Of a stretch of 64,000 nucleotides of DNA, positions 1 through 64,000 are shown piece by piece. Below the pieces are notes generated by a model. The model ran no database searches, was not told where the DNA came from, and saw only the letters and a program-made list of their open reading frames with translations. The stretch is from Carettochelys insculpta (lineage: Eukaryota > Chordata > Testudines > Carettochelyidae): assembly GCF_033958435.1 (NCBI RefSeq), contig NC_134137.1:226589501-226653500 (forward strand), read 5' to 3'. Position 1 is the first letter of the stretch. Each line of letters opens with the position of its first letter. A program made the position numbers and the translations under genes.

Positions 1-599
1 TTATGCAGAAATGTTCTCAGTTCAATCAGTGTAGTTCTTGTAAAGACATTCTAACTGCTTGATTTGTTTGGGAGAGGGACATTCCAACACAAGTGCTGTA
101 TGGGCTTATCCTTTCCCTCCCATACAAAGAAATCAAAGATGTGTTGCCTGAGGGAGCACCTTCTTAAGCAGGGGATGAGACCTTTCTCAGCATCACAAAA
201 CTCACCTGCTCAGAAATCTGAGATACCTGTAACCACAGCTGCTCTTCCTCTTCCGTTAAAAACTCTCAGAAAAACTCTTTTGAGAAGCGATGTTTTTCTC
301 CTTCCCCAACTCAGTTGAATTAGATGGGTTTTTCAGAAGACCAAAAAGTCCTCTCCATCATCTGAAAAAAGATTCCGGAATTAAGAGCTCCCAGTGTAAT
401 GCTGAGGCCAAAATGGCTAATACAATCATTGGATACATAAGCAGGGGAATTTTGAGTAGGAGTAGTGAGGTTATTTTATTTGGGTGTTTGGCACTGCTAC
501 AAATGCTGCTCAAATATTGTGTCAGATTCAGGAAAGATGTTGATAAATTGAGATTTCAGAGAGAGAGCTCAGAGAAGAGCCACAAAAATTAACTAAAGG

Positions 600-1006
600 A
601 GTCAAGGACATGGCATATACTTATAGACTTGAGACGCTCGGTTGGTTTACCTTAACAAAGATAAGGCTAAGGGATAATTTGATTAGTGTCTGTAAATACC
701 TACTTGGGGAACAAATCTTTAATGATAGGGTCTTCAGTCTAACTCAGTAAGGTGTGACAATCTAATGGCTGGAAGATGAAGCTCAACACATTTGGAGTAA
801 TTTTTTCATTGTGAGAGTAATTAACCATTGGAATAATTTTCCAAGGGTCTCAGTGGACTCTCAGTCCATGGCAACTTAAATCAGGATTGAATTTTTTAAA
901 AGATCTGCTCTAAGAATTATTTTGGGTAAGTTTTAAGGCCTACATTGTACAGGAGGTCAGACTAGATGATCACAGTGGCCCCTTCTGGCCCTGGAATCTC
1001 TGAATC
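600..1006 (+). repeat. Old CR1/L3-like LINE 3' fragment
   Basis: The stretch carries a decayed LINE tail. A degenerate 'aaccattggaataattttcc' segment matches the common CR1 protein end 'HWN.LP', and it is followed by 'ggtcagactagatgatcaca', the usual untranslated end of sauropsid CR1/L3 elements, about 20 bases before the fragment stops. No open frame survives. Family assignment is from memory of this 3' end; it could equally be an L2/L3 relative. Confidence 0.5.
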
Positions 1007-1344
1007 TTCCATCCTGATGCATGGGAATAAGCCCTTCAGGACTGAGTCAACAAGCTGCAAATGGCAGTTCTCAGTACCTTATCATGCAGTGCTGTTGACT
1101 GTGGTACTGATAAGTCTCAGAACCATTGAATTGCACCTTTGCATTGTCTCCTGAGGTATCAGTTGAAGTGTTGCTGCATCTCTTGGCATCTGATGTGTCA
1201 CAGGCCTTTATGACTGTGAAGGACCTGTTGTAGCTCTTGATATTGGACTCCTCATTGTTGGAGCAACTGAGACCATTTGTTGAGTCCCAGCCTATTCATT
1301 CAGTACTCACTTTCACAGAAGCTACTGATACTGTCATCTTCATT
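1007..1344. other. Unassigned intron sequence
   Basis: Between the CR1-like fragment and the inverted RTE copy I see no exon, RNA gene or recognisable repeat. It presumably belongs to an intron of the + strand host gene whose exons begin at 5319. Confidence 0.4.
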
Positions 1345-2600
1345 GATCATCATCATCATCAACCACCACCATGGACTCAGTGCCTGCCAGTGTTTGATGC
1401 TTCTCTCATGATTTCCCTCCATCTTTCCCTGTCCAGGGCAGAGTAGCTTAGTTTCTGTAGACTAGCTCCGAGCCAGTCTACTATATCATCTACCTATTCT
1501 ACGTGGGGTCTGCCTCTCCTATTTGAACCGTCCATTATGCCGAATACCAGGGTCTTGATTTTTCGTTTGTCATTCGTTCTGCAAATATGCCCAAAGAACT
1601 GTAACTTCCATTGTATAACCTTCTGCAGTAGGTTCTCTTTTGGCCGTATCTTCCTATATAATTCCTCTTTGGTGACCTCCTGCATCCACCCTACTTTCAG
1701 AATCTTTCTATAACAACTCCTCTCGAATGCCAATATCCTCCTTTTCAAATTATCACCGCTATGTCACATGCATACACCATACTGCTGAATACATATGTTT
1801 TCAAGATGCTCAGTTTTCTCCCTAAGCTAATCGCTTTGCTTTTCCAGATCTTATCCATCACTTTCAAACTTATTCTTGCTTTCGCTAATCTAGTTACTGT
1901 TTCCTTCTTACAGTCTAGATCATATGTTATGTTGCTTCCCGGATACATGAACTTCTCTATGTTCTCTAGTTCAATCCCATCTACACTGATCTTCCTTTCT
2001 ATTTCCTTATCTCCAAATACCATTGTTTTTGTTTTATCCATGTTCATAATCAGTCTGTACTGCTTCTCTTCCTCGTTTAGCACCTGCACTGTTGTCGCTA
2101 ACTTCTCTTCATCTTCTTCAATGATAACTATATGATCCACAAATGTCAAGTTGTTGATTCTCATCCCGTGCACAGCTATCCCTTCTACCTCTGCCTTGAT
2201 CTTGGCCCTCACTCTCTAAAGGCGCATGATGAAGGTACTCTGCAATATTGGATCTCCTTGTCTCGTACCTCTATTCATTCTAAACAAACTTCCCATCTCT
2301 CCATACATTCTCACTGCTGCCTCTGCATTGTCTTTGATATCCTTCAACAACCATATCAATCTGATATCTACTCCATACAACTCCAGCACTGCCCAATTCA
2401 CTTTCTGATCTATACTGTCAAATGCCTTCTGAAAAATCGATGAAGCAATTGTAGGCGTTCTTGTTCTTCTGTTCAGCTTTCTCCATTAGTAATCTTAGTG
2501 CCAATATCTGCTGTATGGTTCTTCTATCTTTCCTGAATCCCGCTTGCTCGTCCACTGTGATCACTGTCTCTCCGTCAGTATCATCAGCAGCACTTTACCT
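1345..2600 (-). mobile_element. RTE-type LINE, 5'-truncated, inverted
   Basis: On the minus strand this encodes the C-terminal half of a non-LTR reverse transcriptase. The order is a palm-motif region (degenerate 'FVDHIVI' where FADD is expected), 'YPGSNITYDLDCKKE', then the C-terminal domain 'LQFFGHICRTNDKRKIKT' and 'RRGRP'. It ends, in element orientation, in a TGATGATGA-type repeat at 1345-1360, as RTE elements do. The same protein appears on the + strand at 10700-13281 and 51205-53055. The match to those copies stops at about 2600, so the endonuclease and RT N-terminus are missing. Frames are broken, so it is inactive. The RTE clade is inferred from the related copy's endonuclease start and from the 3' tail. 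Confidence 0.8.
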
Positions 2601-2879
2601 TCATGATACCTGCCTCTATATTGAGAGCTCCATATGCACCTACAGCTATTCATCAGCTGGTACCTTCTATAGCATTTTCTTCCACACAGGACCTAAGACT
2701 GTGTGCAGTCTCAATATCTTCATCACTATGTCTTCTTCAACTTTGGTTAATACGGACTTCATTACCACCACTGGTATTCATCCCAATCATGGTGGTTTCT
2801 TTGGTTTTCACTGGATTTCATTGTCCACATTTGTACCAAGGTATCTCTATTTCATAGTGGACTGGTTTCACAGTTCCCA

Positions 2880-3190
2880 GTGAAAGAACAGAAGCTTGCC
2901 ACCATGTAGATTTAAGTACAAGGCCTTTATTACATACAGCTGGTGGTGTCTCACTTCTCTTTTTAGGCTGAGTGAACTGACAAACAGCTGATTACAATGA
3001 ATTATATAGGGTGCCAATGGGCAGAGGGAAGCAACAGGCGTTCCCAACCCCCCTGGATAGATGCTAGCAACAAGGAATAAGCATGATAAGCCAATCATCT
3101 AAAAGGTTGTGTGTGCGCTCTGGCCATGGGTCAGGTTTATATGTGAATACAAAGGTGTTTTCTCCTACATTTTCTCTTGTAGAAGATAGG
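2880..3190 (-). repeat. Possible solo LTR (weak)
   Basis: On the minus strand there is a TATATAA-like box near 3003-3008, followed about 75 bases later by AATAAA (plus-strand TTTATT at 2926-2931). That spacing and order would suit an LTR promoter and polyadenylation signal. Clear TG/CA ends and a target-site duplication were not found, so this is only a candidate. Confidence 0.22.
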
Positions 3191-4869
3191 TTAAATTCCA
3201 ATTGCTAGTCTTTTGGAGTGTCAGGTGGCACCTTTCAATAGGGTTTTTCTGTAGGTACATTCCTATGTGGTCTTGAGACATAAAGGAACAGATAAGTGAT
3301 ACATATATTGGTGCAATTATAAGTGCTGCCCCCCTTTCTGGACTCAGATTGGCATCTGTGAAGGTTAGACACCATCACTCAAGCTGGCAATTAGACCTTT
3401 TCCTGAAATAGGCTGAAGAAGGCTTGTCATGTCTTTCTCAACTGGAGAGCAGACTTCCAGGCCCCTCTTAAATGAGTTATAAGGCTATAATTCAAGATAA
3501 ACCCCAATTACTGCTTTCACACCCAATGTTTATACTGCACCAGGTCTTGTTTAATGGAGAGTTAGTAAACCAAGCCTTTGTTTGTGTATCTGGGCTATGC
3601 CTTGTTTACTTAGGATGAAAGTTTTGGGGCCTGCTTTGTGTTAGCTCATGTTAAAGATTTTGAACAAAGACTGTGGCCAGTATCTGGCATAATATAATAC
3701 ATGGCCCTTCACCAGAAAAGGATTATTATGTCTCTTCTTTGGATTTAGATGATGGACACCAAATCTGAAGGCATTCTGAGTAACAATGTGAATTTTAGAG
3801 CACTTAGAGTCAAGCTGCAATAGACAGCTGGTCTAGATGTTAACTTTAGTTTACTTGGTGGGCCATTACAGTGGCAAAAGGGGGACTTTTTAGTAAGGAC
3901 TGGGAGAATGGAGGGATGGTGCTCTACACTTCCATCTGAAGCACAGGAGAATCCAAGGGTATGAAGTGGCCCATTCATCTCAGTGAGGTGGTCTCAGCTG
4001 TGAATGTGAGCAGCCCAGGCAAACGAACGGAACCAGAAGCAATAGCTTTGAGATGAGTGACTTGCTCCATTCACGTCAGAGAACCCAAGCTATGCTTCAG
4101 AAATGCCACTGCTCAACTCTTCTCTGTGTCAGTGATGTATTTTTGGTGTGTGCCACCAGTATGCCTTTTCCAGCTCCCTACCTGGGAGTTCAGGAATTCC
4201 ACATATCCTTGTTCATATGATAGAAGTCAAGGAGAGGGCTTCAGACTGCCCTAGAAGAATAAGTCCTCCAGAGTCCAGCTCACATGAAAGGGGCATGAAT
4301 TGGGGTGGATATCAGACTCCCCTTGAGGAGTTGGGTCCTCCAGATTCTGGCATACACACCAGTAGAAAGAAAGGTTTAGACTCTCTCTCTTAAGAGGGGC
4401 AAACCCCCAGGATTGTTGCACAGATACTGGAAGAGAATGTGAGAAAAAAAGGTGCCCTTGTTCCTTTTCTCCCTGAGTTTCCTTGTCACTCACTTAAGGT
4501 CACTCTTTCCAGTGAGCTCAGAATGATGAAAGCCAACATAAAGCATCTCTCTGCCGACCACCACCAAGTGCTGGGAAATATCAAAATCTGGGTACCCCTG
4601 GATTAAATGCATAAAAAGAAATCCAGTGTTTTCATTCTGCTTCTGTTCTTCATTGCTTTGATGAAGTATAGTGCTTCAGAATTCGAATGATTACAAGAAA
4701 ATTAACTTATTGATGCCATGATAGTTCCAATGACATCTAAACTACCCTGATGCAGACAGGTATTATCTGCTGCAAGTGTGTCCACAAATGTGAAAGATCA
4801 GAATTTTGCCTTTGTCATGCAACATTTTCTGTGCTTGTTTCTATACAACTAATTCCTGGGAAAAGGTCA

Positions 4870-5140
4870 TTAGAGAAGTAATTGTTATACTGCAGCTGGA
4901 AGCACGCTCAAATTAGTGTGCTAAAAATGACAGCTTCACAATTTGGCAGTGGTTTGGACCAGCTGCCTGGATTTATCCTGGGGGTCTGGTTTGTAGTTAG
5001 GTGGCCAGCCTGAGCCACTGCCTGTGCTACCCCTACATTGCTATTTTTAGCATGCTAACCTGAGCAGAGCTAGCGTGTGTGAATCTAGCTGAGCTGGAAA
5101 GCATACTTCAGGTGTGGTGTAGATGTACCCTATGACAAGT
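4870..5140. repeat. MITE-like DNA-transposon relic
   Basis: The block contains 'tagcatgctaacctgagcag' and ends with 'ggtgtggtgtagatgtaccc', wording shared by short hAT-type elements common in reptiles. A related block lies at about 31500-31630 ('tagcatggtagcattaacta'). Ends and duplications are too decayed to define. Confidence 0.35.
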
Positions 5141-5306
5141 TCTCATACACTGAACATGCCTTCTAAATTAAGTTGCCTTCAGCTACCCATATAAAGTGAT
5201 GAATCTCAGCTGACACACCATAGTCTTTGTCTCCGCAGATGGTCCCAGCAAGCGAGCACTAGTCAGCAATGAACATTTTGTATCTTGAGTGAGAAAGGCA
5301 TGTTGA

Positions 5307-10699
<5,393 letters not shown>

Positions 10700-13281
10700 T
10701 AACTCTGCCATGAAGCGACAGAGCTCCATGCCAGTCCCAAGCCTGGATGAAGGAGCTGGGTTGGTCAGATCTGTGTCAATGCGCTGACCATCAAACAAAA
10801 ATACGAATGAAATCTGATGCCAGTACAACCAAATGTTAAAAGATGCCGGCTTGGACCTCGCCCAGATAAACAAGGTCCGCGATACCCATCGAGCGATCGG
10901 GGTTGGGTCGATAAGTTGGCTACCGAAAGAAAATCACAGCTAACACATATGCTATCCATTGGAACATGGGACGTCCAAACACTGTGCACAACTGGAAAAT
11001 TAGAGCTGCTTCGGAAGGAAGTGGAGAGATACCAATGTGATATACTTGGACTGGCAGAGATGCGTTGGACAGGATCAGGGGAGATATGTGGTTGCAAAGT
11101 CTTTTGATCAGGAAATGAAACAAAGCATGAAGCAGGAGTTGGATTCCTTCTCAGCAAAACAGCTAAACAGCTAAAAGAACATTATTAGGATACAAACCAG
11201 TGAGTGCAAGAATGATGGTCGCGCAGTTTGAAGCAAAACCATTCAACATCTCAGTCATTCAAGTGTATGCACCCACATCGGACAGTACGGAGGAAGAGAT
11301 TGACCTATTTTATAATGACTTGACAAAGACGGTGGAGGAGATACCAAAGAAAGATGTGTTGATTGGAACGCGAAGGTTGGAACAGATAACGAAGGTTGAG
11401 AGAGAGTCATGGGAAGGTTTGGATATGGAGAAAGAAATGAACGAGGTGAGAAACTGTTAGAGTTTGCCACAGAGCATGAGATGGTGATTTGCAACATGAG
11501 ATTCCAACAAAAGGACTGTAGGAAGTGGACATGGCGATCGAATGACAGGAAGTCCAAGAACATGATAGATATGATTTTGATAAGAAGATGATGGATAACA
11601 TCAGTACAGAAGTGCCAAACTTTCCAAGGACCGGATATAGACTCAGACCAGTCTAGCAAACATCAAGATAAAACTCAAAAGAAAATGTAAGACACAGTTT
11701 AAGAAAAGAAGAGATGTGGCAAGGCTATGTGAGGAAGAAACAGGGAATGCATACAGAACAGCACTCGAAGAGAAGATTAAGAATATCAACACAGAGAAAG
11801 ACCTAGATAAGAGAGTCTCAGGGATAGCCATCACTATAGAAGAGGCAATTGAGCAGACTGTTCCAGAAGAAGAGATCAATAAGAAGAGGATTACCCAGAA
11901 GACACTGAAATTGGTTCAAGAGAAAAGAGCGTTGAAGATCAGAAGAGATGTTTCTGAGATGGCAGAACAGCAATATAGGATGAAATGCAATGAGGTAAGG
12001 AAAGCAGCCAGAAAGGATAAGGGAGGCATATAAGACAATTAGGAATGTTAATAGGAAATGGCAATGGAAGCAGATGGCGATCAAAGATGAGAACAAAGAA
12101 GTGCTCATGAACAGGGAAAAGATTGTGCAGCGATAGATGAGATATTGCACTGATCTATACAAAGCACAGTTGGACCCGAGTGTCTCAGAGAGACTGATTG
12201 AAGAACTGAAAGAGATATCTCCCCCGAGCATTGAGAATGAGACTGATATTTCAAAGGAGGAAGTAGAAAAAGCAGTGAAATGACTAAAGAACAACAAGAG
12301 CCCTGGAAATGATAAGATCACAGGAGAGATGATCAAATATGGTGGAGAAAGCATGATTCAGGAAATACACCGACTATGTAATATAGCATGGAAAGAAGGG
12401 AAGGCACCTAAGGAATGGACAAGATCTGTGCTAGCGACAATACCAAAGAAAGGAAGTATATTGGAGTGCAAGAACTACAGAACGATTGCCCTAACGAGTC
12501 ATCTAGGTAAAGTGCTGATGACAATACTGACTGAGTGATTAAGATCGCAGATAGAAGAACATATAGCAGATGAGCAAGCAGGGTTCAGAAAAGATAGAAG
12601 TACCATACAGCAGATATTGGCACTAAGACTGATAGCGGAGAAAGCTCGACAAAAGAACAAAAACGTATACACTTGCTTCGTCGATTTTTCAAAAGGCATT
12701 TGACAGTATAGATCAGAAAGTGACTTGGGCAGTGTTGGTCATACGGAGTGGATAGCAGACTAATATGGTTGTTGAAAGATATCAACGATAATGCAGAGGC
12801 AGCGGTGAGAACATGCGCGGAGTTGGGAAGTTGGTTTAAAATAAGTAGAGCTACGAGACAAGGAGATCCAGTATCGCCAAGTATCTTCATCACACATCTG
12901 GAGAGAGCGATGGACAAGATCAAGGGAGAGGTAGAAGGGATATCTGTGCATGGGAAAAGAATTAACAAGTTGAGGTTTGCGGATGATATAGTTATCATTG
13001 AGGAAGATGAGGAGAAGCTAGCGAAAACGGTGTGGGTGTTAAATGAAGAAGGGAAGCGGTACGGACTGATTATGAACATCGATAAAACAAAAACAATCGT
13101 ATTTGGAGATAAGGAAATAGGAAGGAAGATCAGTGTGGATGATATTGAACTAGAAAATGTAGAGAAGTTCACATATCTGGGGAGCAACATAACGTACGAT
13201 CTAGACTGTAAGAAGGAAATAGCGACTAGAATAGCGAAAGCAAGAGTAAGTTTGAAGGCGATAGATAAAATCTGGAAACAG
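10700..13281 (+). mobile_element. RTE-type LINE, long but broken
   Basis: Endonuclease domain: 'LSIGTWDVQTL' at about 10950 and 'LAEMRWTGSGE' at about 11050, the start motifs of RTE/BovB-like endonucleases. After a poorly conserved middle, the reverse transcriptase follows: 'NNKSPGNDKI' (12290), 'IPKKGSILECKNYRTIALTS' (12450), 'ADEQAGFRKDRSTIQQI' (12570), 'TRQGDPVSPSIF' (12855) and the catalytic FADD at 12975-12986. Stops (e.g. near 12277 and 12535), an extra T in a T-run near 12688 and a small deletion near 12740 break the frame. The copy ends abruptly at about 13281 ('atctggaaa'), so the C-terminal domain and 3' tail are missing. Its RT region is close to the 51205-53055 copy, which implies fairly recent activity. 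It lies inside the host intron. Confidence 0.85.
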
Positions 13282-14694
13282 ACTAACACAGCTACCTCTG
13301 TTACTATTACACTTTGCATACATGTTAGTGGTTTAGAAGGGAAATAATTCTTTTTACAATGTAGTTCTTTAGAAGTTTTGGAGCTATCTGAAACTGATCA
13401 ATAATTTTTAAAAACAAATCCTATGTTACTTTACAAATTGATGCATGGTAAATGAAAAACGGGAAAAACTTTGTCATAGATCCTGTTTATTTGAATTTTC
13501 ATTTGGAGTTAGATTTCCAGATAAGTGATTTCCATCAAGTTTTAGCATTTTTTTGGGAATGGGTATTTGAACCATTGGGCAGCAGCCCTTTTGTTAATCT
13601 GGCCCTGGCCTGGGGAATGGGAGGGCTAGTTAGGCCAGGAGTGCAGAGTGGGGGAAGAAGGGGATCCTACAGGCATCAATTAAGAATAAAACAGGTGCCA
13701 TGTGGCCTGGGCATCTCTGAGATGGAGAGGGGCAGCTGGGCCCAATGATTTGATGGGATGTCAAGTCACTCTCTGGGAGAGAGAAACCCATGATGGGAGA
13801 TTTCAGTGGGAGACTGTGGGAGGCAGCATCAGGGGAAGGGGAGAGGACTTCCAAGCCTTTTAGTGCTGTACCTCTCATGGGGCTACAAGCTCTGAGTTAT
13901 TCTGTAGCACAATAACCACTTAATTGTAGGTATATATATTTTTAATTATGACCTATTTTTGTTACCATAATGCAGTATATCTTTTAAATGGGTGTTCAGT
14001 CCACTTAATGTTATTTTGAACATTTGTGCTGCATAGTTCTGATGGATTGCCATCAAACTCTCAACTCCAAGCAATAGTACCAGATGTCCTATATTTCACA
14101 TAGGGACATGTGCAAGTAAACCATCTCCAATTCCTTCTCAGCCACCTCAGCCTGATGTGGAGACTTACCAGTTGTCCATGCTGAATTTTACCTTAGCTGT
14201 ATCTTTCTTTATCTTAGATAGTAGTTAGTTTATTATGGTTGTTTTCAGTGGGTAGTCAGTAGTAATTTTAAATATAGTAATTAAAAATGTTTTTCAAACA
14301 TTTTTATGTATTTATCTCATCTTTAGTTCCTTCCCTCTCCCCAGGAGCTTTATGTTACTGGGAGAGCATTCCTACTTCCCTTGGTTGCAAACACTTCCTC
14401 CAAATTGCACCACACAGACCCCTTGCACTCTCAAGGCAGTTTTGTACCAAAAATTTTAAAAATTCTACAAAGTTCAGTTCTGTTAGAATTAATATTTTAA
14501 ATTGTCAAAAAAACAACATAATCACCTCACCTTCAATTTTTTGGTAATTTATTTGAAAATACTTGTCAGTAAATAATTGAAAATGGTGTGATTATATAGT
14601 TTTATTTTGATAATATGCAGAATTTGCAGAATTTAAAAATATTATATGCAGAAATATTATATAATATTTTGGTGCAGAATTCCCTCAGGAGTAT
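13282..14694. other. Intron sequence, AT-rich repeat relics
   Basis: It starts with 'cagactaacacagctacc', the end of another common reptile repeat abutting the cut RTE. The stretch 14430-14690 is very AT-rich and ends 'gcagaattccctcaggagta', which I take for the end of an unnamed AT-rich repeat. A more GC-rich patch at 13590-13880 is unassigned. No exon was found. Confidence 0.4.
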
Positions 14695-17109
14695 CCAGTT
14701 TCTACCATTGATCAGGGACCAATACAAAATCCATGATGAAATGCCATGCATGGTCTGTATCAACCAACAAGGACAGGCTAAATCCTCCTCTTTTTGCTCG
14801 AAAGCTAACATGTTTTGGAATCGGTCCATGTGCAATCAAATCATCACAGTAGCTTATCTTGTGGGAGCTCAGACAGTGACCATGGATACACACAGAAGGC
14901 ACTCCTCTCAAGACTGTGAGTTGGGAATAGACTTCATCATATTTCATCACATATTAGCCATGTCTACATGTGCACGCTACTTCGAAGTAGCGGCACTAAC
15001 TTCGAAATAGCGCCCGTCACGGCTACATGCGTCGGGCGCTATTTCGAAGTTAACTTTGACGTTAGGCGGCGAGACGTCGAAGTCGCTATCCTCATCAGGA
15101 GATGGGGATAGTGCCCTACTTCGACGTTCAACGTCGAAGTAGGGACCATGTAGTCATTGCGCGTGCCGCAACTTCGAAATAGCGGGGTCCGCCATGGCGG
15201 CCATCAGCTGAGGGGTTGAGACACGCTCTCTCTCCAGCCCCTACGGGGCTCTATGGTCACTGTGGGCAGCAGCCCTTAGCCCAGGGCTTCTGGCTGCTGC
15301 TGCGGCAGCTGGGGATCCATGCTGCAGGCACAGGGTCTGCAACCAGTTGTCGGCTCTGTGGATCTTGTGTTGTTTAGTGCAACTGTGTCTGGGAGGGGCC
15401 CTTTAAGGGAGCGGCTTGCTGTTGAGTCTGCCCTGTGATCCTGTCTGCAGCTGTGCCTGGCACCCTTATTTCGATGTGTGCTACTGTGGCATGTAGACGT
15501 TCCCTCGCAGCGCCTATTTCGATGTGGTGCTGCGCAACGTCAATGTTGAACATCGACGTTGCCAGCCCTGGAGGACGTGTAGACGTTATGTCGCTACATT
15601 GAAATAAGCTATTTCGATGTAGGCTTCACGTGTAGACGTAGCCATTGTGGCCATGGCGTACCTCTCAGACAACCCTGTTTGCCATGTCCAGAAACAAGAA
15701 ATGTCCTTAGCTCTATTCCAGTGGTGAGCTGGGTCACTAATTCTTGGGATACTTTTCATCTTCAATGGTCTTCAGGTTTTCTGTATGCTTTCACTTTGAC
15801 TCCTTTAATATCCAAAGTTTGCTCTTAATAAAAAAGGCTAAAGTGACAGTTACGTCAATAGTTCGGACTGTCTCCTTACCTTATACATTTGGGCATTTGT
15901 TCAGCAATCACCCTCCAAGACCACACCTCATCTTTTCTCCCAGGGAGGCATGAAGTTTCTTCACCCTGCTCTTGGAGTTCTTCACTTCTAAGCTTTTTCA
16001 GGGACAATAAAAAGACTGCTATTATTTTGCAGAAAACAGTCTGTGTGCTATACTTCCTTGGAAAAATGGAAAAGATTTGTCTGAAGGCGTGACCTCAAAC
16101 TCTTTTCACCATTAATCTTGTCACTGTCAGATGTAGTGCCTACATCCTAGAACTGAAAGACTCCTCTCTGTTGCTGACTTCCATTATGGTTCACCTGATA
16201 GCCGTCATGGCTTTCCATTCCCTATTGGAGTTCCATATTTGCTCACTTACTGACAATGAGGTTCTTCAGGGGACTTGGAGATCTCTTTCCACTAGTCAAA
16301 TATTCTACTCTGGTTTGAGGCCTTAGACTCGTTCTTCGAATGCTTTGCAAGATCACTGTTTGAATTGATCTCCTGCTTATTCCTCCATTTATTGATGAAA
16401 ACACCATTTCTTATAACCATCACATCAGCTCGGTAAGTTGGAAAATAGGGGCACTTAAGACATACCTTTCACAATATATCTCACAGTTAAAGTCACATTA
16501 TACAACTGCATCCCATGTTTTTAATCAAAAATATCATTAGAGTTCCATATTAATCAATCAATTATTCTGTTCACCTCCTCTTTTTGTACCCTGTATCTCA
16601 CCTGGCTAAGGAAGAAGTGTTTTGTTACACCCACTCAGTGTCAAGAGAACTTTGGCCTTCTACTTTTGCAAAACTGTATCCTTTAGAATGTCTTCAAATT
16701 ATTTGTCTTGATAGCACAGCAATCAAAAGGGTCTATAATCACTGTCCAAAGACTTTCCAAGTTTCTATCTGACTGCACCAGTTGTTGGTATTAATCTGGC
16801 AATCTGCAAGTGCTCTCAGACGTAAGATCTCATTCCACGAGGTCAATTTCTGCTTCAACATCCTTTCTGAAAAAATGTGTGTTATTGAAATTCTTAGATC
16901 TGTGACTGGGACCTCTAAATGTATCTTTGGTGAGCAAGATGCATTAACTCCCAACTCTGCTTCTGATAATGCGTTTGCATTGGCTATATTTTCTTCAGTA
17001 CGGAATTCAACTCTGAATTCCTCTGTTCTTCATCAAGCAGTTCCCCTTAGCCACCTACAGTGGAGTACCATAGCAACACTACTTGAGGAAAAAGAAATGG
17101 TCACTCACC
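14695..17109 (+). mobile_element. Decayed DIRS-like element A (3' half)
   Basis: The sequence aligns by eye to the 3' half of the better preserved DIRS element at 54.8-60.6 kb. At 14695-14950 lies the RNase H end ('caaccaacaaggacaggct', the equivalent of 'NRQGGA'). At 15665-15830 lies the 'DLFATQHNKKCP' region ('ccctgtttgccatgtccaga'). At about 16410-16435, 'aaccatcacatcagctcg' corresponds to the recombinase 'AITSARR' box, and 16640-16760 is the following segment. Gag and most of RT are missing. A MITE is inserted at 14956-15643. The element ends in the linker at about 17092-17130, where the next DIRS element begins. No coding frame survives. Confidence 0.7.
14956..15643. mobile_element. 688-bp MITE with TTCGAA-rich ends
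   Basis: Terminal inverted repeats: left 'agccatgtctacatgtgcac' against the reverse complement of the right end 'ggctacgtctacacgtgaag'. The flanks share ATT (14953-14955 and 15644-15646), consistent with a 3-bp target duplication. Subterminal DNA is packed with 'ttcgaagtag', 'atttcgaa' and 'tttcgatgt' motifs. It interrupts the DIRS-A element. A reverse-oriented copy is at 29102-29797. No transposase is present, so it is non-autonomous. The 3-bp duplication favours a PIF/Harbinger-type origin, but ATT is not the usual TWA site. Confidence 0.75.
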
Positions 17110-20100
17110 CTGTTCAGTAACTGCGGTTCTTCGAGTGGTTGTTCATGTCCATTCCCATAGATGTGTGCCTGTGCTGCATGCTCAATCTTTGGAAGGTTTC
17201 CTCTGGGAAAGGCATCCTCATGGTGCTGTCCCTGCCAGCCTGCTGCCTGCTCAGTTCCTTACCAGCAGTGACAGTCACTAGAGCAACTGATCTCTTGTTT
17301 TGCAGTGATTCCTAGTGTTTCCAGTGTACATAGTTCATACTTTAGCAGTAGTAGTAGTTGTTGTTGTTTCTGTAATTAATAATAAGTTTCAGTTGGGGGG
17401 TTTCTACCCCCTGATTAAATTTCTTCCCCCCACCCACATTGCCAGGGCATGCAGTGGCCCCAGGGGTTTAAGCAGTTTGGGTTGTGCAGCAAGCGCATGC
17501 TCATAGGGATCCACATGTCACTTGTGTAAAGTGCTCAGGAAAGGGCCATTTACAAGACCAGTGCAGCGTTTGCAGGGGCTTTCACCCAAAGACAACAGAA
17601 GAGAGAAACCACTTGTTAAAACTCCATTTGATGGAGTCTGCTTTCAGGCCCGTCACAAGAGTCAGCACCGGCTGCCTTGCTTCACAGAGCACCCATCTCA
17701 TTGCCAGAGGAAAGATGCACATAAGAAGCTCACCACCACTCCCCAGTGCACAAGACTGGATCATCAGTGTGGCACCACTCACAAACCCTGGTCCTGCACA
17801 GAACCCAAAAAAAGTAGACTGGGACTACACGCCAAAGAAAATCAAGCAGGGCTCCAGCATGTTGCATCCTTAGGGCAACCATATATCCCTGTCCCAAATA
17901 CGGGACAGAGAGATATGGGGGCGAGGGTGGCTCCTCCCCCCTCCTCCAAGCCCCGGGAAGCCAGGAAGGAGGCGGCAACATCTGCCCTCCCCAAGCCCCG
18001 GGCTGCTGCAGCCCCCAGCACTCCTGGGAGCCCCGAGGAAATGGCAGGGACAGGGCAGCCACGGCGCTTCACCCCCCGCCTTCTCCGAGCCTCAGAAGCA
18101 GTGGCCAGGCAGCCGCGGTGCTTCCCCCCCCAATCTTCCCCAGGCCTCAGCGACAGGGATGGGGCAACCACAGCGCTTCTTCCTGCCTTCCCTGAGCCCT
18201 GAGGAAGCGGCAGGGATGGAGCAGCCACGGCGCTCCCCCTGCCTGCCTTCTGCCTTCCCTGAGCCTCAGTGGCAGGGACAGGGCAGCTGTAGCTCTTCTC
18301 TCCCACTTTCCCTGAGCCCCAGGGAAGGGGAAAGTAGGCGAACCTGTGGGCTCTGTGCTGTCCAGCCAGCAACTGCACAGCTGCTGGCAGAATATACGGG
18401 ACAATTAGTCCCTTTTCTAAAACAAGTAGGGACACCTTTTTGGCATCCCAACTATGGGACTGTCCCTCCAAAAATGGGTCAGATAGTCACCCCGTGCATT
18501 CTGCGTCAGGACACCTGAGGACTGGCAAGCCAGCCCTGGCAGTATTGACTTTGACCTTGCGGGCCAGGCCATTGAAGCCAGTGTTAGTGGACTCCTGTCA
18601 GAGAGGTGCTGGAGGAAGACTTGGACCTACCTTCAAGACCAGATACTTTTGAAGCTGAATGGGACTTAAATGTTATGAAAGCACAGTCCCCACCCACTCA
18701 TTCCTGAGTGCCGGGTCAGCTGCAGCAGGTGCTCATCCAGGCTGCCAGACCCTCTTTGGAATTTGTGGTGATCCTGGAGGAAGGCAGGGTTGTAGCTAGA
18801 ATCTCCCTCCAGATGGCTTTGGACTTTGCAGATTCTGGAAAAAGAACAACTGCTAAGGCCGTTGACATATAGCATACAGCTCATGGCTGCAAAGCTTGGG
18901 ACTCCCAGCGAAAGTCCAGAATGGGATTCAGGACCTTCCTTTTGACTTAAAGATTTCAGACCTTACAGTATTAAGGACTCATGGACAACTTTCAAATCAC
19001 TGGATAGACATAGGCCAACACCCCTTGAAAAACCATTAAAACCCCAGCCTTCCTCACATTTCTATCTTGGGCTTCCCAGAACGACTATGCCAGCCAAGGT
19101 CAGGGCTCCTCTAAGAAGCCCCACTTCTCCAAACAAACCTCTGAAGGTGCACCCAGTGATGGCTCGCTAGCATAAATCCTGGATCCTACCCCTTCCTTTG
19201 TGAACTGTCTGTCCACTTGTGCTGTCCCTGGGCCCACAATACTTCAGATCACTGGGTCCTGAGCATAACAGAGGTGGGATATTATGTTCACTTCTGTGCT
19301 CTTCCTCCCTACTCCATCCCTCTTCAGGGACCCTTCTCACAAGCAACCCCTTATATAGGAAATACAATCGCTCCTCCCAGTTGGGACAACAGAGAAGGTT
19401 CCTCTGTAGTTCAGGGGCAAGGGATTTTACTCCCAATACATTAAAGTCTTTCATATCTGGAAGTTCTGAGACTGGGAGGTTGCTGGATATTCAAATATTC
19501 TGGATAATAGAGAGGTATACCAAGCACAGCATAACACTAAAGAAAAACAAGATTACGTATTAAGAAACAAACAAAAATGCATGCAGAGTACTTTACTAAC
19601 AACAGTGGTATTTGTAGACTGTTAACTATAGCAAATACAGTATAAGTTTTTGTATTTACTTTCACAAAACTGTATTTATGGAAAACACAACTAAAATTTA
19701 CTTATGGTTAAAATGCTAATTATTTGAGAGCTCCGGATGATAAAATGCCAGATGTGAAAGAGCTTACTGTATTTTCTTATCTGAAGTCCAAGGTCAGGTT
19801 CAGGCTCATCGTAGATCTGCAAAGGCTCAATGTTTGTAAGAAGGCTGAAGTTTCATATAGTCTCCCTCGCCACTATCATTCCTTCCCTGGATCGTGTATC
19901 TCCTTCAGGTTGAAGGACGCTTCCTTATTTATATCAAATGCACAATGGCTCTTGAGAATTGTAGTCAGCGGCCTGCAGGATTAGTTCAGCATGCTATCAT
20001 TTGTACTCTCTACAGCTTCACACATTGTCACAAAGTGCTAGGCAGTTGTGGCAGCCTTCCTTCGCAAATGCCAGGCACAGGTCTTCCCTGTCTGGATGAC

Positions 20101-22592
20101 TGACCTCAATCAGTCAGCTCCTGAGAACAAGTACTGGAACACGTGGTGCTGAACAAGTTGGGACTCATTTTGAATATATCCAAGTCCACTCTGGCCCCAA
20201 CACAAAAAAAGAAAGTTTATCAGGACCTGCCTGGGGACCCAGTTCTGAGAGAGAGCTCCTTACCCGAGACCTGATTCCAAACCATCTAAGGTATCATTGA
20301 CAGTCTTCTGTGGTTCCCAACCACTGTGATAAGAAACTGCACACGGCTTCTGGGCCACATGGCAGGTTGCACATATGCACATATGTCCTGCAGCATGACA
20401 AGTTACATCTTTGTCCCTTACACAGTTCATTGGCAAAGGTCTGCAGACCCAGCTGAAACCCTCTGGACAGGCTGGTTATCCTCCTCCCCTTGAGTTCCTC
20501 ATCTGATGACTACAACCTCGAGTAGTCTGCGCAGGAGTGCCCTTTACCAAGACTCAATCCTCACTGTTGCTAGTTATGGGTGCATCAAAGATAGACCAGG
20601 GAGCACATGCGGGCAGCATTGGGACTCAAGGCCAGCGATGAAAACCAGAGCTGCTGTTGCACATCAACATCAGAGAGCTGAGAGCAGTTTGCCTGGCTTG
20701 CCAGACGTTCCAGGCCCATTATAAGGCTTGTGTGTCTCAGTACTGATGGACAGCACTGTAGGCTAGATGTATACTAAGGAGAAAGTCTATTTCAGGTGTG
20801 CAATTCTAGCAGTGTCGTTAGCATAGCTAGAATCGATGTATCAGGATCTTTCTTCCCTAGTGTAGTCCAGAGCTCAGAAGTCACGTCAACGTCCTTTACT
20901 CCATGCAATAGCTTGGAGTGCAGTGGTCAGGGGCTGAGCCAAAGGAGTTGATTTTGCTGTGTCTTAACCAGACATGGCAAAATTGAACTCCAGAAGATCC
21001 ATCTTCCCCTGCCGATCTTCTCATAAATATAGATTCACTCACAGTGATGTTCTCTAGAAACAGAAAGGGCGGTGCTTGCTCCTCTACCATATGTCAGGAA
21101 GCCCTCCAACTGTGGGACTTCTGTATTACATACCACATGTAAGGCCTTATTCTTACAAGGGACACAGAATAGACTAGCGGACCACCTCAGCTGCTTGTTC
21201 TCTGTTCAACTCTTTTTAGAACCACAGCTGTGGCTCCACAGCAGATGCTTTTATTTTGCTATATACGTATTCCCAGGCTCCCCACTAATACACCTCAAAA
21301 TCAAGTAGGACAAGTCCTGAATTGTCCTCAGAGTGCCTGCATGACCGAGGTAGAACTTCCCCACCTTACTGAACCAATCCGTGGACAGGCCAGTGGTGTT
21401 CCCCAGGCTTCTGGACCTCCTTACACAGGATCATAGCTAGTTACAACACCCCAAACTGGAGTTCCTCCACTCATGGCATGGAAACTCCATGGCTGAACCA
21501 GCTTGAGCTGCTCTGTTTGGAATTGTTAAGGGAAGTAGTTTTGAGAAGCAAGAAACCTTCCACCTGTTTAACATAGAAAGAAATGCTTCTCTATTTGTTC
21601 CCTTCAGAAAGGTTTCCCCCAGCAACAGGCCTCCATTCTCATTGTGCTCAGTCTGTAGGGCTTGTTATATCATTTCTTCATGTTCCCCAGAAAGCCATCT
21701 TGGCCTTCCACCCTGATGTGGCTGACAGACCAGTGTTTGGCAACCCTATGGTGGGCCAGTTTCTTAAGGGCTTAGACTGTATCCCCAAGAGAAGCACCCT
21801 GTTCCTCAGTAGAATCTTTACAAACTTTGAGCCCTAGCAGTCTGTCTCTTATCCTCCCTTTCTTGGAAGATAGTTTTTCTGGTGGCTATAATCTCAGGCA
21901 CAAGGGGCTCTGCACTCTGAACTTACTTCTAAGCCCTCTATACAGTCTTTTATAAAGACAAGTTGCAGCGAAGCCTTCCCCCAACATTCCTACCTAAGGT
22001 AGTCTCTCAATTTCACATGAACCAGGACATGTTTTAGCTGGTATTCTTCCTTTTACCACATACCAACAACAAGGAACTTTACTCTCTGGACCTCAGGCAT
22101 GCACCCGCATTCTACACTGAATGCATGAAAGCATTTCTTAAGTTACTATAGCTCTTCATTGCGATCACTGACAGCATGAAAGGGCTGCCCATCTCCTCCC
22201 TGCTATCTCATCATGTATCAGGATGTACTATAATCTGGGTCAAGGTTTCAGGCCCAGCATTGACTGTACACTCCACAAGAGTGTACATGCCTCCACAGTT
22301 GCATTCCTCACACAATTCCCTATTCAGGACATGTGTGTGGCACAAGAGTATACAAGCCTCCACAGTTGCATTCCTCACACAAGTCCCTATTCAGGACATA
22401 TGTGTGGCAGCAACGGCATCATCCACCAATACCTTTACATTGCATATGCCATTACTCAACAGGCAGGGGATGATATGGCATTTGGCAGCACTGCAATCAG
22501 CAACTTGGTGAACTCTGGCCACTCCTCTGCTTGGGAGTCACCTATTGGAGTGGATGTGAGCAAGCACTCAAAGAAGAAAAAGTTACCTACCT
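17110..22592 (+). mobile_element. Decayed DIRS-like element B (full span)
   Basis: Starts in the linker ('cagtaactgcggttcttcga', 17120-17140) directly after element A. Landmarks follow the order of the 54.8-kb element. The Cys/His-rich Gag N-terminus is at 17484-17640 ('VKCSGKGHLQDQCSVC'). RT remnants are at about 19760-20220 ('RLIVDLQRLNV'). RNase H is at about 20560-20720 (equivalent of 'LHINILELRAV'). The recombinase is at about 21640-22160, where 'GNPMVGQFLKGLD' matches 'AHPIVTRFLKGLV'. It ends at 22535-22592 with a decayed inverted terminal repeat ('gtcacctattggagtggatg') and 'aagaagaaaaagttacctac'. A hAT element (17871-18494) and probably a MITE fragment (about 20760-20880) are inserted. 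All frames are broken. Confidence 0.72.
17871..18494. mobile_element. hAT-type non-autonomous element
   Basis: Ends are TAGGGCAACC at the left and, reversed, CGGGGTGACT at the right. The flanks TGCATCCT (17863-17870) and TGCATTCT (18495-18502) match at 7 of 8 positions, as expected for the 8-bp hAT duplication. Subterminal 'tccctgtcccaaatacggga' recurs at the reversed right end of the copy at 29811-31357. The interior is G+C-rich with repeated 'ggcagggacagggcagc' phrases. It has no transposase and is inserted in the Gag region of DIRS-B. Confidence 0.75.
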
Positions 22593-22822
22593 CTCAACTG
22601 TTGTTCTTTACTAAGTGTTTGTATCCATTCCAAATCCCAAACACTTCCCTTCTGTCAGACTCTTCCAGCAAAAAGGAACTGAGTAGGTGGTGGGTTGGCA
22701 ATGACCTATTTATACCACCATGGGGGTGCCACTCCAGGGGACTCCACAGCTGGTCTGACAAGGAGCACGTCTGTTGGAATGGACACAAGGAATACACCGA
22801 GAAGAACAACAGGTACAAGAGG
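22593..22822. mobile_element. Short DIRS-derived element (~230 bp)
   Basis: It directly follows DIRS-B. The left side is 'ctgttgttctttactaagtg' then 'tgtatccattccaaa'. The right side is 'gttggaatggacacaaggaa' then 'gagaagaacaacaggtac', which is the inverted counterpart. The ends are of the B-type linker seen at the other DIRS junctions. No coding capacity. It corresponds in position and size to the short units at 60625-61212 and to the split one at 41519-43318. Confidence 0.6.
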
Positions 22823-22990
22823 AAGATGTGTCCCTAGGGTTCTCCACTTCCCACTTTCCTTCCCTCCACTTTGGGGTTCTTGGATTTGGAACTTCACAGT
22901 TTGCCTGCCACCTCCCCCCGCACAGCGCCTGCTCCCATTGCTATCTAACAGTAGTGTGGTGCACAAGACTGAGTAATGTCCATGGGCAGG
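22823..22990 (+). repeat. Further DIRS terminal fragment
   Basis: After the short element the sequence reads 'ggaagatgtgtccctagggt' and then 'tctccacttccc', a decayed version of the DIRS inverted terminal repeat (TGTCCCCGTGGGTGCTCCAC). Poorly preserved subterminal sequence follows ('cagtttgcctgcc' against 'cagtttctgcc'). The match fades after about 150 bases, so only a stub of another element is present. Confidence 0.4.
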
Positions 22991-25149
22991 CGAAACATGC
23001 TGCTATGTAAATTCTTTAATCAAGGATGCAGGGAGTGCAAGTACACCTAAATTGAAGCACCCACAGAAGCACAAATCTTGAAGAACCGTAATTCCTGCAC
23101 TGGGTAAATGATAATTTATTTTCCCTTATAAAGTTGACGGTAATAATATAACACACTGTTTGGGTGGTTAATAAAAACACCATTGTACATAGAGCATTGT
23201 GGTTTCTGTGGCACTTTAAAAAGCATCCCTGAGAGTAGTTTGATAAAGTAAATTCGTAGTGGTAACCTGGATAACTAACCTGGCACATTCTTGAGCATAC
23301 GAATCATTCTTAAAATTCAAAAGCTTAATCTTCCATGGAACCTGGCTGACTAGACCTTCCTGATGATAAAATTCATCTGAATTGCAAAAACCTGATGACA
23401 TTTAAATTCCCCTCTTTTCTGCCCCCTTGTCTTCCCATGTAGCTCTGTACTTCTCTTGCTTACTCTTGCCTCTCCTTCCTTTTGATTTATCTGTCAGCCA
23501 CACTCCATCACCCAATTTATGCACAAAAGCGGATATAATTCACTGCTGGCCCAAAGTGGCCTAATCCCAGAAACTCCATTGAGTAGAGACCCAAAGAAGC
23601 AAATTCAGGTGGTACTTCACAGGGGAAGAGAGAGGCACAGGGGAAGGTTGGAACACCTTCTCCCTGCCATGTGGGGTGGGGGCACAAAGCCCCAAGTCTT
23701 GCAGACCAGATCCATGCAAGTTGTGGTCCAGATCCAACCCACAGGCCATAGTTTCCCTGTCCCTGCTTTAGGCTTCTTTTTCTTTGGCAAGAGATGACAG
23801 CTCTTGTGATAATCCAGTATTTCAAACATGGTAATGCTTCTCTCTGGGCTGTGGGTGTTTTCAGTTTCATAGTAAATGCTTTTATAGTTACAAAGCAGAC
23901 ACTTAAGTCTCTCTCTGTATACATGAGTGTGTTCATCTGTGGGTGCTTCTGTGAGTCCACTTGTTCAAAGTTCCTCCTAAACCTGAGAGCTAGGAGCACC
24001 AAATTTGGTATGCAGCTTCCTCCTATCCAAACTTAAACCAAGCTCAGGGTGTGGTTGTGCTTGGAAAATTGGAAGTGCTGGGAATGGGGCTGTTTTCCAG
24101 AATATGGAAAGGGAAGGGGCAGAGGGAGGAGGTAGGCAAAGGGGAGGGACACAGATAGGAGATACTGAAAGTGGCTACTGATGGCAGTTGCAGCACCAAG
24201 AAACTGGACCATCTTGCCTGCCACAAAGACTGGGTAAGTAGCTCCCCTGACCCAAACACAGAGCCTACTCTCCCCATTGAGAGCCTACAAGCTGCAACAG
24301 GGGCTGCTGGATGGGGAGCGGCCACTGGAGGCAAGGGCAGCCTCCAGAGCTTCATGCTGGGGTGCAGTACACTTATTTGGGCAGGTTCTGTTTGGCGGCG
24401 GTGGGAAACAAGTGGCTCCATGCTGCTCTGTGCTCACCTGCAGAGAATTCTCCCTCCCATCCCCCACAGCTTCCATCGGCCACCAATTGGAGATGAGGGG
24501 GCTGGGGCCTGCAGGCAGACAGCAGCACAAGGCAGAGCTTCCCAGTGCTCACAGTGACACAGGTCCAGCTGGGAGGCGGGAAGGAACAGCAGCACATGGA
24601 GCCACCTGCTGCACACACCAGGAAGGGTTGGTTCAGAGCACAGAGTCTTTACAGCTTGCAGCCCAGGGCCCTGGACACAGGGTCTTTAGGGGCCTACCCC
24701 AGGCTGCAGCCTCCAAAGCTCCTTTCTTAATCTTACTTCCAGAGCCAGAGGAGCAGGTCTCTTTTCCCCCAGCTGTGGCAGCTCCCTGGAGTCCCTGCTG
24801 GGATCAGAGGAACATGTCTCCATGCCAGCCACACCAGCGCCCTCCTGGGGCTGGAGGAGTTTGGGACTGTAAGGAGCTGCTGCTGATGCTGCCAAGAGAA
24901 AGGCTTCCCTTCTCCAATCCCAGCATGGAGCTGCCATGGCCGGGGAAAGGCACACTCCTTTGGTCCTAGCAGGGAGCTGCTGCAGCTGGGGAAGAAGTGC
25001 CGCTCCTCGGGCCATAGCAGCTCTGTGCACAGCAGCCCAGAGCTCCTGCATGAGGCTTATTAGGCAGCTGCACAGCTTAGAGACAAGGATATCAATGCCA
25101 GGATACAGAAAGCAACAGCTGCATTCAAGACTCTTCATCCTAAATAGAG
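22991..25149. other. Intron sequence; GC-rich repeats at 24.0-25.1 kb
   Basis: 23000-23500 is AT-rich and unassigned. 23520-23800 ends in 'caacccacaggccatagttt', wording typical of an interspersed reptile repeat. 23900-24050 ('caccaaatttggtatgcagc') is another unnamed repeat. 24040-25130 is G+C-rich with recurring 'gggagctgctgcagctgggg' type phrases and long but meaningless open frames on both strands; it is most likely the core of a DNA transposon or a minisatellite. Confidence 0.4.
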
Positions 25150-25570
25150 TTCACAAATAATATCTGCAAAGATGAAACTGTGAATCTGCAACACAGCTGT
25201 GAAGAGTGTGCTCTTGTATGCATGTGAGACCTGGCACACTGAAAAGTTTTCAAATCACAAGCCAGTGACATCCATAAACAGATGCTTGAGGTACATCCTT
25301 AACATCAAACGGCAAGGCTTGGTCACAAATGAGGAGCTTTGGAACAGAGCAGGACAAGAACCACTTGATGCTGAAATCCAGAGAAGACAGTGGGGATGGC
25401 TAGGCCACATTCTCAGAAAATCATTACCCACCATATTCCGTCAAGATCTCTAATGGAACCCACAAGGAAAATGCAAGAGAGGAAGACCTTGGACAATGTG
25501 AAGAAGATCTTAAGAGAATGAAAGACAACTGGGTAACTCCTGGGGCCAGTTAGATGTTTTGTCCTGAGAA
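25150..25570 (+). mobile_element. LINE remnant, RT C-terminal domain
   Basis: An 84-codon stretch (25199-25453) reads 'SVLLYACETW', 'INRCLRYILNI', 'NEELWNRAGQEPLDAEIQRR' and 'WGWLGHILRK'. In the same frame after its stop comes 'WNPQGKCKRGRP'. This is the C-terminal domain found after the reverse transcriptase of several non-LTR retrotransposon clades. It differs from the RTE copies in this window, so it belongs to another family that I cannot name securely. It is 5'-truncated and inactive, and was not taken as a host exon because it lacks splice signals and has known LINE wording. Confidence 0.7.
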
Positions 25571-28005
25571 AGAATAAAATGGAGGGGGCTTGTAGATGAC
25601 CTGTGCTCCATCTAGAGTACAAGGGTCTAAATCATGTAATCCATCTTAGAGGGAACCCTGCTGAACAGCTGAGTGGATCTAGATTTCATCAACAGCTCAT
25701 CATACTCAAACTGCTCATCAAGATTGGCCAGATGTTTTCAGAGCTCATCTTGTTCTGCAGCGAAACCTCAGCCTTCAGTGCTGCTGTGATGCTTATCTTT
25801 TAAAGAGAGAAACCCTGCCAACTAGCTGAGCACATGGGAGACACTCTATCGGAACAAAGCAATGGGCACCAAGCTAATGATTATTCCCTGCTGTTTCACC
25901 ATAGAGGAGATGAGATCCTGCGTCAGCTACTCTGATTGTGAGAAGGAGAACAGGAGTGAGACTGGGAACTGTATCATCCCCTTTTCCTCACTCCGATTCC
26001 TCACAGTCCCTTCATACAGACTCCACACATCAATGGGGCAGAGCCACCCGCCTGGCATCAAATTTGTGATGCAGATAGAGTTAAGGTGAGATGTTAGCAT
26101 CCTACAGAAAATTCCTAGTGAAACATCTGACTTTCTGACTCACTTCCTTGGGTTTCCCAATCCCCATATATAACCCTCGCCCCTCCGCAAGCCACTTCTC
26201 TGACCCTTCTAAGGGTAGATGTGTGTATTGGAGGGTGCAGACGCAAACCTGATATCAAGAAGGAAACTCCTGGAACTCTTTGGCCTTTTATTAGTTTTAT
26301 CCTGTATAGGTCACTACCTTGCTACTAGCAAATAATACAGTTCAATAAACAGTACTGAGGCTTTAGAAAGGACAAAAAGATCTCATTCTTTTCAGATGGA
26401 ATTGCAGTAGAAGGGGATGAAGGCAGTGAGGCAGCTCTGTGGGGTTAACGTTTGGTACAGTATCTCACCAAATAAAGTCAAATGGTTTTGGGGCTTGTTT
26501 CCTCTGGGTTTGTTTTCTGAAAAACCCCCTTTTCCATAAAACAAACCAACCAACCAACCAACCAACCAAGCGTGCACACAGCCAAGCAGGGCTTTTCCCT
26601 TGAAATAATTACCTCAGCTTTGTGAGCGACTTTTACCTCCTGCCTTTGCAAGGTCGAAAATGAATGGGTGTGAACAAAACACAGCCATTGTTGGCTTATC
26701 TGAAGGCTCCTTTTGCAATGCTGTGGCTTGTGATCTGTGACTGTAAATGGGAACACTCCTTTTCGCAATGCTGGGGCTGTGTGATGGTAGTTTTCTAACA
26801 TTTTTATTTAGTCATTAGAATGTCAAAATAAGTAGCCCTGAAAAAAACCTGCAGTGTAGACATAGCCTTGGAAAGGAGGAGCACTGCCTTGTGGATTCAA
26901 AACTGACTTTTTGGTCTGAAGAAGCGCAGGGCTGTGTATTAGATCCATTCTCACTTTACACATTCATTATGGGTCTGGAAGATGAGTACCAACCCATTAA
27001 TGATATTCAGACCTGATATCGTGATCCCAGCTATACAGTCAAAACCACTGGGTTGGTGATCCAGTTACAACATGTTAGACCCCCAGATTTCAACTTGGGT
27101 GTCAGTTTCAGTTCAAGCGTGATTGTCTTCCAATGTAGATGGACCCAAACCATGGGTTTGACTTCTGCAGATTTTGCTTCAGTCATGCCTGAACAACCAA
27201 ACACTTTTCAAATCAGGGTTGGGATGGGCAAGCAGTGTACTAATATGTGAAACCTATAAACACCCAGGGAACTACAAGTAATGAGATAAAATTAAGGAAA
27301 GACAAACATGGACTACTGAATGCCCTAGACTGGGAAATTGTCACTCAAACAAAGGATGCAAGTGTTTGACCCAAAGCTATAAAATCTACAGGTAAGGAAA
27401 AGTCAGCCCAGGGAGATAAAATAGGTGACTTTGTGGGTCTCCTCTGTCTTCAGTTTCGGGGATTCTTTGAACTCAGCACTCCCCAGCAAGCCTACAGTAA
27501 CAAAATGGTAGTCTCCAGTAAACAGCTCAGCAAACTCAGCTCAGCAGTCATAAGGAATCCTGTGACAACAAATCTGTAAAAAGCCAGCACTTGCACCAGT
27601 GCAAGAGTAAAAGCCCTGTGGTTGGCAGATGCACTCTTTCAAATATTTGTTTCAATAGACAAATAGCAATGGGAGAATGTTTTTACAATACAGGAGTATA
27701 CCTTTCTCACTTTTGCCCTGATTTGAACAGAAGCACATTTGACAATTCTTCCCATTTCGAGAATTCACCTTCAAAGCAAAAATGCAAGATTCCTCATTGC
27801 TATTAGATGGCAGTAGAACACTATCAGCCAAAAGAAAAAATTGCACATTTCTGCTTATACAGGCTTTTTCATAAATCCCGAAAGCTAAGGGCTGCCTTTT
27901 TGGGCAGGTGGGGCGGGCTTGGGGGGAAGAGTGGGGTGGAGATCTGTTTAGCAAATTCACGCAATACAGCTCCAAGTGAAAATCCTCTCTCTCTCTTGTG
28001 TGCAG
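25571..28005. other. End of the 20-kb host intron
   Basis: Contains a short tetranucleotide repeat (26544-26569), a MITE-like tail near 26835-26870 ('cagtgtagacatagccttgg') and otherwise unassigned sequence. A run of CTCTCTCTCTCTTGTGTGCAG ends it as a strong polypyrimidine tract and acceptor. Confidence 0.5.
26544..26569. repeat. (ACCA)n microsatellite
   Basis: Six consecutive 'acca/ccaa' units are present. Simple sequence, no function inferred. Confidence 0.85.
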
Positions 28006-28362
28006 TGAGGCAGTCCCAGCGGAAACACATCAATGCTGCTCATCAGATCATTCACAGGAGCACAGACATAGCAGTGGCTCAGACCTCTTCAGTGGTGGGA
28101 CAGCAGACACTGGGTAACAGAGAATCTGTGACCAAGATACCAGAGATGACGACTCCTGTGTCAGCCAGTTCTGCTGTCAGCGGAACAGCTGGTGAAGAGA
28201 GTGCGTCAGCGGTTAGAGAGAGCCCATATGCTGTTCTAAACAGACAAGAACTATATGAGACATTGCATGAAGAGACTCAGGGAGGGTTAGTGGTGAGCCA
28301 TTCTGCTACATTAGACCGGCAATCACAGGCTGATGTAGCTCCTGCAAAGACAGAGGAGTCAG
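28006..28362 (+). CDS. CFAP91: Host gene exon (probable CFAP91)
   Basis: This 357-nt exon has a strong acceptor (tract then TGCAG) and a consensus GTAAGT donor. Its first two bases complete a Val codon with the G from 7779, 118 codons follow, and one G carries over. The start 'RQSQRKHINAAHQIIHRST' continues the conserved part of the protein. The remaining ~90 residues are Ser/Thr/Glu-rich, with 'QTSSVVGQQTLGNRESVTK' and 'SASAVRESPYAVLNR'. They look disordered and are probably poorly conserved. It is open only in this frame, with correct phase on both sides. I infer that it encodes most of the C-terminal tail of the axonemal protein. Confidence 0.75.
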
Positions 28363-28685
28363 GTAAGTTTGAGTTTGTGGTCTATTTTCCTTGCCCCAGT
28401 TATTGGAAACCAGCCCCAAGGGAGGGTAGGAAGTGGCCCCAGCTTTGTTCAGGGCACCATCCCAGCTGCCCACAAGCTGGAGACACACTTCTGTCTCCAT
28501 CAGAACCTTCCTCGGGGGCAATAGCGTTTGGATCTCTTGCAGACTGCCAGCATTGTTGTCTGGAAGCAGTCGTGAAAGCATTACATCTTCGGAGTCCCTG
28601 CCTAAAGCTGTCTGTCGCTAATTTTTGGTTCAGCTCCCAGAAGTTTTTCACTTTCTAAAGCTTAAAGGTATAAAAACAATGAAGA
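28363..28685. other. Host intron start
   Basis: Follows the GTAAGT donor. The coding frame would read on to 28658, but the good donor, the change in composition and the in-phase next exon argue that this is intron. No repeat recognised. Confidence 0.5.
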
Positions 28686-29064
28686 ATTGAGTAGCCTCTT
28701 AGTGCCTAATATATTTATTGGGACATCAGCTTTCATGGGTAAAACCCACTTCATCGGATGGATTGGAGTGGAAATACAAAGGCAGGTGTATACATAAGAA
28801 AATTACAGCAAAAGAAAAGTTTTTATGCATGGTAAATTAAGGTAAACTTCCCCTTGATGGATATCCATATCTTCCCATCAGCTATGGCCATGATCACCCT
28901 AATTTGCAGTGGATAACAACATCTTTCTATTGCAGTAATTTTGTTATGTACATTCCTGCCTTTGTATTTCCACCCCAGTTCATCTGATGAAGTGAGTTTT
29001 ACCAACAAAAGCTTATGCCCTCATAATTCTGTTAGCCGCTGTGGTGCTACATGACTCCTTGTTG
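28686..29064. repeat. Foldback repeat with ~80-bp inverted arms
   Basis: Left arm (about 28708-28795): 'gggtaaaacccacttcatcg' and 'ggaaatacaaaggcaggtgt'. Right arm (about 28950-29025): 'cctgcctttgtatttccacc' and 'gatgaagtgagttttaccaa'. They are inverted complements around a ~150-bp centre. The wording 'gatgaagtgggttttaccca' is that of an abundant reptile interspersed repeat whose family I cannot name; a related single arm is at 53405-53500. Confidence 0.6.
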
Positions 29065-29101
29065 TTTGTACAGATATAGACTAAGACAGATATCACTCTA
29101 A

Positions 29102-29797
29102 GGCTACGTCTACACGTGAAGTCTACATCCAAGTAGCCTATTTCGATGTGGCGACATCGAAATAGTCTATTTTGATGAATAACGTCTACACGTCCTCCAG
29201 GGCTGGCAACGTCGATGTTGAACATCGACGTTGTGCAGCACCACATCGAAATAGGCGCTGCGAGGGAATGTCTACACGCCAAAGTAGCACACATTGAAAT
29301 AAGGGTGCCAGGCACAGCTGCAGACAAGGTCACAGGGCAGACTCAACAGAAAGCCGCTCCCTTAAAGGACCCCTCCCAGACACAGTTGCACTAAACAACA
29401 CAAGATCCACAGAGCCGACAACTGGTTGCAGACCCTGTGCATGCAGCATGGATCCTCAGCTGCAGCAGCAGCAGCCAGAAGCCCTGGGCTAAGGGCTGCT
29501 GCCCACGGTGACCATAGAGCCCCGCAGGGGCTGGAGAGAGAGCGTCTCTCAACCCCTCAGCTGATGGCCGCCATGGCGGACCCTGCTATTTCGAAGTGGC
29601 GGGATGCGCAACGACTACACGGTCCCTACTTCGACATTCAACTTTGAAGTAGGGTGCTATTCCCATCCCCTCATGGGGTTAGCGGCTTCGACGTCTCACC
29701 GCCTAACGTTGATGTAGCCAACACGTGTAGCCGTGACGGGCGCTATTTCAAAGTTAGTGCCGCTACTTCGAAGTAGCGTGCACGTGTAGACACGGCT
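29102..29797. mobile_element. 696-bp MITE, inverted copy of 14956-15643
   Basis: Reads as the reverse complement of the MITE at 14956-15643 along its whole length, including the central 'ccctgggctaagggctgctg' and the ends 'ggctacgtctacacgtgaag' and 'cttcgaagtagcgtgcacgt'. Flanking TAA at 29099-29101 and 29798-29800 gives a 3-bp target duplication. No transposase. The open frame at 29426-29647 is a by-product of its GC-rich core. Confidence 0.78.
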
Positions 29798-29810
29798 TAA
29801 GACTTAAAAA

Positions 29811-31357
29811 TAGGGTGACTGTCTGTCCCGTTTTTGGTGGGACAGCCTCACATTTCAAGTGCCAAAAAAGCATCCTGTCTTATTTTACCAGAGAGGCTAA
29901 TTGCTCCATATTCAGTGCCCTGCTGGCACGCAGGCGCAGCTGCTGGCTGGAGAATACGTGCTCTCTGGCCACACCAGAGGGAGCCAGCTGGGGTCCTGCA
30001 GAGGTCTGTTGGGTCACAGAGGCAGGGGGTGCTGGCTTCCTATTCCTTCCCAGCTCCCGAAACCGGGGAGAAGCCGGGAGTCCAGCCCCACTGCGCTGGC
30101 AGGGGAGGCAGAGGGTCTCAGGCACTCCAGAGCACTGGCTTGTGGGGACAGGGTGCATCAGTTGCTTTCTGCAGCTCTGCGCCACCTATGAAGAAAGGCT
30201 GAAAGAATTGGGCTTGTTTAGTTTGGAAAAGAGAAGATTGAGGGGGGACATGATAGCAGTTTTCAGGTATCTAAAAGGGTGTCATAAGGCAGAGGGAGGG
30301 AACATGTTCTTCCTTGCCTCTGAGGATAGAACAAGAGACAGTGGACTTAAATTGCAGCAGGGGAGGTTCAGGTTGGACATTAGGAGAAAGTTCCTAACTG
30401 TCAGGGTGATCAAGCACTGGAACAAGTTGCCAAGGGAGGTGGTAGAATCTCCATCACTGGAGATATTTAAGAAGAGGTTAGATAGATGGCTTTCAGGGAT
30501 GGTCTAGAAAGTGCTTGGTCCTGCCATGAGGGCAGGGGGCTGGACTCGATGGCCTCTCGAGGTCCCTTCCAGTCCTACTCTTCTATGATTCTATGATCAG
30601 CCCCATGAGCTGCTCAGGGCTCGGGAAGACCAGTGCCCAGCCCGACACAGAGCTAGGGCCACGCGCTACCCGGGTGTCCCTAAAGCCAGGGTGCCCAGGG
30701 CTCCGCACATGTGCCCTGCCGGAGCCAGGGCCTCTCTCACGTGGGCAGCTGTGGGGTGTGACATGCCCAGCCCAGCCCAGACTGGCTCACCCTGCACATG
30801 GGCAGCAGGCAGCTCTGCCCTGGGCACAGTGCCCCGCTGAACTGCCAAGCTCCTGGAGGCCAACAGGGGTACCTGGACCCCAAAGCCTGTGGGCTGTGCG
30901 TCGGGGTGGTACAGGCAAAAGTGGCAGAGCTCTGGGCCTGGCTGATGGGGCTGGGGGTCAGTACAGGTCTCTCCTCTGGGCTCTGGTGGGTCTGCTAGGG
31001 TACCAGCACCCCCTCCCCTCCACCAGCACCCCAACGTGGGACCACTCTTTCTGGGCAGGGCAGTGCTGCCTTGAGCTTCCCGGGAGCAGTGATGTGTCCC
31101 TGCCCCACCCATGTGCTCTGGGCAACCCCATGGAATCTGGCCCTTGGAGCACACAGTGAGTGCCCCTCATTTGGCTGGTATCCCTTGGCTTCTCCCAGCC
31201 CCTGGGGAGCAGCTGCTCATGGGCCTCTCCCTGCTGCGCTCTGGCCCCCTGCCCACTCCCCCATCTGCAGCTCAGGCTGGTCGAACAGCTGGGGAGCCAC
31301 CTTCCACCCTCATAGCTCTGTATCCTGTATTTGGGATATGGAGATATGGTCACCCTA
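29811..31357. mobile_element. hAT-type element with nested CR1
   Basis: Inverted ends TAGGGTGACT and, reversed, TAGGGTGACC. The flanks CTTAAAAA (29803-29810) and CTTACAGA (31358-31365) agree at 6 of 8 positions, as for an old hAT duplication. Left subterminal 'gtctgtcccgtttttggtgg' and right 'ctgtatttgggatatgg' match the ends of 17871-18494 in reverse orientation, so the two belong to one family. The core is G+C-rich and differs in content from the other copy. A CR1 3' end is inserted at about 30182-30598. No transposase frame was found. Confidence 0.72.
30182..30598 (+). mobile_element. CR1 LINE 3' end, nested
   Basis: The frame encodes the end of CR1 ORF2: '[20 protein letters not shown]', '[11 protein letters not shown]' and '[20 protein letters not shown]'. 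It is followed by the characteristic untranslated end 'gactcgatggcctctcgagg' and the 8-bp tail repeat 'ttctatgattctatgat'. It is strongly 5'-truncated, as most CR1 copies are, and lies inside the hAT element at 29811-31357. Very similar sequence ends the CR1 copy at 48350-50612. Confidence 0.9.
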
Positions 31358-31365
31358 CTTACAGA

Positions 31366-32391
31366 TATCATTTAACTATTAAACAGCAAAATTCCCCTGG
31401 TGGTTGTCAAGTAAGGGGAAGGTTGGTTCATGGGACAGTGAGTTTGCACTAGTTACACTTCTTCCATGTTCTGCCTCTGTCCCTAGCATGTGGAGGTTGG
31501 AGTTGAGCTACAAGCCCACCTCACCCACTGGGTCTGAGCTGGGGGTTGCCCGAGCTACAATATCTATGCTGCTATTTTAGCATGGTAGCATTAACTAGCC
31601 TAGCATACATCTGTCTCCCCAGGGTGGAAGGCTCACTCCCCGCTGTACTGTGGACACATTTTGTATGTTGTTAACCCCACATTCATAGTAGTGGTCCCAC
31701 TGTTTGCATCTGTACTGGTCACATGAGCAAGTCAAACAGCATCTGGCCCTCATACTAGGGCTGTTGTAGCAGAAATATGGCTAAGGATGATGGGACACAA
31801 AGACCTCATTTCAAGCGCTTGTAACATTCCAGAGATGTTACCATTTGATCTGACTTTTCTGGTCAGTGGATTTGGAAAGGCAGTTAATTCGTACATTTTC
31901 CGTGAGTTATTTTGTGTTGCTTGCTGATTTGCTATGATTGCAAGTGGGTGATCGCTCAAGCTCAAAACATTTGGAAGCAACATACTACAAATGTGTGCTA
32001 AGTGAATCCCTTGCAGATTATAGACCTGCAGAGCACTGACTTAGCTCTTGGACCTCTCCTTTTCAAAATTTCATATTTGTAGGTTTAGCATCTCAAACTT
32101 AAATTGAAGTAAGATTCCCACCCCAAATGTATCTTAGTTTTCCATGGAAACATGGTGTGTCCACACTAGATATCAGAGATGCTTACACATATAGAAAGAT
32201 GCCACACCAATCTCTAGCTATGTTTACAAAATGATTTACTACACCAATTACCAGCTTTACTTCATAATACCAATGAGCTTGCGATATTGCAGTGTACATC
32301 CTCTTTAGATTATTTACGGATTAAAAACACACCTGGCCATTCTGTGTTCCAGGTTATATTATTTGCATATAGTGCTTCAGGTGTACTGAGG
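31366..32391. other. Intron sequence, mostly unassigned
   Basis: A MITE-like relic is suspected at about 31500-31660 ('tagcatggtagcattaacta'), related to 4870-5140. The remainder is AT-rich with no exon or repeat I can name. Confidence 0.4.
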
Positions 32392-33166
32392 GTGAGGCCT
32401 CGCCTACACGATTATTTAAGTTGATATAATTTGTCACTCAGGTATGAAAAAGCCACACCCTGGTGAATGACATAAGTTACATAGACTTAAAGTGATATTT
32501 ATAGCACACTGTCCATGTCTACACTTAGGAAAAAACTTTGAAATGGCCATGCCAATGGGCGAATTGAAGAATACTAATGAGGTGCTGAAATGAATATTCA
32601 GTGCCTCATTAGCATGCTGCCAGCCACAGCACTTTGAAAGTGCTGCGTTTCGCTCGTGTGTGGGGCTCGTCTACACAGGGGGTCTTTTTCAAAAGGACCC
32701 TGCAAATGTCAAAATCCCCTTATTCCTATAATACCAATTTTGCACATCTGGAGAAGAAGCATTACATCACCAGGACCTCTACTGCCCGTTGACATAATTA
32801 CTCCCCTCAATTACTGCCCTATAGGAATAAGGGTATTTCGATGTTTGCAGGGTCCTTTTGAAAATGACCCCCTTGTAGACAAGCCGCGCGCCAGTGAAAT
32901 GTGGCACTTTCGAAGTGCTGTGGCCAGCAGCATGCTAATGAGGTGCTGAATATGGCCATTTTGAAGTTTTTCCTAAGTGCAGATGTAGCCACTATGTCAG
33001 GGGACACATTTTCCTGTGAACACAGCTTCCACCTCTCATTGGCGGGGAGTAGTTATGTCAACGGGCAGTAGAGATCCTGGTGATGTAATGTTTCTTCTCC
33101 AGATGTGCAAAATTGTTTGTGCTGTTTCCACGTATTTAGGACAGTAGTGAAGACAAGCCCTGAGTA
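32392..33166. mobile_element. Outer MITE, split by another MITE
   Basis: Loosely inverted ends: 'gaggcctcgcctacacgatt' at the left and 'gtagtgaagacaagccctga' at the right. The second MITE (32511-32990) separates the outer parts 32392-32510 and 32991-33166. Duplications at the outer ends are not clear, so the limits are approximate. Confidence 0.45.
32511..32990. mobile_element. 480-bp hairpin MITE with captured centre
   Basis: Long inverted arms run from 'catgtctacacttaggaaaa' at the left and 'tttttcctaagtgcagatgt' at the right inward to 'ccttattcctata' / 'tataggaataagg'. The flanks share ACT (32508-32510 and 32991-32993), a 3-bp duplication like that of the 690-bp MITEs. The centre (about 32735-32817) is not part of the palindrome: it is an inverted copy of outer-element sequence at 33044-33114. 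Confidence 0.65.
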
Positions 33167-33218
33167 ACTGCTAATGTACTGTAGACTGTAAGTCTATCCT
33201 TTTGAAATACAAAATACA

Positions 33219-36200
33219 GAATCACAGAATCACAGGGCTGGAAGGGACCTCAGGAGGTCATCTAGTTAGCCCCCTGCTTCAAGCAGGATCAACCCCTACT
33301 AAGTCATCCCAGCCAGGACCTTGTCCAGCTGGGACTTAAAAACCTCGAGGGATGGAGAATCCACCACCTCTCTAGGCAACGCATTCCAATGCTTCACCAC
33401 CCACCTGGTGAAGTAGTTTTTCCTAATAGCTAACCTACACCTTTCCCTCTTCAACTTCTGACCATTACTCCTTGTTCTACCATCTGTCACCACTGAGAAC
33501 AGTTTTTCGCCCTCCTTTTCAGAGCTCCCCTTCAGGAAGTTGAAGGCTGCTATTAAATCACCTCTAAGTCTTCTCTTCTGTAAACTAAACAAGCCCAAAT
33601 CCCTCAGCCTATCCTCACAGGTCTTGTGCTCCAGACCCTTAATCATTTTTGTTGCCCTTCACTGAACCTGCTCTAGCAAATCCACATCCTTTTTATACTG
33701 GGGGGCCCAAAACTGGACACAATATTCCAGATGTGGCCTCACCAGTGCCGAATAAAGAGGAATAACTACTTCTCTAGATCTGCTCGAAATGCTCCTCCTA
33801 ATGCACCCAATATGCCGTTAGCTTTCTTGGCTACAAGGGCACACTGTTTACTCATATCCAGCCTTTCATCCACCATAACCCCTAGGTCCCTTTCCATCAT
33901 ACTGCTGCTGAGCCAGTCGGTCCCCAGGCTGTAACAATGTTTGGGATTCTTCCGCCCCAGGTGCAGGACTCTACACTTCTCCGTATTGAACCGTATCAGA
34001 TTTCTTTTGGCCCAGTCCTCCAATTTATCCAGGTCCCTTTGGATTCTCTCTCTACCCTCCAACGTATCTACCTCTTCCCCTAGTTTTGTGTCATCCGCAA
34101 ACTTGCTGAGGGTGCAATCCAGTCCCTGATCCAGGTCATTAATAAAGATGTTGAATAACACCAGCCCCAGAACTGAGCCTAGCGGCACTCCGCTTGAAAC
34201 AGACCACCATCCAGATAGTGAGCCATTGACCACTACCTGTTGGGCCCGACCATCAATCCAGCTTTCTATCCATCTTATAGTCCAAGGATCCAATCCATAT
34301 TTCCTTAACTTATGGACAAGAATGTTGTGGGAGACTGTTAGCCAGTGGCCGGGTAATGTGCGGTGAGGTACTCCCCTGGGTCCTAAGCAACCCAGTTTTT
34401 TTTACTGTTAGAGCAGGCAGCTCCTAGCACTCTCACCCACGGCCAGGCTGTAGTAACCAGACGGTTAAAGTTCTTTTGTTGTGCCAGCTGTGTTGCAGTA
34501 ACAAAAGGGTTAACAAAATGGTTAGGCTTGGATCTTAACTAGTTACAAGTTTATTAAGCTACAGTTATAAGTGTAAGGTTACAAAAGGCTATTGTTTACT
34601 TCTTATATGCTAGCAAAGTACAGGTGTTAACAAGTTACGTTACAATCCAATACAAAGATATCTGTTACCATCTAACACAATATCTTGACACTTGTTACAG
34701 AGCTCTAATTCTTTAGCTGTGCACAAAAAAAAAAAACGGAGACCTAGCATGGGTGTATCTTACCCTCTCTGCGTCTCTCGATACCAGCGTAGACAAGCTG
34801 GATCGGTCACTCAATTCCGCGGAAAGACGAATACGAGGTTGGGCGTCCCCAGCTGTGGACCTCGGGAGGCAATCACCTGACCCGACCAGCAGGTAGTTGG
34901 TGGAATGCACTCAAAGTTAGAGTTCTGCTGGACCCACCTTTTATACCCCTTTTGGGTTATGTATTCTCTTTCTTATCTATGGTGCCAGATCATACTGGTC
35001 TGTCTTTGTGATGCCAGTTTGTTACACGGGCATTTCTTACTTAGTTTGCACTTGTAAGACAAGAGATAAGCAATTTAGGAGTACAGGACATTCTTTTGTG
35101 TGGGTGGGGCACTTCCCCTTCTGGGTGATTGTGTGGTCATCATATCCATCAATGCCAGCTGGGGTGATTTCTGAGGGTCCCCCCCCCCCCTTGTTGACAG
35201 TCTGGCCTGTTAGCCTTCCATCTCTACTTTCTGCTTCTCAGGGTCACGATAAGCTAGCATATCTGGGCCTCAATGAGGGCATCAAAGACTGTGCTGTCAG
35301 CAGCCATTTCCGTGCCCTGTGTGCTCTTTGGTGGGGGGGGCAGCGAGCAAGCTGGCTTGTAAGGGGGAGACTTTGTCTGGCTACAGAGACCGTATCAAAA
35401 GCCTTGCTGAAGTCAAGGTATATCACATCCACTGACTTCCCCATGTCCACAGAACTTGTTACCTCATCACAGAAGCTAATCAGATTGGTCAGGGAGGACT
35501 TGCCCCTGGTGAATCCATGTTAGCTACTTTTGATCACTTTCCCCTCTTCCAAGTGCTTCAAAATGGATTCCTTGAGGATTCCCTCCATTATTTTCCCTGG
35601 GATTGAGGTAAGGCTGACGGGTCTATAGTTCCCTGGATTGTCCTCCTTTCCTTTTTTAAAGATGGGCACTACGTTTGCCTTCTTCCAGTCATCGGGTATC
35701 TCCCCCAATCTCCAAGAGTCTTCAAGGATAATGGCCAAAGGTTCAGCAATGACCTCTGCCAATTCCCTCAGTACCCTGGGGTGCATTAAATCCAGACCCA
35801 TGGACTTTTGCACATCTAGTCTTTCTAGATTGCTCAGAACTTGTTTCTTCCCCACAGATGGCTGCCCTCCACCTTCCCATACTGCACCATCTAGGACAGT
35901 CATGGGGAAGTTGACTTTGTCTGTGAAGACTGAAGCAAAAAAAGCATTGAGTACTTCAGCTTTTCCTGCATCATCTGTCATCATCTGTTACCTCCCTCAT
36001 CCAGTAATGGCCACACACCTTTTCTGATAACCTGTTTATTGTTCACATGCCTGTAGAAACCCTTCTTGTTACTCTTCACGTCCCTTGCCAGCTGCAGTTC
36101 CAATTGTGCTTTTGCTTTCCTGATTACTGCCCGGCATTCTCCAGCCATATGTTTATACTCCTCCTTAGTCAACTGTCCACGTTTCCATTTCTTGTATGCA

Positions 36201-37278
36201 TCCTTTTTGAATTTAAGCTGACTAAGGATTTCCCTGTTAAGCCAAGCTGGTTGCTTACCATGTTTGCATTTCTTCCTACGCAGCAGGATTGTTTGTTCTG
36301 TGCCTTCAGTAAGACTTCTTTAAAATACTTCCAGTTCTCTTCAACTCTTTTCCCCTTCATCTTCGTTTCCCAAGGGATCCTGCTTATCTGGTCTCTTAGG
36401 GAGTCAGTCTGCTCTTCTGAAATCAAGGGTCTGTATGTTGCTGCTCACCCTTCTTCCTTTCATCCAGATCCTGAAATCTACAGTCTCATGGTCCCTGCAG
36501 CCCAGGTTGCCTCCCACTTCTATTTCTTCTACTAGTTCTTCCCTGTTTGTGAGCAGCAGGTCAAGTTGCTCACGGCCCATGGTCGGTTCCTTCAGCACTT
36601 GTACCAAGAAGTTATCCCCAGCATTCTCCAAAAACTTCCTGGATTGTCTGTGTGCTGCTGTACTGGTCTCCCAACAAATGTCTGGATGATTAAAGTCTCC
36701 CATGAGAACCAGGGCCTGTGATTTGGAAGCTTCACTAAGGTGCCTGAAGAAAGCCTCATCTATCTCCTTTCCCTGATCTGGCGGTCCATAACAGACACCA
36801 ACTACAACATCACCTCTGTTACTTCCACCTCTAAGCTTAACCCAAAGACACTCAACTGGATTTTCTCCTTCCTCATACTGGAGCTCTGAGCAATCATACT
36901 GCTCCCTCACATAGAGCTTAACTCCTCCTCCTTTTCTCCCGTCTGTCCTTCCTAAACAATTTATAACCTTCCATGACCGTGCTCCAGTTATGTGAATCGT
37001 CCCACCAAGTCTCCGTTATTCCATCCACCTCATACTTGTGTGACTGTGCCAGGGCCTCTAATTCTTCCTCTTTGTTCCCCAGGCTTCTGGCATTAGTGTA
37101 CAAGCATCTTAGAGAAGGGGCCGATTGGCCCACTTTTTCCTCTTCACCCAGGAAACCCTCTTGATTGTTCCCTCCTCCTTCCCCACTTACCTCCGGGCTT
37201 GTGTCACCTTCCCCCGACAAACCTAGTTTAAAGCCCTCCTCACTAGGCTTGCAAGCCTGTCCGCAAAGATGCTCTTTC
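33219..37278 (-). mobile_element. CR1 LINE, long inverted copy
   Basis: On the minus strand ORF2 runs in order. The endonuclease start is at about 37150-36930 ('LYTNARSLGNKEEELEAL'), the endonuclease end at 36910-36404 ('VLMGDFNHPDICWE'), a linker follows, and the RT spans 35984-33766 ('KKGKEDNPGNYRPVSLTS', '[13 protein letters not shown]', 'LFNIFINDL', 'FADDTKLG'). The C-terminus is at 33646-33299 ('HWNALPREVVDSPSLEVFKS'). The 3' end carries the CR1 octamer tail ('gattctgtgattctgt' on the minus strand) at 33219-33240. ORF1 is missing. Frame changes around 36170-36430 and 36910 and the LTR insertion at 34336-35385 make it inactive. The 5' end lies about 80 bases before the host splice acceptor at 37358. 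Confidence 0.92.
34336..35385 (-). repeat. Solo LTR (1,050 bp) inside CR1
   Basis: The insert begins TGTTAGCC and ends GGCTACA, a short inverted TG...CA terminus. It is flanked by exact GAGAC repeats (34331-34335 and 35386-35390), a 5-bp target duplication. CR1 sequence continues on both sides without loss. On the minus strand a TATAAAA box (34939-34945) precedes an AATAAA signal (34550-34555), so the LTR points to the minus strand. No internal viral genes are present: this is the product of LTR-LTR recombination of an endogenous retrovirus or other LTR element. The class cannot be told from the LTR alone. Confidence 0.85.
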
Positions 37279-37358
37279 CTCTTTTTTGAATTGATTTGAA
37301 ACTCAGTGAATTACCATAGGATTTTTGCATTAAATACCTTTTGTTTCATTTGTCTTAG

Positions 37359-37387
37359 GAGGTGAATAAAGCAGAAGTGAAAGAATG
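37359..37387 (+). CDS. CFAP91: Last coding exon of host gene (probable CFAP91)
   Basis: After a TTTGTCTTAG acceptor, the G left from 28362 plus GA gives Gly, then Gly-Glu and the stop TAA at 37367-37369. A GTGAGT donor at 37388 follows, so the stop would lie in an internal 29-nt exon and the 3' UTR would continue in another exon. The exon is very short and could be mis-chosen. In its favour are the correct phase, a pyrimidine-rich acceptor and a consensus donor. Alternatives are a longer terminal exon running past 37388, or a different final exon elsewhere. Confidence 0.5.
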
Positions 37388-38524
37388 GTGAGTGAATATA
37401 TTAAATATGTATATATTCCTGTGAGCCATAAGTCAAATGGGAGCTTTGGAAAGGAAACAAAACACACAAAGTCATGTGACTACATATAGAAATAATTACT
37501 AGTCTGCAGGTGCTATGCTGGTCAAAAGGCTACCTTCATTTTATTGCAGAATCAGGGGATTCAGAGTAGGTCAATGAGAATGATTAAAGGAAGGCAAGGA
37601 AATATTATCTTATGAAGTAAGATGGAAAAGATCAAGATTTACCTTAGAAAGAAGATGAGAAAGAGAGGACATGATAAAATATACATAAAATAATCACTTG
37701 TCTAGAGAAGATAAAGCAGGAGTTTCTGTTTTCCCTTTCTCATAAAGTGAACAGACAGTCAAAGGAATTTGAAAGTAGCAAATGCAAAGCTGATTTTGGA
37801 AAAAAAAAAACTTTTCTTGAAACACAGATTTAGAGCATGGAACTCACTAACACAGGTTGTCTTTGAAGTTAAGGGCTGAGCAAGAGTCAAAGAGGGTTTG
37901 GACACTTACTTGGCTAATAAAACTAGTCAGACTTTCAAAAGTTAGTTTTAAATAAAAATGTACAAGAAGATGAACCCTGTTTGACTCAGTCCCTAACTGC
38001 CAGGGATTAGGGTGAGGCCCTCGTGAAGGGCAGACTACCCCACATCTCTCTGCAGTAGTGTTTCCTTCTCCCTCCTTTGAATTGTCTGGTGCTGATCCCT
38101 GTCAGACAGGAGGCTGGAGTAGATAGATCTTGGGTATGATCCAGTCTCACAATTCTTGTTCCTAAAGTCACGTCTTGAAATAAACATGATGCCTACATTT
38201 ATTTCAGTGGGTGATACGGTTTTTAATGGACAAAGCATTTAAGAACTTGTTCTGATCATCAAGGCAGCCTCTTGTACGCTACCCTAAGTATATGCATGAG
38301 GGGTAGAGTCCATGGATGTAACAACACTAATCTTTAAACATCCTGACCGTAGTGGTGTTTTAAAGAGATGTTATCAGGGTGGTGGAGCATTTTGAACTGA
38401 TGATTGTGTGTCATGTAAGCTAGCTCTATGACAGGCTTTGTGGTGAAAATGTTTTATTGATAGAGATTCCACTTCCAGTATATTAGAAATTACTTTCAAT
38501 TGTCATGTGTGGTTTCTTTGTCAG
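37388..38524. other. Possible final host intron
   Basis: Lies between the GTGAGT donor and a possible TTTCTTTGTCAG acceptor. Most of it is the CR1/L3-like repeat listed at 37530-38170. Confidence 0.35.
37530..38170 (+). repeat. Old CR1/L3-like LINE 3' region
   Basis: Decayed but ordered: 'aatgagaatgattaaagg', 'gaactcactaacacaggttg', then 'gggtgaggccctcgtgaagg' and the end 'tgggtatgatccagtctcac'. That end corresponds to the 'ggtctgacccagtatggc' type close of reptile CR1/L3 elements. No frame survives. Confidence 0.55.
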
Positions 38525-38700
38525 ACTTGGCTAAATGTACTTTGAAGAAGAAAAGTGGTTCAGCGACAAAGAGCATGAGAAAGTTCCATTCCTCCACCTA
38601 GCAAAGAAAGAGGAGTCTTTGGGGATGATTTTTGTAGCTGAAATATGCATAATGGATTTTTCCAGTCTGCAGGAATAAAGATTGGGAACATTCTCTCATT
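38525..38700 (+). other. CFAP91: Candidate 3' UTR exon and poly(A) signal
   Basis: An acceptor-like TTTCTTTGTCAG ends at 38524, and AATAAA is at 38674-38679 with a T-rich stretch downstream (about 38690-38715). If the donor at 37388 is used, this would be the terminal non-coding exon of the host gene. Only RNA evidence could confirm it. Confidence 0.3.
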
Positions 38701-40899
38701 TGCTGCTGTTTTTACAAACTTGACACTGTATTAGATGAAGCGGCGGGTTTCCTGTATTTTGATGCTATGGTGATCTGTGGACTTGGAGAGAAGGTGAAAT
38801 ATGGCACCCAGGCCTGATGCAATAGTAAGTAACTCGAAGTCTCATTCCTAAAAGCCAGGCTTTACAGGCTTGAGACATTAATGCAAATTATTTTAAACCT
38901 TGCCTATTTTAGAAAGGGTTTGCCAGTATAGGTGTATGGGCAAACTTTCCCAGTGGGAAGACAGGTACATGAGTTCTTCTGATGATTTATCGTTTTCCAG
39001 TTCCCCAAACAAACTAAGCGACAGTGCTAAAGCACGCTTTAATGATGGTAGTACTGCATCTGCCCTACAGCTTCTGCCAGTATAGAAATGGTGTAAACAC
39101 ACCCATCCCTTCGTCCCATCACCATAGTAGCAAAAGAGTCTAGTGTAGATTGGCGTTAGTGTTGGTACAGGAGCATCTGCCCCTTTCTGTACAATGCCAT
39201 TTTCTGTACACCTGGGCCCTGGGCATTTCTGCCACCATTGGGCCAAATTCATTCCTTTTATAACATCACTGATTCCAGTGATGACTTTAACCCTAGATTT
39301 ATATACGAGGGCAGAACTTGGCCACCCATACAGGTCTGCAACCTCCAAAGGTTATTTGCCAGCTCCTAGCTGTACTGTTACCAATTTCCTCCTCCTGTTA
39401 GCTGTGGCTCTGGCCTGCTGTCTGGTCAGTAGATGATTTAGCAGTCCCTCTCTCTCAGCTCCCCAAGCAGCCAGACCTTTTTGGAAAAGTCATTAGGCTG
39501 ACTGCAATGCAAACTGCACTGAGGTAATTGTAATTGTGAGGGAAGCAGCAAGACACGACTTCTGTTGGTGACAAGACTGGCAGTGGGAACAGCTGTAAGT
39601 ACAGACACATCAAGAAGCCTAAAGTATTGAACAAAAGCTTTGTGCAGCCCTCAATTCAAAAGAGTATTTCCACCAGGTGCTCTTCCCTTTGAGTGATTAT
39701 TCACAGCCACGGATATCTCTTAGTAAGGACATCAGTTGTATCTGTCAAGAGTGAGACGCACAGCGAGATGCCATCAATAAATTATTGACAGAAGAAATTG
39801 TCTCCTTCCTTCTCTGCAAGAGGTCTTGTGTAGCTACAAAAGAAGGTGGGGACCGGCTTGGTATTTATAATATTCTGGATCAAGGGCTTCTGGGGAAAAG
39901 GAATGGGTACCCAGGGTTAATCTCTTGTATTGGTTAAAAACAGTTGGAGCTAGCAGAGTGCTGCACAATCTATGCCATATAAGCATGTAACCAGTTCTCT
40001 GGGGCAGCATCAAAAGCACCAGAGAAGGTAAGCAGCAGGAGCACTGGTGTGTGGCTTCTATCTGTGCTGCTGGGGCCATTGAGATGATATTTCCTGGTCT
40101 AACGTCTCACTGCAAAAAAAAAAATCCTAGTTGCTCGTAGCTCTCTCTCACTGGAGCTGAGATCGAAACAAAAAAGCAGTCATGTAGCATTTTAAAGACT
40201 CACTGGAGTTGAGATGACCACTATGGGTTCCTGGTTTCCCTTCTGGGGTATCAGTCTCCACCCTCACTTTGTCCCTCCACCTTCATTCCTGACCAATAGA
40301 GTCTGGCTTAGCCAGCCAGGACAAATCTAACCATGCAACATTTTGCCATTTTCAGTTTGGCAAAGTAAGCAATGCCAGACCAGACCAATCTCAGTAAGTA
40401 ATACTGCTTCCAATAAGTGGCCAGAAGAAATGGGAGCAACTCAGCCAAACGTTTCCCAGAGCCAGGGGAGCAAAGCAGGAGTCTAGAAATGGTTAGGCCT
40501 GTCACATATCTGCTGGTCCTGTGGTCTCCTGGCATTTGAACTCCACACAGCAGACACACAAGTCTCTCTGTTTTTCTATTTTGCCTTTCTCCTCTGTTTT
40601 GTCCTGTGGTCATCTGTTAAAGAAACAGGAGTGACTTTCACAGCAGCAGGCTGAGAGCTACCACCTTATGGAATATAGATCTTAGCAAACTAATGTATTT
40701 CTTCAAATGAGATTACAAGTTTTAGTGATAAAGTTAATAGTGCTGCAATAAACAGACAGCTGTAAGACTTAACTTGGTGCAATATGACTTGTTTTTAATG
40801 AAACTAGAATGATCTGAAGTCAACATGACACATTAAATGGAATAAAAATGGGCTCATGGCTTTTTTTTAACCTAATTGAAATTTAGAAATCATCATCAA
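38701..40899. other. Intergenic, little recognisable
   Basis: A MITE-like relic is suspected at about 39020-39170 ('gagtctagtgtagattggcg'). A fragment of the reptile interspersed repeat lies at about 40165-40220 ('gtagcattttaaagactcac'). No host exon was found. Confidence 0.4.
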
Positions 40900-41190
40900 G
40901 TTGATGTTTTTCTAGTGGAATCCCAAAAGGATGGGTTCTTGGCCTTACACTATTCAACATCTTTCTCAATGATCTTAAAGAAAACATAAAATCATTGATG
41001 AAACTTGCATAAGACAGAAAGCTTGCAAGACTGGTAAATAATGAAGAGGAAAAGTCACTGATACAGAGCAACCCAGATCACTTGGTAAGTTGGGTCTAAG
41101 CAAGCAGTGTGTTTTATGGCTAGTTGAACGACAAACAATATGCGTAACTGAAAAGGCATGTATCTAGGAACAAAGAATGCAGACTATACT
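40900..41190 (+). repeat. CR1/L3-like reverse-transcriptase fragment
   Basis: Frame remnants read 'SGIPKGWVLG' and 'TLFNIFLNDLKENI', a decayed form of the CR1/L3 '[10 protein letters not shown]...LFNIFINDL' block. Stops follow. Too short and decayed to place in a family. Confidence 0.55.
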
Positions 41191-41518
41191 TAGATCAAGC
41201 AAGAAAGGAAGATTTTTTTTTACCTTGTATCAACTAGAATGCTTCAAAATGTCTGGTCCTGTGATATACTCTGTCGGTATGCATGAGCTCCATGCACCCA
41301 GGATTGGAAATTCTTCAGTAGCAGTGTCTGTTGGTCCATTCTTGTGTCTTTCTCCTCCTCATGCTCTTAACTGAGGGCACAAGGGACACTGAGGAAAGAC
41401 TGTACTGCAAAGAGAGAATCTGAGCAGAGGGGAAGGGACACTCAACATAGATACACATAGCAACAAGACAGGTTTAATAACTCCAATTACTGTAAGGGTG
41501 GTTGAAAAAAAAAAAAAA

Positions 41519-43318
41519 AGCTTACCTACACTCTGCAGTAACTGTGGTTCTTCAAGATGTGTCCCTGTGGGTGCTCCACTTCAAGCGTGTGTGCACGACA
41601 CACCTTCTATTGGCAGTTTTCATTAGTAGTGTCCCTTTGGCCTACACGTGTCCCTTGCACACCACACTGAAGGTGAGTAGGAGAGAATTTGAACCACTAG
41701 TGATTATCATCAAAAATCATGAAAGACTGTAGAGGAAAAATATGGTGCCAAACTATAGAATGGGAGAATAAGGACAACTCGAGGAATTATAGACCAGTCC
41801 TCAACTTCAGTAGTGGAAGAAATAAACAAATGTTGGAACAAGATTATTATATAATTATGTCTATAACTAACAAAAAATCCTGGAACAAATATGGAATAAA
41901 TTAGTTTGCAAGCTCTTGTAAGCTGATAAGGTGATAAGTAGCAACATGGATTTGTCAAGAAAATATGTGCCAAATCAACCTAATAGCTTTCTTTGACAGG
42001 ATAACAAGCCTTGTACATAGGAAAAGTGGTAAATTTGGTATATCATAACTATAATCTGGCTTTTTGATACAGTTTTGCATGGTTCTCTCATAAAAAGCTA
42101 GAGCATTGTAGCCAAGATAGAGCTACTATAATGTGAGTGCATTACTGGTTGAAAAACTGTTCCCAGAGAGTAGTCACCAGTGGTTCACACTGAAGCTAGA
42201 AGGGCATATCAAATGAGGTCCAGAGGGATAGGTCCTCGGTCTTGTTCTGTTAGTAACATCACTGATTTAGGCAATGGCATAGAGAGTACATTCATCAAGT
42301 TTGTGGACATGACTTTTCTGAGAGGGGTTGCAAGAGCTTTGAAGGCTAGGATTAAAATTCAGAATGATCTTGACAAACTGGAATAATGGCCTGAAGCAAA
42401 TGGGATGAAATTCAATAAGGATAAGTGTGAAGTACTCCACTTCGGAAGAAACAATCAAATGCACAAATATAAAATGGGAGATGTCTGCCTAGGAAGGAGT
42501 ACTGCAGAAATGGAACTGGGGGTTATAGTGGATTGCACACCAAATATGAACCAGCAGTGTAACACTGTTGCAAGCAAAGAAAATGAAAATCATCGTGGGA
42601 TGTAGATCCCATTTTACAGGATGTGTTGTAAGCAAGAAACAAGAAGTAATGCAGTCACTTATTGTGTGCTGATAAAGCCTCAACTGGAGTAGTGGCAAGT
42701 TCTGGAAACCAAATTTCAAGAGAGATGGACAAATGGGAAAGTCCAGAGAAGAGCAACAAGAATAATTACAGGTCTAGAAAACGATCAGTGAGGAAAGATT
42801 GAAATAAATGGGTTTGTTTAGTTTGAAGCAGAGAAGACTGAGGAGGAAGATGGTAACAGTTTTCAAGTATCTAAAGGGCTGTTGCAAGAAGGAAGGAGAA
42901 GAATTGTTCTGGTTAACCTTGAGGATAAGACAAGAAGCCATGGGCTTAAATTACAGCATGGGAAATTTAGGCTGGACACTAGGAAAAACTTCCTGTCAGT
43001 ACAGTTAAGTGTTAAAACAAATTGACAACAGAGGTTGTGGAATCTCTATCATTCAAGGTTTTAAAGAACAGGTTAGAGAAACACCTCTGAATGAGCTATT
43101 TATTATATATTCCTGCCTTGAATTCAGGAGACTGAAATAGATGACCTATTGACCTCACTTCTATGATTCTGTATAAGGCTACACGGGTGAACCTCTCTCA
43201 ATTCCTTCTCAATGGCAAAGTCCTGCAAAGGAAACCCCAAAGTAGAGGGGAAGGTGGGTGCAGTGGAGCACCCATAGAGACATCTCAAAAAACAAAGAAC
43301 CAGTTACTGCATAGAAAA
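41519..43318. mobile_element. Short DIRS derivative split by a CR1
   Basis: Left part 41519-~41685: linker 'cagtaactgtggttcttcaa', then the DIRS terminal repeat 'gtccctgtgggtgctccact'. Right part ~43180-43318: 'gtgcagtggagcacccatag' and 'aacaaagaaccagttactgc'. Without the inserted CR1 it would be about 300 bp, the same size as the 297-bp units at 60.6-61.2 kb. An A-type linker ('aaaagcttacctac') precedes it, and an inverted DIRS element follows at once. Non-coding. Confidence 0.65.
41690..43180 (+). mobile_element. CR1 LINE, decayed, nested
   Basis: RT pieces in order: a 'NSRNYRPV' block (41783-41800), 'MKFNKDKCEVLHFGRNNQ' (42405), 'AEMELGVIVD' (42510), and the C-terminus 'GLFSLKQRRLRRKMVTVFKY' (42811). 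It ends near 43170 with 'cttctatgattctgt', the CR1 tail. Many stops and frameshifts. It lies inside the short DIRS derivative. Confidence 0.8.
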
Positions 43319-46300
43319 ATAACTATTTCTTTTTTTCTGAGTAGAATCCCTTTGGGTGCTTCACTCAGGGTGATTCCCAGGCAGTATTCACACAGGAAAA
43401 AAGGAGCTTTTGTATTGCATCCAGAACTGTAGACAGGACTGCATTGCCAACAGCTGCATGAGATCTGGAGGTCTGAACCAATCCGTAGTGTTTGGAGAAG
43501 GTACGTATTGACATCCACATACTGAGGCAGAGCAGATACTGGATGATCTTTAAGTAAGTCCATAGGTGTTGACTGTGACCTTGTTGAGTGTTCTAATGCC
43601 CAGGAAAGAGGTTGAACGCGAGCCACATTGTAACACACAGTGACTCACTCAGAGATTCACCTTGATAGCTTTAGCGTTGAGATTGTGTTTCCTTGAACAA
43701 TCGGCAGTGGAAACAGACTAGGAGACCGCCCAAGTGCTTTTTCCCGCCCCCATCTAAATAGAAGGCCAGTGTTCCTCTCACATCTGAAGTATTGAAGGAA
43801 GCCTCCTATAGAGCAGTGTTTCACAACCAGGGGTACATGTACTCTTCTGGGTACACCAAGGTCTTGTGGGGGATACATCAACTCGTCTAGATATTTGCTT
43901 AGTTTTACAAGTTTTGTAAAAACACTAGTAAAGTTAGACAATCTAAATGATCATTCAGGCAATTACTTGTTTCTGTTGCTTCATATGCCTTATGCTGAAA
44001 TGTAAGTACAATATTTCTATTCATTTATTTGATAATAAGATGGTAGAAAACCAACAAGTTTTCGGTAGTATTCTTCTGTGATATTTCACATGTTTTTATA
44101 TGTAAGTAGTTTTTAAGTGAGGTGTAATTTGGTGGTGTACAAAACAAGTCTTAGTCCCGAAAAGGGTACAGTCATCTGGAAAGGTTGAATGGCACTTGTT
44201 TCAAGACCTTACATTACCTTAGGGCCATGTTTCTCAGCCAGTGGTACGCACTCCCTTAGGGGTATGTGAGAGAAGTCTGGGGGTAATTTTTTTTTTTTTT
44301 TGAAAAAGGGGTACATTATTAAAAAAAGGGAAAACACTGCTGTAGAGACTTAAAGCTTTGAGAGAGGAAAACAGTAAATAAATGACCTGATCAAGCTGAA
44401 ACTCAAAGGACACTTTAATTAGGAATATAGGATGTGGTCATAAAGAAAGTTTGTCCTGGAAGAAAACCTTGAAATGAGGCTCATTAAGGCCCTAATTTCA
44501 CCAACTCTTCAATTTGATAGAATGGCCATCTAGAGACAATTTGCATAGATAGGTTAAGTAAGGAGCAGTTCACCACAGGTTCAAAGGGAGGTCTAAGAAC
44601 TAGCCTGAGATGCCAGGTTGGAGTGGGGGTCTTTCACCTGAGGCAGAAGTTACCTCAAGCTTTTGATGAACCTTGGAGTTGTTGGATGAACAACTGAATG
44701 AGAGGTTGTTATGGCAGTCAAGGAAACACTAAACCAGCTGCTTGATTATGTGGCTTTCTTCAGTTCCAGTAAGTAATCCAGGGTAACAGAGAGGGAAGAA
44801 GATTCCAGTGTGAGTTATTTGAATTCACACCAACAGAGAAACGTTTTCCACTTGTGAAGGGAGCAATTTCAAATAGACTTTTTTCTGCTCTTTAACAACA
44901 CCTGTGGTACTTCTGCAGAACAGTCAGACTCTAGCCCCCGAGACCACTGAGCCAGAGAACTTCTTGGTTGGGATGAAACAAATGACTGGGATCTTAGGAG
45001 AGGAGATGATCAGAAGTTTCGTTGCTGGACAGGACAGGTGAAATAGGTTAGGATATTGTGCATGCCTTGGACATATCGGGACTATTACAATAATTGTGGC
45101 TTTGTCTTGTCTGATTTTATTAATCAGCCTCAGTATCAGAGGCATTGGAGGAACATGTTCCTTCATCCCAGGCAGGAGTAAAGCCAGAGAATAGTGGACC
45201 AGACCACCTCTTGCACACAACACACTTCCTGTTTGTGGAGGTGGCAAAGAGGTCCACACGTGGAAATCCCTAAATTTGAAATACGTCATGAAGGGTATGA
45301 GAGTCCAACTCTGATTCATAGTTCCAGGAGATGTGCCCTCAAGAGAGCATTAGTAATGGTGTTCAGAAAGCCATGGAAGTAGCTTACCAAAACGTGTCAA
45401 TGATGGATTATGCACCAGTTCCACAACTTTATTGCTTTAGTGCAGAGAGAGGGGGAATCTCACACCTCCCTGCTAGTTGATACTGCAGGACACATTCTCT
45501 GGTATGACATGGCTTGACCTACCCCCGCTAAAAGGCAGAAAAAGGCAGGTATTTCTGATTCCTCTATTCCAATATGTTAATTTGGAAACTGTTTTTTTGA
45601 GGCAACCGTCTGCCTTGAATTGTCTGAGCATTGAGATGAGCTCCCCATCTCAACAGGGATGCATCCATAGTTACATTGTTACAGTGACCATTGGGATTGG
45701 TTGTAGAAAAGGAATGCCAGCTCCAGCATTGTGATGATCTTTCTACCAGTCAAGGGAATCTTTCACCTGACAGGAAACTGAAACTTCTTTGTCTCACATA
45801 TGTCTGTTTGACGAGTACTGCTCTGACCCACTTCTAGAGGCTTGATTTTTTACAAAAGTGCAAATATGAACAAATAATTGGAGGCAGTTTCCCAGCTCCC
45901 ACTGAGGAGGTTTTGGGGTCTCCTGTAAATAGTATGAATCCGTCCATGGGAAGGTAGGCCCTGGCTGTAAGTAAATGTAAGGAAGCCCCTAGAATTAGAT
46001 TTTTGAAACAGTGATTAACATGGATTTTTTTAACATATTAAGTTGAAGACTCATTCCCAGAACTGAGAAAAGGAATGACTTCTGAATGACTGCCTGCCAG
46101 CACTCTTTCATGAGACTGATCCTTGAAAAACCAGTTGTTGAGGAACAGCATCTCTCAATGAAGGTTTTCTGTAAGGTGGGTGTATCACTATATGGTAATA
46201 CACATCATAAATTAAGGGCTGAAAACCTAAAATTTAGCTGAAGGATTTATAGCTGCAAGAGCCACCAGGCTGACCTTCTGAGACTTTACAATTTTGTTCA

Positions 46301-48290
46301 GTAGCCTTGAATTTAATAGAAGTCTCCAGCCTTTATTTTTCTTTGGTACAAGAAAGTAACTCAGATAGAAACCATTTTCCTTCTGATGAGCAGGGATAGG
46401 ATCTTGTCTAAGTAAGAGCTTATGTGCTGGGTCCCTGAAGAGTGATAGAGAAGAATGGGTGTAAGAGAAGGGCAGGATTTGTAATGTGGACGGTTGTTAC
46501 ACTCTCAAAGATCCGTTTGTCTGTGATAATCTGCACTCATACATGCTGAAAATGGGGAATTCAGGATCCAAATGGAGGAAGTGGGCAAATTTAATATGAG
46601 TGAAGTGAAAAATAAGGAGAATCTGAACCCTCAACCAAACCATCAGACTGGTGTTTTGGTGCTGCCTTGTATTCAGACTGGTGCATGAGCAGTCTTTCTT
46701 TGGAGAGTTAGTGGGTGTTTGGATCCCAAATAATTCAATTGGATGGGATCTCTGGGCAGTTTGAGATCTACTAAATTTTCTTTTTTGTGTAGGGGGGTGT
46801 AAATTCCCAGACATCGCTAAGTTTCTCTGTAGTCTTTCAGGCCATGCAGTAGGGATTCATCTGGGTTCTCATCTGAAAAATTCAGACCATCCAAAGGAAA
46901 GTCTTCTGCAGGGCTCTGGACGCCTCTGGAAAAGCCTGAGAGTTGGAGCTAGGATGTGCTGTGCATAACTACAGCTGTAGAGATGGAATGGACCAGTGTT
47001 CCCTGCACAGTAAATGTCCTTAGTGGGGCCATAATATTTTTTTCATCTTCCTGTTTGCAGGGGTTTGCCAGACCATATTTGCCAGATCCAAGAGTGCCTC
47101 ACTGCCCGATAGCATGACTGGTCAGCGTGGCTGACGGCAGAATGGAAATCATCAGCCATAGACTGTGCTGGAGACATACTGGCCTCAGGGTGATGACAAG
47201 GATCTGGTAGTTTGAGAGGCAGCTTTCTGCTTATTAAGCATCTCTGGCTGAGATGTGGGATGAGGACTGGGAATGAGACTTGATGCCTTGAAACACTGTG
47301 CTGCACAGGGATCCCAGTAGGACCAGTGTGTAGGGCTCCATGGGAGAGGGTGTGGCATCCAGGATTGTTCCCACCATCCAGGATGTCTCCCTTTCCCCAC
47401 AAAGTGTCTCTCTCTCTGCTGGTATCAAAGAGTGGCTCCCTCTGGATGAGTAGGAGAGCCCTGTACCAAGATAGAAAAGACTGAAAGCAGGTTTCTCCAG
47501 CATCAGCTTTGCAGCTATCCAGTGGAGGAGTCTCAGTGGAAATGAGGATTGAATCAGGTGGTTCCGGAGATAGATGGGAGTCCAGTGACTGAATGGGTCT
47601 CAATTCTGGGAGACTCTTGGTAACCATACACAGTGAAGATGCCTGTTCATCTTCAGTCCTTCAAGAACCTAAGTTATTGTGGCACCAAATAGGGAGGCAG
47701 CACTGACATGATGCTAATGGTAGATGTTAATGAAGATTGAGTGCTCCCAGGTGGATGCTGATAGGGTCAGGCAAGTAGACTTGCACAGCACTGAGTAACC
47801 AATAGCAGCGAAGCTGAATCCTACAGGACTGATTTGGAGGAATTTTCCACCTTACTGTCTTTATTATGTTGGGATGGTACTGAGCACCACAAAGAATTGT
47901 GTTTGCTCTTAGAAGTGCTCTGCGCCTTTTCAACACCAATTGTGTAAGCGGAATCCTTTGCTTCTATGGTTCTCAGCCAAGAGGTTTAAGCTTCTGAGAA
48001 GGTTGACCTATTGAAAGACAGGTTGTCTAGGAAGAGGCTGCTTTATGAAGAGTGTCACATCAGTGTTTCCTGGGATCTTTCAAAGTCCCTGAACTTTTCA
48101 TTTATGCAGGTGAGTGGAGCCAAAGTCAAAAGGGTGATGGATATACCACCAGAAGACTGGTGTATCCCTTCTGCCAGGTGGAGCCAGCAGCAGCCAGGGC
48201 CAGATTCAATATCTAGGTGTTCCTCTCCATCCATCCGGATAACCCAATAACCTGGGAAATTCACACATCACTTCTGCGCACCTTAGAGGC
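43319..48290 (-). mobile_element. Decayed DIRS-like element, inverted
   Basis: Starts at a B|A linker (43300-43335) with 'ccctttgggtgcttcactca', a decayed DIRS terminal repeat. Landmarks in reverse order include 45408-45425 'atgcaccagttccacaactt', matching the RNase H region of the copy at 62.86 kb. At 47055-47080, 'ggggtttgccagaccatatt' is the antisense of Gag 'IWQTP'. Recombinase remnants lie between. The 5' limit near 48290 is uncertain, since a CR1 begins soon after. A hAT element (43814-44339) is inserted. All frames are destroyed; open frames such as 47043-47627 are remnants of Gag. Confidence 0.62.
43814..44339. mobile_element. hAT-type element (526 bp) in DIRS
   Basis: Inverted ends CAGTGTTT...AAACACTG with flanks CTATAGAG (43806-43813) and CTGTAGAG (44340-44347), 7 of 8 identical: the 8-bp hAT signature. 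Inside, 'cacaaccaggggtacatgta' near the left end is echoed by 'ctcagccagtggtacgcact' at 44233. No transposase. A different family from the TAGGGTGAC elements. Confidence 0.75.
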
Positions 48291-48349
48291 GATACTTCCC
48301 CACTCACAAGCACAGCGAGTGTAGAACAGAAATATTTAATAAAAGGGAG

Positions 48350-50612
48350 TAACTTGGTATTAATCTGGGAAAATGCCACAAACAGGATTGAGGGGGAAGC
48401 CGTTCTAGATCTGATTTTGAACAAATAGGGAGGAATTGGTAGAGAACTTGAAAGTGGAAGGCAGCTTGGGTGAAAGTGATCATGAAATCACAGAGTTCAC
48501 AATTCTAAGGAAGGGAAGAAGGGAAAACAGCAAAATAGAATGGATTTCAGGAGGACAGATTTTGCTAAACTCAGAGTGCTAGTAGGTAAGGTCCCATGGG
48601 AAGCAAAACTGAGGGGAAAAACAGCTGAGGAGAGTTGGCAGTTTTCCAAAGGGTCATTATTAAGGGCTCAAAAGCAAGCTATCCTGCTGCATAAGAAAGA
48701 TAGAAAATACGGCAAAAGACCACCTTGGCTTAACCAAGAGATCTTGCATGATCTCAAAATAAAAAAGGAATCGTATGAAAACTGGAAAAAAGGACAAATT
48801 ATGAAGGATGAATATAGGCAAACAACACAAGAATGCAGGAGCAAGATTAGAAAGGCTAAGGCACAAAATGAGCTCAAACTAGCTACAGGCATAAAGGGAA
48901 ACAAGAAGGCTTTTTATAAATATATTAGAAACAAGAGGAAGACCAGGGACAGGGTAGGGCCATTGCTCAGCGAGGAGGGAGAAACAGTAACAGGGAACTT
49001 GGAAATGGCAGAGATGCTTAATGACTTCTTTGTTTTGGTCTTCACTGAGAAGTCCGATGAAGGCATGCCCAACATAGTGAATGCTAGTGGGAAAGGGTAG
49101 GGTTAAAAGTTGAAATAAAAAAGAACAAGTTAAAAATCACTTAGAAAAATTAGATGTCTGCAAGTCACTAGGGCCTGATTAAATGCATCCTAGAATACTC
49201 AAGGAGCTGATAGAGGAGGTATCTGAGTCTTTATCTGTCATCTTTGGAAAATCATGGGAGACAGAGATTCCAGAAGACTGGAAAAGGGCAAATATAGTGC
49301 CAGGAAAGATAATGGAGCAGGTAATTAAAGAAATCATCTGCAAGCACTTGGAAGATGGTAAGGTGATAGGGAACAGCCAGCATGGATTTGTAAAGAACAA
49401 ATCATGTCAAACTAATCTGATACCTTTCTTTGATAGGATAACGAGCCTTGTGGATAGGGGAGAAGCGGTAGATGTGGTATACCTAGACTTTAGTAAAGCA
49501 TTTGTTCCGGTCTCACATGATATTCTTACAAAAAAACAAGGCAAATACAATTTAGATGAGGCTACTATAAAGGTGGGTGCATAACTGGCTGGATAACTGT
49601 ACTCAGAGAGTAGCTCTTAATGGTTCTCAATCCTGCTGGAAAAGTATAACAAGTGGGGTTCCGCAGGGGTCTGTGTTAGGACCGGTTCTGTTCAATATCT
49701 TCATCAACAATTTAGATATTGGCATAGAAAATACGCTTATTAAGTTTGCAGATGATACCAAGCTGGGAGGATAGGGTCATAATTCAAAATTATCTGGATA
49801 AATTGGAGAAATGGTCTGAAGTAAACAGGATGAAGTTTAATAAGGACAAATGCAAAGTGCTCCACTTGGGAAGGAACAATCAGTTTCACGCATACGGAAT
49901 GGGGAGAGACTGTCTAGGAATGACTACAGCAGAAAGGGATCTAGGGGTTATAGTGGACCACAAGTTAATGTGAGTCAACAGTGTGATGCTGTTGCAAAAA
50001 AAGCAAACATGATTCTGGGAATGCATTAACAGGTGTGTTGTGAACAAGACACAAGAAGTCATTCTTCCGCTGTACTCCGTGCTGGTTAGGTCTCAGCTGG
50101 AGTATTGCATCCAGTTCTGGACACCGCAGTTCAAGAAGGATGGGGAGAAATTAGAGAGGGTCCAGAAAAGAGCGACAAGAATGATTAAAGGTCTAAAGAA
50201 TGTTACCTATGAAGACAGGCTGAAAGAATTGGGCTTGCTTAGTTTGGAAAAAAGAAGATTGAGGGGAGACATGATAGCGGTTTTCAGGTATCTAAAAGGG
50301 TGTCATAAGGAGGAGGGAGAAAACTTGTTCTTTTTGGCCTCTGAGGATAGAACAAGAGGCAATGGACTTAAACTGCAGCAAGGGAGGTTTAGGTTGGACA
50401 TTAGGAAAAAGTTCCTAACTGTCAGGGAGTGTCAAACAGTGGAACAAATTGCCAAGGGAGGTTGGGGAATCTCCATCACTGGAGATATTTAAGAACAAGT
50501 TAGATAGATGTCTATCAGGGTGGTTTAGACAGTACTTGGTCCTGCCATTGTGGCGGGGGCTGGACTCGATCGCCTCTCGAGGTCCCTTCCATTCCTAGTA
50601 TTCTATGATAAA
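48350..50612 (+). mobile_element. CR1 LINE, 5'-truncated
   Basis: Begins inside the endonuclease end ('gaagccgttctagatctgat', compare 'LDLLLTN'). Next come the linker '[20 protein letters not shown]', RT 'MHPRILKELIEEVSESLSVI' (49183), 'NSQHGFVKNKSCQTNL', '[10 protein letters not shown]', '[20 protein letters not shown]' (49650-49720) and the catalytic FADD in 'FADDTKLGG' (about 49746-49772). The C-terminus is '[20 protein letters not shown]' (50232). It ends in 'attctatgat' at about 50610. Frame breaks at about 49100, 49300, 49575, 49775 and 49970 make it inactive. Its 3' 400 bp are very close to 30182-30598. Confidence 0.92.
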
Positions 50613-51204
50613 CATAAACCAAGAGTGAAAGTTGCACCCCAAATAGGTTGGGAGATGTCCTTTTCCTCTCAGGTTCTTCAGTCCAGCAATCTAAATGTCC
50701 CCTGCACGTGCCCATCCATTCTCAGCACTCCCCTCACTGTTGCTGCCCTGGGTCAGTGCAGAGTGACAGGTCAGAAGTGTATCTGCAGAGTTCATCTCCC
50801 CCACTGAGGATGGGAGGTGAAGACGCACCTTACTCACTCTGCTGGTCACTCACCATCTGCCTACTCGCTGCTTTCCGCCACCGCCTTGCTGGCAATTCAT
50901 CTCACCTCTCCGCCACTGCCCTGGTGGGTGCTTGTCACACTGCTGCCACCCTGCTGGCTTCTCATAACATCACTCCACCACTGCCCTGCTGGCTGTCAGT
51001 CATTATGTGCTGCCATCCACCTCTTAGCAATGACTTCTGCTTATCAGTCTCAAGTGATTTCAGCTCTTAGAAGGAAGAATTCTAACACAATTAACATAAG
51101 AGGCTCTTAATTATGCCTAGTTAGCTTTGTTCTTTGAACACTGGAAAGAGGTCAAACCAGGCCAAGCGAGGGAAACAATGCAGCCTCCTTCCCAGAATAA
51201 CCTC
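50613..51204. other. No recognisable feature
   Basis: C-rich sequence with repeated 'ctgccctgctggc' / 'ctgccaccctgctggc' phrases at 50870-51000, suggesting a decayed tandem repeat. No exon or named element seen. Confidence 0.4.
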
Positions 51205-53055
51205 CCCTAGCCCCCAGAAAGGATAAGGAGAAATGGTTAGAGGAGCAGTGTGAAGATATTGAGAGGTATTACGGCAAACGTAAGACCAGGGAGTTGTGTA
51301 AGACAATTCGGAATATTAATAGGAACTATTAATAGGAAATGGCAACCAAAGCAGATGGTGATCAAAGATGAGAACGAAGAAGTGCGCATGAACAGGGAGA
51401 AGATTGTGCAGCGTTGAACGAGATATTGCACTGATCTATACAAAGCACAGTTGTACCCGAGTGTCTCAGAGAGACTGATTGAAGAATTGAAAGATATCCC
51501 CCCGAGCATCAACAGCGAGACTGATATTTCAAAGGAGGAAGTAGAACAAAGCAGTGAAACGACTAAAGAACAACAAGAGCCCTGGAAATGATAAGATCAC
51601 GGGAAAGATGATCAAATATGGTGGAGAAAGCATGATTCAGAAAATACACCGACAATGTAGTATAGCATGGAAAGAAGGGAAGGCACCTAAGGAATGGACG
51701 AGATCTGTGCTAGTGACAATACCCAAGAAAGGAAGTACATTGGAGTGCAAGAACTACAGAATGACTGCCCTAACGAGTCATCTAGGTAAAGTGCTGATGA
51801 CAATACTGACTGAGAGATTAAGATCGCAGATAGAAGAACATACAGCAGATGAGCAAGCAGGGTTCAGAAAAGATAGAAGTACCATACAGCAGATATTGGC
51901 ACTAAGACTGATAGCGGAGAAAGCTCGACGAAAGAACAAAAACGTATACACTTGCTTCGTCGATTTTCAAAAGGCATTTGACAGTATAGATCAGAAAGTG
52001 ACTTGGGCGGTTTTGGAGTCATATGGTGTGGATAGCAGACTAATATGGTTGTTGAAAGATATCAATGATAATGCAGAGGCAGCGGTGAGAACATGCGCAG
52101 AGTTGGGAAGTTGGTTTAAAACAACTAGAGGTACAAGACAAGGAGATCCAGTATCGCCAAGTGTCTTCATCGCACAGCTGGAGAGAGCAATGGACAAGAT
52201 CAAGGAAGAAGCAGAAGGGGTATCTGTGCACAGGAAAAGAATTAACTTGAGGTTCGTGGATGATATAGTTATTGAGGAAGATGAGGAGAAGCTAGCAAAA
52301 CCGGTACAGGTATTAAACAAAGAAGGGAAGTGATACGGACTGATCATGAACATCGATAAAACGAAAACAATAGTATTTGGAGATAAGGAAATAGGAAGGA
52401 AGATCAGTGTGGATGATGTTGAACTAGAAAATGTAGAGAAGTTCACATATCTGGGGAGCAGCATAACGTACGATCTAGACTGTAAGAAGGAAATAGTGAC
52501 TAGAATAGCGAAGCAAGAGTGAGTTTGAAGGCGATGGATAAGATCTGGAAAAGCAAAGCAATTAGCTTAAGAATGAAGCTGGGTGTCTTGAAAACGTGCG
52601 TATTCAGCAGCATGTTGTACGGATGTGAGGCATGGGTGATCACGAAAGATTCGAAAAGAAGAATATTGGTGTTCAAAAGGAGTTGTTATAGAAAGATTCT
52701 GAAAATAGGGTGGATGCCGAAGGTCACCAATGAGGAATTATATAGGAAAATGCAACTGCAAGAGAACCTGCTGCAGAAGGTTATAACATGGAAACTACAA
52801 CTATTTGGACATATTTGCAGAATGAACGACGAACGAAAAATCAAGACCCTGGTATTCGGCACAATGGATGGTTCGAATAGGAGAGGCAGACCCCACTGAG
52901 AATGGATAGATTATGTAGTAGATTGGTGTGGAGCTAGTCCACAGAAACTAAGCCACTCTGCACTAGATAAGTAAAGATGGAAGGAAATAGTGAGAGAGGC
53001 ATGAGACACCAACAGGTGCTGAGCCCACGGTTATTGATGATGATGATGACGAGCC
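51205..53055 (+). mobile_element. RTE-type LINE, 5'-truncated, 3' complete
   Basis: A 259-codon open stretch (51554-52333) holds most of the reverse transcriptase: 'NNKSPGNDKITGKMI', 'IPKKGSTLECKNYR', 'ADEQAGFRKDRSTIQQI', 'VDFQKAFDSI', 'GTRQGDPVSPSVF'. The catalytic motif reads FVDD instead of FADD, so this copy may have lost activity even apart from its stops. After a stop at 52332 and a one-base loss near 52512, the C-terminal domain follows at 52519-52899 ('LQLFGHICRMNDERKIKT', 'RRGRP'). The element closes with 'ttgatgatgatgatgacga' at about 53034-53052, the RTE-style short tandem tail. Endonuclease missing. Confidence 0.88.
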
Positions 53056-53404
53056 CCCACCCCTGCCCCCTGAACTCTGAAGGTTCAGTCCCTGCTTAGC
53101 AAGGTTTTTTCTGCTAATTATGCACCTTTTTCTCTGGAACAACATAGCACAGTCCTACTTTTCTGTATTCCCACAAAATTACAAACAGTGGTAATCATAT
53201 TTTAGCTGTTCCTCCATTACAAACAGAATCCAAACGTAGTTGGTGTTGGGTCACAAATTAAGTTGATTAAAATGAGAAAAACTACCACTCCATTTGCTGA
53301 ATGTCCAACAAATTTAAGCAAAGCAGGAGCAAACTATATTTATATACACGCCCAGGTTCTCACTCCCTTTCCAGTAAACTGTAAGTGCTGCGTCCCTTAC
53401 ACGT

Positions 53405-53500
53405 CTATTGATCTGAAGAAGTGGGTCTGTCCCACGAAAGCTCAACACCAAATAAATCATTTTGTTAGTCTTTAAAGTGCTACATTTCTGCTGCTACATC
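53405..53500 (+). repeat. Interspersed repeat end
   Basis: 'gaagaagtgggtctgtccca', 'cgaaagctcaacaccaaata' and 'gttagtctttaaagtgctac' form the end of an abundant reptile repeat. The same family forms the arms of the foldback repeat at 28686-29064. Name unknown to me. Confidence 0.5.
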
Positions 53501-53738
53501 TATGGGATGTGTGACTTCTATGGAGCCAACAGGCGGAGTGCCTGCACTAGTCCGGATACCCTCCAGCAAGGGAGCTAGCATTTGACCCTCTGCGAGCCAG
53601 GCATGCCCTTCCAAGGAAGGCAGGCTTCCTGGAGGAAGGGGAAAGGAACAAAACTGGCTCTCTCAACTCTGAACCAACACGAACTAGCAAACGCTCACAA
53701 ACTCAATTGGAACTAGAACTCTCCCCCCTGCGTGCGTA

Positions 53739-53773
53739 CACACACACACACACACTCTCTCTCTCTCTCTCTC
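53739..53773. repeat. (CA)n(CT)n microsatellite
   Basis: About eight CA units are followed by about ten CT units. Simple sequence. Confidence 0.95.
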
Positions 53774-54850
53774 AAGGCACACAAGGCAAATATGCTGTGT
53801 GACCCTGAACATTGTCACTTCTGTGGCTGACTATCACCTCTGTGCAGGGCATGGGGGAGGGTAGGTTGCACATGTGGGCTGAACATACACTGCTAACAAA
53901 GCTCTCCAAATGGGGCTGCCTGGAGTTTACACATACCTGAAGTGGTGCAGCTGTAGCAATGCTACGCAAGGCTGCTCCCTCTTGCTTTTTTCTTTGTGTG
54001 CTGGGCCCTAGCGCTATTCCCCAAGGATAACTCCCAAGCAGTGTGCATTGAAGGTGTGGGAGGGGGGGCATGTGTGGAAGGATGTGCTCTGTATCACAGG
54101 GCACAGGGTTACCAAACTAAGGCAGATGTGTGAGTTAGGGCATGGTGCTTCTAAATGCATGACACAATTTTCTGCTCTACAGCTGTTGGCGGGGGGCAGT
54201 TGGAAGGAGAGGAAAAGGGGCAGAGGCACCTTGTAAGGAAGCTAGCAAGCCAGTCTGAGGTTGGACTGAATGAGCCGAATGATGGACTGTGAGGGAGGGA
54301 GCTTGCCAGATGTTCTAACAGTACGCAACTGGATACTCTTTAGGGCATCTTTCCCTTTCACTGCTAGCGATCAATAATTTCTGAGATGGTCAAATGGGCT
54401 TTGTCCTTTGCAGATAAAAGGGTAGAGCCCTACGTATGTCCAGCTGGCAGCTTCGTCTGTCCTCAGTGGCTACTGTAACACTTACCCAAACTGCCAGCAG
54501 CAGTATGCAAAAAGGCGGTCTCTAAAGTGCAAATGGGTGCTCATTTGCGTATTTGCTCACTGTCAGAGGCTGTTGCCGGCAGAAAAAAAAAGCAGTCTAA
54601 ATGTGGTTCTGCTGGCGAACGCTCCCCCACCCCCCAATCCCTTTGTGGGCTGCCTCTTATTCCTGGAAAAAAAAATCAGGTATAAGAGGCTGCCGACAAA
54701 AGGTGGCAGGCAGGTTTGCTGGCAGAACCACATTTACGCTTTTTTTTCTCCTGTTGGCAGCCTCTGCTGGCAAGTGAATATGCAAATGCGCATCTTTTGC
54801 ATACTGCTGCTGGCAGTCCAGGTCAGTGTAACCATAGCTTCTTCCTCGAG

Positions 54851-54878
54851 TGTCCCTGTGGGTGCTCCACGATAGGTG
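54851..54878 (+). repeat. DIRS 1 left inverted terminal repeat
   Basis: 28 bp matching the reverse complement of 60563-60590 with a single C/T difference at the seventh base. The A-type linker remnant 'gtgtaaccatagcttcttcc' precedes it. Confidence 0.85.
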
Positions 54879-55133
54879 TCGGGCTCGCCCCGGCACCTCA
54901 GATCGGATCTTTCCAGCAGTTTCTGCCAGACCGCGCATGCGCCGGCGCGCACCGCTCCCTTGCGCGCTCCCGGCCATGTGCGCGATCCGGTCCCCGCCAG
55001 TTCCTTCTTAACTGCCATCGGCTGCAGAGAGAATCCGCTCAGGCTGCGGCCAGAGTCAGCGTATTAAGAGTTTTCAGAGGTTTTAGAGTTTCTTTTCAGA
55101 GTTCTTAGTTAGACTGTTTGTTTCTTTATTGCA

Positions 55134-55137
<4 letters not shown>

Positions 55138-55179
<42 letters not shown>

Positions 55180-55185
55180 TATATA
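55138..55185. repeat. (AT)n microsatellite in DIRS leader
   Basis: About twenty AT units lie between the DIRS terminal region and the Gag start. It is probably an expansion within the element's untranslated leader. Confidence 0.95.
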
Positions 55186-55342
55186 AAGTAGAAAGTCTTA
55201 GTAAACGAGAAGGAGGAGCGGAGGCAACCTGGGGACGTGAAGGCCAGTAGGCCTCCTGCCGCGGCAGGCTGGGGTCCGTCAGAGGGGAACAGGAACAGAG
55301 AAGCTGCTAAGTACCCTATTAACAGCTCAAAGACTCACCGCA

Positions 55343-57552
55343 ATGTCCTCTTCAGGATTCAAGAAGTGTGAGTCGTGCCGTGAAGCTATGTCGGCCTCTG
55401 ATGGGCACAGTCAATGTATTAGGTGCCTGGGGGAATCACACGTCACCCAGAAATGCTCCTTTTGTGCAAAGCTCACGGCCAGAGCCAGAAAGGATAGAGA
55501 AATGCGGCTGAAAATGCTGCTGTTTGATAAGGCCCTCCAGCCAGAAGTGCCGGAGAGGCCTCAACCAGAGAGACCCACAGGGCTCCATAAAAGGAAGGCG
55601 GTGTCCCTCACCCCCTCGGTGCAGAAACGGAGGAAGCTCTCTCCAGCCTGATCCCTGCCAGAGGCCACAGTGAGCGGGACGGGCGTAGCCCACAGCCCCC
55701 AGCCGCAGTCACAAACAAGCGGCAGTGCAGCAGCGCACGTGGCAGAGGCTGAGCCTCCGATTGCTAAGTAGCCGGCCCGCGCAGCATTTAGAGCGGCGGC
55801 CAGGCAAGCGCCGGAACCAGTGGCACCGCCGCAAGCGGCACAGACCCCCGCGGTGCCAACGGTGCAGGACCAACAGGCACCAGAGGAGACCACCTGCGCG
55901 GCATCACAGATAAGCGTGCTGAGCGCGGCGCCGACAGCGGGGCCGAGATCCCCGGCACGGGAAGGGGTGGAGCCAGCCCCGCAGGGGAGGGGAAAGGCAG
56001 CAGTGAAAACCCGGCACCGCAGCCCTTCTCTGGACAGGGCTGCAGGGCTGCTCTCAACAAGTCCTCCCCTTATGCTGCGAACACCAACCAGGAGACATGG
56101 GTCTCCCCCAGCCTACCCAGAGCCTCCTTCTCCGTTCCTCCAACCAGCGTCACCATGGCTTGGGCCACCCTCGCCCTATCACAAACCAGTTTCACCATTG
56201 TCTCAGTCATCCAGACGATCTCGCTCCCCCAGACATAGGGGGTATGCACCTCGAGAGTAGTCCAGGTTTCCATCCCAGGAACCGTGCCCATGCTGCCACG
56301 GTCGTCCTTATCACGCTGGGCATAGACACCACAGGCATACACCCAGGGGCAGGTCCCCCTCGACCGTCCAGTACCCCCGCGGGCACTCACGGACGGGGAC
56401 AGAAACACAGTTGTCTCAGGGGGAGTTGATTTTGGAACCCCGAGATTTTCCCTCACAAGCCTCCAGTGAGAGGGTGTACCACCGACAGCAGGACCCTGAG
56501 AGTTGAAGGGAGGTCTACCCTAGTGGTTCCTCCTTGTCCTCCCCTGACGAGGCTACGGCCCCTGGGGATGTTGCCCCCCCAGACGACCTCAAACAGTTTC
56601 AGGAGCTGTTTAAAAGGGTGGCTTTCACGCAAGGCATCCCAACAGCAGAGGTGCAGGAGAAGCACCACAAGCTCCTCAAAAACCTGAGGCCTCCAGCCTC
56701 GTCCAAAATCGCTGTCCCGCTCGATGAAGCAATCATGGAGTCTGCTACCACCATATGGCAGACCCCGGCTTCCGCTCCACCTATAAACAAGAGAGCGGAT
56801 AAGAAATACTTCGTCCCGGCGAAGGGCATGGAGTGCCTGTTTAGTCACCCACAACCAAATTCACTGGTGGTAGAATCGTCTCAGCAGAGATCGAAGACTT
56901 CCCAGTACAAAGCGGGGGGAACAGACAGAGATGCCAAGAAGCTAGAGCTATTCGGCAGAAAGGTATACTCCTCCTCCAACCTGCTGCTGAGAATGGCAAA
57001 TTATGCAGCACATCTAGTGAACCACAATTTCGACAATTACTCCAGGCTTACTTCTCTCATGGATTCACTTCCAGAAGATAAGAAGCCGGTGCTGAAGGCC
57101 ATCGTGCAAGAGGGCTATGCAGCTTCGAGGACAGGAGTCCAGATTGCCCTGGACGTAGCGGACACGGCGGCACGCTCAACGGCTACGGCAGTGGTCATGC
57201 GCAGGGAATCCTGGCTCCAGACATCGGGTATTCCGAGGGATCTGCAGGCAGAAATTGTCGATCTCCCTTTCGACACGCAGAAGTTGTTTGCAGAGTCAAC
57301 TGATTCGGTCCTTCATTCCAGTAAAGACTCAAGAGCTACACTCAGAACCCTGGGTATTTATACCCCTCCATACAGAAAGAAAAAGTATTACCCTCAACAA
57401 AGGCGATACCCGTACCAACCTCAGCGTGCTCAATACCAACGGGGCTATGAGCAAGGGCGGCATCAACAGCAACAACAGTATAGAACTCCTAGGCGACATT
57501 CCCAACAGGGCCGTGCATCCTCGGGGCAGGCCCAAAGGCAACAAGTTTGACG
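55343..57552 (+). pseudogene. gag: DIRS 1 Gag-like ORF (stops inside)
   Basis: One frame runs from ATG 55343 to the stop after 57550 (about 735 codons), interrupted by stops at 55649-55651, 55769-55771, 56258-56260 and 56504-56506. The N-terminus has a Cys/His pattern, 'CESCREA' then 'HSQCIRCLGESH' and 'CSFC', likely zinc-binding. The middle is Pro/Arg/Ser-rich ('SPLSQSSRRSRSPRHRG'). From 56534 the most conserved part reads 'DLKQFQELFKRVAFTQGIP', 'ATTIWQTPASAPPINKRADK', 'FGRKVYSSSNLLLRMANYAA' and 'DTQKLFAESTDSVLHSSKDS', ending in a Tyr/Gln/Arg-rich basic tail ('KKKYYPQQRRYPYQPQR') suited to nucleic-acid binding. It presumably forms the particle that packages the RNA. At least the first stop fits CGA-to-TGA decay. 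Confidence 0.8.
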
Positions 57553-57626
57553 GACAGGTCGAGGGCTGCACTATTACTACCATCGCACAATGTCATCCAC
57601 AATTAATGTTCCATCATTGCCTCTGA

Positions 57627-60521
57627 CCGTTCCACTCACAATGGCAAAAGATCACCACAGACAAATGGGTACTGGAGATCATAGCCATGGGTTACGTGAT
57701 CCCCTTTCAGTCGCTCCCACCACCAAGACCTCCGCCCAGGCCTCATCTCAGGGATGCCTCCCACGAGGCGAAACTCAAGCACGAGGTGGACCACCTTATG
57801 CTTATAGGGGCGGTGGAAAGAGTGCCAGAGTGACTCCAGGTGAAAGGGTTTTATTCACGATACTTCCTCACAGAGAAGAAAACAGGAGGCTGGAGACCCA
57901 TCTTAGATCTTCGAGGCCTCAACCGGTACTTGCGCAAATGACGCTTTCGCATGATCACAGTCGCCTCTATACTCACGGCACTGGACGATGGAGATTGGTT
58001 TGCAGCCCTCGACTTACAAGATGCGTATTTTCATACAACATTCCACCTGGCTCACAGACGTTTTCTCCGGTTTATGGTCGGCAAAGAACATTTCCAATGC
58101 AAGGTTCTGCCGTTCGGCCACTCCTCGGCCCCCAGAGTCTTTACCAAGACCCTGGCAGTGGTGTCAGCCTACCTGCACAGACAGGGGGTATTTATATTCC
58201 CATATCTGGACGACTGCCTACTGAAAGGGGCCTCGAAGACAGAGGTACTACACGTGATACGCAGAACAGCAAACACGTTTTCTTCGCTGGGCCTGGTCAT
58301 CAACCTTGCGAAGTCAAAGATCGACCCCACACAGAACATAGAGTTCATAAGGGCACGCATAAGTTCTATCACAGCAAGGGTTTATCTACCCGACGCTCGC
58401 TTTCGCGCCATCGATTCCCTAGTACAAGTCATTACATACAGCCCCACGGTGCCGGCTTTAATGTGCTTGCAGCTGCTAGGCCACATGGCAGCGGCAACGT
58501 TCATGGTACAGAACGCCAGATTGCATATGCGCAACCTGCAACGTTGGCTGGCGAGCGTCTACAAGCCGGCATCCCACACCGTCCGCAGAGTGGCATCGCC
58601 CACGACAGAGGTGCGCAGATCCTTGCAATGGTGGGTAAACCCCAAGAACATGCTAACAGGGGTACCCTTTCACCAACCACAAATCTCTATTTTTCTCACC
58701 ACTGATGCCTCCCACATAGGGTGGGGAGCACACATTGGCGAAAAGGTGATGCAAGAACTGTGGTCCCCTACGGAACAGTCACTGCATATAAATATACTGG
58801 AGCTCAGAGCAGTGTTCAACGCCTGCAAACACTTGCGAGACCACATACAAGGCAAGGTAGTCGGGATCAATAGAGACAATACCTCCACCATGTTTTATGT
58901 AAATCGACAAGGCGGAGCTTGATCCCGTGCCTTATGTGCGGAAGCAGTCCGGCTGTGGAACTGGTGCATCGCCAACAATATAACGTTGAAAGCCTCGTAC
59001 TTACCAGGCGCTCACAACGTGAAGGCAGACCAGCTGAGCAGGCGCTTTGCACTCACACACGAGTGGCAGATCCGCTCCGATCTGCTACGACCGATCTTTC
59101 ATGCATGGGGATTTCCCCAGATAGACCTGTTTGCCACTCAGCACAACAAGAAGTGCCCCCAATACTGCTCCAGGGCAGGACTGGGGCGGGGGTCCTTGGG
59201 GGATGCGTTCACGATTTCGTGGAAGGGCCCCCTGCTTTATGCGTTTCCCCGCACAGTGCTCATCCACAAGGTCCTGCAGAAAGCCAGGAGGGAGAGAGCC
59301 CGCATGATCCAAGTGGTCCCAACATGGGATCGACAGCAATGGTTCCCCTTGCTTCTGCACATGTCAGATCATCCACCGCTTCCCCTTCCGGTAGCGCCGG
59401 ACCTGCTCACGCAGGCCCAGGGGTCCATAGTGCATCCACACCCCCCGAGGCCTGCGCCTACAAGCGTGGTTAATCCATGGCTCAGCTCCCTAGAAAGTAC
59501 ATGTACAGAGGAAGTAAAACAAGTCCTGGAAAGTAGCCGAAGGATCTCCACCAGGAAGACCTACAAGCAGAAATGGACTCGATTCACTGCATGGTGTTCC
59601 ACCAAGCAGTTAGCTCCCCTTGAGGTGCCTATACGTGTAATACTAGAATACTTACTGGGCCTCAAGAGAGGCGGGCTCTCCCTATCCTCGTTGAAGGTCC
59701 ATCTCGCCGCTATATCGGCATTTTGGCATGAAAAGGAAGGGCCCACGGTGTTTGCCCATCCTATTGTTACCAGGTTCCTGAAGGGGCTGGTAAACCTGTA
59801 CCCCCTTCGGAAACCGCTTCCACCATCGTGGAGCTTGGACCTGGTGCTCAGCGCACTAATGGGACCACCATTTGAACCCTTAGCCACAGTTTCCCTCCGT
59901 CTCCTTAGGATAAAGACAACCTTCCTTCTTGCAATCACATCAGCTCGCAGGGTGAGTGAGCTTGCAGCAGTTATGGCAACGCCGCCCTGCACAGTATTCT
60001 CAAAGGAGGCGGTAACCTTACGGCTGCACCCACCCTTCGTTCCGAAAGTTTCTTCAGAGTTCCATCTTAACAAACCTATAGTTTTACCCACGTTTTACCT
60101 GAAGCCTCATAGCTCCAGCAAGGAAGCATGCCTGCACCTCCTGGACATGAGGAGGGCGTTGGCCTTCTACATAGACAGGACTAAGTCCTTCCGGAAAACG
60201 GACAGACTCCTAGTCTCTCTCGCTCCCAGGTCAAAAGGAGAGGGTCTCTCTTCACAGAGAATCTCAAAACATATCGTGTCCTGCATAAAGATGTGCTACG
60301 AACTTCGAAAAACTCCTTTACTGGCCCCGCCTAGGGCTCACTCCACCAGGGCGGTGGCGGCATCAACAGCCTTTTTCAAGGGCATCACACTAAAAGACAT
60401 CTGCAGAGCGGCGACCTGGTCATCCTATGACACCTTCACCAAGCATTATGCCCGACACCGGGTATTCCAAGAGGATACCCGCCTCTTGACAGCGGTCCTT
60501 TCAGGGGCAAGCTGCACATAA
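57627..60521 (+). pseudogene. pol: DIRS 1 pol: RT-RNase H-tyrosine recombinase
   Basis: One frame (+1 relative to Gag) encodes, in order, the RT start 'DKWVLEIIAMGYVIP' and RT core 'ALDLQDAYFH' with catalytic YLDD at 58203-58214. RNase H follows ('FLTTDASHIGWGAHIG', 'NILELRAVFNACKHLR', 'DNTSTMFYVNRQGG', 'NVKADQLSRRF'). Next is a segment 'DLFATQHNKKCPQY' with 'LLYAFPRTVLIHKVLQKARR', where DIRS elements carry a Dam-methylase-like domain. Last is the tyrosine recombinase, in the 58986-60521 frame, with SARRVSEL (Arg322), HSTR (His452, Arg455) and HYARH (Tyr488). Stops at 57624-57626, 57831-57833, 57939-57941 and 58920-58922 interrupt it, but the whole recombinase is open. It differs from LTR-element pol by having no protease or DDE integrase. 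Confidence 0.88.
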
Positions 60522-60562
60522 CCTGATTACCCACCTCCTTTCTTGGGTTGCTGCTGGGTAGT

Positions 60563-60590
60563 CACCTATCGTGGAGCACCCACGGGGACA
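60563..60590 (+). repeat. DIRS 1 right inverted terminal repeat
   Basis: Inverted partner of 54851-54878. It is followed by 'catctcaaagaaagagaagt' and the A|B linker to the next short element. Confidence 0.85.
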
Positions 60591-60624
60591 CATCTCAAAG
60601 AAAGAGAAGTTACTCACTGTAGTA

Positions 60625-60914
60625 ATGGTGGTTCTTTGAGATGTGTCCCCGTGGGTGCTCTACGTTAGGTGTTGGGCTCGCCCCGGCGCCGCAGGTCGGA
60701 TCTTCCAAGCGGTTTCTGCTGGACCGCGCATGCGCCGGTGCACGCTGCTCCCTTGCGCGCTCCCGGCCACGTGCGCGATCCGGTCCCCACCAGTTCCTTG
60801 ACGAACCGCCTCGGATGCTCCTGCAAAATACTAAACAGGGATCCGAAGCGGGGAGGATGGGCGGGTGGTGGAGCACCCACGGGGACACATCTCGAAGAAC
60901 CACCGTTACTACGG
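60625..60914. mobile_element. Short DIRS derivative, unit 1 of 2
   Basis: The core (60643-60890) starts with the DIRS terminal repeat 'gtgtccccgtgggtgctcta' and ends with its inverse 'gagcacccacggggacac'. The first ~160 bases copy the DIRS 5' end ('ggtcggatcttccaagcggt', 'gaccgcgcatgcgcc', 'cgatccggtccccaccagtt'). The last ~70 bases before the right repeat ('gcaaaatactaaacaggga') are not found in DIRS 1. No coding frame. It looks like an internally deleted, non-autonomous passenger. The next unit repeats it with a period of exactly 297 bases. Confidence 0.8.
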
Positions 60915-61212
60915 TGAGTAACTTCTCTTTCTTCTTCGAGTGTCCCCGTGGGTGCTCCACGTTAGGTGTCGGGCTCGCCCCGGCACCGCAGGTCGGATCT
61001 TCCAAGCGGTTTCTGCCGGACCGCGCATGCGCTGGTGCACGCCGCTCCCTTGCGCGCTCCCGGCCACGTGCGCGATCCGGTCCCCACCAGTTCTTTGACC
61101 AACCGCCTCGGATGCTCCTGCAAAATACTAAACAGGGATCTGAAGCAGGGAGGATGGGCGGGTGCTGGAGCACCCACGGGGACACATCTCAAAGCACCAC
61201 CGTTACTACGGT
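60915..61212. mobile_element. Short DIRS derivative, unit 2 of 2
   Basis: Second 297-bp unit in the same orientation as the first. I count 13 differences in 297 positions (about 96% identity), most of them C/T or G/A at CpG sites. Its left flank is of the A type ('gagtaacttctctttcttct') and its right flank of the B type ('caccaccgttactacgg'). The inverted DIRS element follows immediately at 61237. Confidence 0.8.
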
Positions 61213-64000
61213 GAGTAACTTCTCTTTCTTCTTCGAGTGTCCCCGTGGGTGCTCCACGTTAGGTGACTACCCAGCAGTAACCCAAAATAGGAGGTGGGTA
61301 ATCGGATCATGTGCAGCTTGTCCCCGAGAGGATTGCTGTCGAGAGACGGGTATCCTCTTGGAATACCCGGTGTAGGGCATAATGCTTGGCAAAGGTGTCA
61401 TAGGATGACCATGTCGCCGCTCTGCAGATGTCTTTTAGCGCAATGCCCTTGAAAAAGGCTGTTGATGCCGCCACCGCCCTAGTGGAGTGAGCCCTGGGCG
61501 TGGCCAGTAAAGGAGTCTTTTTGAGTTCGTAGCACATTTTTATGCAGGATACGATGTGCTTCGAGATTCTCTGCGAAGAGAGACCTTCTCCTTTTGATTT
61601 GGGAGCGAGAGAGACTAGGAGTCTATCCGTTTTCCGGAAGGACTTAGTCCTGTCTATATAGAAAGCCAGCACCCTCCTCACGTCCAGGAGGTGTAGGCGC
61701 GCCTCTTTGTTGGAGTTATGAGGCTTTGGATAACGAGGGTAAAACTATAGGTTTGTTAATACGAAACTCTGAAGAAACTTTGGGAACAAAGGCTGGATGC
61801 AGCTGTAAGGTTACCGCCTCCTTGGAAATTACTGTGCAGGGTGGTGTTGCCATGACTGCCGCAAGCTCGCTCACCCTGCGAGCTGACGTGATTGCAAGAA
61901 GGAAGGTCGTCTTTATCGTAAGGAGACGGAGGGAAACCATGGCTAAGGGTTCAAACGGTGGTCCCGTTACCGCATTAAGCACCAGGCCCAAGCTCCACGA
62001 AGGTGGAAGTGGTTTCCGAGGGGGGTATAGGTTTACCAGCCCTTTGAGGAACCTGGTAACCATGGGATGGGCAAACACCGTGTGCCCTTCCTCTTCATGT
62101 CTGAAAGCCGATATAGTGACAAGGTGGACCGTTCAACGAGGATAGGGAGAGTCCGCCTCTCTTGAGGTCCAGTAAATACTCTAGTATTACAGGTATATGT
62201 GCAGCAAGGGGGCTAATTGCTTGGTAGAACACCATGCAGTGAATCGAGTCCATTTTTGCTTATAGGGCTTCCTGGTGGAAGTCCTCCTGCTACTTTCTAG
62301 GACTTGTTGCACTCCCTCCGTACACGTACTCTCTAGGGAACTGAGCCATGGATTAACCATGCTTGCAGTCGCAGACCTCAGGGGTGTGGATGCACTATGG
62401 ACCCCTGGGCTGCGTAAGCAGATCCGGCACCACGGGGAGGGGCATCGGTGGACGGTCCGACATGCGCAGGAGTAAGGGGAACCATTGCTGTTGATCCCAC
62501 GTTGGGACTACTAGGATCATTCGGGCTCTCTCTCTCCTGGCTTTCTGCAAGACATTGTGGAAAAGCACTGTGGGAGTAAAGGCGTAGAGCAGGGGGCCCC
62601 TCCACGAGATCGCGAATGCATCCCCCAGGGACCCCCGTCCCAGTCCTGCCCTGGAGCCGTATTGTGGGCACTTCTTGTTGTGTTGAGTGGCAAACAGGTC
62701 TACCTGGGGAAAACCCCATGCGTGAAAAATCGGTCGTAGCAGATCGGAACGGATCTGCCACTCGTGTGAGAGTGTGAAGCGCCTGCTCAGCTGGTCTGCC
62801 TTCACATTGAGAGCGCCTGGTAAATACGAGGCTTTCAACGTTATATTTTTGGCGATGCACCAGTTCCACAATCGGACTGCTTCCGCACATAAGGCACGGA
62901 ACCGAGCTCCTCCTTGTCGATTTATATAAAACATGGTGGAGGTATTGTCTGTACTGATCCCGACTACTTGCCTTGTATATGGTCTCGAAAGTGTTTGCAG
63001 GCGTTGAACACTGCTCTGAGCTCCAGTATATTTATGTGCAGTGACTGTTCCGTGAAGGACCACAGTCTTTGCGTCACCTTTTCGCCCATGTGTGCTCCCC
63101 ACCTTATGTGGGAGGCGTCAGTAGTGAGAAAAACAGATATTTGTGGTTGGTGAAAGGGCACACCTGTTAGCATGTTCTTGGGGTTCACCCACCATTGCAG
63201 AGATCTGCGCACCTCTGTCGTGGGCAACACCACCCTGTGGACAGTGCGTGCTGCCGGTTTGTAGACGCTCGCCAGCCAGTGCTGCGCCTATGCAATCGGG
63301 CATTCTGTACCACAAACGTTGCTGCTGCCATGTGGCCCAGCAGCTGTAAGCACGTCAGAACTGGCCCCGTAGGGCTGAATGTGATGACTTGCACGAGGGA
63401 ACCAATGGCGCGAAAGCGGGCATCTGGTAGATAAACCCTTGCTGTGATGGAATTTATACGTGCCCCTATGAACTCTATGTCCTGTGCGGGGTCTATCTTT
63501 GATTTTGCCAGATTGATGACCAGGCCCAGCGAAGAGAACGTGTCTGCTGTGACGCATATCATGCAAAGTACCTCCTCCTTTGAGGCCGCTTTCAGTAGGC
63601 AGTCTTTTTTTTTTTTGTTTTTTTTTTTTTCAGATATGGGAATATAAACACCCCCTGTCTGTGCAGGTAGGCTGACACCACTGCCAAGGTCTTGGTGAAG
63701 ACTCTGGGGGCTGAGGAGAGGCCGAACGGCAGAACCTTGTACTGAAAATGTTCGTTGCCTACCATAACCCGGAGAAAACGCCTGAGAGCCGGGTGAATAG
63801 TTATGTGAAATACGCATCTTGTAAGTCGAGGGCTGTGAACCAATCTCCATCGTCCAGTGCCGTAAGTATAGAGGCAACTGTGATCATCCGAAAGCGTTGC
63901 TTGCGCAAGTACCGGTTGGGGTCTCGAAGATCTAGGATGGGCCTCCAGCCTCCTGTCTTTTTCTCTGTGAGGAAGTATCTTGAGTAGAACCCTTTCCCTC
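61213..64000 (-). mobile_element. DIRS-like element 2, inverted, cut by window edge
   Basis: The element begins with the terminal repeat at 61237 ('gtgtccccgtgggtgctcca') and reads into the window end in antisense. Recombinase end (61307-61681): 'HSTR' and 'HYALH' are intact. Recombinase middle (61716-62078): 'SARRVSEL' is intact but separated by a frameshift near 61690. RNase H and Dam-like region (62395-63233): 'DNTSTMFYINRQGGARF' is uninterrupted where DIRS 1 has a stop. RT (63185-64000): the YLDD site is destroyed by a T/A-rich insert at 63605-63630. The RT N-terminus and Gag lie outside the window. It is inactive. With DIRS 1 it forms inverted arms of at least 2.7 kb. Confidence 0.88.
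63605..63630. repeat. Poly-A/T tract replacing the RT active site
   Basis: Twelve T, one G and thirteen T on the + strand stand where DIRS 1 has three bases (GTC, antisense of the first Asp codon of YLDD). The flanks 'ggcagtc' and 'cagatatggg' are otherwise intact. The net gain of 23 bases shifts the RT frame. Confidence 0.85.

Follow-up and report, generated by a model that had tools for sequence, protein, structure and literature searches.

Within a 64,000-nucleotide stretch of the Carettochelys insculpta genome (the window), DIRS1-like tyrosine-recombinase retrotransposons with inverted terminal repeat (ITR) ends occupy all three places where an initial annotation had described chains of DIRS elements joined by a shared linker. 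We consider it very probable (about 85%) that this linker is the elements' own rICR/terminus sequence, that the nested copies are direction-fixed insertions at the elements' own motif GG^TTCTTCGAG, and that changes in the right-end segment arise by unequal exchange. Self-insertion of DIRS elements is already known; its exact site and orientation are what is added here, and no description of either was found in the searchable literature. With its thousands of copies, this vertebrate genome serves as a natural record of the target rule, the exact self-target, the orientation and both joints, and it yields a testable statement on which sequence the DIRS recombinase recognises and how arrays of nested DIRS copies begin.

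The A–B linker as a part of each element

The initial annotation described joints at which a terminal variant A always meets a variant B. A and B are neighbouring stretches of a single ~62-nt sequence that is present twice per element, once in the internal complementary region (ICR) and once, inverted, at the right end. No special joint is involved: the linker is the rICR, and the right terminus is an inverted copy of it. The ICR lies just inside the right end with the layout lICR-AAA-rICR and is the complement of the element's joined ends. ICR/terminus complementarity was seen in elements A and B, the chain 2 element, DIRS+ and DIRS- (Table 1), and was equalled by 0/300 random windows. The whole element is ~5.9 kb, with an ITR of about 170 nt, an lICR of 41, an rICR of about 62 and a spacer of about 65–70 bp between the rICR and the right ITR. 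The right extension reaches 31 nt past the ITR, with an outermost AAA in 34/39 genome copies and an unconserved base beyond it (A17 G9 T8 C4; 38 read). GTT/AAC and then AAG were considered as the circle-junction triplet and dropped, as the right ends of genome copies are conserved out to AAA. The palindrome GTTACT..AGTAAC, a candidate recombinase core, is only weakly self-complementary in several linkers.

Genome-wide, 4111 ICR copies were found (≤2 mismatches), with none for a reversed-pattern control. The right-end segment adjoins the body 3′ end in 39/39 sampled copies, all of which terminate in AAAGAGAAGTTACTCAC..GTAGTAAC..GGTTCTTCGAG (some with substitutions or small gaps), the sequence also found in the ICR, and a 62-nt consensus is common to their ICRs and right termini. 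The search query held the ICR-side copy and not the terminal one; hence the terminal copy alone is an independent finding. The linker is a fixed part of the elements, solitary ones included, which is the outcome that the initial annotation had named as refuting its proposal, and the A-with-B rule is therefore uninformative on targeting. The same 39/39 attachment rules out the 'short units' of the initial annotation as separate mini-elements; they are the spacer and right ITR of an element. It equally rules out a PAT/Ngaro-type arrangement of split repeats made up of a short unit and a direct repeat. Annotators should take A–B linkers, 'short units' and 297-bp units for pieces of a single element. 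Within copies, 77 mismatches separate the ICR from the right end, where permutation gives a mean of 83.1 (P=0.02); the difference is too weak to show ICR templating and is confounded by subfamilies.

A profile search recovered 17 ends in the window and no others at E<0.9, a circular recovery in that the profile was built from the same 17 ends. Fourteen of them face each other and form seven linkers (17.11, 22.58, 22.82, 43.31, 60.61, 60.91 and 61.21 kb); the other three are a left end at 54.83 kb, which adjoins a MITE-like repeat, and right ends at 41.53 and 23.10 kb with no ITR beyond. The reported pattern held up in part: A–B was read in six of the seven paired linkers, the A side at 22.82 kb being too decayed to call, and neither A–A nor B–B occurred among them. 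This is expected, because both variants belong to one element-borne sequence. The literal string of variant A (window search, ≤2 mismatches) occurs at three sites in chain 3 only and is degenerate in chains 1 and 2.

Composition of the three chains

Table 1 Elements and element parts in the window
Feature	Position	Strand	Content
Element A, 5′-truncated	14692..17126	+	Remnants from RNase H-like (ORF, by eye) through YR, then body 3′ end, lICR and first rICR part
Element B (a different DIRS family), inside the ICR of element A	17127..22811	+	Left terminus, gag, RT, YR, own ICR, right ITR
Displaced right end of element A (best reading)	22824..23110	+	Rest of rICR with spacer, right ITR and right extension
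Chain 2 element	41510..47008	-	Right terminus 41.51–41.58 kb, ICR 43.26–43.39 kb; farthest protein match 47008
DIRS+ (subfamily I), resident	54833..60602	+	ORFs 56507–57547 (LAP2alpha), 57942–58919 (RVT_1), 58923–60518 (YR)
DIRS- (subfamily II), nested at DIRS+ right terminus, opposite orientation	60603..64000	-	Runs past window
Two tandem copies, spacer + right ITR of DIRS- ('short units')	60603..61218	-	297-bp period
A–B linker at DIRS+/DIRS- joint	60603..60664	+	Right extension + ITR end of DIRS-
DIRS- ICR	61166..61265	-	lICR, triplet, rICR = A–B linker; same arrangement beside body 3′ end in 39/39 genome copies

Chain 2 is not a chain; it is one ordinary minus-strand element whose left end was not located within the window. 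Its tblastn matches are all minus (gag 47008–46730, RT 45976–45561, YR from 44967), its rICR agrees with the right terminus at 43/58 positions, and its right-end segment is split by a LINE-like copy (boundaries by eye, ~41.67–43.17 kb; repeat families D8 and D9).

In chain 1, element B lies inside element A. The left part of A, which has tblastn YR matches at 16141–16884 (+) and contains another repeat at 14956–15589, stops at the breakpoint GG^TTC. Element B follows with the left joint GCGG^TTCTTCGAG and plus-strand tblastn matches to gag (18768), RT (19991) and YR (21261–22445); its ITR pair agrees at 132/210 positions and its ICR (~22548–22640) with the termini at 36/50 and 39/54, and its right extension is decayed. 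The 'stub' at 22.82–23.10 kb is best interpreted as the displaced right end of the 14.7–17.1 kb element, split off by the inserted 17.1–22.8 kb element: BLAST matches it colinearly, at both ends, to the chain 2 right end, and the rICR part of A agrees with the right end at 23.05–23.12 kb at 37/49 positions. Joining 17133–17135 to 22824–22826 restores an uninterrupted ICR with a score of 101, where the separate flanks reach 67 and 39. Counting against nesting, the right joint is decayed and ~10–15 nt short (by eye).

Chain 3 has DIRS- inside DIRS+. The right terminus of DIRS+ is cut at CAAAGAA^ after 60602, and DIRS+ is without its own spacer and right ITR, its lICR core (60563–60591) abutting the right-terminus end directly; its lTer and lICR agree at 40/50 positions. 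Beyond the window, DIRS- reaches its far end at L009:3340 (C1:226656840), followed by the DIRS+ right extension and then host sequence. This far side rules out simple nesting of DIRS- at the triplet of an intact DIRS+ ICR, which would place rICR and spacer there. The replacement reading is insertion at the right-terminus motif together with loss of one 297-bp segment; the joined flanks, as an empty site, match the right terminus at 61/64 positions. The extra 297-bp loss that nesting requires in DIRS+ counts against it. At the near joint, the linker is identical to the DIRS- rICR at 58/61 positions. The adjacent 297-bp tandem duplication spans 60.57–61.27 kb, or 60.64–61.24 kb when delimited as two full units, and its copies average 94.5 and 93.2% identity to the 39 genome copies, which were chosen by likeness to the first of them.

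The initial annotation also proposed circles that join before insertion. Recombination between a circle junction and an ICR, with later insertion as a co-integrate, would give the same products and topology as nested insertion, and the two outer ends of chain 3 are a true left end and a true right end. Co-integrated partners should, however, match in age and family, whereas chain 1 joins two families, and DIRS+ and DIRS- differ by 12.6% over 2774 aligned bases and belong to different subfamilies; we regard this origin as very improbable. Mean identity to 37 genome copies is 86.7% for DIRS+ and 93.6% for DIRS-, and the DIRS+ left ITR agrees with the reverse complement of the DIRS- right ITR at 166/189 positions.

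Insertion at the elements' own motif

Both nestings in the window lie at GG^TTCTTCGAG, the boundary between terminal repeat and right extension, which also occurs within the ICR. The signature of insertion at this position was found 19 times genome-wide, in a single orientation, against 0.46–1.12 joints expected from random insertion under the short rule for host targets; a reversed-pattern control gave 0, and a genome-wide search with own-family sequence gave no opposite-orientation joints. The count includes chain 3; chain 1, of another family, is an additional case. Of eight loci tested for the predicted far-side joint, six had it, chain 3 among them, and two did not (L088, L091). Five left neighbours of the 19 joints are without assignment, and seven assignments are weak, with scores below the null maximum. 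Nineteen left and 39 right flanks give the target rule G/C|TT N C/T, and 16/19 flank pairs share no repeat of at least 3 bases that could mark a target-site duplication (the remaining three share 3, 4 and 5). In every case read, the inserted element points the same way with respect to the motif. The left end of the inserted element, TTCTTCTTCGAG, is similar to the target, a likeness that may explain the fixed direction.

Element anatomy might by itself account for the pattern if the A–B joints were no more than ICRs and termini and if nested copies had landed where they are by chance. Three of the seven paired linkers in the window are indeed ICRs and one is a duplicated copy (the remaining three belong to the two nestings of chains 1 and 3), and the sampled copies, which carry the linker at their end in 39/39 cases, sit at the motif in 0/39, one lying in another DIRS body. 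This account is nevertheless unlikely, given the excess of joints at one own-sequence position and the absence of reverse ones. The proposal that the elements' own ends form a preferred target is thus partly right, on the evidence of the joints and not of the A–B rule, which lends it none. Self-insertion at the motif is rare, because none of the 39 sampled copies sits there; 19 joints compare with 4111 ICRs.

Homologous recombination or gene conversion between neighbouring ITRs and ICRs, without a recombinase, could also build chains. ITR cores are common to ITRs and ICRs, and the 297-bp duplication and the segment lost from DIRS+ resemble unequal exchange. Two further loci, L063 and L065, carry a flipped right-end segment; they were ruled out as nested loci, with no DIRS part at the predicted far ends (L064, L066), and are single elements whose inversions could have this origin too. 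The joints, however, break at the circle-junction AA and add an element with both its own termini, and some unite DIRS families whose ITRs have little in common (chain 1; L077 with L092, by eye), so that we find this route improbable.

In the favoured reading, that of direction-fixed self-insertion, a cDNA circle would be closed over the ICR, as the published model suggests, and the recombinase, presumed active, would integrate the circle junction at the short host site G/C|TT N C/T without target duplication. The boundary GG^TTCTTCGAG in the rICR and right terminus fits this rule and carries insertions in chains 1 and 3 and at other loci. Each leaves A–B-looking sequence at both joints, so that nested copies resemble regular chains, and unequal exchange between repeated ITR cores would duplicate or delete the 297-bp right-end segment. 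More tentatively, and at somewhat less than even odds, the DIRS recombinase may use the circle-junction-like GG^TTCTTCGAG of ICR and right terminus as a preferred, direction-locked landing pad across families, with old copies docking younger ones and an inverted site pair flipping the right-end segment (L063, L065).

Relation to described DIRS elements

Self-insertion has precedent in Dictyostelium DIRS-1, which inserts into existing DIRS copies, as credited to its recombinase (Cappello 1984, cited in PMC5633606 and PMC5006619). These sources describe a strong preference 'without apparent sequence preference', whereas turtle self-insertion is rare but falls at one motif in one orientation. A further described system likewise prefers its own copies, in a passage that gives neither site nor orientation. 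The DIRS replication model is, according to PMC5633606, experimentally not fully proven.

Anolis AcDIRS1 and AcDIRS2 (DIRS1-like, Sauropsida) have, in Table 3 of PMC3266345, ITRs of 26+140/136 bp, right extensions of 26–28 bp, ICRs of 40–58/39–60 and the junction AAG/AAA. The turtle elements resemble them in these sizes, in the junction (AAA here), in a length of ~5.9 kb and in gag-RT-RH-YR order, and differ from that account in the rICR–right ITR spacer of about 65–70 bp, in the right-end segment inverted at two loci and in nested insertions mapped to one motif. Searches of viral contigs and of genome contigs found no relatives.

DIRS1-like features present are ITRs, an ICR matching both ends with a short circular junction, an rICR-only right extension, RT-RNase H, YR and the lack of target-site duplication. 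RVT_1 scores 57 bits (cut-off 29.6) and RT_RNaseH 23.2 bits, just under its cut-off of 24.8; a YLDD motif is present. The strings HSTR, named as a YR motif in PMC3266345, and RRVSEL are present, and some homologues are named Tyr recombinase or core-binding domain-containing; Pfam Phage_int_SAM_4 (18.9 bits, cut-off 27) and the methyltransferase domain Dam (15.4 bits, cut-off 28.1) fall below threshold. PAT/Ngaro split direct repeats (A1..B1-A2-B2, without ITRs) are absent: in 39/39 copies the right-end segment is oriented as an inverted left-end copy would be, and the neighbouring opposite element accounts for the direct repeat D1 of the window.

Terminal linkers and element anatomy

The three DIRS loci of the window (chains 1–3) had been described as sharing a joint in which a terminal variant A always meets a variant B. 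A profile search for inverted terminal repeat (ITR) ends recovered 17 ends in the window, the same 17 from which the profile was built, and none further at E<0.9; 14 of them form seven facing pairs and three are unpaired. Six of the seven paired linkers do read A–B, the A side at 22.82 kb being too decayed; the literal A string is confined to chain 3, with a degenerate likeness elsewhere. Intrinsic internal complementary regions (ICRs) lie at 22.58, 43.31 and 61.21 kb, and the 60.91 kb linker is a copy inside a 297-bp tandem duplication. Chain 2 (41.5–48.3 kb), initially annotated as joined units, is one single minus-strand element.

DIRS1-like elements are described as having the order left ITR, ORFs, left ICR (lICR), right ICR (rICR), right ITR and right extension; the lICR and rICR complement the left and right ends, respectively, with a 3-bp circular junction between them (PMC3266345). 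Anolis AcDIRS1/2 have ITRs of 26+140/136, right extensions of 26/28 and ICRs of 40–58/39–60 (PMC3266345, Table 3). In our five elements, ICR and terminus match at 40/50 positions (left terminus and lICR of DIRS+, the chain 3 resident), 58/61 (rICR and right terminus of DIRS−, on the opposite strand), 37/49 (element A of chain 1), 36/50 and 39/54 (element B of chain 1) and 43/58 (chain 2), and for each match 0 of 300 random windows were as good. Three comparisons between ITRs of different elements, equalled by 1 to 4 of 300 random windows, were left out. These matches indicate that variants A and B are the outer and inner parts, respectively, of a single right-extension/rICR sequence.

Genome copies of the 'short unit' of the initial annotation were sampled with a query that included the ICR-side linker and excluded the terminal one (40 of 4,157 candidates scored; 41 full-length places listed), giving 39 copies besides the window's two. 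The spacer side adjoins a DIRS body 3′ end in all 39 copies. In 38 of them the 1.5 kb beyond the terminus side matches none of the DIRS parts used, a library of the present families only; the remaining copy (L042) is embedded in a DIRS gag region. Allowing for substitutions or small gaps, every one of the 39 terminates in the same 62-nt consensus as its rICR; 34 retain the outermost AAA, and the base beyond it is unconserved (A17 G9 T8 C4 in the 38 copies read). Because the linker ends every sampled copy, solitary ones included, which is the outcome that the initial annotation had itself named as refuting it, the A–B pairing does not mark a special joint. Across the genome, the ICR was counted 4,111 times at ≤2 mismatches (control, 0).

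Nested elements in chains 1 and 3

In chain 1, element A breaks off at 17.13 kb, within its rICR, and is followed in the same direction by element B, of another family, and then by a 'stub', both ends of which are colinear matches to the chain 2 right-end segment. Joining 17133–17135 to 22824–22826 restores a gapless ICR; its score against the DIRS− ICR is 101, the flanks by themselves reaching 67 and 39. With the chain 2 ICR as reference, the best join (17143 to 22825) scores 115, the flanks by themselves 55 and 64, and random-flank controls at most 101 on the left (99% at 80) and 74 on the right; with the ICR of element B itself as reference, no join exceeds 64. The breakpoint was read as GCGG^TTCTTCGAG, and the right joint is decayed.

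In chain 3, the last ~950 body bases have a mean identity to 37 copies of 93.6% in DIRS− and 86.7% in DIRS+, and the two 'short units' average 94.5 and 93.2%, the genome copies compared having been picked by likeness to the first unit. These identities assign both units, by sequence, to DIRS−; it carries two 297-bp right-end segments and DIRS+ is without its own. The left joint reads CATCTCAAAGAA^AGAGAAGTTACTC, and the far end of DIRS−, outside the window, reads CTCGAAGAAGAA (L009:3340), then CCATCGTTACTACGGTGAGTAACTTCTCTTT, then host. When joined, the flanks match the right terminus at 61/64 positions, which places DIRS− in the DIRS+ right terminus, at the motif used in chain 1 (the boundary of terminal repeat and right extension). 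Its direction is opposite to that of DIRS+ because the motif is inverted in the right terminus. The ORFs of DIRS+ (see table) contain YLDD, HSTR and RRVSEL motifs, and the LAP2alpha domain is also reported in Xenopus DIRS gag (PMC9210276).

Nested elements across the genome

A joint-spanning query of the 2.18-Gb genome (40 of 4,193 candidates scored) returned at least three further near-full-length matches. L067 and L068 together hold a nested pair in which each of the two joints is clear and the empty site reads GTAACTATGG^TTCTTCGAGATG; the two successive right-end segments at L068:214–841, which resemble a tandem repeat, are read as the inserted element's right end followed by the resident's. 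L071 holds two elements head to tail at a left terminus, in the same direction. L063 and L065 were rejected as nested pairs: each is a single DIRS element in which the spacer and right-ITR segment is flipped, with the ICR on one side of it and the right extension on the other (L063:256–585; L065, reverse complement, 232–558), the two being orientation isomers. At L026 (+1546 from the right-end segment) and in the L042 left flank, a DIRS is apparently nested in another DIRS body, not in an ICR.

The signature combining the motif with an incoming right end occurs 19 times genome-wide (control, 0). Seven left neighbours exceed 95% of a null drawn from the DIRS-holding window, the maximum of which is above all seven scores; at one of them, L079, two comparisons disagree on the kind of neighbour.

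Left neighbours at the 19 signature loci and stop-to-stop ORFs of DIRS+
Feature	Location	Count or basis
Own-family rICR	L068, L070, L073, L086	4/19
Right terminus	L069	1/19
Body running directly into ITR core	window, L081	2/19
Weak DIRS-end match, above 95% null	L072, L074, L076–L079, L084	7/19
Unassigned	L075, L080, L082, L083, L085	5/19
LAP2alpha-matching ORF	56507–57547	domain match
RVT_1-matching ORF	57942–58919	domain match
Phage-integrase N-terminal domain ORF	58923–60518	match below cut-off

The far side was examined at eight of the 19 loci, six of them fetched for that test. A far-side joint is present at six (L087, L089, L090, L092, L009 and L067), the first four read by eye and L092 the least clear, and was not found at L088 and L091. 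An own-family right-extension query found no opposite-orientation joints genome-wide, compared with seven own-family cases in the observed orientation.

Target preference and proposed mechanism

The left end was read at 19 of the 20 loci fetched. The base before the element is G or C in 17 of 19 flanks, each of the next two positions is T in 37 of 39 (this TT may be the element's own) and the fourth base is C or T in 35 of 39. The genome contains 20,124 motif-like sites (control, 2,060). Under random choice among G/C-TT-N-C/T sites, 4,111 insertions would place 0.46 at own-family motifs and 1.00–1.12 at all motif-like sites, against 19 seen, assuming equal site use, 45% GC and counts of similar sensitivity; if the true target rule is longer, more such insertions would be expected.

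A preference of DIRS-1 for inserting into DIRS-1, 'without apparent sequence preference', is stated in PMC5633606, and PMC5006619 and PMC5941688 state a similar self-preference. Among the titles and abstract openings searched, a scope outside which most subscription papers fall, none maps such insertions to the ICR. Element anatomy, insertion sites, direction and two-sided nesting are shown here; following the published DIRS model, the process would involve a cDNA circle and the action of a recombinase. The target TTCTTCGAG and the element's left end TTCTTCTTCGAG are similar in sequence, which may account for both preference and direction.

Other repeats lie in the window. At 54491–54816 a short repeat, bounded by inverted ends of 22 bp (CTGCCAGCAGCAGTATGCAAAA), directly adjoins the DIRS+ left end, and an inverted repeat pair (14956–15589 and 29179–29797; 93%) has one copy within element A. 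A reverse-transcriptase element, which we take to be LINE-like, occurs three times in the window (1347–2558, 12037–13278 and 51318–53052), in repeat blocks that are 81–95% alike.
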